This document shows positions 1-64,000 of a stretch of 64,000 nucleotides of DNA, piece by piece. The notes beneath the pieces were generated by a model. It was not told the origin of the DNA, searched no databases, and saw only the letters and a program-made list of their open reading frames with translations. The translations under genes were made by a program, and so were the position numbers. The stretch spans positions 9,006,291 through 9,070,290 of the forward strand of contig OZ020515.1 of assembly GCA_963971425.1 (NCBI GenBank). The letters run 5' to 3'. Within the stretch, counting starts at the first letter, position 1; every line of letters begins with the position of its first letter. The DNA comes from Bryoerythrophyllum caledonicum (taxonomy: Eukaryota; Streptophyta; Bryopsida; Pottiales; Pottiaceae).

Positions 1-257
1 ATTGGAGAAGCATCCTTGTTAACATGTACAGATCCTCAGTTTAGCTCTTCAACCCTGTGAGGTCCATTTTGCATCTGTGTGGAAATAAAAATTAAACGCA
101 CGGAGAAGGGAGTCTTCTGAACTACCTCGGATGTGGATGTTGTGTTACACTCAAGATGAAGCAAGGCGCAAGAAGTACAATCACCAAACGAAGACTTGCC
201 TATTGACCATGCGGTTTTGAGCTGGGAAAAGGACTTTGTCTTGACAAGCATACGTAG

Positions 258-372
258 AGGATTGGAGGAGTTGGTCGTCAATTCCGAAATTCCAAAATGC
301 ATGCCAATTTTTAACTTGAAAGTTGGCGTGCTTTCTGGAATTTCGCATTTGACGACAAGCCTCTCCATCCCT
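258..372. repeat. Foldback inverted repeat (hairpin), MIRNA-like geometry
   Basis: The two halves are imperfect reverse complements around a centre near base 315. The arms are about 57 nt, with roughly 80% pairing over the inner 40 nt by hand alignment and almost no loop. Both strands therefore encode similar short peptides, which explains the overlapping ORFs here; neither is likely to be a gene. A transcript would fold into a long hairpin, the geometry of a young plant MIRNA or an inverted-repeat siRNA locus, but a small foldback transposon is equally possible. Confidence 0.7.
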
Positions 373-950
373 CCAAGCTTCGATAAGCGACGGTATGGAC
401 CTGCTCTGCTCTAAGCACTCATCCATCGATCTTAACATCAAAGGATGGCAGAGCGTCGCACGAACTCCGACCTCCTGCTATGCAATCTGTCTCTTCATAG
501 AACGTCTAGTACGGATGTGGATAATTTCCTGGCAGGCAAAAGATATTGGATGGCAAGTAGAAGATCTCGGATGGCAATCCAGGTCGAGAAAGCGGAAGAA
601 ATGGGACGATGCTTACAACAGAAGGGCCGACGCGAGGAATATAAACGAAGTAAATACCAAGGTTTGTGTGTTAGCTGCCGCACCTGCTCGTATCAAGGTA
701 GAGGGAGTGCATCATGCAGGCACTTTTAACTAATAAGTAAAAATTTCACTCATTCAATATTCATAGTGGTAAATTGTTACAATATATCCATAAATAATAA
801 ATGAGCAGCTTCTAACACTTTATCATAGAGAGATTGTGGAGGGATTTTACTAAATGTTAGTGGTGGGTTCAATAGAGGACTTCAGCCCGATTGTACCTCC
901 GTCCACCTGCACCGTTCAGAGGCGAACAAGTTTTCGGAGGTTAGACTAGG
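373..950. other. Intergenic stretch with no recognised gene
   Basis: Short ORFs occur on + (395-733 and 445-729), but they overlap each other in different frames and show no recognisable domain. The right half (730-950) is AT-rich. I see no RNA gene or transposon end. Confidence 0.4.
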
Positions 951-1007
951 TTATGGAAGGTCCCTACGGAAGAGGAAAGAGGACTATCTCCACAAGCGGC
1001 GACCGTC

Positions 1008-1424
1008 AGCTATTCTCTGCTCCTGCTATTCGGCTTCTCCGCGCTCCTGGCCGCCATCAAGTGAGTCTTCTCGGTCCTCTTCGTGCGCCAGATCGCGCGC
1101 AACTTCACGCTCTTTGTGAGTGCCATCTACATGCTGGAAGCCATGTTCCAGACCCTCATGCACACCATCAGCTCCGACTCCATCTGGGTGCTCACGGTCA
1201 GCCTGCTGGTGGTGCACCTCTTCTGCCACGACCACTCGCCGCTCCCGAAGATCATGTCCGTCGACGTCTCCATGAACGCGTCCATCGTGTCTGTGCTCAT
1301 TGCCTCGCGCTTGCCCACGCATATTTATGTCTTCGTGCTCATGCTGTTCTTGATGGGGTTCTTGGTCATGCACTGTGTCAGGCAGTGCACCGTGAACTTA
1401 GCGGAGTTTTCACGTCAGCAGTGA
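1008..1424 (+). pseudogene. PIG-C/GPI2 fragment (GPI-GlcNAc transferase subunit)
   Basis: The translation from about 1083 to 1424 resembles the C-terminal half of PIG-C (GPI2), a multipass ER membrane subunit of the enzyme that starts GPI-anchor synthesis by moving GlcNAc to phosphatidylinositol. The recognisable blocks are ISSDSIWVLTVSLLVVHLF, then a conserved HD, then MNASIVSVLIASRLP and a hydrophobic final helix. The reading frame extends upstream to 1008 (SYSLLLFGFSALLAAIK) but is interrupted by a TGA at about 1059-1061. The N-terminal half of the usual protein is missing, so this is a partial, intronless, probably dead copy. The local sequence is GC-rich against AT-rich flanks, which fits a retrocopy or a captured fragment. 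It ends at TGA 1422-1424. Family assignment is firm; pseudogene status is likely. Confidence 0.72.
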
Positions 1425-1646
1425 TTACAATTGAGGTTATACGTTCGCGGCATTATAACCTATCAGAGATAACTTATGAGGGATGAATTACACCAATGAC
1501 TAGCCATTATCGCACAAATATCAACTGTTGTAGACGTTGATCCATTGAAAGCTGAAATCCTGTGACTTGATTTAGCATCAATAATACTATCAGTCACGGT
1601 CATGTTTCAAGGTCATCCTATGTTAACCAAATGGTTATGTAGAGTC

Positions 1647-1884
1647 TTAACCCCTAAAGGTCACGTTCTTTACTCTTAGATTCAAAGAAAAGTACATGAA
1701 AGATGTCAGTTGAGGATTCTTCAATCCAATAATGATCCACATCTGAAATGTCATGTGTCATGGATAGAGCTCAACACAAATACAAACTTTTGTATCTATT
1801 GTCTACATCAATTCTTACACCTTGTATATCAACTACACAGAAAACATCATGTCAAATCTGGCTTCTCAAACCTCAAAGGGTTAA
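1647..1884. mobile_element. Short TTAA-bounded MITE-like element
   Basis: The left end is TTAA-CCCCTAAAGG and the right end is CCTCAAAGGG-TTAA, a degenerate version of the end sequence used by the larger elements in this window. The interior resembles the sequence just after 15058 (a shared 'ggtcacgtt..ttactctta' block) but not the 950-bp family, so it may be a second subfamily. The right TTAA supplies the stop codon of the minus-strand gene at 1881-2006. Confidence 0.4.
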
Positions 1885-2006
1885 CTGAACATGAAATTGC
1901 ATGCTGAAATGGGTATGTATGCAGATATACCGGCCTCGTGACCCAGGCTCTGTTTCGTTGTCGGTGGTTTCCACTTCGAATCTCCGCCATCCCCCATGGT
2001 AGCCAT
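1881..2006 (-). CDS. GDGGxSKWxPP peptide, one motif unit (41 aa)
   Basis: ATG at 2006 opens a 41-codon ORF that begins MATMGDGGDSKWKPPTTK, followed by an unrelated tail of about 23 residues with two Cys-free helical-looking stretches and one Cys near the end. The motif unit GDGGDSKWKPP lies at residues 5-15, the same distance from the initiator Met as in the related genes at 3464, 23892 and 44868. That shared spacing is the reason for choosing this start. There is no signal peptide or membrane segment. The stop is TAA (1881-1883), inside the TTAA of a neighbouring MITE; if TAA were read as Gln, the frame would run a few codons further to a TGA. The family is unrecognised and function is unknown. 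Confidence 0.55.
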   Translation of the reverse strand: MATMGDGGDSKWKPPTTKQSLGHEAGISAYIPISACNFMFS

Positions 2007-2548
2007 GAATGCCCTCAAATGCAGAAGCCGCACCAGCCGAGAGAATCTATTGCAAAATGCTGATCAGTTTGGGCAGAGTAAACTTAGCAAGGTTCCGCTC
2101 AAAATAGAGATTTGTAGAATTGTAAGGACGTGGAGACTAATGTGATACCAGTTGTATAATTCATGGTATGGTTTCATCGTGTATTTGTACCCCTTGCAGC
2201 GATGTCTTTCTGGTAGATTTCCTGGCACTACTGGTTTGAATTCCAGTTTGTCGATTATCATGACCATCATCGCGTTGCAGCTCCTTTCCAAATCAGATGC
2301 CGGAAGCGCCCACTTTGAAACTAAGAATTTTCCTGTGATCAGAAACTGCTTCCGGAATTTCAAGTGCTCCTTGAATTCCATATCCACTGTTGCGAGCGAG
2401 CGTGCCAACTGGATTTTCTCGGATATGATTGCTGCTGGCGTCGACACGGCCATGAATTCACTAACCAAAGTCGATCTTCATCAAAAACTGAACCCCCCAA
2501 ATTTAGTTTTTACGAATAATATATTAAAATAACCCGTAAGGTGAAAGA
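2007..2548. other. Upstream region of the 1881-2006 peptide gene; unassigned ORFs
   Basis: A minus-strand ORF of 134 codons (2064-2468) and a plus-strand ORF of 126 codons (2152-2532) overlap antiparallel. Neither matches a family I know. If the peptide gene at 2006 is transcribed leftward, this stretch would be its promoter and 5' leader. Confidence 0.3.
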
Positions 2549-2764
2549 TTAACCCCTAAGGCATTTTAGAGGAATCTCTGCTCCATTGATTAAAAACCTC
2601 TAAGATGAACTTTTTGAGAATATAATCGTAGGATCTTCTTCTAAACTTATATGAGATGATGTGGTAAAACTTTTGTGAATTTCGACCGTCAAAATTGATA
2701 TATAATCACAGTCAAAGTAAAAAAAATTGTCCCCCAAATAGGCACTTGGTCCTTTAGGGGTTAA
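2549..2764. mobile_element. piggyBac-like MITE, 216 bp
   Basis: The left end reads TTAA-CCCCTAAGGC and the right end GGTCCTTTAGGGG-TTAA, so an inverted terminal repeat of about 10 bp is flanked on both sides by TTAA. A TTAA target duplication with C-rich tips is diagnostic of the piggyBac superfamily. The interior is AT-rich and non-coding. Confidence 0.6.
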
Positions 2765-3300
2765 ATATTGAGAACCTCCATCTGCTGCCACGTGGAAGAA
2801 ATTTGTGACTTGACCAAGGTTCTGCCGAAAGGTAAACTTTGTCGATTAGTGCGGTCTGACTCAGGAGACCGCACCAATTCTTGACTGAAGAAGGAATGAA
2901 TTAGTAGGAAGGTGCAACACCAGGGCACAGAAATTCTTCCAGGTTTCACTCAATTCAAAATCGGTCAGAGTCTCTTCAAAGTTGGCAGGTTCCACAATTC
3001 TCCTTTCCCACCTGCCAACGAATGGATACCAGGATATATTGCCCAGGCTGTTCGTCGTTGCCGACTTGTCATGTAACTGCTTCTGTAGCTGCTCGTCGGC
3101 CGATGCGCAGCTGCAGGTGTTCGGGAATTTCAAACATTCAAACACGATCCTCCTCACGAGCCTAGAATAGGGAATTCGGATCGTCAGCGGTCAAACATTC
3201 ACGGCACGGACTCACTTGCTCAGGTGTCGGGAATTCATGTATCTACTGATCTCTGCGTCGGCCTTACGCATTTCTGCATTTACCACCAACTTCCATGCAC
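2765..3300. other. Unassigned region with a 98-codon minus ORF
   Basis: A minus-strand ORF at 2861-3157 (98 codons; contains CSCASADEQLQKQL and FVGRWERRIVEPANFEETL) has fairly normal composition but no motif I recognise and no GDGG unit. It lies divergent to the peptide gene at 3464, so it may be leader or promoter DNA. Confidence 0.25.
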
Positions 3301-3307
3301 TATAAGA
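3301..3307 (+). promoter_or_regulatory. Candidate TATA box for the 3464 peptide gene
   Basis: The string TATAAGA lies 163 bp upstream of the ATG at 3464. By eye only; the spacing is shorter than the 216-225 bp seen at three related loci. Confidence 0.35.
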
Positions 3308-3463
3308 TGGACGTCCACGGTGAACTTCCTCAAAGCAATCTGATCAGTGATCATATCATCAATCATCATTCTAGTTCTGCTCCCTGCTTCTAGCTTGTGC
3401 CTTCTTTGGGACTGTAAATTGCGTCAACTCTTTGATTGAGTTACAAGTCCTTCAACAACAAGA

Positions 3464-3616
3464 ATGGGTGCTTTTGGCGATGGAGGTGATTCGAAGTGGA
3501 AGCCCCCGAAGCGATCATCTAACGATGGGGAAGTCAGGAACACGTTCAAGCTGGTTGATTATCATGATGCTTGTTCCTTCGGTCCACTTGAGGCGGTGCT
3601 ATCGATTATCCACTGA
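3464..3616 (+). CDS. GDGGxSKWxPP peptide, one motif unit (50 aa)
   Basis: ATG at 3464, TGA at 3614-3616. The product begins MGAFGDGGDSKWKPPKRSS, then continues as a mixed-charge tail of about 30 residues with one Cys and a hydrophobic C-terminus. The motif unit sits at residues 5-15, as in the other family members. There is no signal peptide. A candidate TATA box lies at 3301. The ORF is open in a different frame over a longer span (3432-3719), but only this frame carries the family motif. Function is unknown. The recurrence of the same N-terminal block at unlinked loci with different tails argues that it is selected. Confidence 0.6.
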   Translation: MGAFGDGGDSKWKPPKRSSNDGEVRNTFKLVDYHDACSFGPLEAVLSIIH

Positions 3617-4437
3617 TTTTGTGCAGAGATCCATCCTGAGCATTGTAGGTACTCGGCCCAGTAGAAAACCATTCTTTGGTAGACTACTAAAATGTCCGAA
3701 TTTACTCATTCTTCCGTAGACATTTGAAAATAAGACGGGTTTATCTATGCCCTTGTACAAATTTTTAGGCACAATGCCTAGAAAGCAATTTAATTACTTT
3801 TCCTGAAGGAACTGGAATGTTTCACATACTTGTAACAGACGAAAATCTTGTTTTGCTGGATGAGTACGTGCCTAATTATTTGCTGGTTGTGAGACGGATG
3901 TTTAAGTTGAGGTTTGGAACTTACTGAGGGTGCATATACAGTATTTACATGAATTATAAATTTGCGCGCTGCTTGATATGTAGTATGTGGTACTCAAGCA
4001 CGAAGACTAGAAGGCGTTGTTACAACGATTCAAGTACATTGAATGATCAGAAAGTGTGGAAGTTGAAATTGTTGAGTTGGCCGCAACATTCGTAAGGTCG
4101 CCTATTCTACAGCTGTGGTACACCTTTTGATTATGTGAAGTGATGAAAATCGACGTTTTCAGCTTCTCATGAGGACTTTTTGGAAGTCGAAACAGCAGAT
4201 TCAGATTCGGAAGGTGCCAAGGTGGGCCATCAAATGATAGTATGTAGGGCCAAACTGGTGAATTCGTGACTCAAAAGTTTCTGAAATGTTTGAAGTGCCA
4301 GTACTTTCTCTCGAGAAGCGAATCGAGCCAGTACCTGGGAGTTTGTCTGGGAGTTTGTCGTGGGGTTTGTCTAGGCATTAGAGCATCCGCAACAGAAGTT
4401 CGGCCAACAGGAAAAACGGGAATCGACCGGGTTTAAT
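3617..4437. other. Intergenic DNA, nothing recognised
   Basis: AT-rich to mixed sequence with no ORF over 60 codons that I can support and no clear repeat ends. A short direct repeat ('gggagtttgtctgggagtttgtcgtgggg') occurs near 4340-4365. Confidence 0.4.
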
Positions 4438-4508
4438 TGAATAAATTTTTTTTTATTTTATTTTTTATTTTTTTTTTTTTAAAATTTTTTTTTTTTTTTT
4501 TTTTTTTG
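4438..4508. repeat. T-rich low-complexity tract
   Basis: About 70 bases composed almost only of T and A, on the side of the following decayed piggyBac-like copy. It could be a degraded poly(A) tail of a minus-strand retroelement. Confidence 0.6.
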
Positions 4509-4539
4509 GATTCATGGTTTGAAAGTTAGTACCACTCAA

Positions 4540-5295
4540 AGTTAGAAATGGGGACTCTGGGCAACTCCAAAATTTTGCTAGAAGTTTCTATTGACATTGA
4601 GCTTTTTCATACATGTAGAGAATATTACCTTCTTTGAAAATGTCAAAAAAAATTCTTGTCTTTAGTGTAATACAAAATTTTAACTCAAGTCACACATTTT
4701 TATACATTTCGGGCAAGACGGAAAAAAAACTTCATCATTTCTACAGAAAACCTAGAGATCTTCATATTTTTCACTTTTTGTTTTTTCTACAACAATATGT
4801 GGTGTAAACCTTCTTATTGACCGTTTAGATTATCATTCTAAAACATATTAAACTCTCAAAAAATAAATCGTGAACTGACAATTTTTGAACCTCCTCTCCT
4901 AGCACACTTGTTTTGAATATGCTACACTCCTTTTCTACCTCTAATTTTTTTTTAATACAGAACTAACATCATGCTCAACACAATGGTAAAAGATTTAGAC
5001 CCTGTGTAGTGCAAAAATTTAATATCAAATGAAGTCAAAGTCTGCTAATCCACTCAAGGCCGCTTCACACTATGTCCAAGTCGAGAGGCAAACCGTCAAA
5101 ATGAGTGGCCAAACTATGGCGAGAGGCCAAACTTGTTTGCCAAAAAAATACATTAAATAATATAGGTTGAAGGTTTGGCCGGTCGTGGTGTGAAGCCCCA
5201 AAGGCCAAGTCCAAAGTCCAAACCCCATACCATTATGCCAAAAAAAATCAGCCAATAAAAATCAGCCAAAAAAGTCACGGGATTTTAGGGGTTAA
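4540..5295 (-). mobile_element. Decayed 950-bp-family element, interrupted by a MITE
   Basis: 4540-5055 matches in reverse orientation the interior of the family described at 11677-12630, including the conserved 'gatccactca' block near its end. The copy is then interrupted at about 5056 by Harbinger-like sequence, and a TTTTAGGGG-TTAA terminus reappears at 5284-5295. The left terminus is missing. Confidence 0.5.
5056..5275. mobile_element. Truncated Harbinger-like MITE nested in the above
   Basis: It starts with GGCCGCTTCACACTATGTCC and continues through the block 'ggtttggccggtcgtggtgtgaagcccc', matching in inverted orientation the complete element at 21756-22333. Only one terminus is present. 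Confidence 0.6.
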
Positions 5296-6604
5296 CCCGT
5301 TGTAATGGCATCCACCAATCAAAATCCAGACTTTATCCATCAGGCAACTATAACCAGCAGTCCCTACAATGCTCTGTAACGGTATGACCTCGTACAGACA
5401 TGACCCTGGACTCCTATGAGTGGATTTTTATCGTAGCAGTTGAGCTGTCACGGCAGCGTAAGAACGACGCTTGCAGTTGGGTCGGTATTTTCAACGCGTG
5501 GCGTCCCCCAAAGTGGTGCATTCTCTGTTCCTAAATTCCAGCATTGGAGGCAGTGTCTTGTTCTGTTGCCAATTTTAGCCTTTCATGTTACGTAAAAGCT
5601 GGGCTCGGAAATTGATTAAAAGGGGAATTTCCGAAAAACTAAAACACTATGTATGTAGAAGTGAAATCCGTGTAAATGGAGTTATCAAACCTGTATATTG
5701 CTTTCATGTTACCTATGTATTAGTGTTAAATAGCGTCTAATGAGTTCAACTGATTACACCTTAAGCCGAGAAAAATGCAAAAATGCTATCTGCCTCCCAC
5801 AAAACTAAAAATACAAACAGAAGTTTTTTTTGAAAAAGGAATAAAAGAATACTAGTATATGTCTAAAAAAAACTGTTTGAAGGTTTTGCGAGGTGGTTGC
5901 GCACGAATTTAGGTGTTGTCTGGAATTTGAATGGCGCGTTATTTACAGTTCACACTGTATTTGTGCGACGAAAGCTTCACATGTTCATGAATTAAATTTT
6001 CAGATTGAGAACTCCATCGGAAGTGTATTTATTGGAATTGGTCAGCTCCCACAAAGTGCAGACTGAAGTGTGATCATATCATATCCAGTCTGTTAAAGAA
6101 ACATTGCGTAGTGCATCAATAATCATTTGTCGAAAGATTAACACTAGTACAAGTGGGGCTGCTTTTGACACTGTTTATTCCACAGTTTTACACTATGCAC
6201 AACTTTTCGACACTTCACCAAGGAGTGTTATAACAGGCCCATTTGTACTACTGTAACAAGCTCAAGTGTCGATTCGTTCATTGGACGTAATTTCAATATG
6301 ATCTGTATATCATACTTTGGCACTTGACATTGAAACCAATGGAAACTGAAGCTGTAGTATCAATTTGGTGGATCGAGTCCACACCTCCTCTAGAGTCTAT
6401 CCCAATACCAACTCTTGCAAGATGAACCAGCTCAAGGTGCATTTACTGGATACATGTAACCTAAGTTTTTCTTTTGATCTAAATATTCTCGGAAAGAAAT
6501 GATTCGGCACTAGACAAGTATCCATTTGGAAATCAAAACTGTACAAACTTTACAGGCAGTGTTTTTTCGTTGGGAGGATCAAACCCACTCCTCATCTTGA
6601 TATT
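5296..6604. other. Intergenic DNA, nothing recognised
   Basis: AT-rich sequence without a supportable ORF, tRNA-like fold or transposon terminus that I could see. Confidence 0.4.
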
Positions 6605-6853
6605 CTAGGATCCTGGCACTCTAATTAACCTCAACTCTAGCAAACTATTTTCATTCTTATCAGCACCAGCTCCGCTCGCAAACCGTGCGCTGAAATTCCA
6701 GGCTGCACGTCTCTCCACGTCGAGCTTGATTTCTTGAACCAACGTCGCGCGCTCCTGTTTTATTCCAGACTCACTCAGCAGATTTGTAGACTTAGAACAT
6801 CTTTGTTGAGGAGGCTTCCACTTGGAACCACCTCCATCTCCTGCAGTACTCAT
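6605..6853 (-). CDS. GDGGxSKWxPP peptide, one unit with long tail (82 aa)
   Basis: The ATG at 6853 gives MSTAGDGGGSKWKPPQQR, with the motif unit at residues 5-15 exactly as in the other members. An ATG 15 codons upstream (6898) is in frame but would break this spacing. The tail of about 65 residues is charged and Gln/Glu-rich (IKQERATLVQEIKLDVERR), possibly helical, followed by an Ala/Gly-rich stretch. There is no signal peptide. The stop is TAG at 6605-6607; were TAG sense, the frame would run about 25 codons to a TGA. A possible TATA (TGTATAAAATG on the minus strand) lies near 7190. Function is unknown. Confidence 0.55.
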   Translation of the reverse strand: MSTAGDGGGSKWKPPQQRCSKSTNLLSESGIKQERATLVQEIKLDVERRAAWNFSARFASGAGADKNENSLLELRLIRVPGS

Positions 6854-7309
6854 TTGCGCTTGAATAGGTGAAATTTCTAGAGTTTGGTAGTGCAACAAAC
6901 AAGGAGCGGTTACAGTTTGTGCTACCGCTTATCGCAGAACATGAATCTCATCTTGAAACTTCTCTTGTTAAATACTTGATGCAATGTGGAATGAAGTAGA
7001 GTTACATTGGGAGAAGCTTGTTCAGCACTTAATTACCTTCGCAAATTCAATGTGACCTAGGAAGTATTTGAGATGTCTTGACAGACAAGTTTTTGCATCA
7101 GATTCCGGAATCTTGAGACTAGTACCTGTGATGGATTAGCCTGGAACGACATTGACAATGATGGCGACAACTGAGTCTAGGATTGCAACATTTTATACAT
7201 GGCGGTAGGCTCGTTGCAAACAGTGATCACGACGAATTTGAAACTTTAAGTTGTGTGTATTCCGGGGAAGTTGCAGAAATCGAAGCTGTTTTTTCAACAG
7301 GCTTGTCGA

Positions 7310-7538
7310 CAAGATGGCGTGGTAAGTGGCTTCAGACAGTGAAGTAACTGCAAGAAGGGGAGTCCAATAAGGCTCTGTGTACGAGGTTGGATAACCGGGT
7401 CGAGTGGGTTAGAGAGTTTCATTAGTGTCCTGGTTCTCTTTGGCCTTTGTGCTGCCGGCCTTGGTGCGCATTTTGTTGGTTCTTCGTTTCTTTGCAATTC
7501 AAACTTCGTTTTGTTTTTGTGCCAAAAAAAAAAAAAAA
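7310..7538 (+). mobile_element. LINE 3' end with poly(A)
   Basis: The sequence matches the 3' end of the larger LINE remnant at 8998-9855 (same run through 'ggataaccgggt', 'cggccttggtgcgc' and 'caattcaaacttcg') and terminates in 'ttgtgcc' followed by a run of about 17 A. It is 5'-truncated, which is typical of LINE insertion. Confidence 0.7.
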
Positions 7539-7716
7539 AAGGGAGTCCAACTTGGCATGAGGGGTTTTCAAAGCACATGTGGAGTCACTTAAATAGAGAA
7601 ACTTGTGGCCACGTGGAGGGTGCTCCAAAATTTGAGTGGCTAATTTATAGAAGTCACATACTTGAAACCCGCACTTGTAGCAAACTTTGTCTCTTTTAAA
7701 ATCGGAGTTGTTTTCC

Positions 7717-8669
7717 TATGACCCCTAAGGTACCGAGACAATTTTACACCAAAAACACTTCAAAATTAATGGGTTCTAGTGCAATGAATTAATAAGGTAA
7801 CAAAAACTTTGATTTTTAGTTCTAACCGTAGGGTCTCAATAAAGGCTTATTAAGTAATACATGTACAAAATTTCATAAACTTTGACCGCACAGATTGAAA
7901 GATTATAGTGTTTGAAGTCAAGCAAATGGTTCATTTTCTTCCCTGCGTTTAGTGGATCAGCAAACTTTGACTTCAGTTGGTGTCAAAAAATTTCACTAGA
8001 CAAGGTCTAAATCTATTACCATCTTGTTAAGCATGATGTTAGCTCCTTACACACCAATTTTTAGAGGTAGAGATGCGGTGTAGCATATTCAAAACAAGTG
8101 TGCAAGGAGTGGAGGCTCAAAATTTGTTAATTCACACTTTAATTTTTTTTTAACTTAATATGTTTTTGATTGATAATCCGAATGGTCAATAAGAAGGTTT
8201 AAATTACATATTGTTGTGGAAAAAATAAAAAGTGAAAAATATAAAGACGCCTAGGTTTTATGTGGAAAAGAAGAAGTTTTTTTGGTACCTTGCCCGACAA
8301 TGAGTGACAATGTGTGAAAATGTTTGACTTGGGTTGGTATGCTATTTTTCACTAAAGACAAGACTTTTTTTTGACAATATGAAGGGAAACAATACTACTT
8401 GCGAGTACTGAAAATCTCACTTTCAATAGAGTGTCCTGTCAAAAGTTTTTGGAGGTGCCCGAGGTGCCCGCCCTCCCCATTTAAAATTCGAAACCCTATA
8501 ACTTTTTCATTAAATATCCAATTTAGGAAAAAATTGTTTTCCCATTAAGGTCTTGGTAATGTCTTTCTATAGTAAAAATTTCAAAGAAGAATGTTGGAAA
8601 TTGACACTATAGGAACCTGACCGAACTTTCAAAAAGCCCATTTTTGACACTTGGTACCTTAGGGGTTAA
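7717..8669 (+). mobile_element. piggyBac-like non-autonomous element, about 950 bp
   Basis: The left end is ACCCCTAAGGTACC preceded by a degenerate TTAA, and the right end is GGTACCTTAGGGG-TTAA, giving a 14-bp inverted terminal repeat. The interior is non-coding and shares long blocks with 11677-12630, 34325-35267 and 46109-47047, for example 'ataaactttgaccgcac' and 'gcgtttagtggatcagca'. No transposase ORF is present. Confidence 0.7.
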
Positions 8670-8997
8670 AAGGGCTAAAAGGACTTGTGAATCCAAGACA
8701 AGTATTCACTGAATGTCGGGGAGAATGGTACATAGATCCATTGCAACTTGTCATGGCGGAGCCAGGCTTGCACTCATTGCAGAGTTGCCGACTTGTTGAT
8801 GATGAATCCTTTTCTGCCGTCATTCTTTTATTCTGATTGACATTCCTAGAAAGTACATCCACTGTTTGAAAATTCTAGTGCATGCTCTTTGACCAAATAT
8901 GCACATATACAGTATTTACACTCAGAGCATCCGCACCCAAGGCGCGGCCAACTGCCACAGTGGGTGCGGTTGGCTGTGTCTGTAGAAATCTAATCTC

Positions 8998-9855
8998 TTC
9001 TTCTTTTTTCTCTTCTTTTTGGCACAAAGACAAAGCGAAGTTTGAATTGCAGAGAACCGAGGAACCAACAGAAAATATAGGCGCACCAAGGCCGACAGTG
9101 CAGAGCCAGACAAAACCAGGACCCTAATGAAACTCTCAAACCCACACCACCCGGTTATCCGACCTCGAACACAAAGCCTTGTTGCAGCCCCGCTTGAAGT
9201 CAAAATTGATCGCACCTTTGGACATGTTCATCTCCGAGTTGGCCGTCTGAATTCTGCCCCACGCAATCCTACCATAATCAGTGAGGCCTTGCCAAATCAC
9301 ATTTTCAACCTTGTAAGGAGTCCAACAATGTTGATTGAACACCCAGTCGTTTTGAGCAATCCATAGAGTCTAGATGGTGATGCCACGGAGCAGCAGCCAA
9401 AACCTGCTAAGTTTCCCGAATTTCCGCGGAGGGTGGGAGGCAAACAAGGCTTGCTCGTAGGTGGGGAGTCCCCATCTCTGCGTGAGGGAGCTGCTAATAT
9501 GTTGGAGGACTTTAACAACATAGAGCCGCGAGGAGCGCACTTGCGGGCAGGACCAAAATCTATGCACGATGCTCTCTACCTCTCCAAGGTTGTAGACCCT
9601 ACAACTAGCATGAATGTCATGGGCAACCCGACTTCTCCATTGGTTCACAACAATGGCCTTGTGTCAGAGTTGCGAAATCAAGCCCGCTTCCTAGCCAACT
9701 CTCTCAGAGTCCCATACATTCCTCCACTTGAGCTTGAAGCCAGGGGGAAGAACATGATTCCACTTTGTGGTGACGACATTAAAAGCTAATCTCTTCCAGG
9801 CTGGCCCAAGACACACAACCTGGTAGTGGTCGACCAACCACCATTCGCCACGTCA
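8998..9855 (-). pseudogene. LINE remnant: zf-RVT-type C-terminal domain, poly(A) end
   Basis: Read on the minus strand, 9855 to 9136 encodes the C-terminal region of a plant-type LINE polyprotein. Recognisable blocks are the zinc-binding segment (GEVESIVHRFWSCPQV, with a Cys/His pattern) and LWIAQNDWVFNQHCW. In the same frame there are a TAG (about 9370-9372) and, further upstream, a TAG and a TGA; the TGA sits where the family usually has Trp. The 3' end (9000-9080) matches the LINE tail at 7310-7538 and ends in an A-rich tract. The copy is 5'-truncated and inactive. The frame is otherwise continuous. Confidence 0.7.
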
Positions 9856-9904
9856 ACAATACACTAAGAGACACAAACAAATTCAAAAATTTCGTTGTGA
9901 ACAA

Positions 9905-9960
9905 ACTTTTTTTTTTTTGGCACAAAAACAAAACGAGGTTTGAATAATTGTGAACAGATT
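9905..9960 (-). mobile_element. Third LINE 3' end (short fragment)
   Basis: On the minus strand the block 'ttcaaacctcgttttgtttttgtgcc' is followed by a run of A, the same tail as at 7310-7538. Only the extreme 3' end is recognisable. Confidence 0.55.
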
Positions 9961-10446
9961 TGAGCGGGCAAGACATATTCTTGATTTTCTTCATTTTGGA
10001 AGGATTTTTCATGGGACGCGGCGATGTGAGGTCGCTTGGCAGGGTGCCGTTGCACCACCAAATTTCATTATATCCCGCCCTATCACCCAGCCATCACTTG
10101 GGCGGGTGAAGGGTGCAAATGTTCTAAGAGTGTTTGCAATGCATATCCTGTAGGAGTGAGTCCCCATGCTACATCTGACCCAACCATAGCACTCTAGCTT
10201 CCCTTCCTTCACTTAAAAGGATTGAATTGTATGAGATGCTTCCATGTAGGAACCCGCATTCCATTCTTGGGATGTTTTAATCACAATTTGACACTTAACA
10301 TCACTTTTGTACTCACACATGATTCTGGCAGCATATGTCTGTTCTTAAAATAATAACCTGGGATCAAAATATAAATAAAGAGCCTGCCAACTTGGCCTGA
10401 CGTCCCCGAAATACTTTTGAACACCCATCCCCCACCAAACAAAAGT

Positions 10447-10890
10447 GGCTCAACCTCGTCATCTATAGTCCCCCGCACATGAGGCCCAACGGGGTCTGTT
10501 CGCACCCCAACCCCCTTCTTGCGGACTTGGGTTCGCTGCGAACATGCCCCCACAGGCTGTCCCAACAAACTGTTGGGTTCGCACCCCAACAGTTCGCAAG
10601 GGGATTGTTTTACCCATAAAGTGAACCTTTTTAGTCTTTTGGGGTAAACCTATCCATCCATTCACTACCACCATCATCATCCTTCTTCAATCTCTCACCA
10701 AGCATGTTGGGAAAGGGATGAGGTGGTAGTGACACGGCATGCGAATTACCATGCAGACCTTTGTGTATTAGGCGCATGTGCGGCATTGGGGCTCCAAAAA
10801 GTCTCTGCTGGTGGGGGCCCGCCATATTCTCCATGCTGCGAACCACAACCCTCGTTGGGCCTCATGTGCGGGGGACTTATGATAGGTTGG
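10447..10890. mobile_element. Foldback element with inverted ends of about 55 bp
   Basis: Bases 10447-10510 ('gtcccccgcacatgaggccc...gttcgcac') recur inverted at 10836-10890 ('gcgaac...gggcctcatgtgcggggg'). The interior carries further local inverted repeats around 'gggttcgcaccccaac'. I see no clear target duplication, so superfamily is undecided. Confidence 0.5.
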
Positions 10891-11676
10891 GTCCACAATG
10901 CTATCTTGTAAGGAGTGAGTGGCGAGCAAAAACAAACCCTAAAGATGGGAATTTTTTTAATTTAAAAAAAAAAAAAAAATACTTATTTTTCCCAAAAAAT
11001 GAAATCATGGGAAGTGAAAAGTCAAACTGTAAAGTGTGGAGCCAATTTTTGGAGATAATGCTAAATCAAGAAAGTCCCCTATAACTGTGGTCCCCTGTAG
11101 GTTTTTTTTTTTTTTTGCCTTCTTCTCTTTCCTTGGTTGGATTATAATTTCCCACTTCAAGAAAATAGGTTGTTTTGCAACGCCTAGGAAGTTGCTACAT
11201 GTACTAAAATTGAGTCTGGATTTATTTTGGAAACGTTGCTTTAGCGCTAATCATGACATCATTTTGAAGGTATGATGCCTGAGGTGGTATTTCGTATCAT
11301 GAGGCAAATGTGTAATTTGTGGTGCACTCGTAGTGAAGTTCGTCCACTGTGGTTAGCACTCCCACAGTGCACGTTGGCACGTTGTGGACCCCACGTCCAC
11401 GTTGGCATTTCCACGGTGGATTTTTGGCTCACGGTTTTTCCACTTTGGTACTTCTCTTGTGGCATGATCACTGTGGTTACTGGTACTTCTCTTGTTGCAT
11501 GATGAGTGTGGCACTTCCACGGCCACATGGCATAGTATTTATGGTCCACGTGGTAATATGCTAAAATACATCTTCATTTCCTACCCCAACTACATCCATG
11601 AAATTAGGGTTAGAATTTCCCATATAAATTGGTAATTAAGAGTTTTGAGGCAAAGGGTTTTAATTTCTCACGTTCT
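10891..11676. other. Non-coding, rich in CCAC/GTGG palindromes
   Basis: Between 11335 and 11550 there are many overlapping CCACxxTGG-type palindromes and a direct duplication of about 33 bp ('tggtacttctcttgt.gcatgat') at about 11446-11510. A poly(A) run (10963-10978) and a poly(T) run (11101-11116) flank an AT-rich part. No gene is supported. Confidence 0.4.
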
Positions 11677-12630
11677 TTAGCCCCTAAAGGCCCGAGGCAT
11701 TTTCACACCAGATACACTTCAAAACTGCTCGTTCTAATGTGATGAGTAATGTGGTAATTAAAACCTTTTATTTCCACATCTAAATGTAGGATTAAATTGA
11801 GACTTGTTGATTAACATCCTCAAAAAAATTCATAAACTTTGACCGCACGGATTGAAAGATTACAGTGTTTGAAGTAGAAAAAACTATTCATTTTCTTCCC
11901 TGCGTTTAGTGGATCAGCAGACTTTGACTTCACTTGGTGTCAAATTTTTGCACTACACAAGGTCTGGAAACATTACCATCATGTTAATCATGATGTTATT
12001 TCCTTGAACACCATTTTTAAGAGGTAGGGAAGGGGTGTAGCGTAATCAAAACAAATGTGCAAGGAGTGGAGGTTCAAAAACTGCCAATTCACGTTTGATT
12101 TTTTTTGTGATCTATACATGTTCTAGAATGATAATCCAAATGGTCAATAAGAAGGTTTAGACCACATCTTGTGGTAGAAAAAACAAAATGTAAGAAATAT
12201 GAAGATCTCTAAGATTTATGTGGAAAAGAAGAAGTTTTTTTGGTACCTTGCCCGACAAAGTGTGACAATGTGTGAAAATGTTTGACTTAGATGATTATGC
12301 TATTTTCCACTTAAGACAAGAGAATTTTTTTGACAATATGAAAGGAAATTATATTATTTGCTAGTGTTGAAAATCTCACATTCAATAGAGTGTCATAGGA
12401 AAAGTTTTTGGAGATGCCCAACGTGCCCGGTCTCCCCATTTGAAATTCATTAACCCTACAACTTTTTCATAAAATGTTGGATTTAGCAAAAAATTGGACT
12501 CACACAAAGCTTTTAGCAATGTCCATCTACACTAGAAATTTCGAAAAGGAATGTTATAAATTGACACCATAGGAACCTGCCCAAATCTTCGAGAGTACCC
12601 CGAGGGGACTCTTGGGCCTTCAAAGGTTAA
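11677..12630 (+). mobile_element. piggyBac-like non-autonomous element, 954 bp (reference copy)
   Basis: It begins TTAG-CCCCTAAAGGCCC and ends GGGCCTTCAAAGG-TTAA. It is the most complete copy of the family and shows all shared interior blocks in order. There is no ORF of note. It is useful as the reference for aligning the other copies in the window. Confidence 0.7.
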
Positions 12631-13249
12631 ACGGAATTCCGTGTATCCAACCCCAATTTTGTGGGCGAGAATACTATTTCAAGATGGGGAAATGTCTCTA
12701 TTATTGAACTTGCATTTTAAGTTAAAAATAGATTATGGGCTTGGCAAGGGGGTTGGCATCCTTCACATTTTGTTTGAACACCCGACCTTGCATTGACAGT
12801 CATGAAGCATGTGAGTGATCTGACCCCGCGAAATATGACAGATCGGGTTCCACTATACAGTAACATAAGCGCAGATGAACTTTGCTGGCCCACAGCTGCA
12901 ATGCTGCACAAATCATCACCAGGTATTGAAAAATTCCTGGAAATGCCAGAACGTATTCCAACGCCAAATCACGGGGATTATTTCAGCGCAGACAGATCAG
13001 GTAACATAACGACGAACGTGCAGGTGAAGCAAATGCGTTATGAACGGACTTGCCGAGCAAGTAACCATCCTCTCACAAAGTTCACGTGATTATCCTCCCC
13101 TTGACAGAAATGACCGCGCCCCCAATCTTGAAGCAAAGGTAGCGTCTATTGAACCCGAACTACGCAGCTTCACGTGACACAGTATAATTTAGTGTTAGGC
13201 AGACGCCTACTTTTTTGGAAAACTAATGAAATGACTCAAAAGAAGAAGA
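12631..13249. other. Intergenic; one unassigned 98-codon ORF
   Basis: A plus ORF at 12793-13089 (contains HVSDLTPRNMTDRVPLYSNISADELCWPTAAML) has balanced composition, but I recognise no family and find no GDGG motif. It lies between two transposons and may be a host-gene fragment. Confidence 0.3.
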
Positions 13250-13880
13250 ACTTGAATTAATAAAATGTCAATTTGTTCGGGCAAGGTACTAATTTAATAA
13301 ACTGTCGGGCAAGGTTCAAAATTAACTTCTTCTTTTCCACATAAATTTTGTTCTCTCCGTATTTTATAATTTTCATTTTTTCTACTACAAGGTGTGTTGT
13401 AACCCTTCTTATCGACCGATGGATTTTCATTCCAAAACATATTTAGTTCACAAAAAAATTAAACGTAAAGTGGTGATTTTTGACCCTCCACTCCTTGCTC
13501 AATTGTTTTGAATATGTTACACCCTTCTTTACCTCTAAAATTTGGTGTGCAAGGAACTAACTTCATGCTTAACAAGATGGTAAATATTCTAGACCTTGTG
13601 TAGTGGAAATTTTTTAAACCAAGTGAAGTCAAAGTTTGTTGATCCACTCAACGTAAGGAAGAAAATGAACCATTTTCTCTACTTCACACACTATAATTTT
13701 TCAATCTGTGCGGTAAAGGTTTATGAAATTTTGTAATGACGATACTTAGTGAGCTTTAATTTAGATCCTACGGTTAGAAGTACAAAAAAAAGACTTTGGT
13801 TTCCTCTTTACTCATTGCACTAGATTGAGCACTTTTGCAGCGTTTTTGGTGTGAAAATGTCTTGGGCCTTTAGGGGTTAA
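13250..13880 (-). mobile_element. Truncated piggyBac-like element
   Basis: This is a minus-orientation copy of the 950-bp family with an intact outer end (GGGCCTTTAGGGG-TTAA, 13864-13880). The opposite end is missing beyond about 13250, where a small duplication of the 'gggcaaggt' block is seen. Confidence 0.6.
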
Positions 13881-14054
13881 GCCTAAAATGACACTCATGA
13901 TCTGTAGTAGCATTTAAGTTATAGCTAGTCATACATATAAAAAAATTTGTAGTGATAACCAGAGTTTTAGCACATTTCTAGTATGCATTTTTATTCTTAT
14001 TTGTTCATTGAGAGCAATACTTGGAAGATTTTGGTGGTAATGATCCTAATTTTA

Positions 14055-14812
14055 TTAACCCCTAATTTTCCAAGGGTCCCCTTGGGGACTGTTGAAGGTT
14101 TGGGCAAGTTCCTACGGTGTCAGTTACTAATACTCTCTTTGAAATTTTTATCGTAAATGGACATTACTAAAAGCTTTGTGTGAGTCGTATTTTTACATAA
14201 ATTTGACATTTAATAAAAAAGTTATAGGGTTTTAAAGTTCAAATAGGGAGAGCAGGCACATCAGGCAACTCCAAAAGCTTTTGCTAGGACACTCTATTGA
14301 ATGTGAGATTTTCAATACTAGCAAGTAATATTATTTTCTTTCATATGGTAAAAAAAATCTCTTTTTTTTGGTGGAAAATAGCATATTAACCCAAGTCAAA
14401 CATTTTCACACATTGTCGCACATTGTTGGAAAAGGTACCAAAAAATCTTCTTGTTGTCCACATAAAACTTAGAGATCTTCATATTTTTTACTTTTCATTT
14501 TTCCCACACCATTGAGAACCTTTTTTTTGATCATTTGGATTCTCATTCTAAAACATGTTAAGTTCACAAAAAAAATAAAAAGTTAATTGACAATTTTTGA
14601 ACCTTGCACATTTTTTTTGAATATTCTACACCTTTTCATTATGTCTAAGAATTGGTGTACAAGGAACTAATATCATGCCAAACACGATGGTCATGAATTA
14701 AAACCTTGTGTAGTGCAAAAACTAGACACCTAGTGAAGTGAAAGCTTGTTGATCCACCAAACATAAGGAAGAAAATGAACTATTTTCTCTACTTCAAACA
14801 CTACAAACACGC
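14055..14812 (-). mobile_element. Truncated piggyBac-like element
   Basis: TTAA-CCCCTAATTTTCC at 14055 is followed by the family interior in reverse order. The copy stops at about 14812, inside the block that normally precedes the far terminus. Confidence 0.6.
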
Positions 14813-15829
14813 AATTAGGCATTTATGCACTTAGCTAAGCACATTTATTGGTGCTAAAAAACAACCAGATTTTTCTAAGAGTTAAAAAACAAAAAGGCAA
14901 AATTTGTAGTATCTCTTTTGTACTGAATTTACATGTCTTTTTCTTTAAACATTGGCTTCTTCATGTGCATATAAGATATATATATATATATATTCTCTAT
15001 TTGCTTGGATTTATAGAGAATACATGATTATTAATGTGATTTTTGCCGACTGATGTTTAACCCTTAAAGATCAATGGAGTACCACATACACGGTCACGTT
15101 TTTACTCTTAACATACAAAAAGAGTATTAAACCTTAGCAAGACCTGCACCTCGGATTGAAGATTCTTCAACTAACATCTTTCATTTGGAGGTCATTTCAG
15201 TATCTAAACCGTATCATGCTCAAATACAACACCATACATGTAAGATATATGACTATTTTGCAACTTCTCAAGCATGTTGTAGGTGCACTCTTCATTGCTC
15301 AGTGTCGCAATTACTGTAATTGTCCTCCAAGAGTACGATCTATCTGATACCTTTTTAACAACGGGCTATACAAAATTTGAGAGCTCTGCAAAAATGCACT
15401 ACATTAGTAGAGCTCTATCTTAACACTATACAACTCAAGTATGGGACCTCACCAACTAGTCGGTTACATTAGAAGCACGTAATCGTTTGCTCCTGTCTCC
15501 TCGATCTTAATATTATACACATATCTCAATCATGGACAATAGTCTAAGCTACCTCCATTAATGGTCGCTTCCCTTGCATCCTTAGTTATAGACTTTGCTC
15601 ACAATTAATCAAAGGTATGAACATGATCATCTTGTCTAACGGAAACGTGCCATGCGGAAGAAGGGACAATCCGGGTATATTCCGCAAAATTAGGCCAGGT
15701 TTGGGTGTCATAGGATGGGACAAGTTCTTAGGCATTCATTCATCAACTTATTCAAGACGTGTGCAACTGCACACAGTAGAGCAGCGAGACTACCTTCCAA
15801 ACCAAATCCTACATTACGCACTTTAGTTT
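14813..15829. other. Intergenic; AT microsatellite and a TTAA terminus
   Basis: A run of (TA)n lies at about 14974-14992. TTAACCCTTAAAG at about 15058 begins a stretch resembling the element at 1647-1884, but no matching right end is evident. No gene is supported. Confidence 0.4.
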
Positions 15830-16035
15830 GCAGATTGCAGTTCACAAGTCAAGGTCGGGATTGAAAGTCACAGGTCAAGGTCGCAGATTGAAGGTCCCAG
15901 GTTGAGGTCGCATACTAAAGGTCGCATGTTGAGGTCGCAGATTGCAAATCCTACTTCACCTATTTCAATTTGTAGATTGTAGGTCGAGCTCCAATTCGCA
16001 GATCGTAGGTTGAGCCCCGGCCCCCAACTTGCAGA
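15830..16035. repeat. Degenerate minisatellite (GGTCGCAGATTG-type)
   Basis: About eight diverged units of 25-32 bp follow one another, each with a core like 'ggtcgcagattgaaggtc' or 'gttgaggtcgca'. Periodicity fades at both ends. Confidence 0.65.
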
Positions 16036-17570
16036 TTGTAGCTTCACGTCTAAGCACTAGCAGGTCATCTTCACCATCGCAAATGTACACTCTACGACGC
16101 AGACTTGAGCTTCAACACTGAACTCGTAAGTACACTAAGGCTGACTGTTCTTAGGATCCCAAAGCTCATATAATTGCATCTCCTATACTTGACGTAGTAG
16201 ACTAGTGGTTTGAAATTTCTAAGGTTAACCAAAATTAACCTTAAGCAAGCACACCTAACCAGATCGTTTTTAGAGATTTTTATCATGCATCAAATTCTTT
16301 AAATCTTAACAACACTTCATACTTAATACCTCAGCACATCCCGGAGGATGGCTTCCCCGATACTTTAGTAACCGGTAACAAGTTACCACAAGTGTTTCAA
16401 TTAAGCTCTGTTGAGCGTCAGAGTAGTTTTCCGGTAAGTTTTTATAGTGCCCGAAAAGTCACTGCCCTCCGTTTTCGCAATCCAGAGGCCACGATATCCA
16501 CAATCTAACCCTACACCTTGAAAGAGTTAAAAAGGTTGCAGCCGATTTACCGGTCTTCACAATCTACCGGAAACTTGTCCCGGTAAATCGGTCATGCAAG
16601 TCTGGGTTCTAATTACAACCACACCCAATGAATCAAACAAAGAAGATACAAGACTCACAACAAATTAGTACTAAGCAAATCATATGAGCAAGACAACCTT
16701 CCACGAGGATCGTCGGACCTCATCCACTGTAAGAGTAGAAACCCCAGAATTCTCGGAACTCTGGCTTAGCCGGGATCTCTCCTAGTGTACCAAGAGGCAG
16801 GATATCACCGCTCCCCACAATCCAAACACTTCCCACTTTAGGGAGGCTATCATAAATAGCCGTGGGCTTCCAAGATCTCATCCGGTAAAGCAGCTTTTCA
16901 ACGTCCCACCGGTGAAGGGTCTAGAGCATAGATCTCGGATCTCACTCCACCTATCTAACCTGGATATCCTACACCCTTGGGAAGTCTCTATTTACACTTA
17001 ATCACATAACACACAACTAGTCACAACCTTGCACATTTAGCAAAGACATACTAGAAGGACTCAACTCTCTCCCGGTCTACTCACACAAGTTCAACAAAGA
17101 CTCTAGACACAAGTAATGAAGGCAGGATACGAGCAAATCAACAAAGAGAAGAGTATTTAACACAAAAGCCTAAGGCTCCTTAAGAACAATGGCTACTAGC
17201 TACCCTCGAAAACTAGATCCCAAAAGGTAGAAATGGCATCTAGAGCGTGCACTAAAGTCAATAGCTACCCTCCAAAAGTAGATCCACAAAAGGACAAAAT
17301 GGTATTTAGATCCTAAAATCAAGGATAGCCTAGTCACCGTCGGATTACTAGTAGACCGGTAAACCGGAAGACTCTCGGTCCGGGACCGGTGAACCTTTCC
17401 TTAACAAAAGTAAGTAGCCGGAGAAACCAGTCAAGTGGTAGAGACCGGGTGCACAATGGGGCCCAATGGACATCACTACTCTAATCCTAATGTGTATATC
17501 TAGCAACTTTAACAACATCTCATCAACCGCTAGGATAAATCCAGAATAACACATAACATATAACAAAGGC
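16036..17570. other. Non-coding, CCGGT-rich; 3' side of the following ORF
   Basis: The sequence is rich in CCGGTAAA/CCGGTGAA words also used in the ORF at 17571-19099, suggesting it belongs to the same element (3' part or decayed second ORF). No continuous reading frame is present. Confidence 0.35.
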
Positions 17571-19099
17571 TCAACCGGAAGACTCATTCCGTTGATCCAT
17601 ATAGGGATTGTCAAGAAGGTTGGAAGTACCCACATGGTGAAGAGAATCCACCGGAAGGTTGGATGTCTCAACCGGGAGGTCTACCGGGGAATTGGGAATA
17701 TCCACCGGTAGGTGAGATGTATCTATAGATACACGAAGAGCCTCCTTGAGATCAAAGAGTATGGCCACTGAAGACTCCACCAAGGAATCCGGTAGTGAGG
17801 AAGAGAGGTCAACCAGTTCTTTCCTGGTAGAATTTACCAGGAGGCCTCGTTTTCTCTTATAAACTTTCACACCCCACTCCTTGGAAGATGGGGAATCCAC
17901 CCGACTCACCGGTGTTTGAGTGGATGGGTCATTATTCTCTGAAGAAGAAGATTTATCATAGACAAATTTTCTCTTCTTCAGGGGTGGACTCCGGTCTTGC
18001 AACGATGTGGTGGTACTTGGTCGATCGGCAAGTATCTTGGTCAACGTCATGATAGTCTCTTGGGGTGTAGTCTTCGAGTCATGGAGCTCCTTCTAGGTGG
18101 CCCAAAAATCCCGCTTCACCTTGACCACTAGCTCCAGTTTCTCCCGGGCCGCGGGTAACATGTCGCGGTTGTCTTCTACTTCAAAAATCTTCCGGAGATC
18201 TCTTTGGAGACCTCTTGCCTCCATCATTTCTAACTCCATCTCTTGGATCTCCCGGGTCACCTCATGGAAGAACTTGGATATGTTATCCACGTGAGTGAGT
18301 TTTTTGGATGCCCCGGGCGGTTGTGGTGGTGTCTTCCGGTGAGATCGGGAGGTCCTTTCCTCACTTGGGATCGCTTAAGATGAAGAGGCTTCCCGTGGAG
18401 TTGCCGGAAACGCCAACCGAGACTCCGGTTGTTAAGGAGGATCTCGGGGAGGGTGATCTGGAGAAGACATCTTTTGCCTCGATATGTTCTTCTCTTCCGA
18501 TTCTAGACAATGGTGGCGCTTATACATATGCATGAGATAGGGGGTCAAGAATTTTCTGGAGCATCCACCTTGTTGAATTGCCCGGAGTTGAGGCAAAATT
18601 GCCTCAACCAACAAAGATCCCCAATCCAGGGAGGATTCTTCAAAAACCGCTTCGATGTAGGCGGTGGCCAACCGGGCCGTAACCCTTTCACGTCGATTGG
18701 GATGGAGGATTGGGTTTGGAAACTCAATAGCCCTTTTCAACTGGTGATTTGTGAAGTGGTCGCTCCGGTCGCATTCCGACGCATTATAAGGGCTTGATTC
18801 ATGTTCTATTAGCAGCTTCTGGTTGACTCCGGATATCCACTCCTTCTCTTAACGAAGAGAGTAAATTTCGCGCCGTATCTCCGTGGTCCAAGATTGCGGA
18901 TTGGCCCGGTAGACTTTCCGGGGCGTCCCGGAAGGCTGCAACTCCGCCACTGCACGTCCCCTCTAAAATACCCACGGCTTCTCCTATAGTCCTCTGCACC
19001 CCATCCAAATGAGGTCCTCATCTAACTGTACACCTTTCATAGTCTCCTCCCACTTGTTCGGGTCAATCTTTTAAAGAGTTATCGACACCGGTAGAGCCA
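17571..19099 (-). pseudogene. Long single-frame ORF with 7 internal TAA/TAG codons
   Basis: From ATG at 19099 to TGA at 17571-17573 one frame runs for about 509 codons with no frameshift. It is broken only by TAA (19071-73, 18849-51, 18432-34, 18375-77) and TAG (18984-86, 18963-65, 18093-95); no internal TGA. The translation is coherent: an N-terminal part with IDPNKWEETMKGVQLDEDL and SWTTEIRREIYSL, a central PNPILHPNRRERVTARLATA, a coiled-coil-like FHEVTREIQEMELEMMEARG, then a Ser/Pro-rich C-terminus with two basic clusters (PPLKKRKF, KVYKRKRG; NLS-like). I do not recognise the family; gag-like or a transposon-borne nuclear protein is possible. The seven stops could be decayed Gln codons or sense codons. 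A likely first exon lies at 19668-19742. Confidence 0.55.
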
Positions 19100-19667
19100 T
19101 GTTGTCCGGGGTGGACAAAATCCGCATAATGTCTTTACTTCCACCAATCTTCCTATTAACTTATTACAAACTCCGGTCCGGCGCGGAAAACACAAGTCTA
19201 CCGGTCGGCGGTCAACCGGTGGACAACTCCGGTACACTTTGCTAGAATACGTGGATGTAGGTATTTCACGTATCTAACAACACACTAACGAAACAATATC
19301 CCATATGATCATTATAAGGAGAGAATTTGGGAGAACAAGACTTAGAAAAAGATTTTCACGGTTGACCGAAGAGACCCGGAAAATGATAGAAAATTTGGGC
19401 AAGATCTAGAGAGGATAGGAGGATGGAGAAAACCTAAAGGAACGACTTGCCTCAAGGCTAAGACAATAGAAAACAAATAATATGACACCAACATAGACTC
19501 ACACGTATAAGAAGTCACAATATGGTCTAGATAGAGTCCACCAGGGGACTTTTTTCTGAACCGGAGATGATCTTATCGGAGGTCACTCCGGATGAAATAG
19601 AGAGAAAAAGACTTACAAACAAAAAAATTTGCACAAATAAGAGAAACCCAACATGGACAAGAATCAC

Positions 19668-19742
19668 CTTTGTTTTCCAACTCCTTGTTGCACCTGCAAC
19701 CTCCGTCAACTTTTGTCTCTTGGATTTTCTCGCCTTGGCCAC
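19668..19742 (-). CDS. Probable first exon (25 codons) of the 17571-19099 gene
   Basis: ATG at 19742 opens 25 codons (MAKARKSKRQKLTEVAGATR then SWKTK) that end exactly at a consensus donor, AAAG|GTGATT, in phase 0. Beyond it the frame turns hydrophobic and ends at TAG 19527. The ORF at 19099 extends in frame upstream to about 19145 after an AG, so an intron of about 500 bp would join the two. The exon is strongly basic, fitting the NLS-like clusters downstream. Splicing is inferred, not demonstrated. Confidence 0.4.
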
Positions 19743-21755
19743 AAACCTCCTTGCACCACCAAACCCTCGGTTGAGCGCACGTCTTCCACCACCTTCAAGA
19801 GACTTGAAGAAGCCTCAAAAATGTCTCTCAAACCACCTTGAAATCTTCATAAGTCTTCTTCAAAACTTCTTTTTCCTCCAAACCCTAGTTGCACCACCAA
19901 TCTCCTTGAAACCCTAAAAGCTCAAGTTCTCCACTACTAAACCTACGAGGAAGAGAGAAGAAAATAATAATAAAGTACGAATAGAGGAAAAATCTCGAGA
20001 GAGGGGGGAAATCTAGAGAGGGTGGGCGGAAACTCGAGAGGAGGGCGGCGCGGTCTAACTGTGGGGTCGGGAGGGCAATTGTGGGGTCGGGAGGGCGGCA
20101 GCGGCCCTTATGGCCCTGCCCTGGGTTGCCCTCTCTACGCCCGGGGCTACCTAGGTAGGGCTCAGCTCATACCCGGGTTGGCTCATACCCGAGTATGTTT
20201 TTTTTTTTTTGGTCTCATGTAACTAAATTCTTATTCTTTTGAATAAATATTTTGTCTACAACAATAAAAAAAACAAAAAGAAGGAACTAAAACTACTTTC
20301 CAATTAATCTAACTACCTTCTAAACTTAACTAATTAATTTAGGTTAAGTGGTGATTTTAGAATTACATCCCGGAATCTACTCCGGGACTCTTTAAAATTG
20401 TTTTCTAGGACTAAACTAGTGATTTTAAGACCCGGTTTTATCACCACTATAAACCTAGTTAACTACTTAAGCATTTCCCTATTTTCACTATCCGCTATCT
20501 AATCTAATTCTACACAATACTAACTACTTTTCTAGTTAATTAAGACTAAAAATCCTACTTTAACTAATTTTTTTTGTAGGGGCAATCAAGTGGGAGTTTC
20601 AGACTTCCACAATGCTCTCGCTTGCAGGCTTGTTGCTCTAAGACTTGTTGCTCTAAGGGTTGCAAGCTCTAAGTTTCATTTGCAGGTGATCTCATCTGGT
20701 CTCACAAGTGAGCTTTGGGACGAGATTATGTGAGGTTGTGATGAGATCACTTGTAGTTGAGCTTTGTAGACGTGAGCATTACGTCTATACACATCTGAGT
20801 AGGGGTTCAGGGTATCAAATAAAGTTCTTGGGCGTTCATCTTCTAACTAATTTCAAGGGTGTGTGGCCGCACATCCTTGCTAGATACATGAGCTAGGGTT
20901 CCCACAGGCGGCGGCGGCGCTAGGATTAGCGCAATAGTAAGCCTCGGTTGTTGCTAACTTCCAAAGTTCCATGACATCTTTTTTCAATTGCTCCTTCATT
21001 TGTTGCATGCCAGAGGTTCCCCTACCAAGCTGATTTACAAACAGAATGGGCACATTATTGAAAGTGAATTGTTTTATTAAAAAAGGAAAAATCTTTGGAA
21101 AAGCCCTTAAGCTAGAGTATATACCCTGTGCTATATAGTAACGAAAATAATTAAGCAATACTAGGAATATAAACTACTAGTTTCATGAATGCCATATACT
21201 ATGGATTTGTTTGCACATGGAGGTGTAGAGTGCTATTTTGGTTGGTGGGATGGAGGTAGGAATTGATGCATTCGCACCATAAATATTGGTAAGAAAATAC
21301 ATGACATGGCATCCTACATGGTGGATTAAAAGATACTCAAAAACATTTTGCAAATTTTGATTGTAGGGATTGCAAGATACATGGATTTGACGAGAGAAAT
21401 ACCTTGCCCAATTGCCCAAAGTTGCGCTTTTGATGTTTGAAGCACCATAACTTTTTCTCCATAGATCCATAAAAATAAATGAAAAAACCCACCTCAAAAA
21501 TCCTACTCTTGCTAAAATTTTAGTATTAATTTTCAAAATCAAATTATTAGGAACTTGTTCAAAGTCTCAATTGTGCCTCATGGGACAATTGGTCGTGTAG
21601 CGATTGAATATGGAAGGAGTCACAGTGGTTTAAACTTAAGTTTGAATGAATTACTTATGCCCACTTTGAAAGTGAAAAATATAGTGTGCGATAGACCTTG
21701 AATCCTAATCCACTTTCCTTCTTTGAGCTAACTATAGATGGATTAAGAAAAATAA
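19743..21755. other. Long non-coding stretch
   Basis: 19970-20200 is a G-rich low-complexity block ('gagagggtgggcgg', 'gggtcgggagggc'). 20220-20580 is AT-rich. A minus ORF at 20880-21158 and another at 21183-21542 are hydrophobic/aromatic translations of AT-rich DNA and are not supported. A (CGG)n patch sits at about 20908-20920. Confidence 0.4.
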
Positions 21756-22333
21756 GGGCCGCTTCACACTTAGTGGCCAAGTTGAGTGGCCATCGATTTC
21801 CATCAATGAGATTGCTAAAATGGCCAAAGTCCGGACTTTGGGCCTTCCCACTTGTGCCCAAACTCCAAAGGCCGTCGTCCTACATGGCAACACTTTTGGG
21901 CTGTTTTGGCGCTAGAGTTACGGCCTCTCGAGCAAAACTTGGGTCCCCCATTTTAGTCGACCCAAACTACAGCCGAGAGGCCATCAATTTTTTTAATTAA
22001 ATAATCAAAAACTGACAAGATCTAGACCATTAGATGAAAGAGACCGAATTTTTTTGGCTGCTTTTTTTGGCTCATTTTTTTGGCTACTTTTTTTTGGCTA
22101 ATTTAATGGCTGATTTTTACTGGCTGATTCTAGTAGGCTGATTTCTTTTTGGCGTAATGATATGGGGTTTGGACTTTGGACTTGTCCTTTGGGGCTTCAC
22201 ACCACGACCGGCCAAACCTTCAATCTATATTATTTAATGTATTTTTTTGGCAAAAAATTTTGGCCTCTCGCCATAGTTTGGCCACTCATTTTGACGGACG
22301 GTCACTCGACTTGGGCATAGTGTGAAGCGGCCC
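21756..22333. mobile_element. Harbinger (PIF)-type MITE, 578 bp, TAA duplication
   Basis: The ends are GGGCCGCTTCACACTTAGTG and its approximate reverse complement CATAGTGTGAAGCGGCCC. TAA flanks both sides (21753-21755 and 22334-22336), a 3-bp TWA target duplication typical of PIF/Harbinger. The interior has alternating TGGCCAA/TTGGCC words and a repeated 'ttttttggct' run, with no transposase. A truncated copy lies at 5056-5275. Confidence 0.75.
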
Positions 22334-23712
22334 TAATGAAGGTACAAAACATATAGTGACAAAATTCTACTCCAAACTTTTCTGTTAGTCTATCCAAACC
22401 ACCTTATCACGACTTATCTATCTGTTTAGCTAATTACGATTACTTGGGATGCGCTAAGAGGAAAAAATCAACTCATTTTTTACCCTGGCGGGGTCTGCCT
22501 GGACCTCCTGTTTGTTCTCCCCCTTTCCTTTGCTGTAAAGGATCTCTTTACATGTAAAAAAAATTAAAAAATTAAAAAATAAAAAACTCATATTTACTGA
22601 TTTAAGGAAAACTTTAATATCAGGATGACGTTCAGTTGTTAAATTGAGAAACGGTTTCACTGAATTTACAGGTCACCTAATTGCCCTGCCTCTCTGGTCC
22701 ACGAACTTGTGGATTGACTTTCCTGGCTTGTGGAGGCTACACGAGCACGGATCCAAGTGTGTGGCGCAGTCGGAACACGGTTTTCAATCAACAATCCTTC
22801 ACACTGGACTGACTTCCACACAGGACGAGTCGGTAGAGTCGGATGAATCAAAAGCTGAAACACTTTCACTCCGAAAAAATCGATAAGATGAGAAAACATG
22901 CTCATCTCAAATCGAAGAATCCTCAGCTTGGCAGAGAAACTGGTATCATTTCAACATTCTTCTTTGCTACTAGCTAGAATTCCTCGTCAGAATTACCGGC
23001 AGAGATCTTGGTGACAAGAATTCTATGTGGAAGGACATCCAACGGCAGAATTTTCTACCACATTCTTCTGATAATCACACACTAAGGAAGGAATGACCAG
23101 ATTGCGTGCAAGTACATCACCACTGCAACGCGAGTGCAGCTTATCCCCAACTAGTCAATCATCTCTTCCAAGTTGAGAAGGCTTGATTTTTGAGACTGCA
23201 GTGCCTTGGGATGTAAAAACGCCATGACAAGTGAACTGAGTCAAGTTAGAGCTGCAGCTTTTATGAATCACAGCAGACGAGATTTATAAAACGCAGGGAC
23301 TGAGTATCTTACAACCAAGAATATCCTATGAATCGTTTTATGTACAAACTGAATCTATACAAAGTAGGCCCTGCCCCTGCGGTTCAATAAACCACGGCCA
23401 GTGTGTCCTCCAAATCGTTTGTAAAAAAATGGGGTGAGGGTAATCATGTAAGACTAAACCCGCGACCGGTGAACACTAAGCATCCACTGGTTCAAGATCG
23501 AAAAGGGTATTGAAGTCGCCAATGTTCTTGAGAAAGAATTCCGGCAGCCCTTCAATAAGTGCTATGCTTGTCGCACCGGTCGATCAATCTTCGTCTCTTT
23601 CCTGGAAGAAATTCTCAGCAAAGAAGTGTATGGATCGGTTGCGGGGCCTTTGGTTGAGAGGCGATATTTTCCGCTCCGTTGGATGTACTGATGTGTTGGT
23701 TGCCTCTCTCGA

Positions 23713-23892
23713 TCAATTGATTGCTATTGAATCTCGTCTTGAAAAAGGTCTCCACTTGGAAGAGCCGCCGTCGCCCATCGGCGCGGCCTTCGAAGGAGGC
23801 CGCCACTTCGACGCGCCACCATCGCCGAGAGGACTCCGAGACTTGGACGGAGGTCGCCACTTGGATGCGCCACCATCGCCGAGAGCAGCCAT
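23713..23892 (-). CDS. GDGGxSKWxPP peptide, three units (59 aa), arm A copy
   Basis: ATG 23892 to TGA 23713-23715. The first unit is MAALGDGGASKWRPPSKSRS; two more follow (LGDGGASKWRPPSKAAP and MGDGGSSKWRPFSRR), with a short tail DSIAIN. Unit spacing is about 17-18 residues. The protein is tiny, basic, Trp- and Pro-bearing, with no signal peptide or Cys. Upstream in-frame codons lack an ATG, which fixes the start. Its counterpart in arm B (44868-45047) differs mainly at silent sites and one Ile/Phe, so both copies look constrained. A TATA box lies 216 bp upstream. The tandem layout resembles precursors cut into repeated peptides, but no processing site has been shown. Function is unknown. Confidence 0.75.
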   Translation of the reverse strand: MAALGDGGASKWRPPSKSRSPLGDGGASKWRPPSKAAPMGDGGSSKWRPFSRRDSIAIN

Positions 23893-24101
23893 TGTACTGC
23901 AACAAGAGCCTTTGTTTCCGCAATCAATGAGTTCTAGAGCAGTCGCTACAAGTAACTTTGTCAGATTCTAATTGTATGCTGGTGTGAGCAACAATCTGTA
24001 TGATTGCCCAGTTGCTCTCGACGATCACCTGAAGAGCGCTTTGAACGAGCTAGCTGATTCAAGCTGATGAGGAATGTTTTGAATCCTGTGGCGAGGGGTT
24101 C

Positions 24102-24108
24102 ATTTATA
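24102..24108 (-). promoter_or_regulatory. TATA box of the arm A peptide gene
   Basis: On the minus strand the sequence reads TATAAAT, 216 bp upstream of the ATG at 23892. The same element at the same distance precedes the arm B copy, and a TATA box 225 bp upstream precedes the four-unit gene. Confidence 0.55.
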
Positions 24109-24549
24109 CATCCTGGAACGCGTCTAAGATGGGACCCTGTGCGCCGTGGCAGACAAGACAAACAGGTAGAGATTACAGACGCAGCTGAGGAATTGAACGC
24201 TAATTCAAAGATGGAGTCATGATGTGAATATTCGTGCTGGAGAACGCGAATTTGTATCGTTCTTCGACGACCCAGAAGTGTATTGTTTGACACGAGCTCC
24301 CTTCAAAGGATGGCGGAGCGGGAGCCTTTCAACGAAGGTGTTGGTGAAAGTATCCAGGAAGTTCGAACACAGAAATACTCGGGAAATTGGTTTCAGTCCG
24401 GACGCCACCTGGCGCTGGAGCCCACTTCCGTATACCACAGCAGCTTCAATATTGACTTTCCTTGAGCTGACTGAATACCATACTCTTTAGGAATCAGGAG
24501 GGAATAATGTCGGCTGGGTGAGTAAAATATATTGTCTGAGCCAAAGTTG

Positions 24550-25690
24550 CTCTGCTGAGATAATGGTGTCATTTTTAAAGGTAAAATCCTGTGCGTAGAC
24601 CGTGGCCTGGCCTATCAGCTCGTGCCTTATACCTTGTGTTCGCCTTTGATGTGGCACTTTAACTTGAGCACTGACTGGCCACAAGGTGAGGGAGGCACAG
24701 AAAGGTTGGAGACCTATAACCACCACGAACCCCATAACGGAGAAGCTAAAGTGGACTAAAACCACCACAGACCCACCCCATTTCCGAAATTTTAGGAAGT
24801 CATTTATGATTGGGTGTTAGTTCATGATTGGTTCAAAGCTGCCGGTTTTTAGTCAATGCAGAAGTGGTTATTAGTACAACTTAGTGTGGAAATAGAGAGT
24901 TGTGTATGTCGAGGAATGGGTCACAGCTTACTATCCACTTTGAAAATTTGTAGCAATTTCAATATGAAGAAATAAATGGTCACGACAATTGCAATATTCA
25001 TGAAATCCTATTTTGAATTCCCAAAAAATGTCTTACCACGTATACAAACACTATAAATAGGTCAGCAAGCTTAAGTTGGTGGTTATAGGTCATCCAACTT
25101 TATTGAGGTCTTAGATGTTCTCTAAGGCGGCACTGACCTTCGCTCCGTCTTCCACGCATTTTGTGCTTCTTGTGATGTTGATAGCATCTCCTTATTGACC
25201 CTGGTTGAGCGTTGCACCAAACCTCAGCCTCTGGTGGGTCCATTTTTTTGGCCCTACTTGTTTTAGGATTCTAGAGGCATTTTTTGGAGTTTTTTTGGCC
25301 AAATTTGGAGCTTCTAGCCCCTATGACCTGGCTAGGGCAAATTGACCCCCTCGTTGGGACTTACCTGAGGTGGGCCCCGTCTTAATTGCATGGGGTCATT
25401 TTTTAGACCCTCTTATTTTGGGGGGTCCAGAGGCTTTTTCATTTTATTTTATTTGACAAATTTGGGGCCTATGGCTATTGTTTTCCCAGAGGACCCTCCT
25501 TTTCTATAAATAGGTCCCCATCCAAAAACAAAATAGGGGCCGGGTTTGGCCCAACCACCTTGTGGCCCCATGCGGTAAGTCCGAGCGTGGGGATATCCTG
25601 TCAAATCGGGTCAATTCGCCCTGGCCGTCAGTTCCCCCTGAGCGAGAGTTTTGGACAAACTTTACTCCAGTTAATTCTGTTCGGTAAAAA
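24550..25690. other. Arm A-specific insertion, unclassified
   Basis: About 1.1 kb absent from arm B. It contains 'ctataaatagg' words twice (near 25050 and 25505) and GGGGCC-rich patches but no ORF or inverted ends that I can support. Confidence 0.5.
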
Positions 25691-26167
25691 ACAACAGGAG
25701 GGAATTTTGAGGAAGGCCAGGGAACTTTCGCGACCAAGATCCAGGACTGAGGACGTTAAAAGCCATGATGGAATTTGCAGTGGGTCCACTCCAAGCTTTT
25801 CGGGTGTGGGAAAATGACGCCCGGGGTTTTTTCGTGACGAATTCCCCCGACAAGATGCATCTTCCCTGTAGCGCGCATGTCAAACTGGAGTCGTTCCGCT
25901 TCCTTGCGCACCAAGAATGTTCAGGTTTTAACCTTTCAGGTGGACTCTACCGCTATTTGGCACATTCCCATTAAGTGTGATAAACTGTGGTGCAAGAATG
26001 TCACTCCGCCACCCAGGTGCCGACTTTCCCTCCAAACTTGCCAGTCAAGCCAACCAGTTCAGTACATAAGACATGCCTTTCAGGAACAATTCCCAGGACG
26101 AGAGTTGGGAGTGATTGATCACTACACCGCATTTGGTTTTCTGCCCGAGAATTACAAGCTGTGGAGA

Positions 26168-26227
26168 ATGGATTTCGAGGGAGATGGAGGGAACTCGAAG
26201 TGGACACCACCACGTACTATCAGGTGA
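26168..26227 (+). CDS. GDGGxSKWxPP one-unit peptide or exon (19 aa), arm A
   Basis: ATG 26168 gives MDFEGDGGNSKWTPPRTIR then TGA. The frame is also open upstream for about 97 codons (from 25877), so this could be the end of a longer product. The stop overlaps a consensus splice donor (ATCAG|GTGAGG), so it may instead be a first exon. In the arm B counterpart (43614-43673) the ATG is ACG while the motif is intact, arguing for either loss of that copy or an upstream start. Confidence 0.4.
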   Translation: MDFEGDGGNSKWTPPRTIR

Positions 26228-26646
26228 GGGCGGAGCTTTCACCATCGCATTACGAGCTAGGGATGCTGAATGGGAAGCTGTTCTCAATCAGTTTCGGACA
26301 TCACCAATTAACAGCGGCTTCCTGATGTGTTTAGTTGGACCATCTTTCTTGCGCACTAGCATATTATCGAGCTGCTTTCTTGATTGCAGCTGTAGAATGA
26401 CTTCTCCTGTACATTTTAGTCTGAAGCTATTAGTTTTCCATTTTGTAGAAAAATGATCATCAGGAGCAGAGCTTTCAGAAAGAGAACATTTGTATTCCGC
26501 ATGGTGTGCTTAGCAAGTAAATCTGGCAAGATATCGCATTCATTCCGTACATTGTTGATTTTTGTATTTTCAGTTCAAGATGACACATATTATGTGACTG
26601 TGTATGACAATTCAAATTCTACGATAATTCTTAAAGTGACAATGCA

Positions 26647-27199
26647 CTACACTAAAATTTATGTTTAGTGTAGTGACTAAAAGCGAACCTATACACCAAT
26701 TGCGAACGAGGCATTTAGTGTAGTGACAAAACCCTACACTAAATGCCAACTACTACACTATTTGTCAATGGTAGTAAAGATTTCAACATAATTTTTTTCG
26801 CTTGTGCACATTTAGTGTATCAATAGTAGAAGTATTAAAAAAGGTCCAGCAGTCGAGGGCTATCAGAGTATCTTATCAGCAGCTTTCAATTGGCCACAAC
26901 TCATTCATTATAAATCCGAATTGGACATATGAGGTGTTTTTTTGGCATCTACAGAAAATGTAGATGCTAAAAAACACCTCATTTGCCCAATTTGGACAAG
27001 TTTTGAATGAGTTATGACCATTTGAAAGTTGCAAATGAAGAGAAGCATGGGTTGGATTGATGGGGGATTGATTGAGGTTTGAGTGAAGGTTACATTAATG
27101 ACATTGGTAGCTAACTCCAATTGTCAACTTCTTTACAAATAGTGTACTAGGGTAAGTACACTATTTGTACCACTACACTAAACATAAATTTTAGTGTAG
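26647..27199. mobile_element. Inverted-repeat element with 29-bp perfect TIRs
   Basis: Bases 26647-26675 (CTACACTAAAATTTATGTTT then AGTGTAGTG) are repeated exactly, inverted, at 27171-27199. Each TIR is itself nearly palindromic (CTACACTAAA ... TTTAGTGTAG). Further ACACTAAA/TTTAGTGT words and an internal hairpin near 26930-26965 follow. No clear target duplication is seen, so the superfamily is open. Confidence 0.7.
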
Positions 27200-27303
27200 C
27201 AGCAAACCTATTCTTTTTTACTATTCTTAGATTTTGCAAAAGAGTAATGGTTTTGTGGTAAGCTTGAGTGAGATGAAATTAATAGATGCAAAATAGGAAT
27301 ATA

Positions 27304-28853
27304 CAATGGCAAGCAAAAGTTTTTAGCAATGGGGCATCTCTGAAATCGGTGTTGACTATAGCGTAGTTTGTGGAATAGTAAGAGATATTTTGGGCCAGCT
27401 TTAAGTAGTACACCACATGGCACCTAATTAACATTGACTCCCTCAAAATTTGCCAGTTGTAGTGATTATACATGCAAAAATCATGAAGGGGTGTGTACAA
27501 CTTAATATGCACATATTAAGTTGTACTCACCACTATCTTCTCATTACAAGAGCACTTGTAAGGCTTTTTATTTTGGATTTTTTTGGTAAGATTTGGAGAG
27601 GCTTAGGTGATATGCTATGGCTCCTAGAAGGTCTAAGAATCAACAAAGGGCAGTTCTTGAGATGTATGAGCAAGGCAACTCATATGGCCAAATTTCTGCA
27701 ACTTTGGGCATTCCTCAAAGCACTTCTTATGACATAGTGCGAAGGTTTCGTGAGAGAGAGAGCCTATCAAACAAGACTTTATCTAGTAGACCTAGAACTC
27801 TTTATGAACGTGATGATCGTGACATTGTGAGGAGATTAAATTATCAAAATACAAGTACAACGGCAGCTATAGGAAGAATGTTACGATCTCAGGGCATGCA
27901 ATTAAGTGATGATACAGTCAAAAGGAGTCTTCGAAGGCAAGGGTTGAGAGGATATGTAAAGACCAAGAAGCCACTTTTGACAAAGAAACATCAAGCTCAT
28001 CGTTTGGAGCTGGCAAAGAAGTGCAAGCATGCAGATTGGGAGTTTTGTGCTCATGTCATTTTCTCAAATGAGTCCAAATTCAATATTTTTCGCTCAGATG
28101 GGTGTCAGTATTGTTGGAGAAATAATGGAGAATGTCTTTCAGGTTAGCATGTGCAATCTACAATCAAATATAGAGGAGGAAACATATTGATTTGGGGTTG
28201 TATGAACGGGAAGGGATTGGCAAGCTCCATTTGATTGAAGAGAAGATGAATAAATATGTTTATTGCAACATTTCAGAGATGGAATTTATGGGCACTATAC
28301 AGATGCAAGGTTGAGAAGAGGATGAGGTTATTTTTCAAAGCGTGAAACTGATTTTGTGATGTACATATGATTTTCCAAAGCATAAAACTGATTTTGTGAT
28401 ATACATATGATTTTCCAAAGCAGAAAACTGATTTATGGGAAAAGATCTAAGAAATTTGGTACAATATAAAGGCTGATGTTGTTAGGAAGTTGATACGCTT
28501 TACGCCTTGAAGAGCTCTTGATGTCAACCAAGCAAGAGGTGGCTACACACGGTGGTGGTTTTTGTGAGTGCTTATGAGTTGAATCATTGAATTGTAAAGT
28601 TGTTTAGTACTCTACTGTCTTGTTTTCTATGGTTGATATGCAATAAAAATCAGTTTGAGCGTAAAGAATCGTACAAGCTTGTTGCACATTTGAATTATTG
28701 TCTGTTATTCTAGTTCATATTTTCATTGAAAGCTTTCTTCTTTATGCTTGTTGCAACTATATGCGATTGTGGTTGTGTTCTTCCTATTTTATAAGAGTTC
28801 ATGTTAGATTTTCCAAAAATCTCCTCTTGTACGACTATTTATGCTTGCCACTG
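27304..28853 (+). mobile_element. Tc1/mariner element, complete ends, TA target duplication
   Basis: The left tip CAATGGCAAGCAAAAG and the inverted right tip CAGTGGCAAGCATAAA form TIRs of about 14 bp. Each is flanked by TA (27302-27303 and 28854-28855), the hallmark of Tc1/mariner insertion. The insertion lies inside the copia LTR, so it is younger than the copia element. Downstream of the transposase remnant, about 28335-28435, three copies of a 47-bp unit ('gattttccaaagca.aaaactgatttt') occur. Confidence 0.85.
27617..28147 (+). pseudogene. Mariner-like transposase, N-terminal half, inactive
   Basis: The ORF encodes a paired helix-turn-helix DNA-binding region (residues about 1-115: MAPRRSKNQQRAVLEMYEQG, then GQISATLGIP and IGRMLRSQGMQLSDDTV) and the start of the DDE catalytic domain. 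The first catalytic Asp is replaced: the block reads VIFSNESKFNIF where the family has an Asp before Glu. A TAG at 28145-28147 ends the ORF; the same frame continues past it with recognisable YRGGNILIWGCM. A frameshift follows and the later catalytic residues are missing. It is therefore dead by several independent lesions. Start at 27617 is the first ATG and matches the usual family start. Confidence 0.8.
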
Positions 28854-29420
28854 TAAACATCTGTGTATATAAGAGCAAAACCTAAGAGGAGAACAATAAT
28901 CTGTGCGCGGTGTCTAATTGGACTGCACCAAGAACATACTATTCTATTGGTCAACGGATGAACAAAAGGGTTACATTAATATTTTAACATCATCTTTGGA
29001 ACCCTAATGATTCCTCTAGTACAATTGAGTGATGTTTACATTATAACACCCTCTCTGGAGCTCTATTGTGTATTGATGTCAAGGAATGATCAACAGAATA
29101 GATTTGGAAAGCCATTGCAAACACTTAGAGTGTTTGGAGGTTTTTGCTTCTATTGTTGTGGTCAATTCTTATGCTTGTCCTGAAGGTCGTGGGTTGCTTG
29201 TTGCATATTGTAGACAACACTCTTGAGAGTAGGATTTGACTTGTAATTGGGAGAGAAGTTGAAGAGTTCATGGAGTCAGCTGCCGTTTGCACAATGAGCC
29301 TTGTTCCGGTGATTCTGTCGTGTTGAATGGAGATGTTGATTGGTACTGTGAATACTTGTGTAGCATCTTTCCTACAACATATTCTTCAACACAAGTGAAT
29401 GTTGTTGTGAAACAAAAGTT

Positions 29421-32416
29421 CTACACAAGTGAAGGTTGTTGGAATATATAATACATTGATTTTTTTTTCTTCACCACAACTCTAGCATAGTGGAGATGAA
29501 TTTTAAAGTGTTTTGTTTGCGAGTGATAGAGCGGATTCTTTGAGATCTTGATAGCACTTTGATTGTCACGGTAGAGCTTGATTGGGGTTTGTTTGTGAAA
29601 ACCTAGTTCTTTGTACAATCCATGTATGCATATTGCTTCCTTTGTTGCTTCAACTAGAGTTCGGTATTCTGATTGTGTGGATGATTAGGCTATACAAGTT
29701 TGTTTATTGTTGCTCCAAGTTATTGGAGTTGATCCTGGAGTGAGTATAAAGGCACATGTGGATTTGCGTTTGTCTTGATTACCTCTCCAGCCAGTGTCAC
29801 TATACCCTGTAAATTCAAGGCGTGACCCCTCTTTACTGTGAAGTCCTAGAGGGATGGTTCTTTTAAGGTAGTGAAAGTGTGCTTATTGTGGGTTACGCAT
29901 ATATCTGGAGACTAAGTTGATAGCTTAGGAAATATCTGGTCGGATATTTATAAGAAAGATGAGTTTATCAACTATGCAATGGTAGAATGTCGCATCAATA
30001 GGAAAAGTTCCAGTGTTGCGCACATAGTCTATTTGGTGTAGTAGGAGTCCATCGGGAGGTTTGGTGAATTATAGGCCTAGTTATTTTTGTATAAGAAAAA
30101 GGTCAGACATCTTGAAGCAGCTCATGAGCTAATTCTTGAGTGAGTACATTTTTGTTGTAAGATTGTCTATGATAATAAGATCACCAATATAAAGAATAAT
30201 GATAATAATAAGATTGTGAATTCTTTTATAATATAGGTTTCCAGCTGAGGACTTTTTGAGAAACAATTTACAAAGAAATTTTCAATTTTATGAAACCACT
30301 CATTTGGCGACTTCTTGACACCATAGAGTGCTCTGTACAATAGGCCCACAAGGTTCTCATGTCTTAATGTAAATAACCGCGCGGCTGGTGCATGTATATT
30401 CTATGCCGGAGTTTACTATTGAAAAATGTGGTATGAAAGTCGAGGTGAAGCATCTCCAATCTTGTGAAGCAGCAATAACCGCAACAACTTTCATGGTATT
30501 GTATTTTGCCAGAGGAGCAAATATGTCATCATAATCAATACCTTGCCGTTGATCAAAGCCTCTAGCTAGGAGGCGGGCTTTGTATATCTCTAGCTTCCTA
30601 AAAGACCATTGAGTTTGATCTTATAGATCCACTTGCATGGTATGACATGTGCTCCAGGTGGTAGTTGCACCAAATCACAAGTCTTGTTGTGCCTTGTGCT
30701 TTCCATTTTCTTTGTCATTGTCATATGCCAAGTAAAGGACATTGTTGAAGTGATCTAGGACTTTGGACTCTAAGTGCCAAGAAAGTCATAGTGATCTAAT
30801 AGTCTTTGACTAGATTTTCTCACACGTGTAGATCTTCTAAGTAGAGTTATGGAAGGTTGTTATTTGGTGACAATCTCATAAGGTGATAAGGCACTTGAGG
30901 ATAGAGAACCATATGTTCTTGTCGTGTGGCTTGTCCGTTGAGAACTAGCCTGAGGTTCCTTAGTTGGAACCTTATTACAAGAATTCAATTGTGGAGAATT
31001 AAGTGCAGTATTACTTGGTGTGTCGATGGGGAGCAGGATTTGGTGCTACTCTCTAGCCAAGTTTGATCATTTTGATGTTGAATCCACAACTGCCGCAGTT
31101 TAAAATTCGTCCACTATGATATCTTGAGAGATAGCCACAATGTTGGTCTGCGGGTCAAAACATTGGTAGCCTTTGGTGTATTTTTCTAGACCAACTCATA
31201 TAGCCAACAAGACCTTTGCTTCTGTTTTGTTGATATCTTGTCTTCCTTGTGCTTGGGAATGAGAACATAAACTTTTCTTCTAAAAGTCTGGAGCTTTGAA
31301 ATGTTTTGGCATTTCCTAGTATGAACCTCCTTTAGCGTTGTTTAAATCATGGCTTTGCTTCATCGCCACTTGAGAAGATAACTTGCATATCTAATGGCTT
31401 TAGCCCAAAGTGGTCCATGTAGTAAATGATGATGGATGAGGCATCTAGCAATCTCAATTCGTGAGCGGTTCTTTTGTTCAGCTACACCATTGCTCTCTGG
31501 AATAAAGGCCTGAGAATATTCACGTCAAAGTTCTTTGGTCTCATAGAAGTTGTTGAATTTGTGAGATGTATATTCTTCTCCATTGTCAGTGTGCAACGTG
31601 AACAGCTTCTAGCCAAATGATTTTTCTTCTCTAGCCTTGAATTTTTGAAATTCATGAGAGGTTTGATCCTTGGTTTTTAATACATGCTACCCAAGCCTTT
31701 CTAGAGTAATCACCTGTGAAGGTAACAAAGTACCACGCTCGTGAATATGATCGCTTTTTGAAGGGTCCACACATTTCACTGTAGACTAATTCTGGAGGCT
31801 TAGTAAGTTTTGAGCTGCTCTAGGAAAACTTCTTTCTAGCTTGTCTACCTTTCTGGCAGGTTTCACATACATAATCTATTATTGAGAGTCTAAGAAGAAC
31901 ATCTATAGATTTGTACATCGACATTTGATATTATGTCTCAAAGTTGAGATGACCTTCACGCGTGATCTTTTGAGGATGATTTGCTTGGTGTACGTTTTCA
32001 TTGTTGATGTTTCTTCATTCCTAGACAACACTAGATTTCGCAAAAGCATGAGCCTCATGGATCCTAATTGTGGGTTGTACTTGTTCTTCAATTGCTTCCA
32101 ACAAAGGTATGGGTCCCAAAATGGAGACATTGAGTGACAAGAGTTGTTGATAGGCTCAATAATTGGCAATTGCTTGTGAAGCTACTGCGCATCTTTTAGT
32201 GGACGCAGGTGTAGTGCAACAAGTGAATAGTCTGTATTGAGTCAGTATGCTAGACATTTGGAATGACCAAACTTGATAGTTTGTAAGTCCATCAAGTCTA
32301 CTACTCTTTGGAAGAAAAATTCCTACTTCCTTCGTCAGGACTGATCTAAGCACTGCTCTGCCTGCTTTTGAGGCGGTGGTGCCTACTGCACCAACACATA
32401 GACCTTTCCCGCTCAA
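29421..32416 (-). pseudogene. Ty1/copia gag-pol, heavily decayed
   Basis: Domains run in copia order on the minus strand. Gag lies at 32416-31903 (LDGLTNYQVWSFQMSSIL, then a UBN2-like block after a frameshift). Integrase lies at about 31860-31150: zinc-knuckle-like CETCQKGRQ, GPF, DYSRKAWV, and a TDNGEEYTS block for the second catalytic Asp. Reverse transcriptase lies at about 30400-30170 (YRALYGVKKSPNEWFHKI, with the usual YVDD changed to YIGD). RNase H ends at 29421 (YRDNQSAIKISKNPLYHSQT). Several frameshifts and both TAR and TGA stops are present. It is inactive. Some TAR codons sit where copia proteins often have Gln. Confidence 0.8.
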
Positions 32417-32533
32417 TGATGCTATATTGGCTGAACTAATTGATCCTCAATCTCCCATCGGGAATACTAAGCTTCTAGGTTGCTCAACCTACAACTCAAG
32501 TCTTCGCCACAGGACATAGAAGAGTTTTGACTC

Positions 32534-32545
32534 GCTTTGATATCA
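32534..32545 (-). other. Primer-binding site (initiator Met tRNA type)
   Basis: Three bases inside the 5' LTR the minus strand reads TGATATCAAAGC, two mismatches from the TGGTATCAGAGC complement of plant initiator-Met tRNA. Confidence 0.65.
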
Positions 32546-32548
32546 CAA

Positions 32549-32738
32549 TGGTTTTGTGGTTAGCTAGACTTAGATGAAATTAATTTATCCAAAATAGGAA
32601 TATTTACATTTGTGTAGATTAGAGCGGAGTCTAAGAGGAGAATAGTAATCTGTTCGTGGTGCGCGATTGGACTGCACCAAGAACATTCTATTCTATTGGC
32701 CGTTGGATGAACAGAAGGGTTCCGTCAATAACCTAACA
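32549..32738 (-). repeat. 5' LTR of the copia element (190 bp)
   Basis: It begins TGGTTTTGTGG and ends TAACA on the plus strand and aligns with the split copy at 27248-28989. The several differences between the two LTRs suggest an old insertion. Confidence 0.7.
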
Positions 32739-32939
32739 GAGGGTGAGGGACGTTCGTGAGATGAGACACACGAAAGTGACCATTTTCAGGTTTTCAGTGA
32801 CCATTTTCAGGCTTTCAGTGGATAAAAGCGACACATAATTTGTTTGGAATTGAAAGCGACGCCCTTCAAGGTACCTACAGCTGATGTATCTACAGCTGGC
32901 ATTCAAGGGGGGGACGACATTGGAGCTCTGATCAGGCTG

Positions 32940-33787
32940 TTAACCCCTAAAGTGGAAATCGACCAGAATGTGGTCGATCTGACTCTCGTCAGGCTCTCAG
33001 TTACTAAATTTAGATCGTACGAAGTTACTTTTATAAAAGATTGTAGAGTTTTCCCATACCTTTAAAATGACACCATTCATGCTTCAAAATTCCTCATACT
33101 TTAGGAGATATTCACGGTCAAAGTTTGAAAACACTGTTAGGGCATGCTGAAATCTGCCCAGAACTGCGGTATATGCTCATTTATTCTCAAAATCTGCCCA
33201 AAATCAATTAGATCGCAGTAACTTCAAAAATTCACCAAAAATTGAGATTTTATTTTTTTTCGAATTTTGTTTTTCGTACATGTAAAAGAGGTAGTAAAGC
33301 ATGATCTCACCGTTTGGATTTTCAATCAGATAATTTTTTACATGCCTTTTTAATTGTTGAAAATGGGCATTTGTATTTGTATTTCAGCATACCTCCATGT
33401 GAAAAATTAAGCATTTCTTTAGGTTTTATAGGTCCTATGAGGGTAAAAATTATATGTACATATTCCTTACTCACCTAGAAACAAGAATTTGAAGAGCCTC
33501 ATGTCAAATTTCCTTTCGAAATTGGTTTATTTGGCCCCCAAAACATTAGTTTTCCATTCTACAACAAGGAAAAATCTTTTTTTTCAACTTTGAACATAAC
33601 GATCTCACAAATGGAGAGGAATTTGAATCTAAGATTCGGTATGCATGTACATGTACAAGTTAGGTACTAGATCTTACGGTTACATACTCAAAAATTTGTC
33701 AAAAGTTAAAAATTTTCACCTTGCATTGAAAGAGGGCAGTTTTGAGGGTTTTTGGCAGTTTTGAGGGCTTTCGACTTTAGGGGTTAA
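32940..33787. mobile_element. piggyBac-like element of a different subfamily, 848 bp
   Basis: TTAA-CCCCTAAAGT at the left and ACTTTAGGGG-TTAA at the right are a perfect 10-bp inverted terminal repeat with TTAA on both sides. The interior does not match the 950-bp family, so at least three length classes share these ends. A 'ggcagttttgaggg' direct repeat lies next to the right end. No transposase is present. Confidence 0.75.
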
Positions 33788-34324
33788 ATAACATTTTGGT
33801 TTAGGGATGAACGGCTTGGTCGACAAGGTTGAATGTGATGCCAGCTTTCGGTGGCAGCTTCTTGAGCACGATCCCTGACAATTTGCAAGTCCAAGGGGTC
33901 GCAATCAAGCAATGAAATCTGAGTTCCAACAAGGACGACTGGTGACCACCACCACGCAGACCACCATGTCCACCATGATTTCTTGGGAGTGGCCCACACG
34001 AGCATGCGCAATCTGTACTTGAGAATTTCATATAACGTATAACTGCCTTAACCTCTTATCAGTGGACTTCGCCACTAGAATGACGAAATTTGCATCCAAC
34101 TGCAGCCGCTTGAGACTCAGGTATCATTCCCTGGACTCCTAGACCACAGCACAAGATTTTGACCTCCATCGCTGGAAAACATACAAGGTCCATTGCTTCA
34201 CAATTCAACAAGGCTAGCTGAGAAGCAGAATTTCTGATCCCTGAAACTCGAATATTGGTCAAGATCTCTTCCAAATGATTAAAAAATGCATCACCGTGGG
34301 TGTTGTTACCAACTGCTTCAAGCC
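33788..34324. other. Short gene-like fragments, unassigned
   Basis: Minus ORFs at 33784-34011 and 34059-34346 have near-normal composition (the latter with GLRLEAVGNNTHGDAFFNHL and Cys residues), but I recognise no domain and the frame does not continue. Possibly a host-gene remnant between two transposons. Confidence 0.3.
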
Positions 34325-35267
34325 TTAACCCCAAAATTACTGACAATTAATAATACACCCAAGAACACTTCAAAACTGCTCGTTTTAGTGTAATGAGTAA
34401 GGAAGAAAATAAAACATTTGTTTCTAGTTTAACCGTAGGATCTAAATTAAGACTTCTTAGGTAACATACTCACAAAATTTCATAAACTTTGACCATGCAT
34501 ATTGAAAGATTGTCGTGTTTCAAGTACAAAAAACAGTTCATTTTCTTCCTTGCGTTTAGTGGATCGGCACACTTTGACTTCCAATTTTTGCACTACACAA
34601 GGTCTAAATCCATTACTATCATGTTAAGCATGATATTAGTTCCTTGTACACCAATTTTTTGAGGTAGAGGAAGGATTTAGCATATTCAAAAAAATTGTGC
34701 AAGGAGTGGAGGTTCAGAAATTGTCAATTCACGTTATATTTTTTTGTGAACTTAGTATGTTTTAGAATGAGATTCCAAATGGTCTACAAGAAGGTTTACA
34801 CCACATAATTCTGTGGGGAGAATAAATAGTATAAAATATGAAGATCTCCAAGTCTTATGTGGAACGGAAGAAGATTTTTTGGTACCTTGCCCAACGATGA
34901 GCAACAATGTGTGAAAATGTTTGACTTGGAATAATATGTTATTTTTCACTAAAGACAAGAGATTGTTTTTAACAACATGAAAGGAAATAATATTATTTTC
35001 TAGTATTCAAAATCTCACATTCAATAGAATGTCCTAGCAAAGGTTTTTGGAGTTGCCCGACATGCCCACTCTCCCCATTAGAACTTCAAAACCCTATAAC
35101 TTTTTCATTAAATGTTGGATTTAGGAAAAAAATTGACTCACACAAAGCTTTTAGTAATGTTCATCTACAGTACAAATTTCATAAAAGAATGTTATTAAAT
35201 TGAAGAATAGGAACTTGTTCGAACCTTCAGAAGTCTCTGAGGGATCTCATGGTGATTTAGGGGTTAA
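34325..35267 (+). mobile_element. piggyBac-like non-autonomous element, 943 bp
   Basis: TTAA-CCCCAAAATT opens and GATTTAGGGG-TTAA closes a copy of the 950-bp family in the same orientation as 11677-12630. Interior blocks occur in the same order. Confidence 0.7.
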
Positions 35268-36336
35268 AGGACCAAGTGTACGTGGGGGTACAAATCAAAA
35301 TTGGGCAGTTTCTTAAAAATCCAATTTCGATGATAATTTCTTGAAATTTTTAGCGAGAAAAGGAATACAAATTATCTTAGCAGGAATTTTTTTAATTTTT
35401 TTGTGGACTTATAGGCTTAAAGTTATAGTGCTTCAAACATAAAAAGCTCGACTTTGAGGGAAGTGGGTAAGGTCCTATAGAGACAAATAGTAGTATTGTA
35501 GAGTTGACTATTGCACTATTTTGGGGCGGGTAGTAGAGAACAAAAAATTTGGGCAACCTTCATTGTTTTCACTTAAAACGCATAGAAATTAAGAAATTTA
35601 CTTTTTTAATTGTTAGAATAAGTCATAATAACTCTATCCATCATCTGGATTTTAGATCCAAAAAATACTCTTTATTTTAAAAATAAAAATGCTTTCCTGA
35701 GTGAAGGGCCACTCTTTATTCCCCTAGTCATTGCAAGTCCATACCTCTTATTCTAAACATCTCCATTACTTGTCGTTTTGGCTCTGTAGTGACCTAATAC
35801 AAGGTAGAACATAGATCTCTAAAATTTATGCAATGTGGAGTGTAAATATATACGGTTATCTTGAGTCAAAGTATGCTAAACTTATCCGCGCAAGCAAGAA
35901 AAAAACTAAATTGCATTCTTCAAATGCGTGTATCTTAGTATCTATGCGGTCAAAGTTTACAAAATGTTCGGAGTGTGTCCTTGTAGTAGTGAACTTGAAG
36001 ATCCTACAGTTGAAAATAATTAAAAAAAAATGTTCAAATTAGTCTTGCAATGTCTCATCTTAGAGAGGCAATTTTAGGGTGGTTTTGGTGAAACATGGTC
36101 TCAATCTTAGGAATTAAGGATGTAGTTCTTAGTCATGTCCGGCATTGCACAGTTTGATGCCTCAAAGGTCTTATTCTGGTCCACCGGTGACTGATTCTTC
36201 CAAATTGAGCAGCCATTTTTTTCTTTCGACAATGAGTAGCGTGACAAGTATTGAAGTTACGTTTTTGTCTTGAAAGACCTTGGATTAGGGACATAAAAAT
36301 GGTAAATAGAGCTAAGTTCTTTGGAATATTTGTGCC
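35268..36336. other. AT-rich intergenic DNA
   Basis: No supportable ORF. A TTAGGAATTAA word at about 36108-36118 resembles the degenerate outer end of the element at 46109-47047, so part of this stretch may be a further decayed transposon. Confidence 0.35.
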
Positions 36337-36810
36337 TTAACCCCTGAAATCCTTGACAATTTCACTCCAAAAACACTTCAAAATTGTTAATTCTAGTGCA
36401 ATGAGTAAGGAAGGAACCAATTTTTTTTAATATAATTTTAACCATAGGATCTCAATTAAAACTTATTAAGTAACATACTCACAAATTTTCATCAACATTG
36501 ACCACACAGTTTGAAAGATTATAGTGTTTGATGTAGAAGAAACAATTCATTTTCTTCCTCACGTTGAGTAGATCAGTAGACTTTGACTTGACTTAATGTC
36601 CGAGTTCTGCACTATACAAGGTCAAATGTTTATACTATCACGTCGATCATGATTTTAGCTCTTTGTACACTAATTTTTAGTGATAGAGAAGGGGTGTAGA
36701 AAATTCAAAACAATTGTGCAAAGAGTAGAGGTTCAAAAAGTGTCAATTCACGTTTTAATTTTTTGGTGAACTTAATAAGTTTTAGAATGATAATCCAAAT
36801 GGTCAATATC
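36337..36810 (+). mobile_element. piggyBac-like element, left half, cut by a MITE
   Basis: TTAA-CCCCTGAAAT is followed by the 950-bp family interior until 'aatggtcaata', where the next element begins. The right half is not recovered on the other side. Confidence 0.6.
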
Positions 36811-37166
36811 GTAGGTGAACCTCTAGTTTGGCGTTTATGAATGAGAAAAATGCATGCCAAATTAAGTGGGAAATAAATAAATGAAAATTTCAAAATTGGA
36901 AAAACTATAATTAAGGGATTTTGTCACATGGAGAGACATCAAAGGGGAGTGGGTCTTGGAAAAGCCTTTGACCTTGATTTACATGCATGAGACCTTTGGA
37001 TTGGAACCCCGAGGTCTTAAATTCAACCTCGTGTCGCCATATGTTCTAAATATAGCAATCTATGCTTTCTTGCCAAAAACTACTTTATTATTTTGGATGC
37101 CAAACCGCCTTTTCTCACACTGATTAGGTATTCGGCATGGAGGTGCCGAACTAGAGGTTCACCTAC
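36811..37166. mobile_element. MITE with inverted ends of about 22 bp, 356 bp
   Basis: GTAGGTGAACCTCTAGTTTG at the left is inverted at the right as CGAACTAGAGGTTCACCTAC. It sits inside the preceding piggyBac-like copy. No target duplication could be settled by eye. Confidence 0.65.
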
Positions 37167-37524
37167 AATAAGCCTAATATGTCCATAGCACTTAGGCTAG
37201 AAGAATTGAATTAGTGCTCCCTTTCAAAAATAGATACTTCTAGAACAAGTAACTAGTACCGGATTTATGCCATATATCCATCAATCATTTATAAGATGTT
37301 ATGTTGTAAGTAGCAAATTGAGTTGTAGGTTAGTGAGACTACTGCTACCATGATAGTGGACGAGGCTTGTATGTGAGAGGTGAGCGGAGGGCGGAGAGCG
37401 GTGAGTAGAGAATTAAGTCTTGGACAGCGGTAAATATTTGAATATTCCCAAAATATTCGAATTATCTTTAGTAACTTGTTGAAACTTAAATTATTAATTT
37501 TTGGGACCTACAACCGTGGAATTA

Positions 37525-38526
37525 GGGCCGGTTTATACTTGGGGCCGGATTGAGGGCCGACCAGAACTCTCCAAGTTTCAACCAATAGGGTCTCTCAATC
37601 TCTCAAAATCCAACCCAAGAGCTTTATACTTGGGGCCGGCCTGAACTACATTTCATCCTACTTGTCGCCTTAGGTGGCATGGTTTTGGCGCCAAACCTTC
37701 TGGCCCCAAGGGAGCAATCGGGACGAGGTTTGGGTTGGCCCAAACTCCCATCTAGGGCCGGATTCGGTTCCTCCGTTGAATCCTTCAAATCCCTACCGTC
37801 AATTAATAAAAAAATTATTTTTTATTTTATTTTTTATTCTTCATTTTTTATTTTGAAAAAAATATTTTTTATTTCGAAAAAATAAATTTTTTTTTTGAAA
37901 AAAAAAAAAAATCGATTTTTTTTTTGTTTTTTTGTTTTTGAAAAAGTAAAAATACTCCTTCCTTTTGGATATACATCCAAAAAAAAGGGACTTGGTCAAA
38001 CAAAGTAAATAAAACATTTTTTTTCCAATAGTCAAAATAGGAAGAGGAATTAGAAGTTGCATATTTATGAAAAAAAACTCTCTTTTTTTTTTACCTTTAG
38101 AAAATAAGAGAAAAGGGGAAAAAAATATGAAAATAGAAAAAATACTCTTATTTTATTTATTTTTAAAATGTAGTAAGGAAAGAAAACACATAAAGTAAAT
38201 ATATGAAACCTATTTTTCATTAAACTAGGAAAGAAACAAAGACAAAAGCTTGACACATGTGCTTCTATAATTTTTAGTTGAGCCTTATGAAAATCTAAGA
38301 ATTTTTAAGATACTTAAAAATTGGAAATTTAGCCCTAGAATCCGGCTCCAACACTTTACATTGACTAGGGCCAAGAGGATGAATTTGAAATCCGGCCCTA
38401 GAATCCGGCCTCAATGCTTTACATTATCTGGGGCCGGATGGAAGAATTGGGGCCGGATTGAAGGCCGGATTGAAGGCAAATCCGGTCGGCCTTCCATCCG
38501 ACCCCAGGCCTACTGAAAATCGGCCC
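37525..38526. mobile_element. Harbinger-like element, 1002 bp, TTA duplication
   Basis: It starts GGGCCGGTTTATACTTGGGG and ends AAATCGGCCC, with TTA on each side (37522-37524 and 38527-38529). Subterminal GGGGCCGGATT words recur near both ends, as is usual for transposase-binding sites in this superfamily. The middle (37800-38200) is A/T homopolymer-rich and non-coding. Confidence 0.65.
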
Positions 38527-38709
38527 TTAAATTACTTGGGCTTTTCAAAGAGTGGATTACTTCCTTCCATTTTTGGCAGAATTGTCTTTCTTCTAGGTTT
38601 AGATGGCTGGATTTTTAGGACTTAAAAAACCATACGGACAATCTTCCCCTCCCTTTTGTTGCATAGTTTTAAGGTGTCGGAGGGCCATTGGTTTTTTACA
38701 ATTGTAGGG

Positions 38710-39162
38710 ATGGAGAGCACTAGTGAAGATGAGATTGTGTCTTTAGAAGATGCCTATATACCAGTAGGATTGCTAGAAGAATTGCTTAATGAGATTGATA
38801 GGGAAGAAGAGGATGTTGAGGCCAAAGACGAGGAGCAGGCTTAGAAAGGCAACGATATTGTGAACAATGTTAAGAGGACAGAAGTTGTAGTTATTGATTT
38901 GGAGACGAAGCCTATTCTGAATGAAGGTGATGGTGAGGACCAAGTTCCTCCAAAGATAGTCACGGCATATGATAATGTTGTTCCTCTCTAAGACATCAAT
39001 TGGTCGATGATTCCATTGGCAAAGAGGATGAGGGACGAAATAATCCCATACTCCACATTGCTCATTCTTGATTCAATGCGCATGACCATAAACTCTATTG
39101 GACCACCAAAAATAGGGCAACGGAGAGGCCCAGGGATGTTAACATCAAGAAATAAACCTTGA
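38710..39162 (+). pseudogene. 150-codon single-frame ORF with internal TAG and TAA
   Basis: ATG 38710 (just after an acceptor-like 'acaattgtag') opens a frame that ends at TGA 39160-39162 and is interrupted only by TAG (38842-38844) and TAA (38989-38991). The N-terminal 44 residues are acidic (MESTSEDEIVSLEDAYIPVG, then LLEELLNEIDREEEDVEAKD); the middle has VVVIDLETKPIL; the C-terminal third is hydrophobic then basic. Composition stays protein-like across both stops. The family is unrecognised. It is either a gene with two nonsense changes or an intact gene if UAR codes for Gln. Confidence 0.45.
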
Positions 39163-39359
39163 AACAAGGAATAGGAAGAGATTTGGATCCAGTACACGAT
39201 GTAACTTCGACATTGATAATAAAAATGATTATGAATGTATTGAGATAGAAAAATATACAAGAGATATAATAGTTGATTGAGACACCAAATTGATTGTGAC
39301 TCAAGTTCAAAATTTGAATTGCCAATTTCAAGGAAAATTACAATGCAGAAAGCTGGAAA

Positions 39360-39815
39360 ATAATTATGATAATGTAACGTCTTGGATCCTAAAGGGTACA
39401 CATCTAAAAATAGTTTGTGCATGAATGATAGGAAAAGAACATCGTCATGACCCTCTCGGTTCCGAGAAGGTACATACCGAAACATTGTTGGAATAACAAT
39501 TTACTAAAAGCACTTGGGATTCAAATTCAAAGCAAATGGTAGGGAAAACAAATTATCAAGTATCCTGGAGGAACCAAGGGGGTACACATCTAAAAATTGT
39601 TGCAGTACAATGTATATAAAAACTTAGATCAAGTACCCTCGCGGAACCGAGAGGGTATACATCAAAAAATAGTTGCAATACAATGTATGTGAATAAATAT
39701 AATCAAGTACCTTCTCGTAACCGAGATCATACACATCTTAAAATAGTTGCAGTACAATGTATGGAAAAATATGATCAAGCACTCTTTAGGAACCGAGAGG
39801 GTATGCATCAATAAA
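39360..39815. repeat. Tandem repeat of about 75 bp, four or more units
   Basis: Units share the blocks 'ggtacacatctaaaaat.gttgcagtacaatgtat' and 'gatcaagtaccctc.cggaaccgagagggta'. The central 'accctctcggttccgag' part is palindromic, so one unit looks inverted. Confidence 0.65.
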
Positions 39816-41005
39816 TAATAGTCAAAGACAAATTTCTATTCTAAATCTTGAGGTGTGATAGAATGCCGTTTATAAGAACTAATTTACCTTGTTGAAGCTA
39901 AACGAAGGTGCATGGATAAAGAAGTGAACGTTAGCTTGAAATTTACAAATATTCAAGAAAATGAGGAAGATATGTTTGCAGTAGGTGAAGGGTTCCGTCC
40001 TCAAAATTTGCTTATAGTCTTCTTAAAAGCATCACATGAACAGTTGGGGAAGGCGCTCACCGTGATTTTATAGGTTGTTACATCGGGGGAATTACCTTAA
40101 TAAAGGTTGATAATGCATCCAGAGCCAAGAGGTGGAACCATCCTCATTGAACGAATATGAGCTCTGATGGATGCAACAGATTCAATAGATCGCCTTTAAT
40201 TGGTATTAAATTTGGTGGAAGAACGCTTCACCATCTTCCCACTCCTCGTTGTAGGGTTTTCATCAGCATTTGAGGGCACAAAAACGGAGCTGAGGTCCAA
40301 AGGAGGCCTAGTAATTGCAAACAAACGTTTTGGAGATATTTGTTGTCAGAATCTACTTTCCACCTCAGAAGTCACTTAGAGTAATGAGAGCTTTAGTGGG
40401 ATAGTTTTTTTTGTTTTTGATTAGTTAGCTTTTGATATTTTATGTTTTTATTAGTTTTATCGATTGGCCATGCTAGTCTATTTTTTAAACAATAAAAGTG
40501 TTAAGGAAATGTTAAGAAATAACTTGATGAGGGAGAAAGAAAAGGTGTTTTAGAAACCACCGACGAAATGTGAGGGATGGGTGTTTCTAAACATTCGGTT
40601 AAGACATGATAGGCTTATGGATATCCAGAACCGGACACGGGTCTAACGGATCTATTTGGAATCGGGGAAAAATAATGGTCATCTGGAGACTATAAATAAC
40701 TGCCGGAGGACAAGTGTTAGACCTTTCTTGTTCTTCTTTTGTTGTTTTGTGTTTTGAGAGGATAGTGCCAGAAGGTGCAATTATCAAGGGCCACGATTGT
40801 AGTAAGCGACTGTGTGAGGATTGAGATTAAGGATCCGACTGTGGAACAATAGAAGTCTTTTGTGCGGGAGCAGGATCGGAACGGCGGAGAAGATGGTGAA
40901 GGCGTCGGGCAGCAAAGCCGATAGGGAGCTTATGATCAGTCTCCGGAATGTAGTTCCGGGGGTACCAGAGGACGTAAAGGACAAGAAAGTCCTCGACGCG
41001 GACTT
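39816..41005. other. Upstream/leader region of the next ORF
   Basis: Mostly non-coding. A TATAAATA at about 40690 and an A-T-rich leader precede an ORF at 40893-41030 (MVKASGSKADRELMISLRNV ... DLKRMGALG) that may join the following ORF by a 1-base frameshift. Confidence 0.35.
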
Positions 41006-41514
41006 GAAGCGGATGGGTGCTTTGGGCTAAGACTCTGAGAGAGCGGCCAAGGGGGTTTCGAGACAGGGTCATGGTGCGCGAGTTGTTCGTGGGGCACTCC
41101 AACAAATGGGACAATATGCTACGAGAGGATTTGAATCAGTGGACAACCGAGTTTTAGAGAGAGGTCTACGAATTCCTTGCCAAGGATTAAGGTACGTGCT
41201 TGTGGAGGGAGTCTTTTATAGAAGGGAAGTTCTCGAAGAAGGCTGAGCCTAAGGACGAATTCGCGGTAGCAGATTGTATAGATCCGGGAGCTAAGAGAGT
41301 GATGGAGCTTTAAGTACCGATTTTATATCGAGAAAGGCTTGTCAAGACAACCACCTTGTTGGCTAATACAATTCAGGGGTCCTATATCAGAGAATGGCTA
41401 GTAGCATGGGATGAAGTAATCCGGGAGGTATTGGAAAAGTTAGTAGCCGGGGTTGGAAGAACAAGGTCTTCCCCTATATCATACTATAAAAAAATGTTAT
41501 TTGTCTGTCCGTAG
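41006..41514 (+). pseudogene. Single-frame ORF with three internal TAA/TAG codons
   Basis: After a TGA at about 41003 one frame runs 169 codons to TAG 41512-41514, broken only by TAG 41155-41157, TAA 41188-41190 and TAA 41311-41313. The translation is coherent and helical (VMVRELFVGHSNKWDNMLRE, then SFIEGKFSKKAEPKDEFAVA and IREWLVAWDEVIREVLEKL). Five Trp codons are all intact. I do not recognise the family; the style resembles the ORF at 17571-19099 and a retroelement gag is possible. See the finding on stop codons. Confidence 0.45.
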
Positions 41515-42146
41515 GTCCGTAAGTCCGTTAGTTTGACGATTTTCCATCCTTACAGAGTCCGTCCACTCTTGTTATTGCCATACTTACACTACACTTTATG
41601 AGAGAACAATGATATTATCTTGAGTGACAGAGATATCAACAAGTGAGTTTGACTTGGGAAATCGATTTCAAGCCTTTTGGGTGATAATTTCAAGGTGTGC
41701 TAATATCAAGGGTGATATCGTCATTGATATTATCCTTTTGTCGAAAAAGGTTAGACTATTCTTGCTTCATTTCCCACTCTCGTGCTTTCCCATTCTTGCT
41801 TCTTTGTTGGCCCTCGGGCTTGACCCTTTTCACACTTGTCTCGTTGTTTTGACGAATAAAACCCGATCATTGGGTTTCTCATGAAACGACAAAATCCAAC
41901 GGGAACAGAAAGTGCTCAGAACTCTGGGAACCTGAGTTCGAACTTGAACTAACGGTTTTACATCCGGATGGCGACAAAGATATCATTCATCCAGGATCGG
42001 GATGTCAAATTCGGGTACTCGTCGCCCGGAGACGCAGATACGAGCTTTGACGCGCTTCGACGAATACCGACGACGGCCCCGTTAGCAACTTTGACCAAGA
42101 AACCAGCACGCTCTGGACAGTCAAAATCCTAAACTGCTCCAGCGCC

Positions 42147-42154
42147 ATATAAAG
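42147..42154 (+). promoter_or_regulatory. TATA box of the four-unit peptide gene
   Basis: ATATAAAG starts 225 bp upstream of the ATG at 42372, close to the 216-bp distance seen at the two three-unit genes. Confidence 0.55.
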
Positions 42155-42371
42155 CCGATGAAGCTTCACCAATTCCTCAAACACAACAGCTTCATTCCAT
42201 CTGATCTCAGCTACGTAGCAGACAGATCGCTTGTCCAGACTTTCAGTCGAGACTCGACGCTTCAACCTTTCCGGACATACTAAGCCATTTCTTGGGTCGA
42301 GATTTTTCATTCGAATCCGTGATATACATCCTAGCATAGCATTTTTGCATTCCTCGACAATCAGTCTTGCA

Positions 42372-42602
42372 ATGGCTGGTGAAGGCGACGGAGGGTCATC
42401 CAAGTGGAACCCGCCCTCGTACACCGGCGATTACGACGACTGCGAAGGGGACGGTGGCTCGTCGAGGTGGAGGCCTCCCTCGCATCACGCCGAGGGCGAC
42501 GGCGGGTCGTCCAGGTGGAAACCTCCCTCGCACTGCTGCGGATTCGACGTCAGCTGCGAAGGCGATGGAGGGTCGTCAAAGTGGAGGCCAGGAAAGTTCT
42601 GA
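42372..42602 (+). CDS. GDGGxSKWxPP peptide, four units (76 aa)
   Basis: ATG 42372 to TGA 42600-42602. Units in order are MAGEGDGGSSKWNPPSYTG, CEGDGGSSRWRPPSHHA, EGDGGSSRWKPPSHCCG and CEGDGGSSKWRPGKF. Between units are short Asp/Tyr/Cys/His-rich spacers (DYDD, CCGFDVSC). The first unit begins at residue 5, as in the other members, so I reject the 47-codon upstream in-frame extension. There is no signal peptide. Unlike the three-unit genes it has four Cys, all in spacers. The gene is GC-rich against AT-rich flanks. The last unit ends PGKF with no proline pair. Function is unknown; it is the longest member seen. Confidence 0.75.
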   Translation: MAGEGDGGSSKWNPPSYTGDYDDCEGDGGSSRWRPPSHHAEGDGGSSRWKPPSHCCGFDVSCEGDGGSSKWRPGKF

Positions 42603-43079
42603 GATCAAGCAACTTCTCAAAGAACATCTCTGTACAGCGAACCTCGAAACGAAACAAGAATCTCTGAATCTTCTCTTGAAGACCCGTACATTGCTGAAGC
42701 ATCGACCCTCGAAGTGTTGATCATTCCTTCAGCAAATTTGAGACTCTTGGTGATTTATTTTCCGGCGCGGTCATTCAGACTTGGTGAATTACCGCAGCCG
42801 AGAATTCCGACATTCGGAGTAGGAAGTAGAGTTACAGCGCTTACACACTTACCATTCTTTTGGGAGCCTGCATGCGAACCCCCAATACATAGATTAGTCA
42901 CATTCTTTGGGTCCAGGCCAATTCCGAATTGGTGATATACAGAGACCTTAATACCAGTGAAAACCATGTTATTACCAAATTGTCTCTGGTCCAACATGGT
43001 ATCTCTTGTAAATTCCGTCTTGGAATGCAATACATAAGTGGTCAAAGCACATTAGATCTGGTATTAGCAGTGCATAAAT

Positions 43080-43184
43080 GAGGTTGCATGCTGTACCAAG
43101 AATCTTAGCTGACATCCTTCTCTTTGCGGTGGATTAATGAGGATGCATGTTGTACCTATACTCTTTGCTGACTTCCTTCTGGTG
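43080..43184. repeat. Two-copy tandem repeat, about 58 bp
   Basis: Two copies of 'gaggttgcatgctgtacc...gctgac.tccttct' lie head to tail, the second at 43139-43184. They border arm B of the inverted duplication. Confidence 0.6.
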
Positions 43185-43613
43185 ATCATCTGGTGCATTG
43201 TCAATTTAAGGATTATCGTAAAATTTGAATTGTCACACACGGTCACATGATATGTGTCAGCTTGAACTAAAAATACAAAAATAAAAAATGTGTGGAATGA
43301 AGGCATTGTCTTGCCAGATTTACTTGCTATGCACATGACGTGCGATACAAATGTTCTCTTTAGAAAACACTACTCCAGATGATCATTCTCTACAAAATAG
43401 GAGTCTAATAGATTTCAATATCATGTACAGAAGAAGTCAATCCATCAGCTGCCATCAGGAAGCAGCTCGATATGCTTGTGCACACCGGAGATCGTCCAAC
43501 TAAACACATCCGGAAGCTGCTGCGAATTGGTGATGTCCGAAACCGATTGAGAACAACTTCCTGATCAGCATCCCCAGCTTCCAACTCGAAATGCTATGGT
43601 GTAAGCTCCTCCC

Positions 43614-43673
43614 TCACCTGATAGTACGTGGTGGGTTCCACTTCGAGTTCCCTCCATCTCCTTCGAAATCCGT
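43614..43673 (-). pseudogene. Arm B copy of the one-unit peptide, start codon lost
   Basis: It aligns base for base with 26168-26227. The codon at the start position is ACG, but the motif EGDGGNSKWNPPRTIR and the TGA plus splice-donor-like overlap (ATCAG|GTGAGG) are kept. In the frame upstream a TAG lies where arm A has a Tyr codon. Confidence 0.5.
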
Positions 43674-44651
43674 CCTCCACAGCTGGTAATTCTCAGGCAG
43701 GAAACCAAATGCGGTCTAATGATCTATCACGCCCAACTCTCATTCTGGAAATTGTTGCTGAAAGCCATATCTGGAGATGGTTGGCTTGACTGGCACGTTT
43801 GGAGGGAAAGTCGGCACCTGGGTGGTGGAGTGACGTTCCTGCACCACAGTTTATCACAGTTAAAGGGAATGCGCCAAAAAGGAGTGGACTCCACCTGAAA
43901 GGTTGAATCCTGAACATTCTTGGTGAGCAAGGAAGCGGAACGACCCCAGTTTCGCATGCGCGCAACAGGGAAGCTGCAAATTGTCGAGGGAATTCGTCAC
44001 GAAAAAGCCCGGGTGCCATTCATATCATGCCGAATTCCCACAGCCTAAAAGCTTGGAGGGGACCCCACCTCCAATTGACCCAAACTCCATCATGGCTTTA
44101 ACGTCCTCAGTCCTGCCTCTGGGTGGTGAAACTTCCCCTGAACTTCCCCCAAACTTCCCCCAAACTCCCTGTTGTTGATTTTTTCAAATTGAATGTCAAA
44201 GTAAAGCTCGTCTAAAAATCTCACTCAACCCTAGTTTTATAATCGAAGCCAATCACTTCCACCCTGGTCCTTGCTTGCGGGGCACCATTTTCTCCACCTG
44301 AGAAACTATTGGCTCAGTCAAGATAATTTACTCACCCTGTCGACATAATTCCCTCCTGATTCCTACAGAGTACGGACTCCGAAGTGTTTCTGTGTTTAAG
44401 CTTCCTACATCCTTTCACCAACACTTTCGTCGGAAGGCTCCCCCTCCGCTACCCCTGGAGGGAGCTCGTGTCAAACAAAACAAGTATGGTCGTCAAAGAA
44501 CGACACTGGTTCGCGTTGTTCTGCACGAATATTCACATCATGACTCCATCTTTGAATTAGCGTTCAATTCCTCAGCTGCGTCTGTAATCTCTACCTGTTT
44601 GTCTTGTCTGCCACGCCGCACAGGGTCCCATCTTAGACGCGTTCCAGGATG

Positions 44652-44658
44652 TATAAAT
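44652..44658 (+). promoter_or_regulatory. TATA box of the arm B peptide gene
   Basis: TATAAAT, 216 bp upstream of ATG 44868, conserved in sequence and spacing with arm A. Confidence 0.55.
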
Positions 44659-44867
44659 GAACACCTCGCCACAGGATTCAAAATATTCCTCATCAGCTTG
44701 AATCAGCTAGCTCGTTCTAAGCGCTCTTCAGGTGATCGTCGAGAGCAACTGGGCATTCATTCAGATTGTTGCTCACACCAGCATACAATTAGAATCTGAC
44801 AAAGTTACTTGTAGTGACTGCTCTAGAACTCATTGATTGCGGAAACATAGGCTCTTGTTGCAGCACA

Positions 44868-45047
44868 ATGGCTGCTCTCGGCGATGGTGGCGCATCCAAG
44901 TGGCGACCTCCGTCCAAGTCTCGGAGTCCTCTCGGCGATGGTGGCGCGTCGAAGTGGCGGCCTCCCTCGAAGGCCGCGCCGATGGGCGACGGCGGCTCTT
45001 CCAAGTGGAGACCTTTTTCAAGACGAGATTCAATAGCATTCAATTGA
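44868..45047 (+). CDS. GDGGxSKWxPP peptide, three units (59 aa), arm B copy
   Basis: ATG 44868 to TGA 45045-45047. The product is the same as that of 23713-23892 except for one residue in the tail (DSIAFN versus DSIAIN); other differences in the coding region are silent, for example CCC for CCT. Preservation of all three units in both arms, with only one replacement, supports selection on the protein. The preceding in-frame codons lack an ATG. A 5'UTR acceptor-like string 'cttgttgcag' sits four bases before the ATG in both arms, so an intron in the leader is possible. Confidence 0.75.
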   Translation: MAALGDGGASKWRPPSKSRSPLGDGGASKWRPPSKAAPMGDGGSSKWRPFSRRDSIAFN

Positions 45048-46108
45048 TCGAGAGAGACAACCAACACATCAGTACATCCAACGGAGCGGAAAATATCGCC
45101 TCTCGACCAAAGGCCCCGCAACCGATCCATACACTTCTTTGCTGAGAATTTCTTCCAGGAAAGAGACGAAGATTGATCCACCGGTGCGACAAGCATAGCA
45201 CTTATTGAAGGGCTGCCGGAATTCTTTCTCAAGAACATTGGCGACTTCAATACCCTTTTCGATCTTGAACCAGTGGATGCTTAGTGTTCACCGGTCGCGG
45301 GTTTAGTCTTACATGATTACCCTCACCCCATTTTTTTACAAACGATTTGGAGGACACACTGGCCGTGGTTTATTGAACCGCAGGGGCAGGGCCTACTTTG
45401 TATAGATTCAATTTGTACATCATATGATTCATAATTCTTGGTTGTAAGATACCGAGTCCGTGCGTGTTGCAAATCTCGTCTGCTGTGATTTAGCTCTAAC
45501 TTGACTCAGTTCATTTGTCATGGCGTTTTCTCCCCTTAAGGCAATACAGTTTAAAAAATAACGCCTCCTCAGCTTGGACGATGTATTTGTTTACTATTGT
45601 GCTTGGTTATATCTTCCAAGTTGAAGATAAGCTGCACTCGCGTTGCAGTGGGGATGAAGTTGCACGCACTCTGGTCACCCTTCATTCCAATGTAATTTTT
45701 CGAAGAACGTGGTTGAATCATCTGCCACTGGATGTCCGTCCTCATAAAATTGTGGTCATCAGGATCTCTGCCGGTAATTCTGACGAGGAATTCTAGCTAG
45801 TAGCAAAGAAGAATGTTCCCTGCCAAACTAAGGATTATTCGTTTCGAGATGAGCATGTTCTCTTGACCGAACAGTCATGTTCGTGTTGAAAGTGTTCCAG
45901 CTTTTGATTCATCCGACTCTACCGACTCGTACTGTGTGGAAGTCAGTCCAGTGCGAAGTATTGTTGATCGTAAACCGTGTTTCCACTGCACCACTGCTCG
46001 TGCAGCCTCCACAAGCCAGGAAAGTCAATCCACAAGTTGGTGGACCCAGAGAGGCAGGGTAATCAGGTGACCTGTAAATTTAGTGAAACCTTTTTTCAGT
46101 TTAACCCT

Positions 46109-47047
46109 TTAACCCCTAAATTCCCAAGAGTCTCCTCAGGGGACTCTTGAATGTTTGGGCAGGTTCCTATTGTGTCAATTTATAATACTCTTTTTTGAAA
46201 TTTTTACTGTAGATGGACATTACTAAAAGCTTTGTGTGAATCCAAATTTTCCAAAATCCAACATTAAATGAAAAATTTATAGGGTTTTGAAGTTCAAATG
46301 GGGAGAACGGGCACTCCAAAATTTGTTGCTAGGACACTCTATTGAATGATGTGAGATTTTCAATACTAGCAAGTGATATTATTTTCTTTCATGATGTCAA
46401 AAAAAGTCTCTTGTTTTTTGTTTAAAATAGCATATTAATCCAAGTCAAACATTTTCACACATTGTCACACATTGTTGGGCAAGGTACCAAAAAATCCTCT
46501 TCGTTTCCACAAAAGACTTAGAGATCTTCATATTTTATACTTTTTATTTTCCCCACAGCATTATGTGGTGTAAACCTTTGTATTGATGGTTTGGATTCTC
46601 ATTCTAATACATATTAAGTTCACAAAAAAATATAACGTGAATAGACAATTTTTGAACCTCCTCTCTTTATACAATTTTTTTGTATATGATACACCCTTTT
46701 TCTACCTCTAAAGATTGGTGTACAAGGAACTTATATCATGCCTTACATGATGGTAATGAATTTAGACCTTCTGTAGTGCAAAAATTGGACACCAAGTGAA
46801 GTCAAAGCCTACTGATCCACTAAATGCAGGGAAGAAAATAAATGATTTCTTCTACTTTAAACACTATAATCTTTTAAGCATGCTGTCTAAGTTTATGAAA
46901 TTTTGTGAGTATGTTATTTAATAATACTTAATTGAGATCCTGCGGTTGAAATCTGAAATAAGAGTTTTTTTTTCTTACTCGTAGTACTAAAACAAGCAGT
47001 TTTAAAGTGTTATTGATGTGAATTTGTCAAAGGAGTTTAGGAATTAA
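46109..47047 (-). mobile_element. piggyBac-like non-autonomous element, 939 bp
   Basis: TTAA-CCCCTAAATTCCC at 46109 and GGAGTTTAGGAA-TTAA at the far end bound a reverse-orientation copy of the 950-bp family. It abuts the boundary of arm B of the inverted duplication. Confidence 0.65.
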
Positions 47048-47462
47048 GGACAACAAATTCTCTTAACCTACAAGAATCTACAAGTTTTCTAGATCATGTT
47101 GAACAACATTTATGCAAACGGTAGATTTCATTGCAACCCCACTTCACGGAAATCACTATAGCTTGCCGATGCTTGTATTGATTTTTGTGGCGCTGGTCTC
47201 AATAGATGCCCAACTTCCTCCACCTCTTTATCATAGTTTAAGTCTTTCATGGAAGTGGCCTATAGCATTTGCTATCGAGATTATCCTGCCAAAACGATCC
47301 AAAAATGTTTGCTAGTCCTTAAAGGATTAACAACATAACATGATTATGATAGATAGAGTTATTCATGCCATATTTAAGTAAATCTGGACTTTTAAAAGTC
47401 TAGATTGGTCAAAGTCCAGATTTAGTCAAGGAATATCATGGTACAAAGCGTGGAAATGTTTT
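47048..47462. other. Spacer between repeat-rich and gene-bearing compartments
   Basis: No ORF of note beyond a 67-codon one at 47112-47315. The first GGATCC-centred palindrome appears at 47463. Confidence 0.4.
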
Positions 47463-48176
47463 GAAGGATCCTTCGCTGGATTCTTTAACAGGATCAAATT
47501 AGATGGTGAATAAAACTTTTGACAAGCAGAAAATGAATTATAGTAAAATTACAAGAATTGAAAGGAGTCATGATGTGGCGTGCGAACTAGGTCAACCAAT
47601 AGGAGGATCCACCGATGGGACTCAATTTATGTAGAGAGAATACAATTTCAATCCCACAGATGTTATTTGGCTCTTTGCAATTAATGAAGTACAAAACGTC
47701 GTGTAAGTTAAAAACATGGACATACACTATTATAGAAATATTGCACAACAATAGTATGGCTAGATTTATTGGCAACAAGACTGATAAATAAGGGTCGCAG
47801 GATCCTCCGATGCAACGAAACGATAACATACAAAACGTTAGTTGATATTAATCGGCGAAGCGACGAAGTACATGGTAGACGTGAATGTCAGGAGTCAAAT
47901 GTTGATTCATGCATCATACGTAAGAATCAAATGTAGCATGCACGCAGTTGCAGTACGGAGAAAAGTATCTAAGAAAGGCTGATACATTGTAGACAATAAA
48001 TGAGAAAGCCAAAAATGTTTATGCATGTACACCAAAATTAGAAGACATGTGAGATTCGTACATATGCCCTGGCCAAGTAGATCTACAATAATCGAACGAT
48101 CCTCCGAACGAATTGGTGGCCTCCTATAGGGTAGAGGGCCTGCCTTGTTTGCAACTGCATCGAAGGATCCATCAAT
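47463..48176. repeat. Cluster of GGATCC-centred palindromes, 3' of the minus-strand gene
   Basis: Five copies: 47463-47475, 47602-47616, 47800-47811, 48091-48107 and 48159-48176, all variants of ATCGAAGGATCCTTCGAT. The stretch is otherwise non-coding and would be the 3' flank or late introns of the gene ending near 48190. Confidence 0.6.
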
Positions 48177-48189
48177 TGAATTATAAACA

Positions 48190-50935
48190 ACTATGTGGTC
48201 ATGGGTCCGCGTTGTTTGCGGCTACAAGGTTAATCATTGCTGCAATTCTGTCCCTCTGTGGAATTGTCCGTGTCTTCGGATCCAATTTCTTTGACCAAGA
48301 GGCAAACAAGACGGCATCAACATGAACGCTAACTAGACGTCCATTTTTGGGAACCCACGTTGATGTCCAACAATCCTCGTACTTCTTCTTGTGGTCCTTG
48401 AACGCATTTCTTGGCTCCCAGAATTGGAGAATGAACTTTTCATACTCCTCATGTCCAACTTCTCTATTGACTACTGAATGCGCTCTCCCTAACGAGACAA
48501 GATATATTTCAGGGTCTGAGGGACGGAGTAGGACCTATGATCCCGGTACGACATCTCGCGAGTCGCCATGGATTCAACGACTCCTTTGGCTTTTCCGAGC
48601 GTGGACCACAGTAAATTTCAGGTTTGACGTCTTCAGGTGTGACATCTCCTCCAGCAGTGAGATATAAGGGAGTTCGACTTATCGCGCTCTAGTCATGGAT
48701 TGGCCAGAAGCCTTCTACCAGGGCCGAAGGAGTGGGAGGAAGAGGTTGTTCTAGTTCTGCAAGTATTGCATTCCAGTAATCGACATAAGGTGGAAAATCC
48801 CTTCGAAAGCCCTCACATGAATGCATCCCTTGTTCCTAGTATTGTATATAACCTCGTATTCCAGACTTAATGAACGACCTCTATCAAGTGCTTTGGCAAC
48901 TTTCTCTCTTGCCTTCACTTGATTGCCGGTTGAAGAAGGAACCTCGTCTCCCCACAAACGCTTGAACGGAACTGGGTTTGGGAAGCCGGAAGGTATGATG
49001 GGATTGTCGTCGTTATCCTCCTTCCAAAGACGTAAACCTGGCTTGTTTCGAGATAGCCAATGCTGATCAATTGCAGACATCTTGTAACGCGTGACGGGCC
49101 AACCGTCTTCATCGACGTAGAATTTGAAGAGGTGCATCTCTCCTAAACCAACAAGTCTTTGTGCACCATCAGATATATAGCTAGAGACAAAAGATTTGAA
49201 ATCTGCAACCTCCTGAACAAACTCGGGCATGAAACTCATCTCCTACGATTCTATGAATGACTTCATCAAATCAGCGACAACAAATAAATTCTTATTCTTC
49301 AAGGCCTTGGACAAGTGGCTGAAGTAAGCATCAATATCCTCATGTGTATGCTCAACTAGTAGGAAATCAACTTGGATTTCCTTGAACATCCTTTGGTAAG
49401 TCAACGTTGATAAGAACGCCATGAGAAATTGGTTCTTATTATCTTTTGCAGAGTTGTCTAGCTGCAAATATAGATTGTTTGGTAGTGGGACGGCTGCAGT
49501 TGAGTAGTTCGGTACCACCGTAGGTAAAACGTCCATACATCTAGACTTTCCTTTAAGCAATGCCGCAAAGAATGAGTTTGCCGGCTCGTAAGGGAAAAGT
49601 CGACCTGTGACGCGAATGGGTGGTTCCTCGAGATGTCGAAGTAATCTCGCAATAGACGAGATTGTATAATTTGAGTCTCCCGGCTGCAAGTCAGTAGAAT
49701 AGTGAGCGTAGGCACCGTCTCCATGTCCGTGCGTGACCATGCCGGTGACGTTCACCGGGAGCTGACCAAGACCTGAATTCTGTTTTGTGGTAACTCGCAT
49801 ACGAGGGATGGCAGTTTTGGTAGTATCCATTTTATCGTGGATAATGCAAATGATTTCGCCTTTCCTACGTTTAGACTCCTCTCTCGAGGTATGGTTCACA
49901 CGCCTACACAAAGCTTGGTGGTTCAAGTGTGCATGTCGTTGTTCAATGAATGACACATACTCAGCGGAGCCCTTCAAGGATTTGCTAATGAATTGTTGAA
50001 GAATGTCACAGAGGGTGCACTTTGCAAATGAACTGCCCACGGGTTTTACAGCAACATTGTTGAAGAGTTCCTTCTTGATTCTACTAACAACAGACTGAGA
50101 AACCTTGGGCAACCCGTACTCCAAGTTTGTGTGCAAACAGAACGATTCACTGAGTTTCAGCAATATCAACATTGAGGCTACTACTAGCATCGAAAGATCC
50201 TTCGATCACATAAAAACTGGTATCGCTTCCAGTTACAGGTGAGTATAGACATGTAGGCATTTCAGAGCGACCAAGTGATTGTTCAGATATTGGAAGTTGC
50301 GTAAAGATTGTGTGATGAGAATTTCAAATGTGGATACTGGATCAAATATAATGAAGCCTAAGAGCATCAGGTATCGCCATGCAATGGGAGTGGTTGACCA
50401 AGAAGGATAATTGGAGCTTCGAGGTGGTTTTTGGACATGATTACCTCTGTGTCGTCAGCCTGAATCTTCTTCCAGCTATGACCAGACGGTAAGAACTTCA
50501 GTGTGTCCATCCGCCCTGGTACAGTCGTCCGCATCTGGTGAGGCATGTGATCAACGTTCTCATTGATGATAGCTGAAATCGTACCCATTGCTTGCACGGT
50601 TCCAAAGCGGGGACGTTTGACGCCTCTGTTTCCGTGCGTTGATGACAAGATACCCTTTTGTATTGGTCGATATAGCTGTGGAATGACGACTTTGGTATAC
50701 CATGAATTTTATACCATGCTGTTGCGCAGACATCTTGACCGAGCAAAGTAACGTAGGTCCGTTTCTGATTATTGCCCATGTGACGCAGTTGCCCACCTAC
50801 AACGATTCCATATTCCCGCCGGTCATCAAAGTCCTTCAAAAAGTACCGTTGTCGAAGAAACAAGGTATCTTGGGGCCGGAATAATCGAACACACTTGTCA
50901 GGGCAGCATAATAGCGAACTTACCGCTTGAACCAC
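48190..50935 (-). pseudogene. DUF7869-like transposon-type gene, damaged
   Basis: On the minus strand, 50935 to about 50390 encodes a Cys-containing N-terminal region (LLCCPDKCVRLF), then GQDVCATAWYKIHGI and a basic segment. An intron (about 50390-50150, with acceptor AACTCAG) leads to a 315-codon ORF (to 49243). That ORF includes a CxLC pair, a HxHxD-like KxDTTKTAIPRM, a LQLDNSAKDNKNQFLMAFLS block and HTHEDIDAYFSHL. The last two are the acidic and HTHEDID motifs of DUF7869 proteins, often linked to large transposons and with an RNase H-like look. A TAG (49243-49245) splits this from the next 162 codons in the same frame. A frameshift near 48830, a TAG at 48689-48691 and another frameshift near 48500 follow. 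The role is inferred from family context only. Confidence 0.55.
50150..50390 (-). other. Intron of the DUF7869-like gene carrying a palindrome
   Basis: The acceptor AACTCAG lies at 50150-50156 (minus strand). The donor is uncertain. ATCGAAAGATCCTTCGATC lies at 50189-50207 inside it. Confidence 0.4.
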
Positions 50936-51061
50936 ATCCTGACAAGTCTTCTTTGAGTACGCACTGAGCTTCTCCTCACTTCTCTTCTTGCGATGAACAA
51001 ACCGATACGGTGCTTTTGGACGACCACCAAGATGCGCATTTGGGTCCGATGCTCCAGGAAT

Positions 51062-51741
51062 TCAAATGAAATGAGCAACCGTCTCTCTAAGGCCATGACC
51101 GCCCTCGAATCTACATTCGGGGATGGGCCACCTTTGATGACTCATAATGTCATCTTGATCCCGGATGAATACGTCAAATACAGTAACGCCAATGTTTCCC
51201 TCCCCCATAGTATTGTCCTGGAATAGTTCATCGGGGGGAGAGCAATTGACACGACCTGAGGCAATAAGATTCCCATCACAGCCATAGCGACGAACCACCA
51301 TTCCCACCCATTCTACCTGAGGGACAAAAGGAGGGACGCAAGTGGAACCGGATGTATTGCCTACGTCCAGGCCCATCAAAGGATCCCTCCATTGCAACAC
51401 TACCTGCGATGCCTCCTAGAGAATCGTTCTATCTATCGAATCCGCCAAGAGAGATACGCCCTCTTGCAACGGCCGAATAATAAGATTGCGCGCCTCATGA
51501 AATATCTCAGTAGGTCTAAGCAGAGCCATCGCGACCATGGTGAGATTGATGTCGACACCAAGCCATGCCCAGTGGATATCGCTTCAATGACAATTCCCTT
51601 CCCAACAGCGCCATGGTTTGTGTAGCAAATGGTAACTTCCATGCCAGGGCTGAATTCATCACGCCAGTCAGTGTCGCTAGCGACACCACCACCATACATT
51701 GGATCAGCAAACACATCCGGCAATCCTTCAAATGAGGACAT
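51062..51741 (-). CDS. Upstream ORFs, possibly same transposon-type locus
   Basis: Two minus ORFs overlap in different frames: 51741-51433 (MSSFEGLPDVFADPMYGGGV ... FSPGMEVTICYTNHGAVGKG) and 51400-51062 (LDVGNTSGSTCVPPFVPQVE ... GEGNIGVTVFDVFIRDQDD). They read like one protein broken by a frameshift near 51420. The pattern of a short beta-rich segment repeated twice faintly resembles the C-terminal domain of plant En/Spm-type transposase-associated proteins, but I would not assign it. Strand and position suggest it is upstream of, or part of, the gene at 48190-50935. Confidence 0.35.
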
Positions 51742-53039
51742 CGATGGATTCTTCGATCCTAATTTGAACCTGGTAATCTCAAAAATCTTCCTATGTACCC
51801 GAGTAACCCTATATCAGACCCAGGATCGAAGAATCGTGCAATCAACGTAGGGATCAGAGGATCTCTCGATCTGTCGATCTTCCTTAGGTTCGGTCAATCA
51901 ACGGATTGATATGTACGACCGGAGGATCCTTCGATCTCCACGGAACCTACCCGGGTCTGCAAAAACTGGGATAGCTCCACGTAAGACTGTACGGAACAGA
52001 AAAGTTGTTGTACAGTAATCGCAACGAGATCAAATGATATATTACAATATATTGGACCAAGATGGAAGGTAGTGATCAAACAAGAATCACATTCATGGCA
52101 TGATATATACAAGATCAATATTCTCTACTCTTTTACCTGACGATGTCAAACTTGGGATGCATAAAATGAGATTGAGTCATGTTTAGCAGTACATAATAGA
52201 ATCTGCATCCCACATACCCCACACAATAGTATCATAGCAAAATCCATTCGCAAAACGGCTGAATATTACATAAGAATTATTGATGCTGCACAGCATAGCT
52301 CATTAATCAAAGAACGTTGCAATTACCTGTAACAAGGGCGGTAACCTAAACCCCCAGCAAGCATCACCCACTTGGGCAACATAACCTACTCGCCATTGAT
52401 ATTTCTTTGGTCAGCTTCCAACTAATACAAACAAACAGTCTCCTACGAAGAGAGAAATCCGAAAGTGAATCAAGCGCACGATTTGCGAAACAAAGAGGAC
52501 TGTGATATCAAATGAGGACACCTACATTCCGACCTGCCGCGCAAAATACCAAAGACAATAAACTCAAGGCATTCTATGGTAGACGACAACAGTAAACCTG
52601 CTCAGGCGCATGGAATTGAAGCTCACGGAGTAGGACGAAGGCTACTTCGACTAGAGGAGGATAAAACTCAATACCTCACTCACTAACTGTCCAGTTCTTG
52701 AAGAAAGAGGAAACCTCGCATCCAATTCTGACCTGAAACGAACAAGAGCCTTAAGACTGCGAGAGTAAGCGCCCTTGTCTTTCAAAGTTGAGAGGGAAAT
52801 TTGATGGTGATTCAATCTACTTCATTTTGGCGGGATGGGATTCACCATCATTGTCTAGGTAGTGGATACCGGTTCCGTGCCTCTTGATAACTAATTATTC
52901 TAATTCGTACCTTCAAGTAAAAATGCCAGCAAAGGGGGGAAAAAAGAATGACTAGTTCCTATGTTATCGCGGAAATGACAACGTCGGATGATCATGACGA
53001 TCCTGCGGTTAAAAAATTCAGATGAACATCGTACGGTTC
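51742..53039. other. Non-coding; three palindromes near its left edge
   Basis: GGATCC-type palindromes (one with a single change) at 51740-51758, 51852-51871 and 51921-51936 mark the 5' side of the minus-strand locus. The remainder (51950-53040) is AT-mixed and shows no gene. Confidence 0.45.
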
Positions 53040-53690
53040 AGAATGGATACGAGTCATGATCACCTAATATGCATAGGGACAAGGGTCTAAGGTCTAGTGT
53101 TCACCAAGTTAACGGTACATCAGCTTCAGGGCTTACGGTGCACGGTACGTCCCGGTTAATAGTGTACATCATGTATACGGTTTAGGGTTTTGTAATCTGG
53201 ATTCAAGGTTCAATGTTTCATGCTTAGGGTTCAAAGTTCAGGATTCAAGGCTTAAAGTTCAGGGTTCAGGGTTTAGAGTTCCTTGCGTAGGGTTTAGGGC
53301 TTAGGGTGCAGGGTTCACATTTAGGTTAAAGGGTCTACGATTTAGGTTATAGGGTCTACAATCTAGGGTATAGGGTCTACGATGTAGGTTATAGGATCTA
53401 CGATCTAGGTTCTAGGGTCTTCGATCTAGGTTCTAGGATCTATGATCTAGGTTCTAGGGTCTACAATCTAGCATTTGGGGTTTAGGGTGTAGGGTTTATT
53501 CATTCGCTTGTATACTCATAGCCTCTACGACATCTTTTTTGTGTCCAAAATTTTTCATAAATTCCATGGACTTGTGAGGTTGGCCAAAATGTGGTGGAAC
53601 TTGTTTAAAATACTTGTTCAAAATTGCATTGGCAATAAAAATTAATTACGTCTTTGTGCTCCGAGATTTAAAGCTCCCAAAGCAATGTGC
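53040..53690. repeat. Minisatellite block with telomere-like words, copy 1
   Basis: 53160-53330 is built from 'gggtttaggg/gggttcaggg' words, like degenerate TTTAGGG plant telomere repeats. 53330-53480 is a 22-24-bp repeat 'agggtctacgatctaggtt'. A unique-looking flank follows ('gcttgtatactcatagcctc'). Confidence 0.65.
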
Positions 53691-54109
53691 AATATGTTTA
53701 ATATGGATGATGTGCATGGTAATAACTTAAATGCTCAATGAGACAAATATATCTTCATGTGGACTATTAAAGAGTTTATTGACGACGTTCAATAAATTAT
53801 AGTTATTTGAATAACATTGTTACACAGAAGTTACTAGAACAATGTTGCATTTTCAAACAATTTGTACAAGAATAACAAATGATAATATTTGCGATACATA
53901 ACATTAATCAAATTTAAGTGATTTTATTTGCCTACATAATGTCAAAAATTCTTGATGTCCTAAACATTGAAAAATAATTCGTATCTTTAATTTCTGATAG
54001 CCTTCATTGTTTCATCTTAAATCTACTAAGCATTGTTGATACAATGTTACTAATTTGTGAAATCAAAATTTTATTGAATGAGAATGTTATACACAATAAT
54101 AGAGTCGAA

Positions 54110-54350
54110 TAATAATTTGCACTACAGAAGATCTAAATCCAATACCAACGTGTCAAGCATGATGTTAGTTTCTTATTCGCCAATTTGTAGATGTAGAGGA
54201 GGTGTGTAGCGTATTCAAAACAACTATGCAAGGAGGGAGGGTTGAAACATAATTGCCAACGCACGTTTTATTTTTTTGTAAACTTTATATGTTTTAGATT
54301 GATAATCCAAATGGTCAATGGGAAGGTTCATACCACATATTGTTGTGAAA
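54110..54350 (+). mobile_element. Internal fragment of the 950-bp piggyBac-like family
   Basis: It matches the middle of 11677-12630 (from 'aagcatgatgttag' to 'aaggtt.a.accacat') without either end. Another fragment lies at 54880-55090. Confidence 0.5.
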
Positions 54351-54429
54351 AATTTCCTTTCGTATTGTCCACAATAATTCGTGTCTTTAATTTCTAATAG
54401 TCTTCATTGTTTCATGATACGGTTGAAAA

Positions 54430-54845
54430 TAAATATGAGTCATGATCACCTAATATGCATAGGTTCAAGGTTCAGGGCTTAGGGCTCAGGGTGCAGGCTC
54501 TACGATCTAGGTTATAGGGTCTACGATCGAGATTATAGGATCTATGATCTAGGTTTTAGGGTCTACGATCTAGGTTCTAGGGTCTACGATCTAGGTTATA
54601 GGGTCTACGATCTAGGTTCTAGGGTCTACGATCTAGCATTTGGGGATGAAGGTGTAGGGTCTATTCATTTGCTTGTATACTCATAGCCTCTACGACATCT
54701 TTTTTGTGTCCAAATTTTTTCATAAATTCCATGGACTTGTGAGGTTGGCCAAAATGTGGTGGAACTTGTTTAAAATACTTCTCCAGAATTGCATTGGCAA
54801 TAAAAATTAATTACGTCTTTGTGCTCCAAGATTTAAAGCTACCAA
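54430..54845. repeat. Minisatellite block, copy 2 (direct duplication of copy 1)
   Basis: The same left flank ('gagtcatgatcacctaatat'), the same 22-24-bp repeat and the same right flank as 53040-53690, in the same orientation about 1.2-1.4 kb away. The telomere-like part is much shorter here. Confidence 0.65.
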
Positions 54846-55099
54846 AGCATTGTGCATTACAATGTTGCATTTTCAAGTGATTTTATTTGATAATCCATAT
54901 TATGGTCAATAGGAAGGTTCATACCACATATTGTTGTGGAAAAAATAAATAAATACAAATGAGAAGATCTCTAAGTTTCATAAGCAAAGGAAGAAGTCTT
55001 TTTGGTACCTTGCCCGACAATGTGTTACAATGTGTGAAAATGATTGACTTGGGCTAGTATGCTATTTTTCACTGAAGACAAGAATTTATTTTGACAATA

Positions 55100-55600
55100 C
55101 GAAAGGATTTGTTTATACTTGATAGTATTGAATCTTTTGTTTTACTTGATAGTATTGAATCTTTTGTTGTACTTGATAGTATTGAATCTTTGTATTTACT
55201 TGATAGTATTGAATCTTTTTTTTTACTAAATAGTATTGAATCTTTTTTTTTACTTGATGGTATTGAATCTTTTTTCTTACTTGATAGTATTGAATCTTTT
55301 TTCTTACTTGATAGTATTGAATTCTTTTTTACAATACGAAAGGCATTTTATTTACTTGATAGTATTGAATCTTTTTTTTCACTTGATAGTAATGAATCTA
55401 TTTTCTTACTTGGTAGTATTGAATCTTTTTTTGTACTTCATAGTATTGAATCTATTTTCTTACTTGGTAGTATTGAATCTTTTTTTACTATAAGAAAGGC
55501 ATTTTTTTACTTGATAGTATTGTATTTTTCTTTTACCTGTTAGTATTTAAAGTTTATTTTTCACAATACGAAAGACATTTTTTTTTACTTGATAGTATTG
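55100..55600. repeat. 22-bp tandem repeat (ACTTGATAGTATTGAATCTT)
   Basis: About 20 units of 'acttgatagtattgaatctt' plus a variable T run, with three 'acaatacgaaaggcattt' interruptions. The open frame that results (LDSIESFFLLDSIESFF...) is a by-product of the repeat length, not a supported gene. Confidence 0.75.
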
Positions 55601-55738
55601 AAAATTGTAATCTAGGATGTAATTAAACTTCAATCAAAAAGAAGAATTATATTCTTAATAGAAAAAATTAGTTGTTGAAAAGGAAAATTATAGTCTGAGT
55701 TGCAATCATGATGAGGAAAGCATTATGATTAGTGCTTA

Positions 55739-56189
55739 GTGTCACTAAGCGGTCGAGCTACTCAGCGGTACGAAGGTGACATCCAAGCACGAGTTATCAT
55801 GAGTAGTAATAATTTTTGGCCGCGTGTGTCACCGTGTCCTTCCAGTTTCCCACTTTCTCTCCCTCACTCTCACTTTGTCTCTCTCGTCTCTCTCTCCCGT
55901 TTTTGGTGTAGGTTTCCATGTTCTCCAAGCTCACAGCTTCGGATTAGGCTCAGTTTACTGTGGGCGATTCCGTATTCGATTTCTAAGTGTAGATTTGTGG
56001 CGCTTTTGCAAGTGTGAGTGTAATTCTGTGGCGCTTTTGCAAGTCTCAGTTTTTTTCATGAGGGCAGGGTCTGTAGAAGCAAAACTAGATGGTTTTTGGT
56101 TTAGCCTCCAGCTGCGTGCGATTTCTATGGGTGCGACTTCAGCAACCGCGTCGTTACGAAAGGGTGCAGCGATTGAATTCCTTTGAGAG
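55739..56189 (+). promoter_or_regulatory. Probable promoter/leader exon of the 56441 gene
   Basis: A pyrimidine-rich tract ('ctctccctcactctcactttgtctctctcg', about 55855-55900) typical of plant core promoters and leaders precedes a 30-bp direct repeat ('tgtggcgcttttgcaagt', 55994-56046). The stretch ends at a consensus donor GAGAG|GTAAGA (intron 56190-56422). Confidence 0.4.
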
Positions 56190-56490
56190 GTAAGACTGTT
56201 AACTAGTTTCTTATTTTCTCCTAGGTTTGAACCATCCAATTTTGCTTCGACAACTCACAAGCATAGGTAATGCGTATGGATTTGCAACACTTAGAAATGC
56301 ACACAACGGTCGGAACTATGACAATTGTTTCTTGTTTATCTCAATTTGAATTAGTTGTTGCATTAGTATGTCAAATTGGCTTCTTGTAACAGTGGTTCTG
56401 ATCTTATTTTTCTTGCGCGCAGTGCTTCGTAGATAGAAGAATGGCGGGCGTGGTCCTAGGACTGATTGAGCGGCCAAAATGGCTGAATTG

Positions 56491-57251
56491 GTAAGTATCC
56501 ATAACCTCTCCATCAAGATGAAATAGGATCTAGCATGCATAGTTTTTAAGAACTATCTACAAAAGTATCAGTATGCAATGTGGAGTGCTACAATTTCATT
56601 TCATTTGATTGCATTCCAGCACGCCGGTATGAATGTACATGTTAGGGTAGAATTAGAAATACGGTACACTGTACGGACGATCCCTACATAGGGTCATCCA
56701 CTGTAATCAACGGATCCTTTGATCTAAAAGGTTCGATGGATCCTCCGATTACATGGATTGCTAGACCACATGATCCTCTGAGATCGATGGATCCACCGAT
56801 CATTTGAAACTGATGGACTCATCGATCCTCTGAGATCAATGGATCGTCCAATCTTCTAGGATGATGGTCTCTCCGATCATCTGGGATCGATGGATCCTTC
56901 AATCCCCTTGGATCGATGGATCCTCCAATACCCCGGGTTTGTCATATACTATGTCATGAGATCGATTGATCCATTGATCTCTCGCATATGAATCCTCTTG
57001 CCCCATTCATCATTATCCATGATAGGCATTTTTGGATCGGTGGATCCCTCGATCATTGCTGATCGACGAGTCAATTTATCTTTCCAGTTTTCAATGGTGG
57101 ATGGTGAGTGATAAAGTAGATTTTTTGGACTGATCGAGAGATCCATCGATCCCGCTAGGCACTCTCGTTGAACGATCTCATGGTGTCCTGGTATATTCAC
57201 TGGTGATTATACGGATCTTAATCATATCAATGTGGTCCTCCCAATGCACAG
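56491..57251 (+). other. Intron 1 of the large gene, dense in GGATCC palindromes
   Basis: GTAAGT at 56491, CACAG at 57247-57251; phase joins TG|G to make a Trp codon. Within 56708-57155 there are about ten variants of ATCGATGGATCCTCCGATC, so palindromes make up about a third of the intron. Confidence 0.65.
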
Positions 57252-58569
57252 GGCTAACTTGATCCCGTCGGATTCCGTAAACCTGGACTGGTGCCCTGTG
57301 AAGCTATACATGGCGGTCAACTGTGGACTCAAGAAGATGAAGTATGATGGGCCTGAAGACCCAACGGTGTTTTTCATGGCGGATAATGTCTACAAATGGG
57401 GATTGGCATGGGAGCGAGATACCGCGAAGGAGAGAGTTCGCATTGCGCTTGTTCTCCTTATAAATCGCCAGCCGGAGATGCCATATCGCTCACGACAAAG
57501 AACTTTGAGGTGCTGAACCTGGTGAAATCCGACTTTGTAAACCTGTACCTCCTTGTCATTAGCGAGTTTGTGACGAGTTCCGGATGTTTGCGGGTGTATG
57601 GCCTTGTAATGAATTCCGCTACTTTGAGCCCCAAGTATTGCACGACGGTGAAGGATTTTGGATTCCTAATTCGGCGTAGGGGACCCGATGATCGATCTAT
57701 TCAGATTGGTTGGGCCGAGCTTCGGGCCCAGTGCAAGGCGGCCAACGAGAGCGGAAAGAAGACTACTCCTTCCACACCCCCAAAGAGTCGGAAGAAGCCA
57801 TCATTGACTAGTACTGCAACGCAAGGGGAACCCTCTAAGAAGAAGCCGCAGCGGAAGAAGTTAGATCCGAAGGAAGACGGGATGACATTAGCAGTTGTCA
57901 CACACAACGATGGCTAAATACTCTCCAAAGGACCTTCAACAAGTTAAGGAGCTGTACGAGAGGGAATTTGGGGTCCTCCATATATTTGGTTGGCGTCTAT
58001 ACAAGGTTGACGATGCCGGTTCCGACATGGTAGTGGATATATCTCACCTTCATAGAGCACCGGACGGTGTAGTGGTGTATCGTCCACTCGATCCGCATCG
58101 AGTTACTCAACTCGTTCGCCAGAAGAGGACGATGCCTTCCTTCGAGGCATCATTGCAGCATATTTATGTGATGCCGCTCCGGGGACCTCTACGGCCCAAC
58201 GACTTTGATTTGGCAGTGGCGGATTTCTTCTTGGAGAAACCCAAGAAGGAGGACATCAATGAGGATACGCATTTCTACATAATTGGTGGCCAACATTGCG
58301 TAGCGGCACACAATTTTCTCATTGAAGAGGGAACTCTCAATCCTGAAGACGCAAGGGATGCTAGTAGCTTTTGCGTCACAATTGTGTGGACAACACCCGA
58401 CAAATTTTCGACCCTCATTTACTACTCGAGGGTTCTGAACCAGGACCTCGCTGGGAATCGAAGCGAAGGTAATTATCTCAGACAGCTTGAAACTGCAAGG
58501 AAGAGCTGGATTGATGTTGGAAGGCCCAAGCCGTCTATTTGTGGCGCACCAAACACCGTTCAGTTCAGG

Positions 58570-58678
58570 GTAAGTCGTCTCATTTCTCTTTATGGATGTG
58601 ATGTTGGGCCACTCTTGATCGAAGGATCTTTGGATCCCAGTTCTCTGTTTTGGATTATGAGGCTTTGTTTTTGTGCAG
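58570..58678 (+). other. Intron of the large gene, 109 bp
   Basis: GTAAGT ... TTGTTTTTGTGCAG; exons join AGG|ACG in frame. One palindrome variant (GATCGAAGGATCTTTGGATC) lies at 58617-58637. Confidence 0.75.
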
Positions 58679-60859
58679 ACGTGGGTGGAGAAACTTGGCG
58701 CGATATTTGCTGGAGCAGATAAGAAGCTTGAAGTGGAACAACACGGTGGTCAGCCTAAACTTCCTCTTTTATATGTGTCGAATGCCCTCTTTGGGATGTG
58801 GAAGAGTATCCAGGATAACTGGATTGAAGGACTGCTTCCCAACTCGTTCGCGAAGTATTCAAGTTTTCCAGGCGCTGACGAGGACAATGACGACGAGGAG
58901 GACGATGCGGAAAGTTTGGCAAAGAAGAAGAGGCTGGCTGCAAAACGATTTGCCTCTCGAGCTCTGAAGCAAAACGATTTGCAACCACTGTACTCGATGT
59001 GGGATAGCGAGTTTGTGAAAATGGCTAGGATGGTGATTGCGAAGGCGATTTCGATCAAATCAACAAAATCGCTCAAGAAGCCAGCCATTCTTCCCAAACT
59101 CCGCGACCAGTGTCTCGTCGAGATGAAGTTCCGGCTTCTGAAGAATGAGATGATGCACTACTTCAGAAAGAACCCCCTGCCAGCGAAGACAGTCAATGAG
59201 TTATATTCGGAGGAGGAGTACATTGAGCTCGCCAGGGAGCTGAAGATATCCGACAAGATACTCCAAATGTGGCATGACAGACTCCAGAAGGACGATGGCG
59301 GATGTCAGTTCTTCAAGAAGCGGGGGGCTAACTTGAATCCCTCTAGCAAGTCAGAGGACATCGCCCCGTTGTTGAAGGCCATATTTGATTAGCAGCGGAC
59401 ACTTAGCGCCGCTGCTTCAGTAGACGTGGTCGTCGAGCCGTCTTCTGGGCCCACGTTTGTCAGCCAATACAAAGTGAAGCAGATGGTGAGGAAATCAAGG
59501 GATGTTGAGAAGATCCTTAGAAAGGATTCCGTCCTCAAGTGGATTAAACCGGATGCGATGGTTGTGTTTGTCTAGTGCTTTGTCAATCGCGAGACACAAG
59601 GAGTTCGATGGAGTATCACAGACCAAGTGAACCAAACTCTAGGTGCTATGGAGTGGAAAGATTCACAGAGGTTCATGAGGGCTCAGAATCCTGGGGTGTT
59701 TATTACTGACCGGTATGGAATGGTGGAGTTGGCAAATGTGGTATCGGGGAGGGGCAAGCCGATTGTACAATCACCGATCTGGTATTTTACCTCCACGATG
59801 TATATCACGTCAGGACGAGAGGGATTTATAACGCCTCCAACTCCAGAGCCCACCTTAGGCTTGTTCTTCAACTTCCTCTACGGTCAGACTCCCGATACCA
59901 ATGTGGAAATCAACTTCCGGTCATTTTTTGGAAATGACATGCCATATCAATATATGATATCCGCAGCGGATTTTAAGGATGCTCCTATACAGTGGGCACA
60001 GAAAGGCAGGGCCAATTTTAATATCCATGCGGTTAACCAACTAATTGGCACACTTGGGCGGGCCGACACTGTCATTGTCAACGTCGGTGGAGGGGCTTCT
60101 GTCACCTAGGTTGGCCTGGTAATATGATCGGAGGATCCTTCGATCTCATTTCCTTCCCCTTATCTTTCATAGCAATTTTACGATTTATATGTTCCTTGCA
60201 CGCTTGCATCTCATTCGTGGTCTAGTTTTTCTGCTCGCAGACGAAAGGCGCACAGATCATCGAGATCGTCCATTCCTTGGGACGATGAGAGAGATGCCCT
60301 ACGCAGAGCTCTTGAAATATGGGACTCTTGATTGGTTCTTAACCTTGCTGTCCCCTCACCATCTTCACCGGCTTCGAAGAAGAATAAAACTCCGACAAAG
60401 AAGAAGGAGAGACACGTGAGAATGACAACGCGGCAGCAATAGGCGAGAAGTAAGAGGACTCTTGACTTCGATGCCCCAAATGTAGGGACGGCCGGTGATG
60501 ACGAATCCAACAAAGATGAAGGCCGCCGAAGACGCTTTGACTCGGGGCCGGACGAGACGTATGTGCCATCAGAGTCCGAGGAGGAGCATGGCGGGGAGGA
60601 GCGCGAGGAAAAGAAGATTGATGAACATGACTCGGACATGGACTCTGTCGAGTCGTCAGAAGAACATGGGGGCCAGGATCATGGGGGCCGAGGACATGGG
60701 GGCCAAGACGAGGTGGAAAACACTCAGATTCTACAAGAGGGGGGAGAAGATGTGGAGGATGAAGATGAACATCCGCTTTTGATGCACCGTGGAAAGACTC
60801 GTCGGGTCAACAACGAAGGAGCAAATGATGCTATCCCCAGTGTGCAAACCACTAACACT

Positions 60860-61258
60860 GTATGATACAATGACTACCTCCTAACTTTGTCTGAACCAGA
60901 CATAAAACAATTTTCTGGATGTTGTAGATAATTTTTGTAATGGACGATAATCTCTTCATGTCTATTTCTTGGTATTCTATGTTTTCATTTCCGATATCCC
61001 TCCTTCTGCAAGTATTTCAAGGTGCAGATGATCGCCGCATGCATGCATCCCCTTCGGATCCTCCGGTAATGGTTCACATATCACTACTTCTCAAATCGGT
61101 TAATTGGATCGGAGGATCCGTCGATCTCTTTCATTGGGGTCTTCTTTCTTGATATATTTAGTCCGTCAGTGAGTCGTGACTTGGTCCTCAGTTAGACAGT
61201 ATCATCGATGGATCCCTCGATCTCCGTGTGTCTCACCTAGGATGCATGTTTTAATCAG
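60860..61258 (+). other. Intron of the large gene with three palindromes
   Basis: Donor ACT|GTATGA, acceptor AATCAG|GTT; both flanking exons are in phase 0. Palindromes at about 61050, 61107-61126 and 61204-61222. Confidence 0.5.
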
Positions 61259-63140
61259 GTTGCCATCACGGTAAATAGGCCGTATGTTTTGCCCGATCGA
61301 GAATTGTTTCGACTAGATCCCCACTATCGCCCAACTTTAATGTTTAATGACGGATTGGCGTTTGTAAATTCCGACTCGGACGACGAACTTATTGATCGTT
61401 ACTCATGGGCGCAGCTTCCCGGTTCCGAATACCATACCCCTGGATCCCTCCAATCTGGGTTCTCCACTATAGCTTCGGCACAGTATCCCAGCATTGTCCA
61501 CGTCTCTCCAAGGAGAGATATCCTACAGGTCCACCATGAAGACGAAGGGCCTAAGGAGGTTGAAGAAAGGACAAGGAGAAGGTAGAGAGGGAGGAGGATG
61601 AGCCGGAGGTGGATGTCCTCGAGGATGATGTAAAGAGAAGAGCAGAAGCTGATGAGCGGAGACAAATTGAGGAAGAGCGGTTGGAACAGGAGGAAGCGGA
61701 GTGGGCTGAGAGGCCTTGGTGCTCCCCGTTGCCAACCCGGATTGAGCCAGAGGTGGATGACCTCGAGGAGGATGTAAGAAGAAGAGCCGAAGCTGATGAA
61801 CAAAGGAAAATTAACGAGGAGAAGTTGGAACAGGACGAAGCGGAGTGGCCTGAGAGGCCTTGGTGCTCGCCCAAGCCAACAGTGACTAATTTTGGCAACA
61901 AGCGGGGTTCTCGAACTAGAGTTACTTGCAAGATTGTACGTAATCTAGTTCCACCTGGCAATGTTGAGCCTTCGACATCCGGCCCTGTAGCAATGGAGTT
62001 GGATGCAGTTGAATCTCAGCCTTCTTCCAGCCACGCAGTGGAATCTGTTTCTGACCCTCTGCAAAACATAGCAGAGTCATTGGCCGCAACAACTTTGGCA
62101 AATCTGGTTGACATGTTGCCAATTCCAGTTTCTCAAGGTCTTCACCAAGCAGAAACAACTTCTACGTCTGTCCATGCAGACGAGGAAGAGGTTCATCATG
62201 GCGTATTCGAAGATGCTAGCGAAGATCTTCTAGCCTTTAGCCCTCCTAGAATTATTCCAAGGTCGTCTGTAGTTGATGTTGGTGGAATGGGTGAATCATC
62301 CGCTCCTCATATTGGTTTGACATCCTCTACAGAAGGTGAGTTTCATGTCCGTTCTTCTACTTCACTGTCTTCAGTTCGTGGTATGTATATGACTTGCTCG
62401 AAGGATCCTCCGATTGCCATGCGCCTCACTCATGCTTACATGTTTGCTTAACTGTAGGAGTATTACGAGGAGGTACTCGGCTTGCATCCCCCGGCGATTC
62501 GAAGGTAAGGCATCCGAGATACACTATTGTCCTCGACTTGAATGGATTTTTGATTCATAGGACTTCTCCGCCGCGTAGTAGTATTCCTAGACCTGACTGC
62601 CGTCTCTTTCTGGAGTGGTTGCACAAAATTGCTAATATTGTGATATGGAGCTGTGCGATGAAGACAAATGTCAATAGCATGTTAGTAGATGCCCTGAGCA
62701 ACTCTCTCCTGAAGCCAACTAACCTTTTAGTTTTGTCCCAAGTTGATACTACAATGTCAACGTTTCCTAGAAAGGAGAATCCATCCAAACGATACATGCT
62801 GAAGGACCTCAGGAAACTCGCTCGGCTTCATGACCACGTGGACATTGATCTCACTTTGCTCATAGATGACAGTCCGGAGAAGAACCTCCTCAATGGCGAG
62901 TTCAATGCTATACATCCTCGTCCTTGGATTGGTGATTTGAAGGACAAGTTTCTCGCTACGTGCCTGAAGCCTTGGCTGACAATAATGTTTTTGTCACGCA
63001 TCCATGTAGCAGAGTTTGTTCAGAACAATCCCCTCCCTGAATGTCAGGATTGTCGTACGCTGAGGGCGACTGAGCTTTCTAGAAATATTATAAGAGGGTG
63101 TTCTCAGAAGTGGGATCCCTCGATCCCGGGATTTCAATGA
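61259..63140 (+). pseudogene. 3' part of the large gene: 48-aa repeats and FCP1-like domain
   Basis: Exon 61259-62335 encodes VAITVNRPYVLPDRELF, then an acidic coil region with two tandem 48-residue repeats (starting at bases 61600 and 61744: EPEVDVLEDDVKRRAEADER ... AEWAERPWCSP, and EPEVDDLEEDVRRRAEADEQ ... AEWPERPWCSP). A frameshift near 61585 breaks it. Intron 62336-62457 joins phase 1 (GAA G|GA) to 62458-63140. That exon is a HAD/NIF-type (FCP1 homology) phosphatase-like domain: YTIVLDLNGFLI (motif I), VIWSCAMK (motif II) and LLIDDSPEKN (motif III). The second Asp of the usual DxD is Asn here, so phosphatase activity is doubtful. The ORF ends TGA 63138-63140, or splices on. Confidence 0.6.
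62336..62457 (+). other. Intron of the large gene, 122 bp, with one palindrome
   Basis: GTGAGT ... TTAACTGTAG; exons join in phase 1. The palindrome CTCGAAGGATCCTCCGATT lies at 62398-62415. Confidence 0.75.
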
Positions 63141-64000
63141 CACTTCAGTCTCATCGATGACGTAAATATTGTTTATATTTTTTGAGGATATTTTTGTAGC
63201 CTTTAAGGATGTTCTGTTCTTTTTAAAAATGACCACCATGTTTATCTCCGATGTTTTATTTTCTAAGTTTCCCCCTTTCATAATCACATTCACGTGTCCT
63301 TTTTTGTCGCTCGTTGTTTTTCTAGATGATCAAAGGATCCGTCGATGTTATTTATAACCTCCCGATCTTTTGTCATGTTCACAGCTTTTACACAACCAGA
63401 AGAAAGTTATTGTATTGTCCCTGAACGGAGTCCTTTGTTTCGAAAAATACGATTATTGCACCCCATGACGCTTCAATCGAGATAATATTGTAGTTCGTCC
63501 TGGTCTCCTAGAGTTCTTCAGAATCCTTCTGAAGTCCTTTCATGTCGGTATCTAGTCTTCCATGATTCCGTCACGCCTGAAGAAGGTTCTTGATGTTATC
63601 ATTCCCAAAGATATAAGGACTCAACTTCTTTTCGTCTATAGCCGGAACAAGTGCTCAAGGCCACATCTTTATCCTAACATTATACCTAACATTGGAACGG
63701 CCTTGCTTCCATTCATTCTTCCCCTGTGAGCTTCTTGCTCGGTGAAGGCATATCTTTGTGCATGTGAGATGGATGGAAAGTTTAGACGAAGACTGCTTGA
63801 ACCATGGCACTTTGAGCCAGTATTGCATACTTTATAAATGGTTCCTGGATTAAATAGGTACTCCCTCCATCTTTCTTATCAGTACTTGTCATTGAGTTAT
63901 TTATATGAATAAAGCATCAACTGATTTTCATCTTCTTCTTCCTATCTACTTGAGTGTATAACATTCGGGAGATCCCTCGATGTGACTTGGATTACTTCAA
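63141..64000. other. Downstream region, palindromes continue
   Basis: An acceptor-like 'ttttgtag' at about 63200 could continue the gene. Palindromes at 63328-63346 and 63967-63981. No further domain is recognised before the end of the window. Confidence 0.35.

What the first reader, a model, noticed from the sequence alone, without database searches (positions are those of the whole stretch)
1881..45047. A dispersed family of tiny genes encoding GDGGxS[K/R]WxPP peptides in 1, 3 or 4 units
Seen: eight loci (1881-2006 -, 3464-3616 +, 6605-6853 -, 23713-23892 -, 26168-26227 +, 42372-42602 +, 43614-43673 -, 44868-45047 +) carry 15 copies of GDGGxS[K/R]WxP[P/F/G]. In the full-length members the unit begins four or five residues from the Met. 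Tails differ; the core does not. The three-unit copies in two duplicated arms differ by one residue. None has a signal peptide. I know no plant peptide, RiPP precursor or domain family with this core. Inference: the tandem layout fits a precursor cut or modified into repeated short peptides (Trp and Pro-Pro could be modification or binding sites), or a multivalent SLiM protein.
Basis: partly seen in the sequence, partly recalled or inferred. Interest (0 to 1): 0.92.

Follow-up and report, generated by a model that had tools for sequence, protein, structure and literature searches.

The report
Moss family of repeated tryptophan-peptide genes
A plant genome, very probably a moss, carries many copies of tiny, apparently undescribed genes that each encode one to four repeats of the same short tryptophan-containing peptide, which evolution has kept almost unchanged, perhaps for a stress-related job that is still unknown.

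Summary
In detail: 15 copies of GDGGxS[K/R]WxP(P/F/G) at the eight places named. The genome has 93 matches to the unit pattern against 0 for the reversed pattern: 60 in one 550-kb stretch, 27 on three unplaced contigs, 4 on C11, 2 that look unrelated. It is a real protein-coding family. Between distant members four-fold third positions are saturated (331 of 438 differ) although the peptide is intact. In the four-unit gene the coding part is 93% alike between subgroups, the leader 55%. The three- and four-unit genes look free-standing, mostly with TATA box and first-AUG start. A Physcomitrium patens 'Predicted protein' (A9U494) has three units, and unnamed public sequences belong too, so this is a moss family or wider. 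One of the eight (43614) has no ATG and looks decayed. No Pfam or PDB relative was found among the members tested; AlphaFold sees disorder. Five of eight four-unit promoters examined share a CGCG / CCGAC / TTGAC / TATA order, as in stress genes. Best guess: a stress-induced, disordered multivalent docking protein; main rival, a cytosolic precursor of damage peptides like prosystemin. No expression data were available.

The parts
1881..2006 (-). one-unit gene, 41 aa, MATMGDGGDSKWKPP...
3464..3616 (+). one-unit gene, 50 aa, MGAFGDGGDSKWKPP...
6605..6853 (-). one-unit gene, 82 aa, MSTAGDGGGSKWKPP...
23713..23892 (-). three-unit gene, 59 aa
   Evidence: 98% like the copy at 44868 over 691 bp
24103..24108 (-). 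TATA box (TATAAA) 216 bp upstream of the ATG of the three-unit gene
24118..24123 (-). CGCG box (ACGCGT), 15 bp upstream of the TATA box
26168..26227 (+). one-unit ORF, 19 aa, MDFEGDGGNSKWTPPRTIR; doubtful gene, ends in a CAG|GTGAGG splice-donor-like sequence (read by eye)
   Evidence: two sister copies lack the ATG
42050..42055 (+). CGCG box (ACGCGC) in the promoter of the four-unit gene
42066..42071 (+). ACCGAC (DRE-like core)
   Evidence: name recalled
42091..42096 (+). TTGACC (W-box-like)
   Evidence: name recalled
42148..42153 (+). TATA box (TATAAA) 224 bp upstream of the ATG
42372..42602 (+). four-unit gene, 76 aa
43614..43673 (-). one-unit remnant, ACG in place of ATG; probably not translated
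44637..44642 (+). CGCG box (ACGCGT; with the next base CGCGTT), 15 bp upstream of the TATA box
44652..44657 (+). TATA box (TATAAA) 216 bp upstream of the ATG
44868..45047 (+). three-unit gene, 59 aa

Best explanation
Shown: a moss (or wider) gene family of short ORFs that encode small proteins without a visible secretion signal, built from 1-4 copies of GDGGxS[K/R]WxPP, the first copy a few residues after a Met; the three- and four-unit members look like free-standing genes with their own core promoter. Inferred: transcription is switched on by stress through a CGCG (CAMTA-type) / CCGAC / TTGAC promoter, and the protein stays inside the cell as a disordered, multivalent linear-motif ligand. 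Each unit presents the K-W-x-P-P face, with the flexible GDGG before it, to one conserved pocket of a partner protein; the number of units and the spacer length set the avidity and which partners are bridged. Gene amplification in the 550-kb region sets the dose.
For: Distant copies keep the peptide while four-fold sites are saturated. In the units collected the constant part is G-D-G-G-x-S-[K/R]-W, with PP less strict (the collecting patterns required most of the core). Unit number varies 1-4 and spacers vary between subfamilies. No constant residue flanks the unit, as expected of a motif that is bound rather than cut. The model of the four-unit protein is disordered (mean pLDDT 52.9, pTM 0.14). 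No Pfam family (1 of 12 members scanned, E 0.053) and no PDB sequence. TATA box and a presumed leader without upstream ATG in five of seven four-unit promoters and both three-unit genes examined, no downstream ORF beyond chance in 13 of 15 genes. The full promoter element order is shared by five of eight four-unit copies examined.
Against: No partner, expression or protein evidence. One-unit members cannot be multivalent. Within the four-unit genes spacers are as constrained as cores, which a bare SLiM string would not need. The pLDDT comes from a 12-row alignment and is weak evidence. The stress reading rests on short motifs, and the names DRE and W-box are recalled; three of eight four-unit promoters lack part of the order, the copies are related, and the one-unit and C11 genes lack the order.
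Confidence: 0.42

Rival explanations
1. Cytosolic precursor of repeated damage or stress peptides, working like prosystemin or PROPEPs: made without a secretion signal, released on wounding, cut into unit-sized peptides and seen by a surface receptor.
For: Prosystemin and PROPEPs lack a signal sequence, and Peps are thought to be released on damage (passages of PMC6547358). Stress-type promoter order (CGCGTT as the CAMTA3-bound rapid stress element, passage of PMC10417383). Repeated near-identical units in P. patens. Public relative P0001 reads ...WRPPSKRD..., recalling the PPSKRD in tomato systemin (recalled, probably chance).
Against: No constant cleavage-like residue at the unit edges; the first unit sits near the Met in the members read, whereas Pep epitopes are C-terminal; spacers conserved within the four-unit genes.
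Confidence: 0.25
2. Precursor of a modified (RiPP-type) peptide in which the Trp is cross-linked or otherwise modified.
For: Repeated short cores with Trp, as in multi-core plant RiPP precursors (passages of PMC11253845).
Against: No visible secretion signal or leader; that review says plant RiPP precursors often have signal peptides. Whether BURP cyclases lie near was not tested: the search of the genome did not complete.
Confidence: 0.06
3. Conserved upstream-ORF peptides that regulate a main ORF.
For: Tiny conserved ORFs; for two of 15 genes examined the longest ORF in the next 1.5 kb is above all 50 shuffles (1u-C11b 124 aa against at most 94; four-unit L042 132 aa against at most 107).
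Against: For the other 13 of 15 it lies within the shuffles. Repeats of 3-4 units are not a uORF layout.
Confidence: 0.03
4. Nucleotide-level conservation only (structured RNA, or gene conversion of the repeats) with no selected protein.
For: Within the four-unit genes synonymous sites differ less (pS 0.16) than the flanks (leader 45% different); the region is rich in inverted duplications.
Against: Between subfamilies four-fold sites are saturated while the peptide is intact; RNA fold z-score only -1.30; no Rfam match in the window at gathering thresholds.
Confidence: 0.06

Closest known systems
Physcomitrium patens A9U494 (UniRef 'Predicted protein', P0011)
   Same: Three units with the same core: MAIRGDGGSSKWRPPSKCQMGDGGSSKWRPPSKTPMGDGGSSKWRPPSKRQMAWEDN at its C-terminus; a member of this family
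   Different: The deposited model has 162 further residues in front; I read the Met four residues before the first unit as the likely start (inference)
Prosystemin / PROPEP damage-peptide precursors
   Same: No secretion signal, stress-type promoter, short peptide epitope (works-like only)
   Different: No sequence homology shown; epitope repeated and first copy near the N-terminus here; no evidence of cutting or of a receptor
ST / DUF2775 proteins and (split) burpitide precursors
   Same: Plant tandem repeats of short peptides (ST proteins seen in the listing; burpitides in passages)
   Different: No match to these families in the 12 members scanned with Pfam; no visible signal peptide; core does not resemble the burpitide cores that I recall

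Membership tests
GDGGxS[K/R]W moss family (with P. patens A9U494) | core GDGGxS[K/R]WxPP, 1-4 copies, first copy near a Met | tested here: met
   43614 lacks the Met
GDGGxS[K/R]W moss family (with P. patens A9U494) | protein-level selection | tested here: met
   omega 0.20 in 11 distinct four-unit coding sequences of 20; saturated four-fold sites in copies with intact core; units chosen by the pattern
GDGGxS[K/R]W moss family (with P. patens A9U494) | transcribed and translated | not testable with these tools
   no RNA or protein data held
Prosystemin / PROPEP-type precursors | no N-terminal secretion signal | tested here: met
   by eye only: polar, Gly-rich N-termini; no signal-peptide program available
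Prosystemin / PROPEP-type precursors | sequence homology to prosystemin or PROPEP | tested here: inconclusive
   protein searches returned none, but with length limits and a capped candidate list; not compared pairwise
Prosystemin / PROPEP-type precursors | induced by wounding; peptide released and perceived | not testable with these tools
   promoter motifs only
Burpitide (RiPP) precursors | BURP domain in cis (fused type) | tested here: not met
   no BURP match in 12 members scanned, of which 2 are window genes
Burpitide (RiPP) precursors | separate BURP cyclase nearby (split type) | not tested
   search not answered
Any Pfam family | match over cut-off | tested here: not met
   12 members scanned, best E 0.053 in 1 of 12; the one-unit window genes were not scanned

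The most novel reading that the evidence does not exclude
A bryophyte family of stress-induced, signal-less, multi-copy peptide precursors: a moss counterpart of systemin/PROPEP danger signalling that evolved on its own, with the number of peptide copies per precursor and genes per cluster set by amplification.
Probability: 0.2. Interest if true: 0.85.

Novelty: new variant of a known kind. Interest (0 to 1): 0.62.

Why it matters
It is a strongly conserved and heavily amplified peptide family that annotation appears to miss (the only relative with an organism name that I found is one P. patens 'Predicted protein' with a doubtful start). Being in the model moss P. patens it can be tested directly by knock-out, reporter and synthetic peptide. 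Either outcome is informative: a new Trp-centred docking motif with an unknown partner, or a danger-peptide system in non-vascular plants.

Tried and rejected
uORF reading: rejected as the main reading, no downstream ORF beyond chance for 13 of 15 genes. RNA-element reading: z-score -1.30 for the four-unit coding part (the only one folded) and no Rfam match in the window. Antisense ORFs (163 aa opposite the three-unit genes): thought unlikely, because in the four-unit cores variation lies mostly at sense third positions (0.013, 0.055, 0.104 for positions 1, 2, 3); not tested on the three-unit genes themselves. A shared neighbour gene between the C2 window and 20 kb at the C11 loci: besides the units, matches only in what looks like repeat sequence (LINE-like by my reading of the ORFs, no domain search). 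C2:2490343 and C2:3218773 (GDGGQSQWQP) are not counted as family: no Met in the open frame, different surroundings. C4:30344591 (E 1.9): no unit on reading. Weak protein hits P0008-P0010 (E 0.14 to 8.9) are not counted. Two C1 places match only the 3' flank of the three-unit gene. Literature: searches with six unit words found one unrelated paper; A9U494 is in no held paper; a general search and searches on moss peptides, CAMTA, danger peptides, burpitides and phytocytokines were seen as listings. Passages only were read of PMC10838073, PMC10417383, PMC11371470 (all from its reference list), PMC6547358 and PMC11253845. The idea that all eight loci are genes is rejected for 43614.

Caveats on counts: one search uses 13 units chosen by hand from 9 genes; eight of the nine core positions were required by the pattern that found them ([K/R] as a set), and units ending in PF or PG were left out, so its '20 of 657 residues differ' is low by construction and only the saturation of third positions carries weight. 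One search also collects units by a pattern; its public set of 17 includes one string with an alignment gap. One search uses 6 subgroup representatives of 20 copies; one search uses 11 distinct coding sequences of 20; searches use 7-8 of 20. In one search three genes (2u-C11, 1u-C11b, 3u-L055) were started one to a few codons late. One search scored only the 7991 candidates sharing most words.
Full report
What is there. The 15 units stand at the eight places named. In the genome (437 Mb, 894 contigs; window = C2:9006291-9070290) the unit pattern has 93 matches and the reversed control none: 60 in C2:9.008-9.557 Mb, 27 on unplaced contigs C112, C855 and C863, 4 in C11:24.145-24.149 Mb, and 2 unrelated-looking places on C2 (GDGGQSQWQP). 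A shorter pattern (112 against 5 in the control) adds C9:9637839, which reads MENFEGDGGASRWRVNVTMKLGDGGGSKWHS. C11 holds a two-unit gene and two one-unit genes.

Which organism. It is a plant: three rbcL matches of two types. Of the 17 first-numbered contigs, 13 are 20-65 Mb long. The rbcL looks bryophyte-like to me (recalled), and the one relative with an organism name is from Physcomitrium patens. A moss is the likeliest host; this is inference.

Is it coding? Among 13 units from 9 distant genes, four-fold third positions differ in 331 of 438 comparisons, which is saturation, although the peptide is intact. The matching count of residue changes (20 of 657) is low by construction, since the units were found by a pattern that required most of the core. 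Free of that bias, DNA search with the four-unit gene found 22 loci: 15 on C2 and 7 on unplaced contigs, which may be extra copies or duplicates of assembly. On C2, 13 of 15 are open from ATG to stop, one of these shortened to three units with changed second and third units; one has a premature stop, one matches only from the middle on and has lost the units. The 7 unplaced copies are open. Among 11 distinct coding sequences of 20 the pooled pairwise dN/dS is 0.20, core 0.196 and spacers 0.188. In six subgroup representatives the coding part is 93% alike with 0.4% gaps, the leader 55% with 33% gaps, the first 250 bp after the stop 65% with 23% gaps. Synonymous sites (pS 0.16) are thus also more alike than the flanks, so gene conversion or some nucleotide-level constraint within this subgroup is likely as well. 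The three-unit gene has three full copies, 95-100% alike.

Gene form. The two three-unit genes of the window have TATAAA 216 bp before the ATG, the window's four-unit gene 224 bp before. Of seven four-unit promoters examined, five have no ATG between the presumed start of transcription and the coding ATG; two do (L043 minus strand, whose only TATA-like CATAAAAG lies 494 bp upstream with ATGs in between, and L056+2575, with an ATG at -132 and CATAAAAG at -285); an eighth copy (L056+7308) shows no TATA-like site in 700 bp. The starts stand in a CAATGG or CCATGG context. Chances of such ATG-free stretches in shuffles are 0.007 to 0.16 each, and the copies are related, so this is supporting only. 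Downstream ORFs are of chance size for 13 of 15 genes examined. The one-unit genes have upstream ATGs within 200 bp and mostly no TATA within 400 bp, so their transcription is less sure. The 26168/43614 subgroup is mostly decayed: two of its three copies have ACG for ATG, one also GDRG; the unit is 55-56 of 60 bases alike against 88% in the 200 bp upstream and 80-86% in the 150 bp downstream.

Promoter. Of eight four-unit promoters scanned, six have [A/G]CCGAC followed by TTGAC[C/T] and a TATA-like CATA(A/T)AA(A/G), and five of these have a CGCG box in front, in the same order; two of the five (L042, L047) are close relatives. The three-unit genes have ACGCGTT 15 bp before the TATA box. Expected numbers per 700 bp from the window are 0.35 (CGCG), 0.25 (CCGAC type), 1.16 (TTGAC type) and 0.49 (TATA), so single hits mean little; the ordered conservation among otherwise poorly alike upstream regions means more. 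(A/C)CGCG(C/G/T) and CGCGTT are CAMTA3 sites (passage of PMC10417383); the DRE and W-box names are recalled. The one-unit and C11 genes do not show the order.

Relatives. A single-protein search gave two relatives; a profile search gave P0001-P0007 at E 1.3e-15 to 4.2e-3 from sources marked ena, jgi and lgn, without organism (one is called 'hypothetical protein'). A longer query gave P. patens A9U494 (E 4.4e-13), P0012 with the same units (E 1.1e-12), and P0013 at E 0.48, accepted on reading because it holds GDGGPSKWNPP and GDGGDSKWKP near its Met. P0003 and P0012 run on through a Trp where their relatives stop; I suspect a TGA read as Trp (inference). No Pfam family in 12 members scanned, no PDB sequence. 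The database includes UniRef entries and no seed-plant protein appeared, but tiny proteins are under-annotated, lengths were limited to about 33-105 and 129-411 residues, and only the best 7991 candidates were scored.

What it does. Not shown. The constant G-D-G-G-x-S-[K/R]-W with mostly PP, changeable neighbours (E before the unit in 17 of 27 own and 6 of 17 public unit strings) and changeable copy number in a disordered chain (pLDDT 52.9) is what a docking motif looks like, and the promoter suggests stress use. The rival with most appeal is a precursor of damage peptides: prosystemin and PROPEPs also lack a signal sequence (passages of PMC6547358). I prefer docking because no residue next to the unit is constant.

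Amplification. Copies lie in both orientations. L041 and L045 are inverted and 98.9% alike over 3.7 kb; C863 repeats C2:9.22 Mb at 99.8% over 9 kb. In the window itself 22638-24382 and 25700-26647 are inverted duplicates of 44379-46105 and 43193-44159 at 88.3% and 82.5%.

Noticed in passing
G000 contigs C821, C590, C894 (L059-L061): Two different rbcL types in one assembly, on contigs of exactly 95,000 (C821) and 115,000 (C894) bases, the latter type also on C590 (19,464): perhaps plastid DNA of a second plant.
   Followed up: no
window 22638-26647 and 43193-46105: Inverted duplicated arms at 82.5-88% identity carrying the three-unit and one-unit genes.
   Followed up: partly
window 7722-8628, 11677-12634, 14055-14803, 34354-35270, 46100-47022: Dispersed repeat of about 900 bp, roughly 75-83% alike, unidentified.
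   Followed up: no
window 62340-63140 (+): NIF/SCP-like phosphatase domain (PF03031, E 3.9e-16).
   Followed up: no
window 27611-28147 (+) and 49243-50205 (-): Tc1/mariner-like transposase part (PF01498, E 2.1e-13) and a DUF7869 ORF (PF25273, E 3.5e-36).
   Followed up: no
window 55108-55602: 27-bp tandem array, about 19 copies, open in one frame as repeats of LDSIESFF.
   Followed up: no
four-unit genes (window 42372-42602 and its copies): Synonymous sites (pS 0.16) are much more alike than leader and 3' flank: coding-part gene conversion or nucleotide constraint, unexplained.
   Followed up: partly
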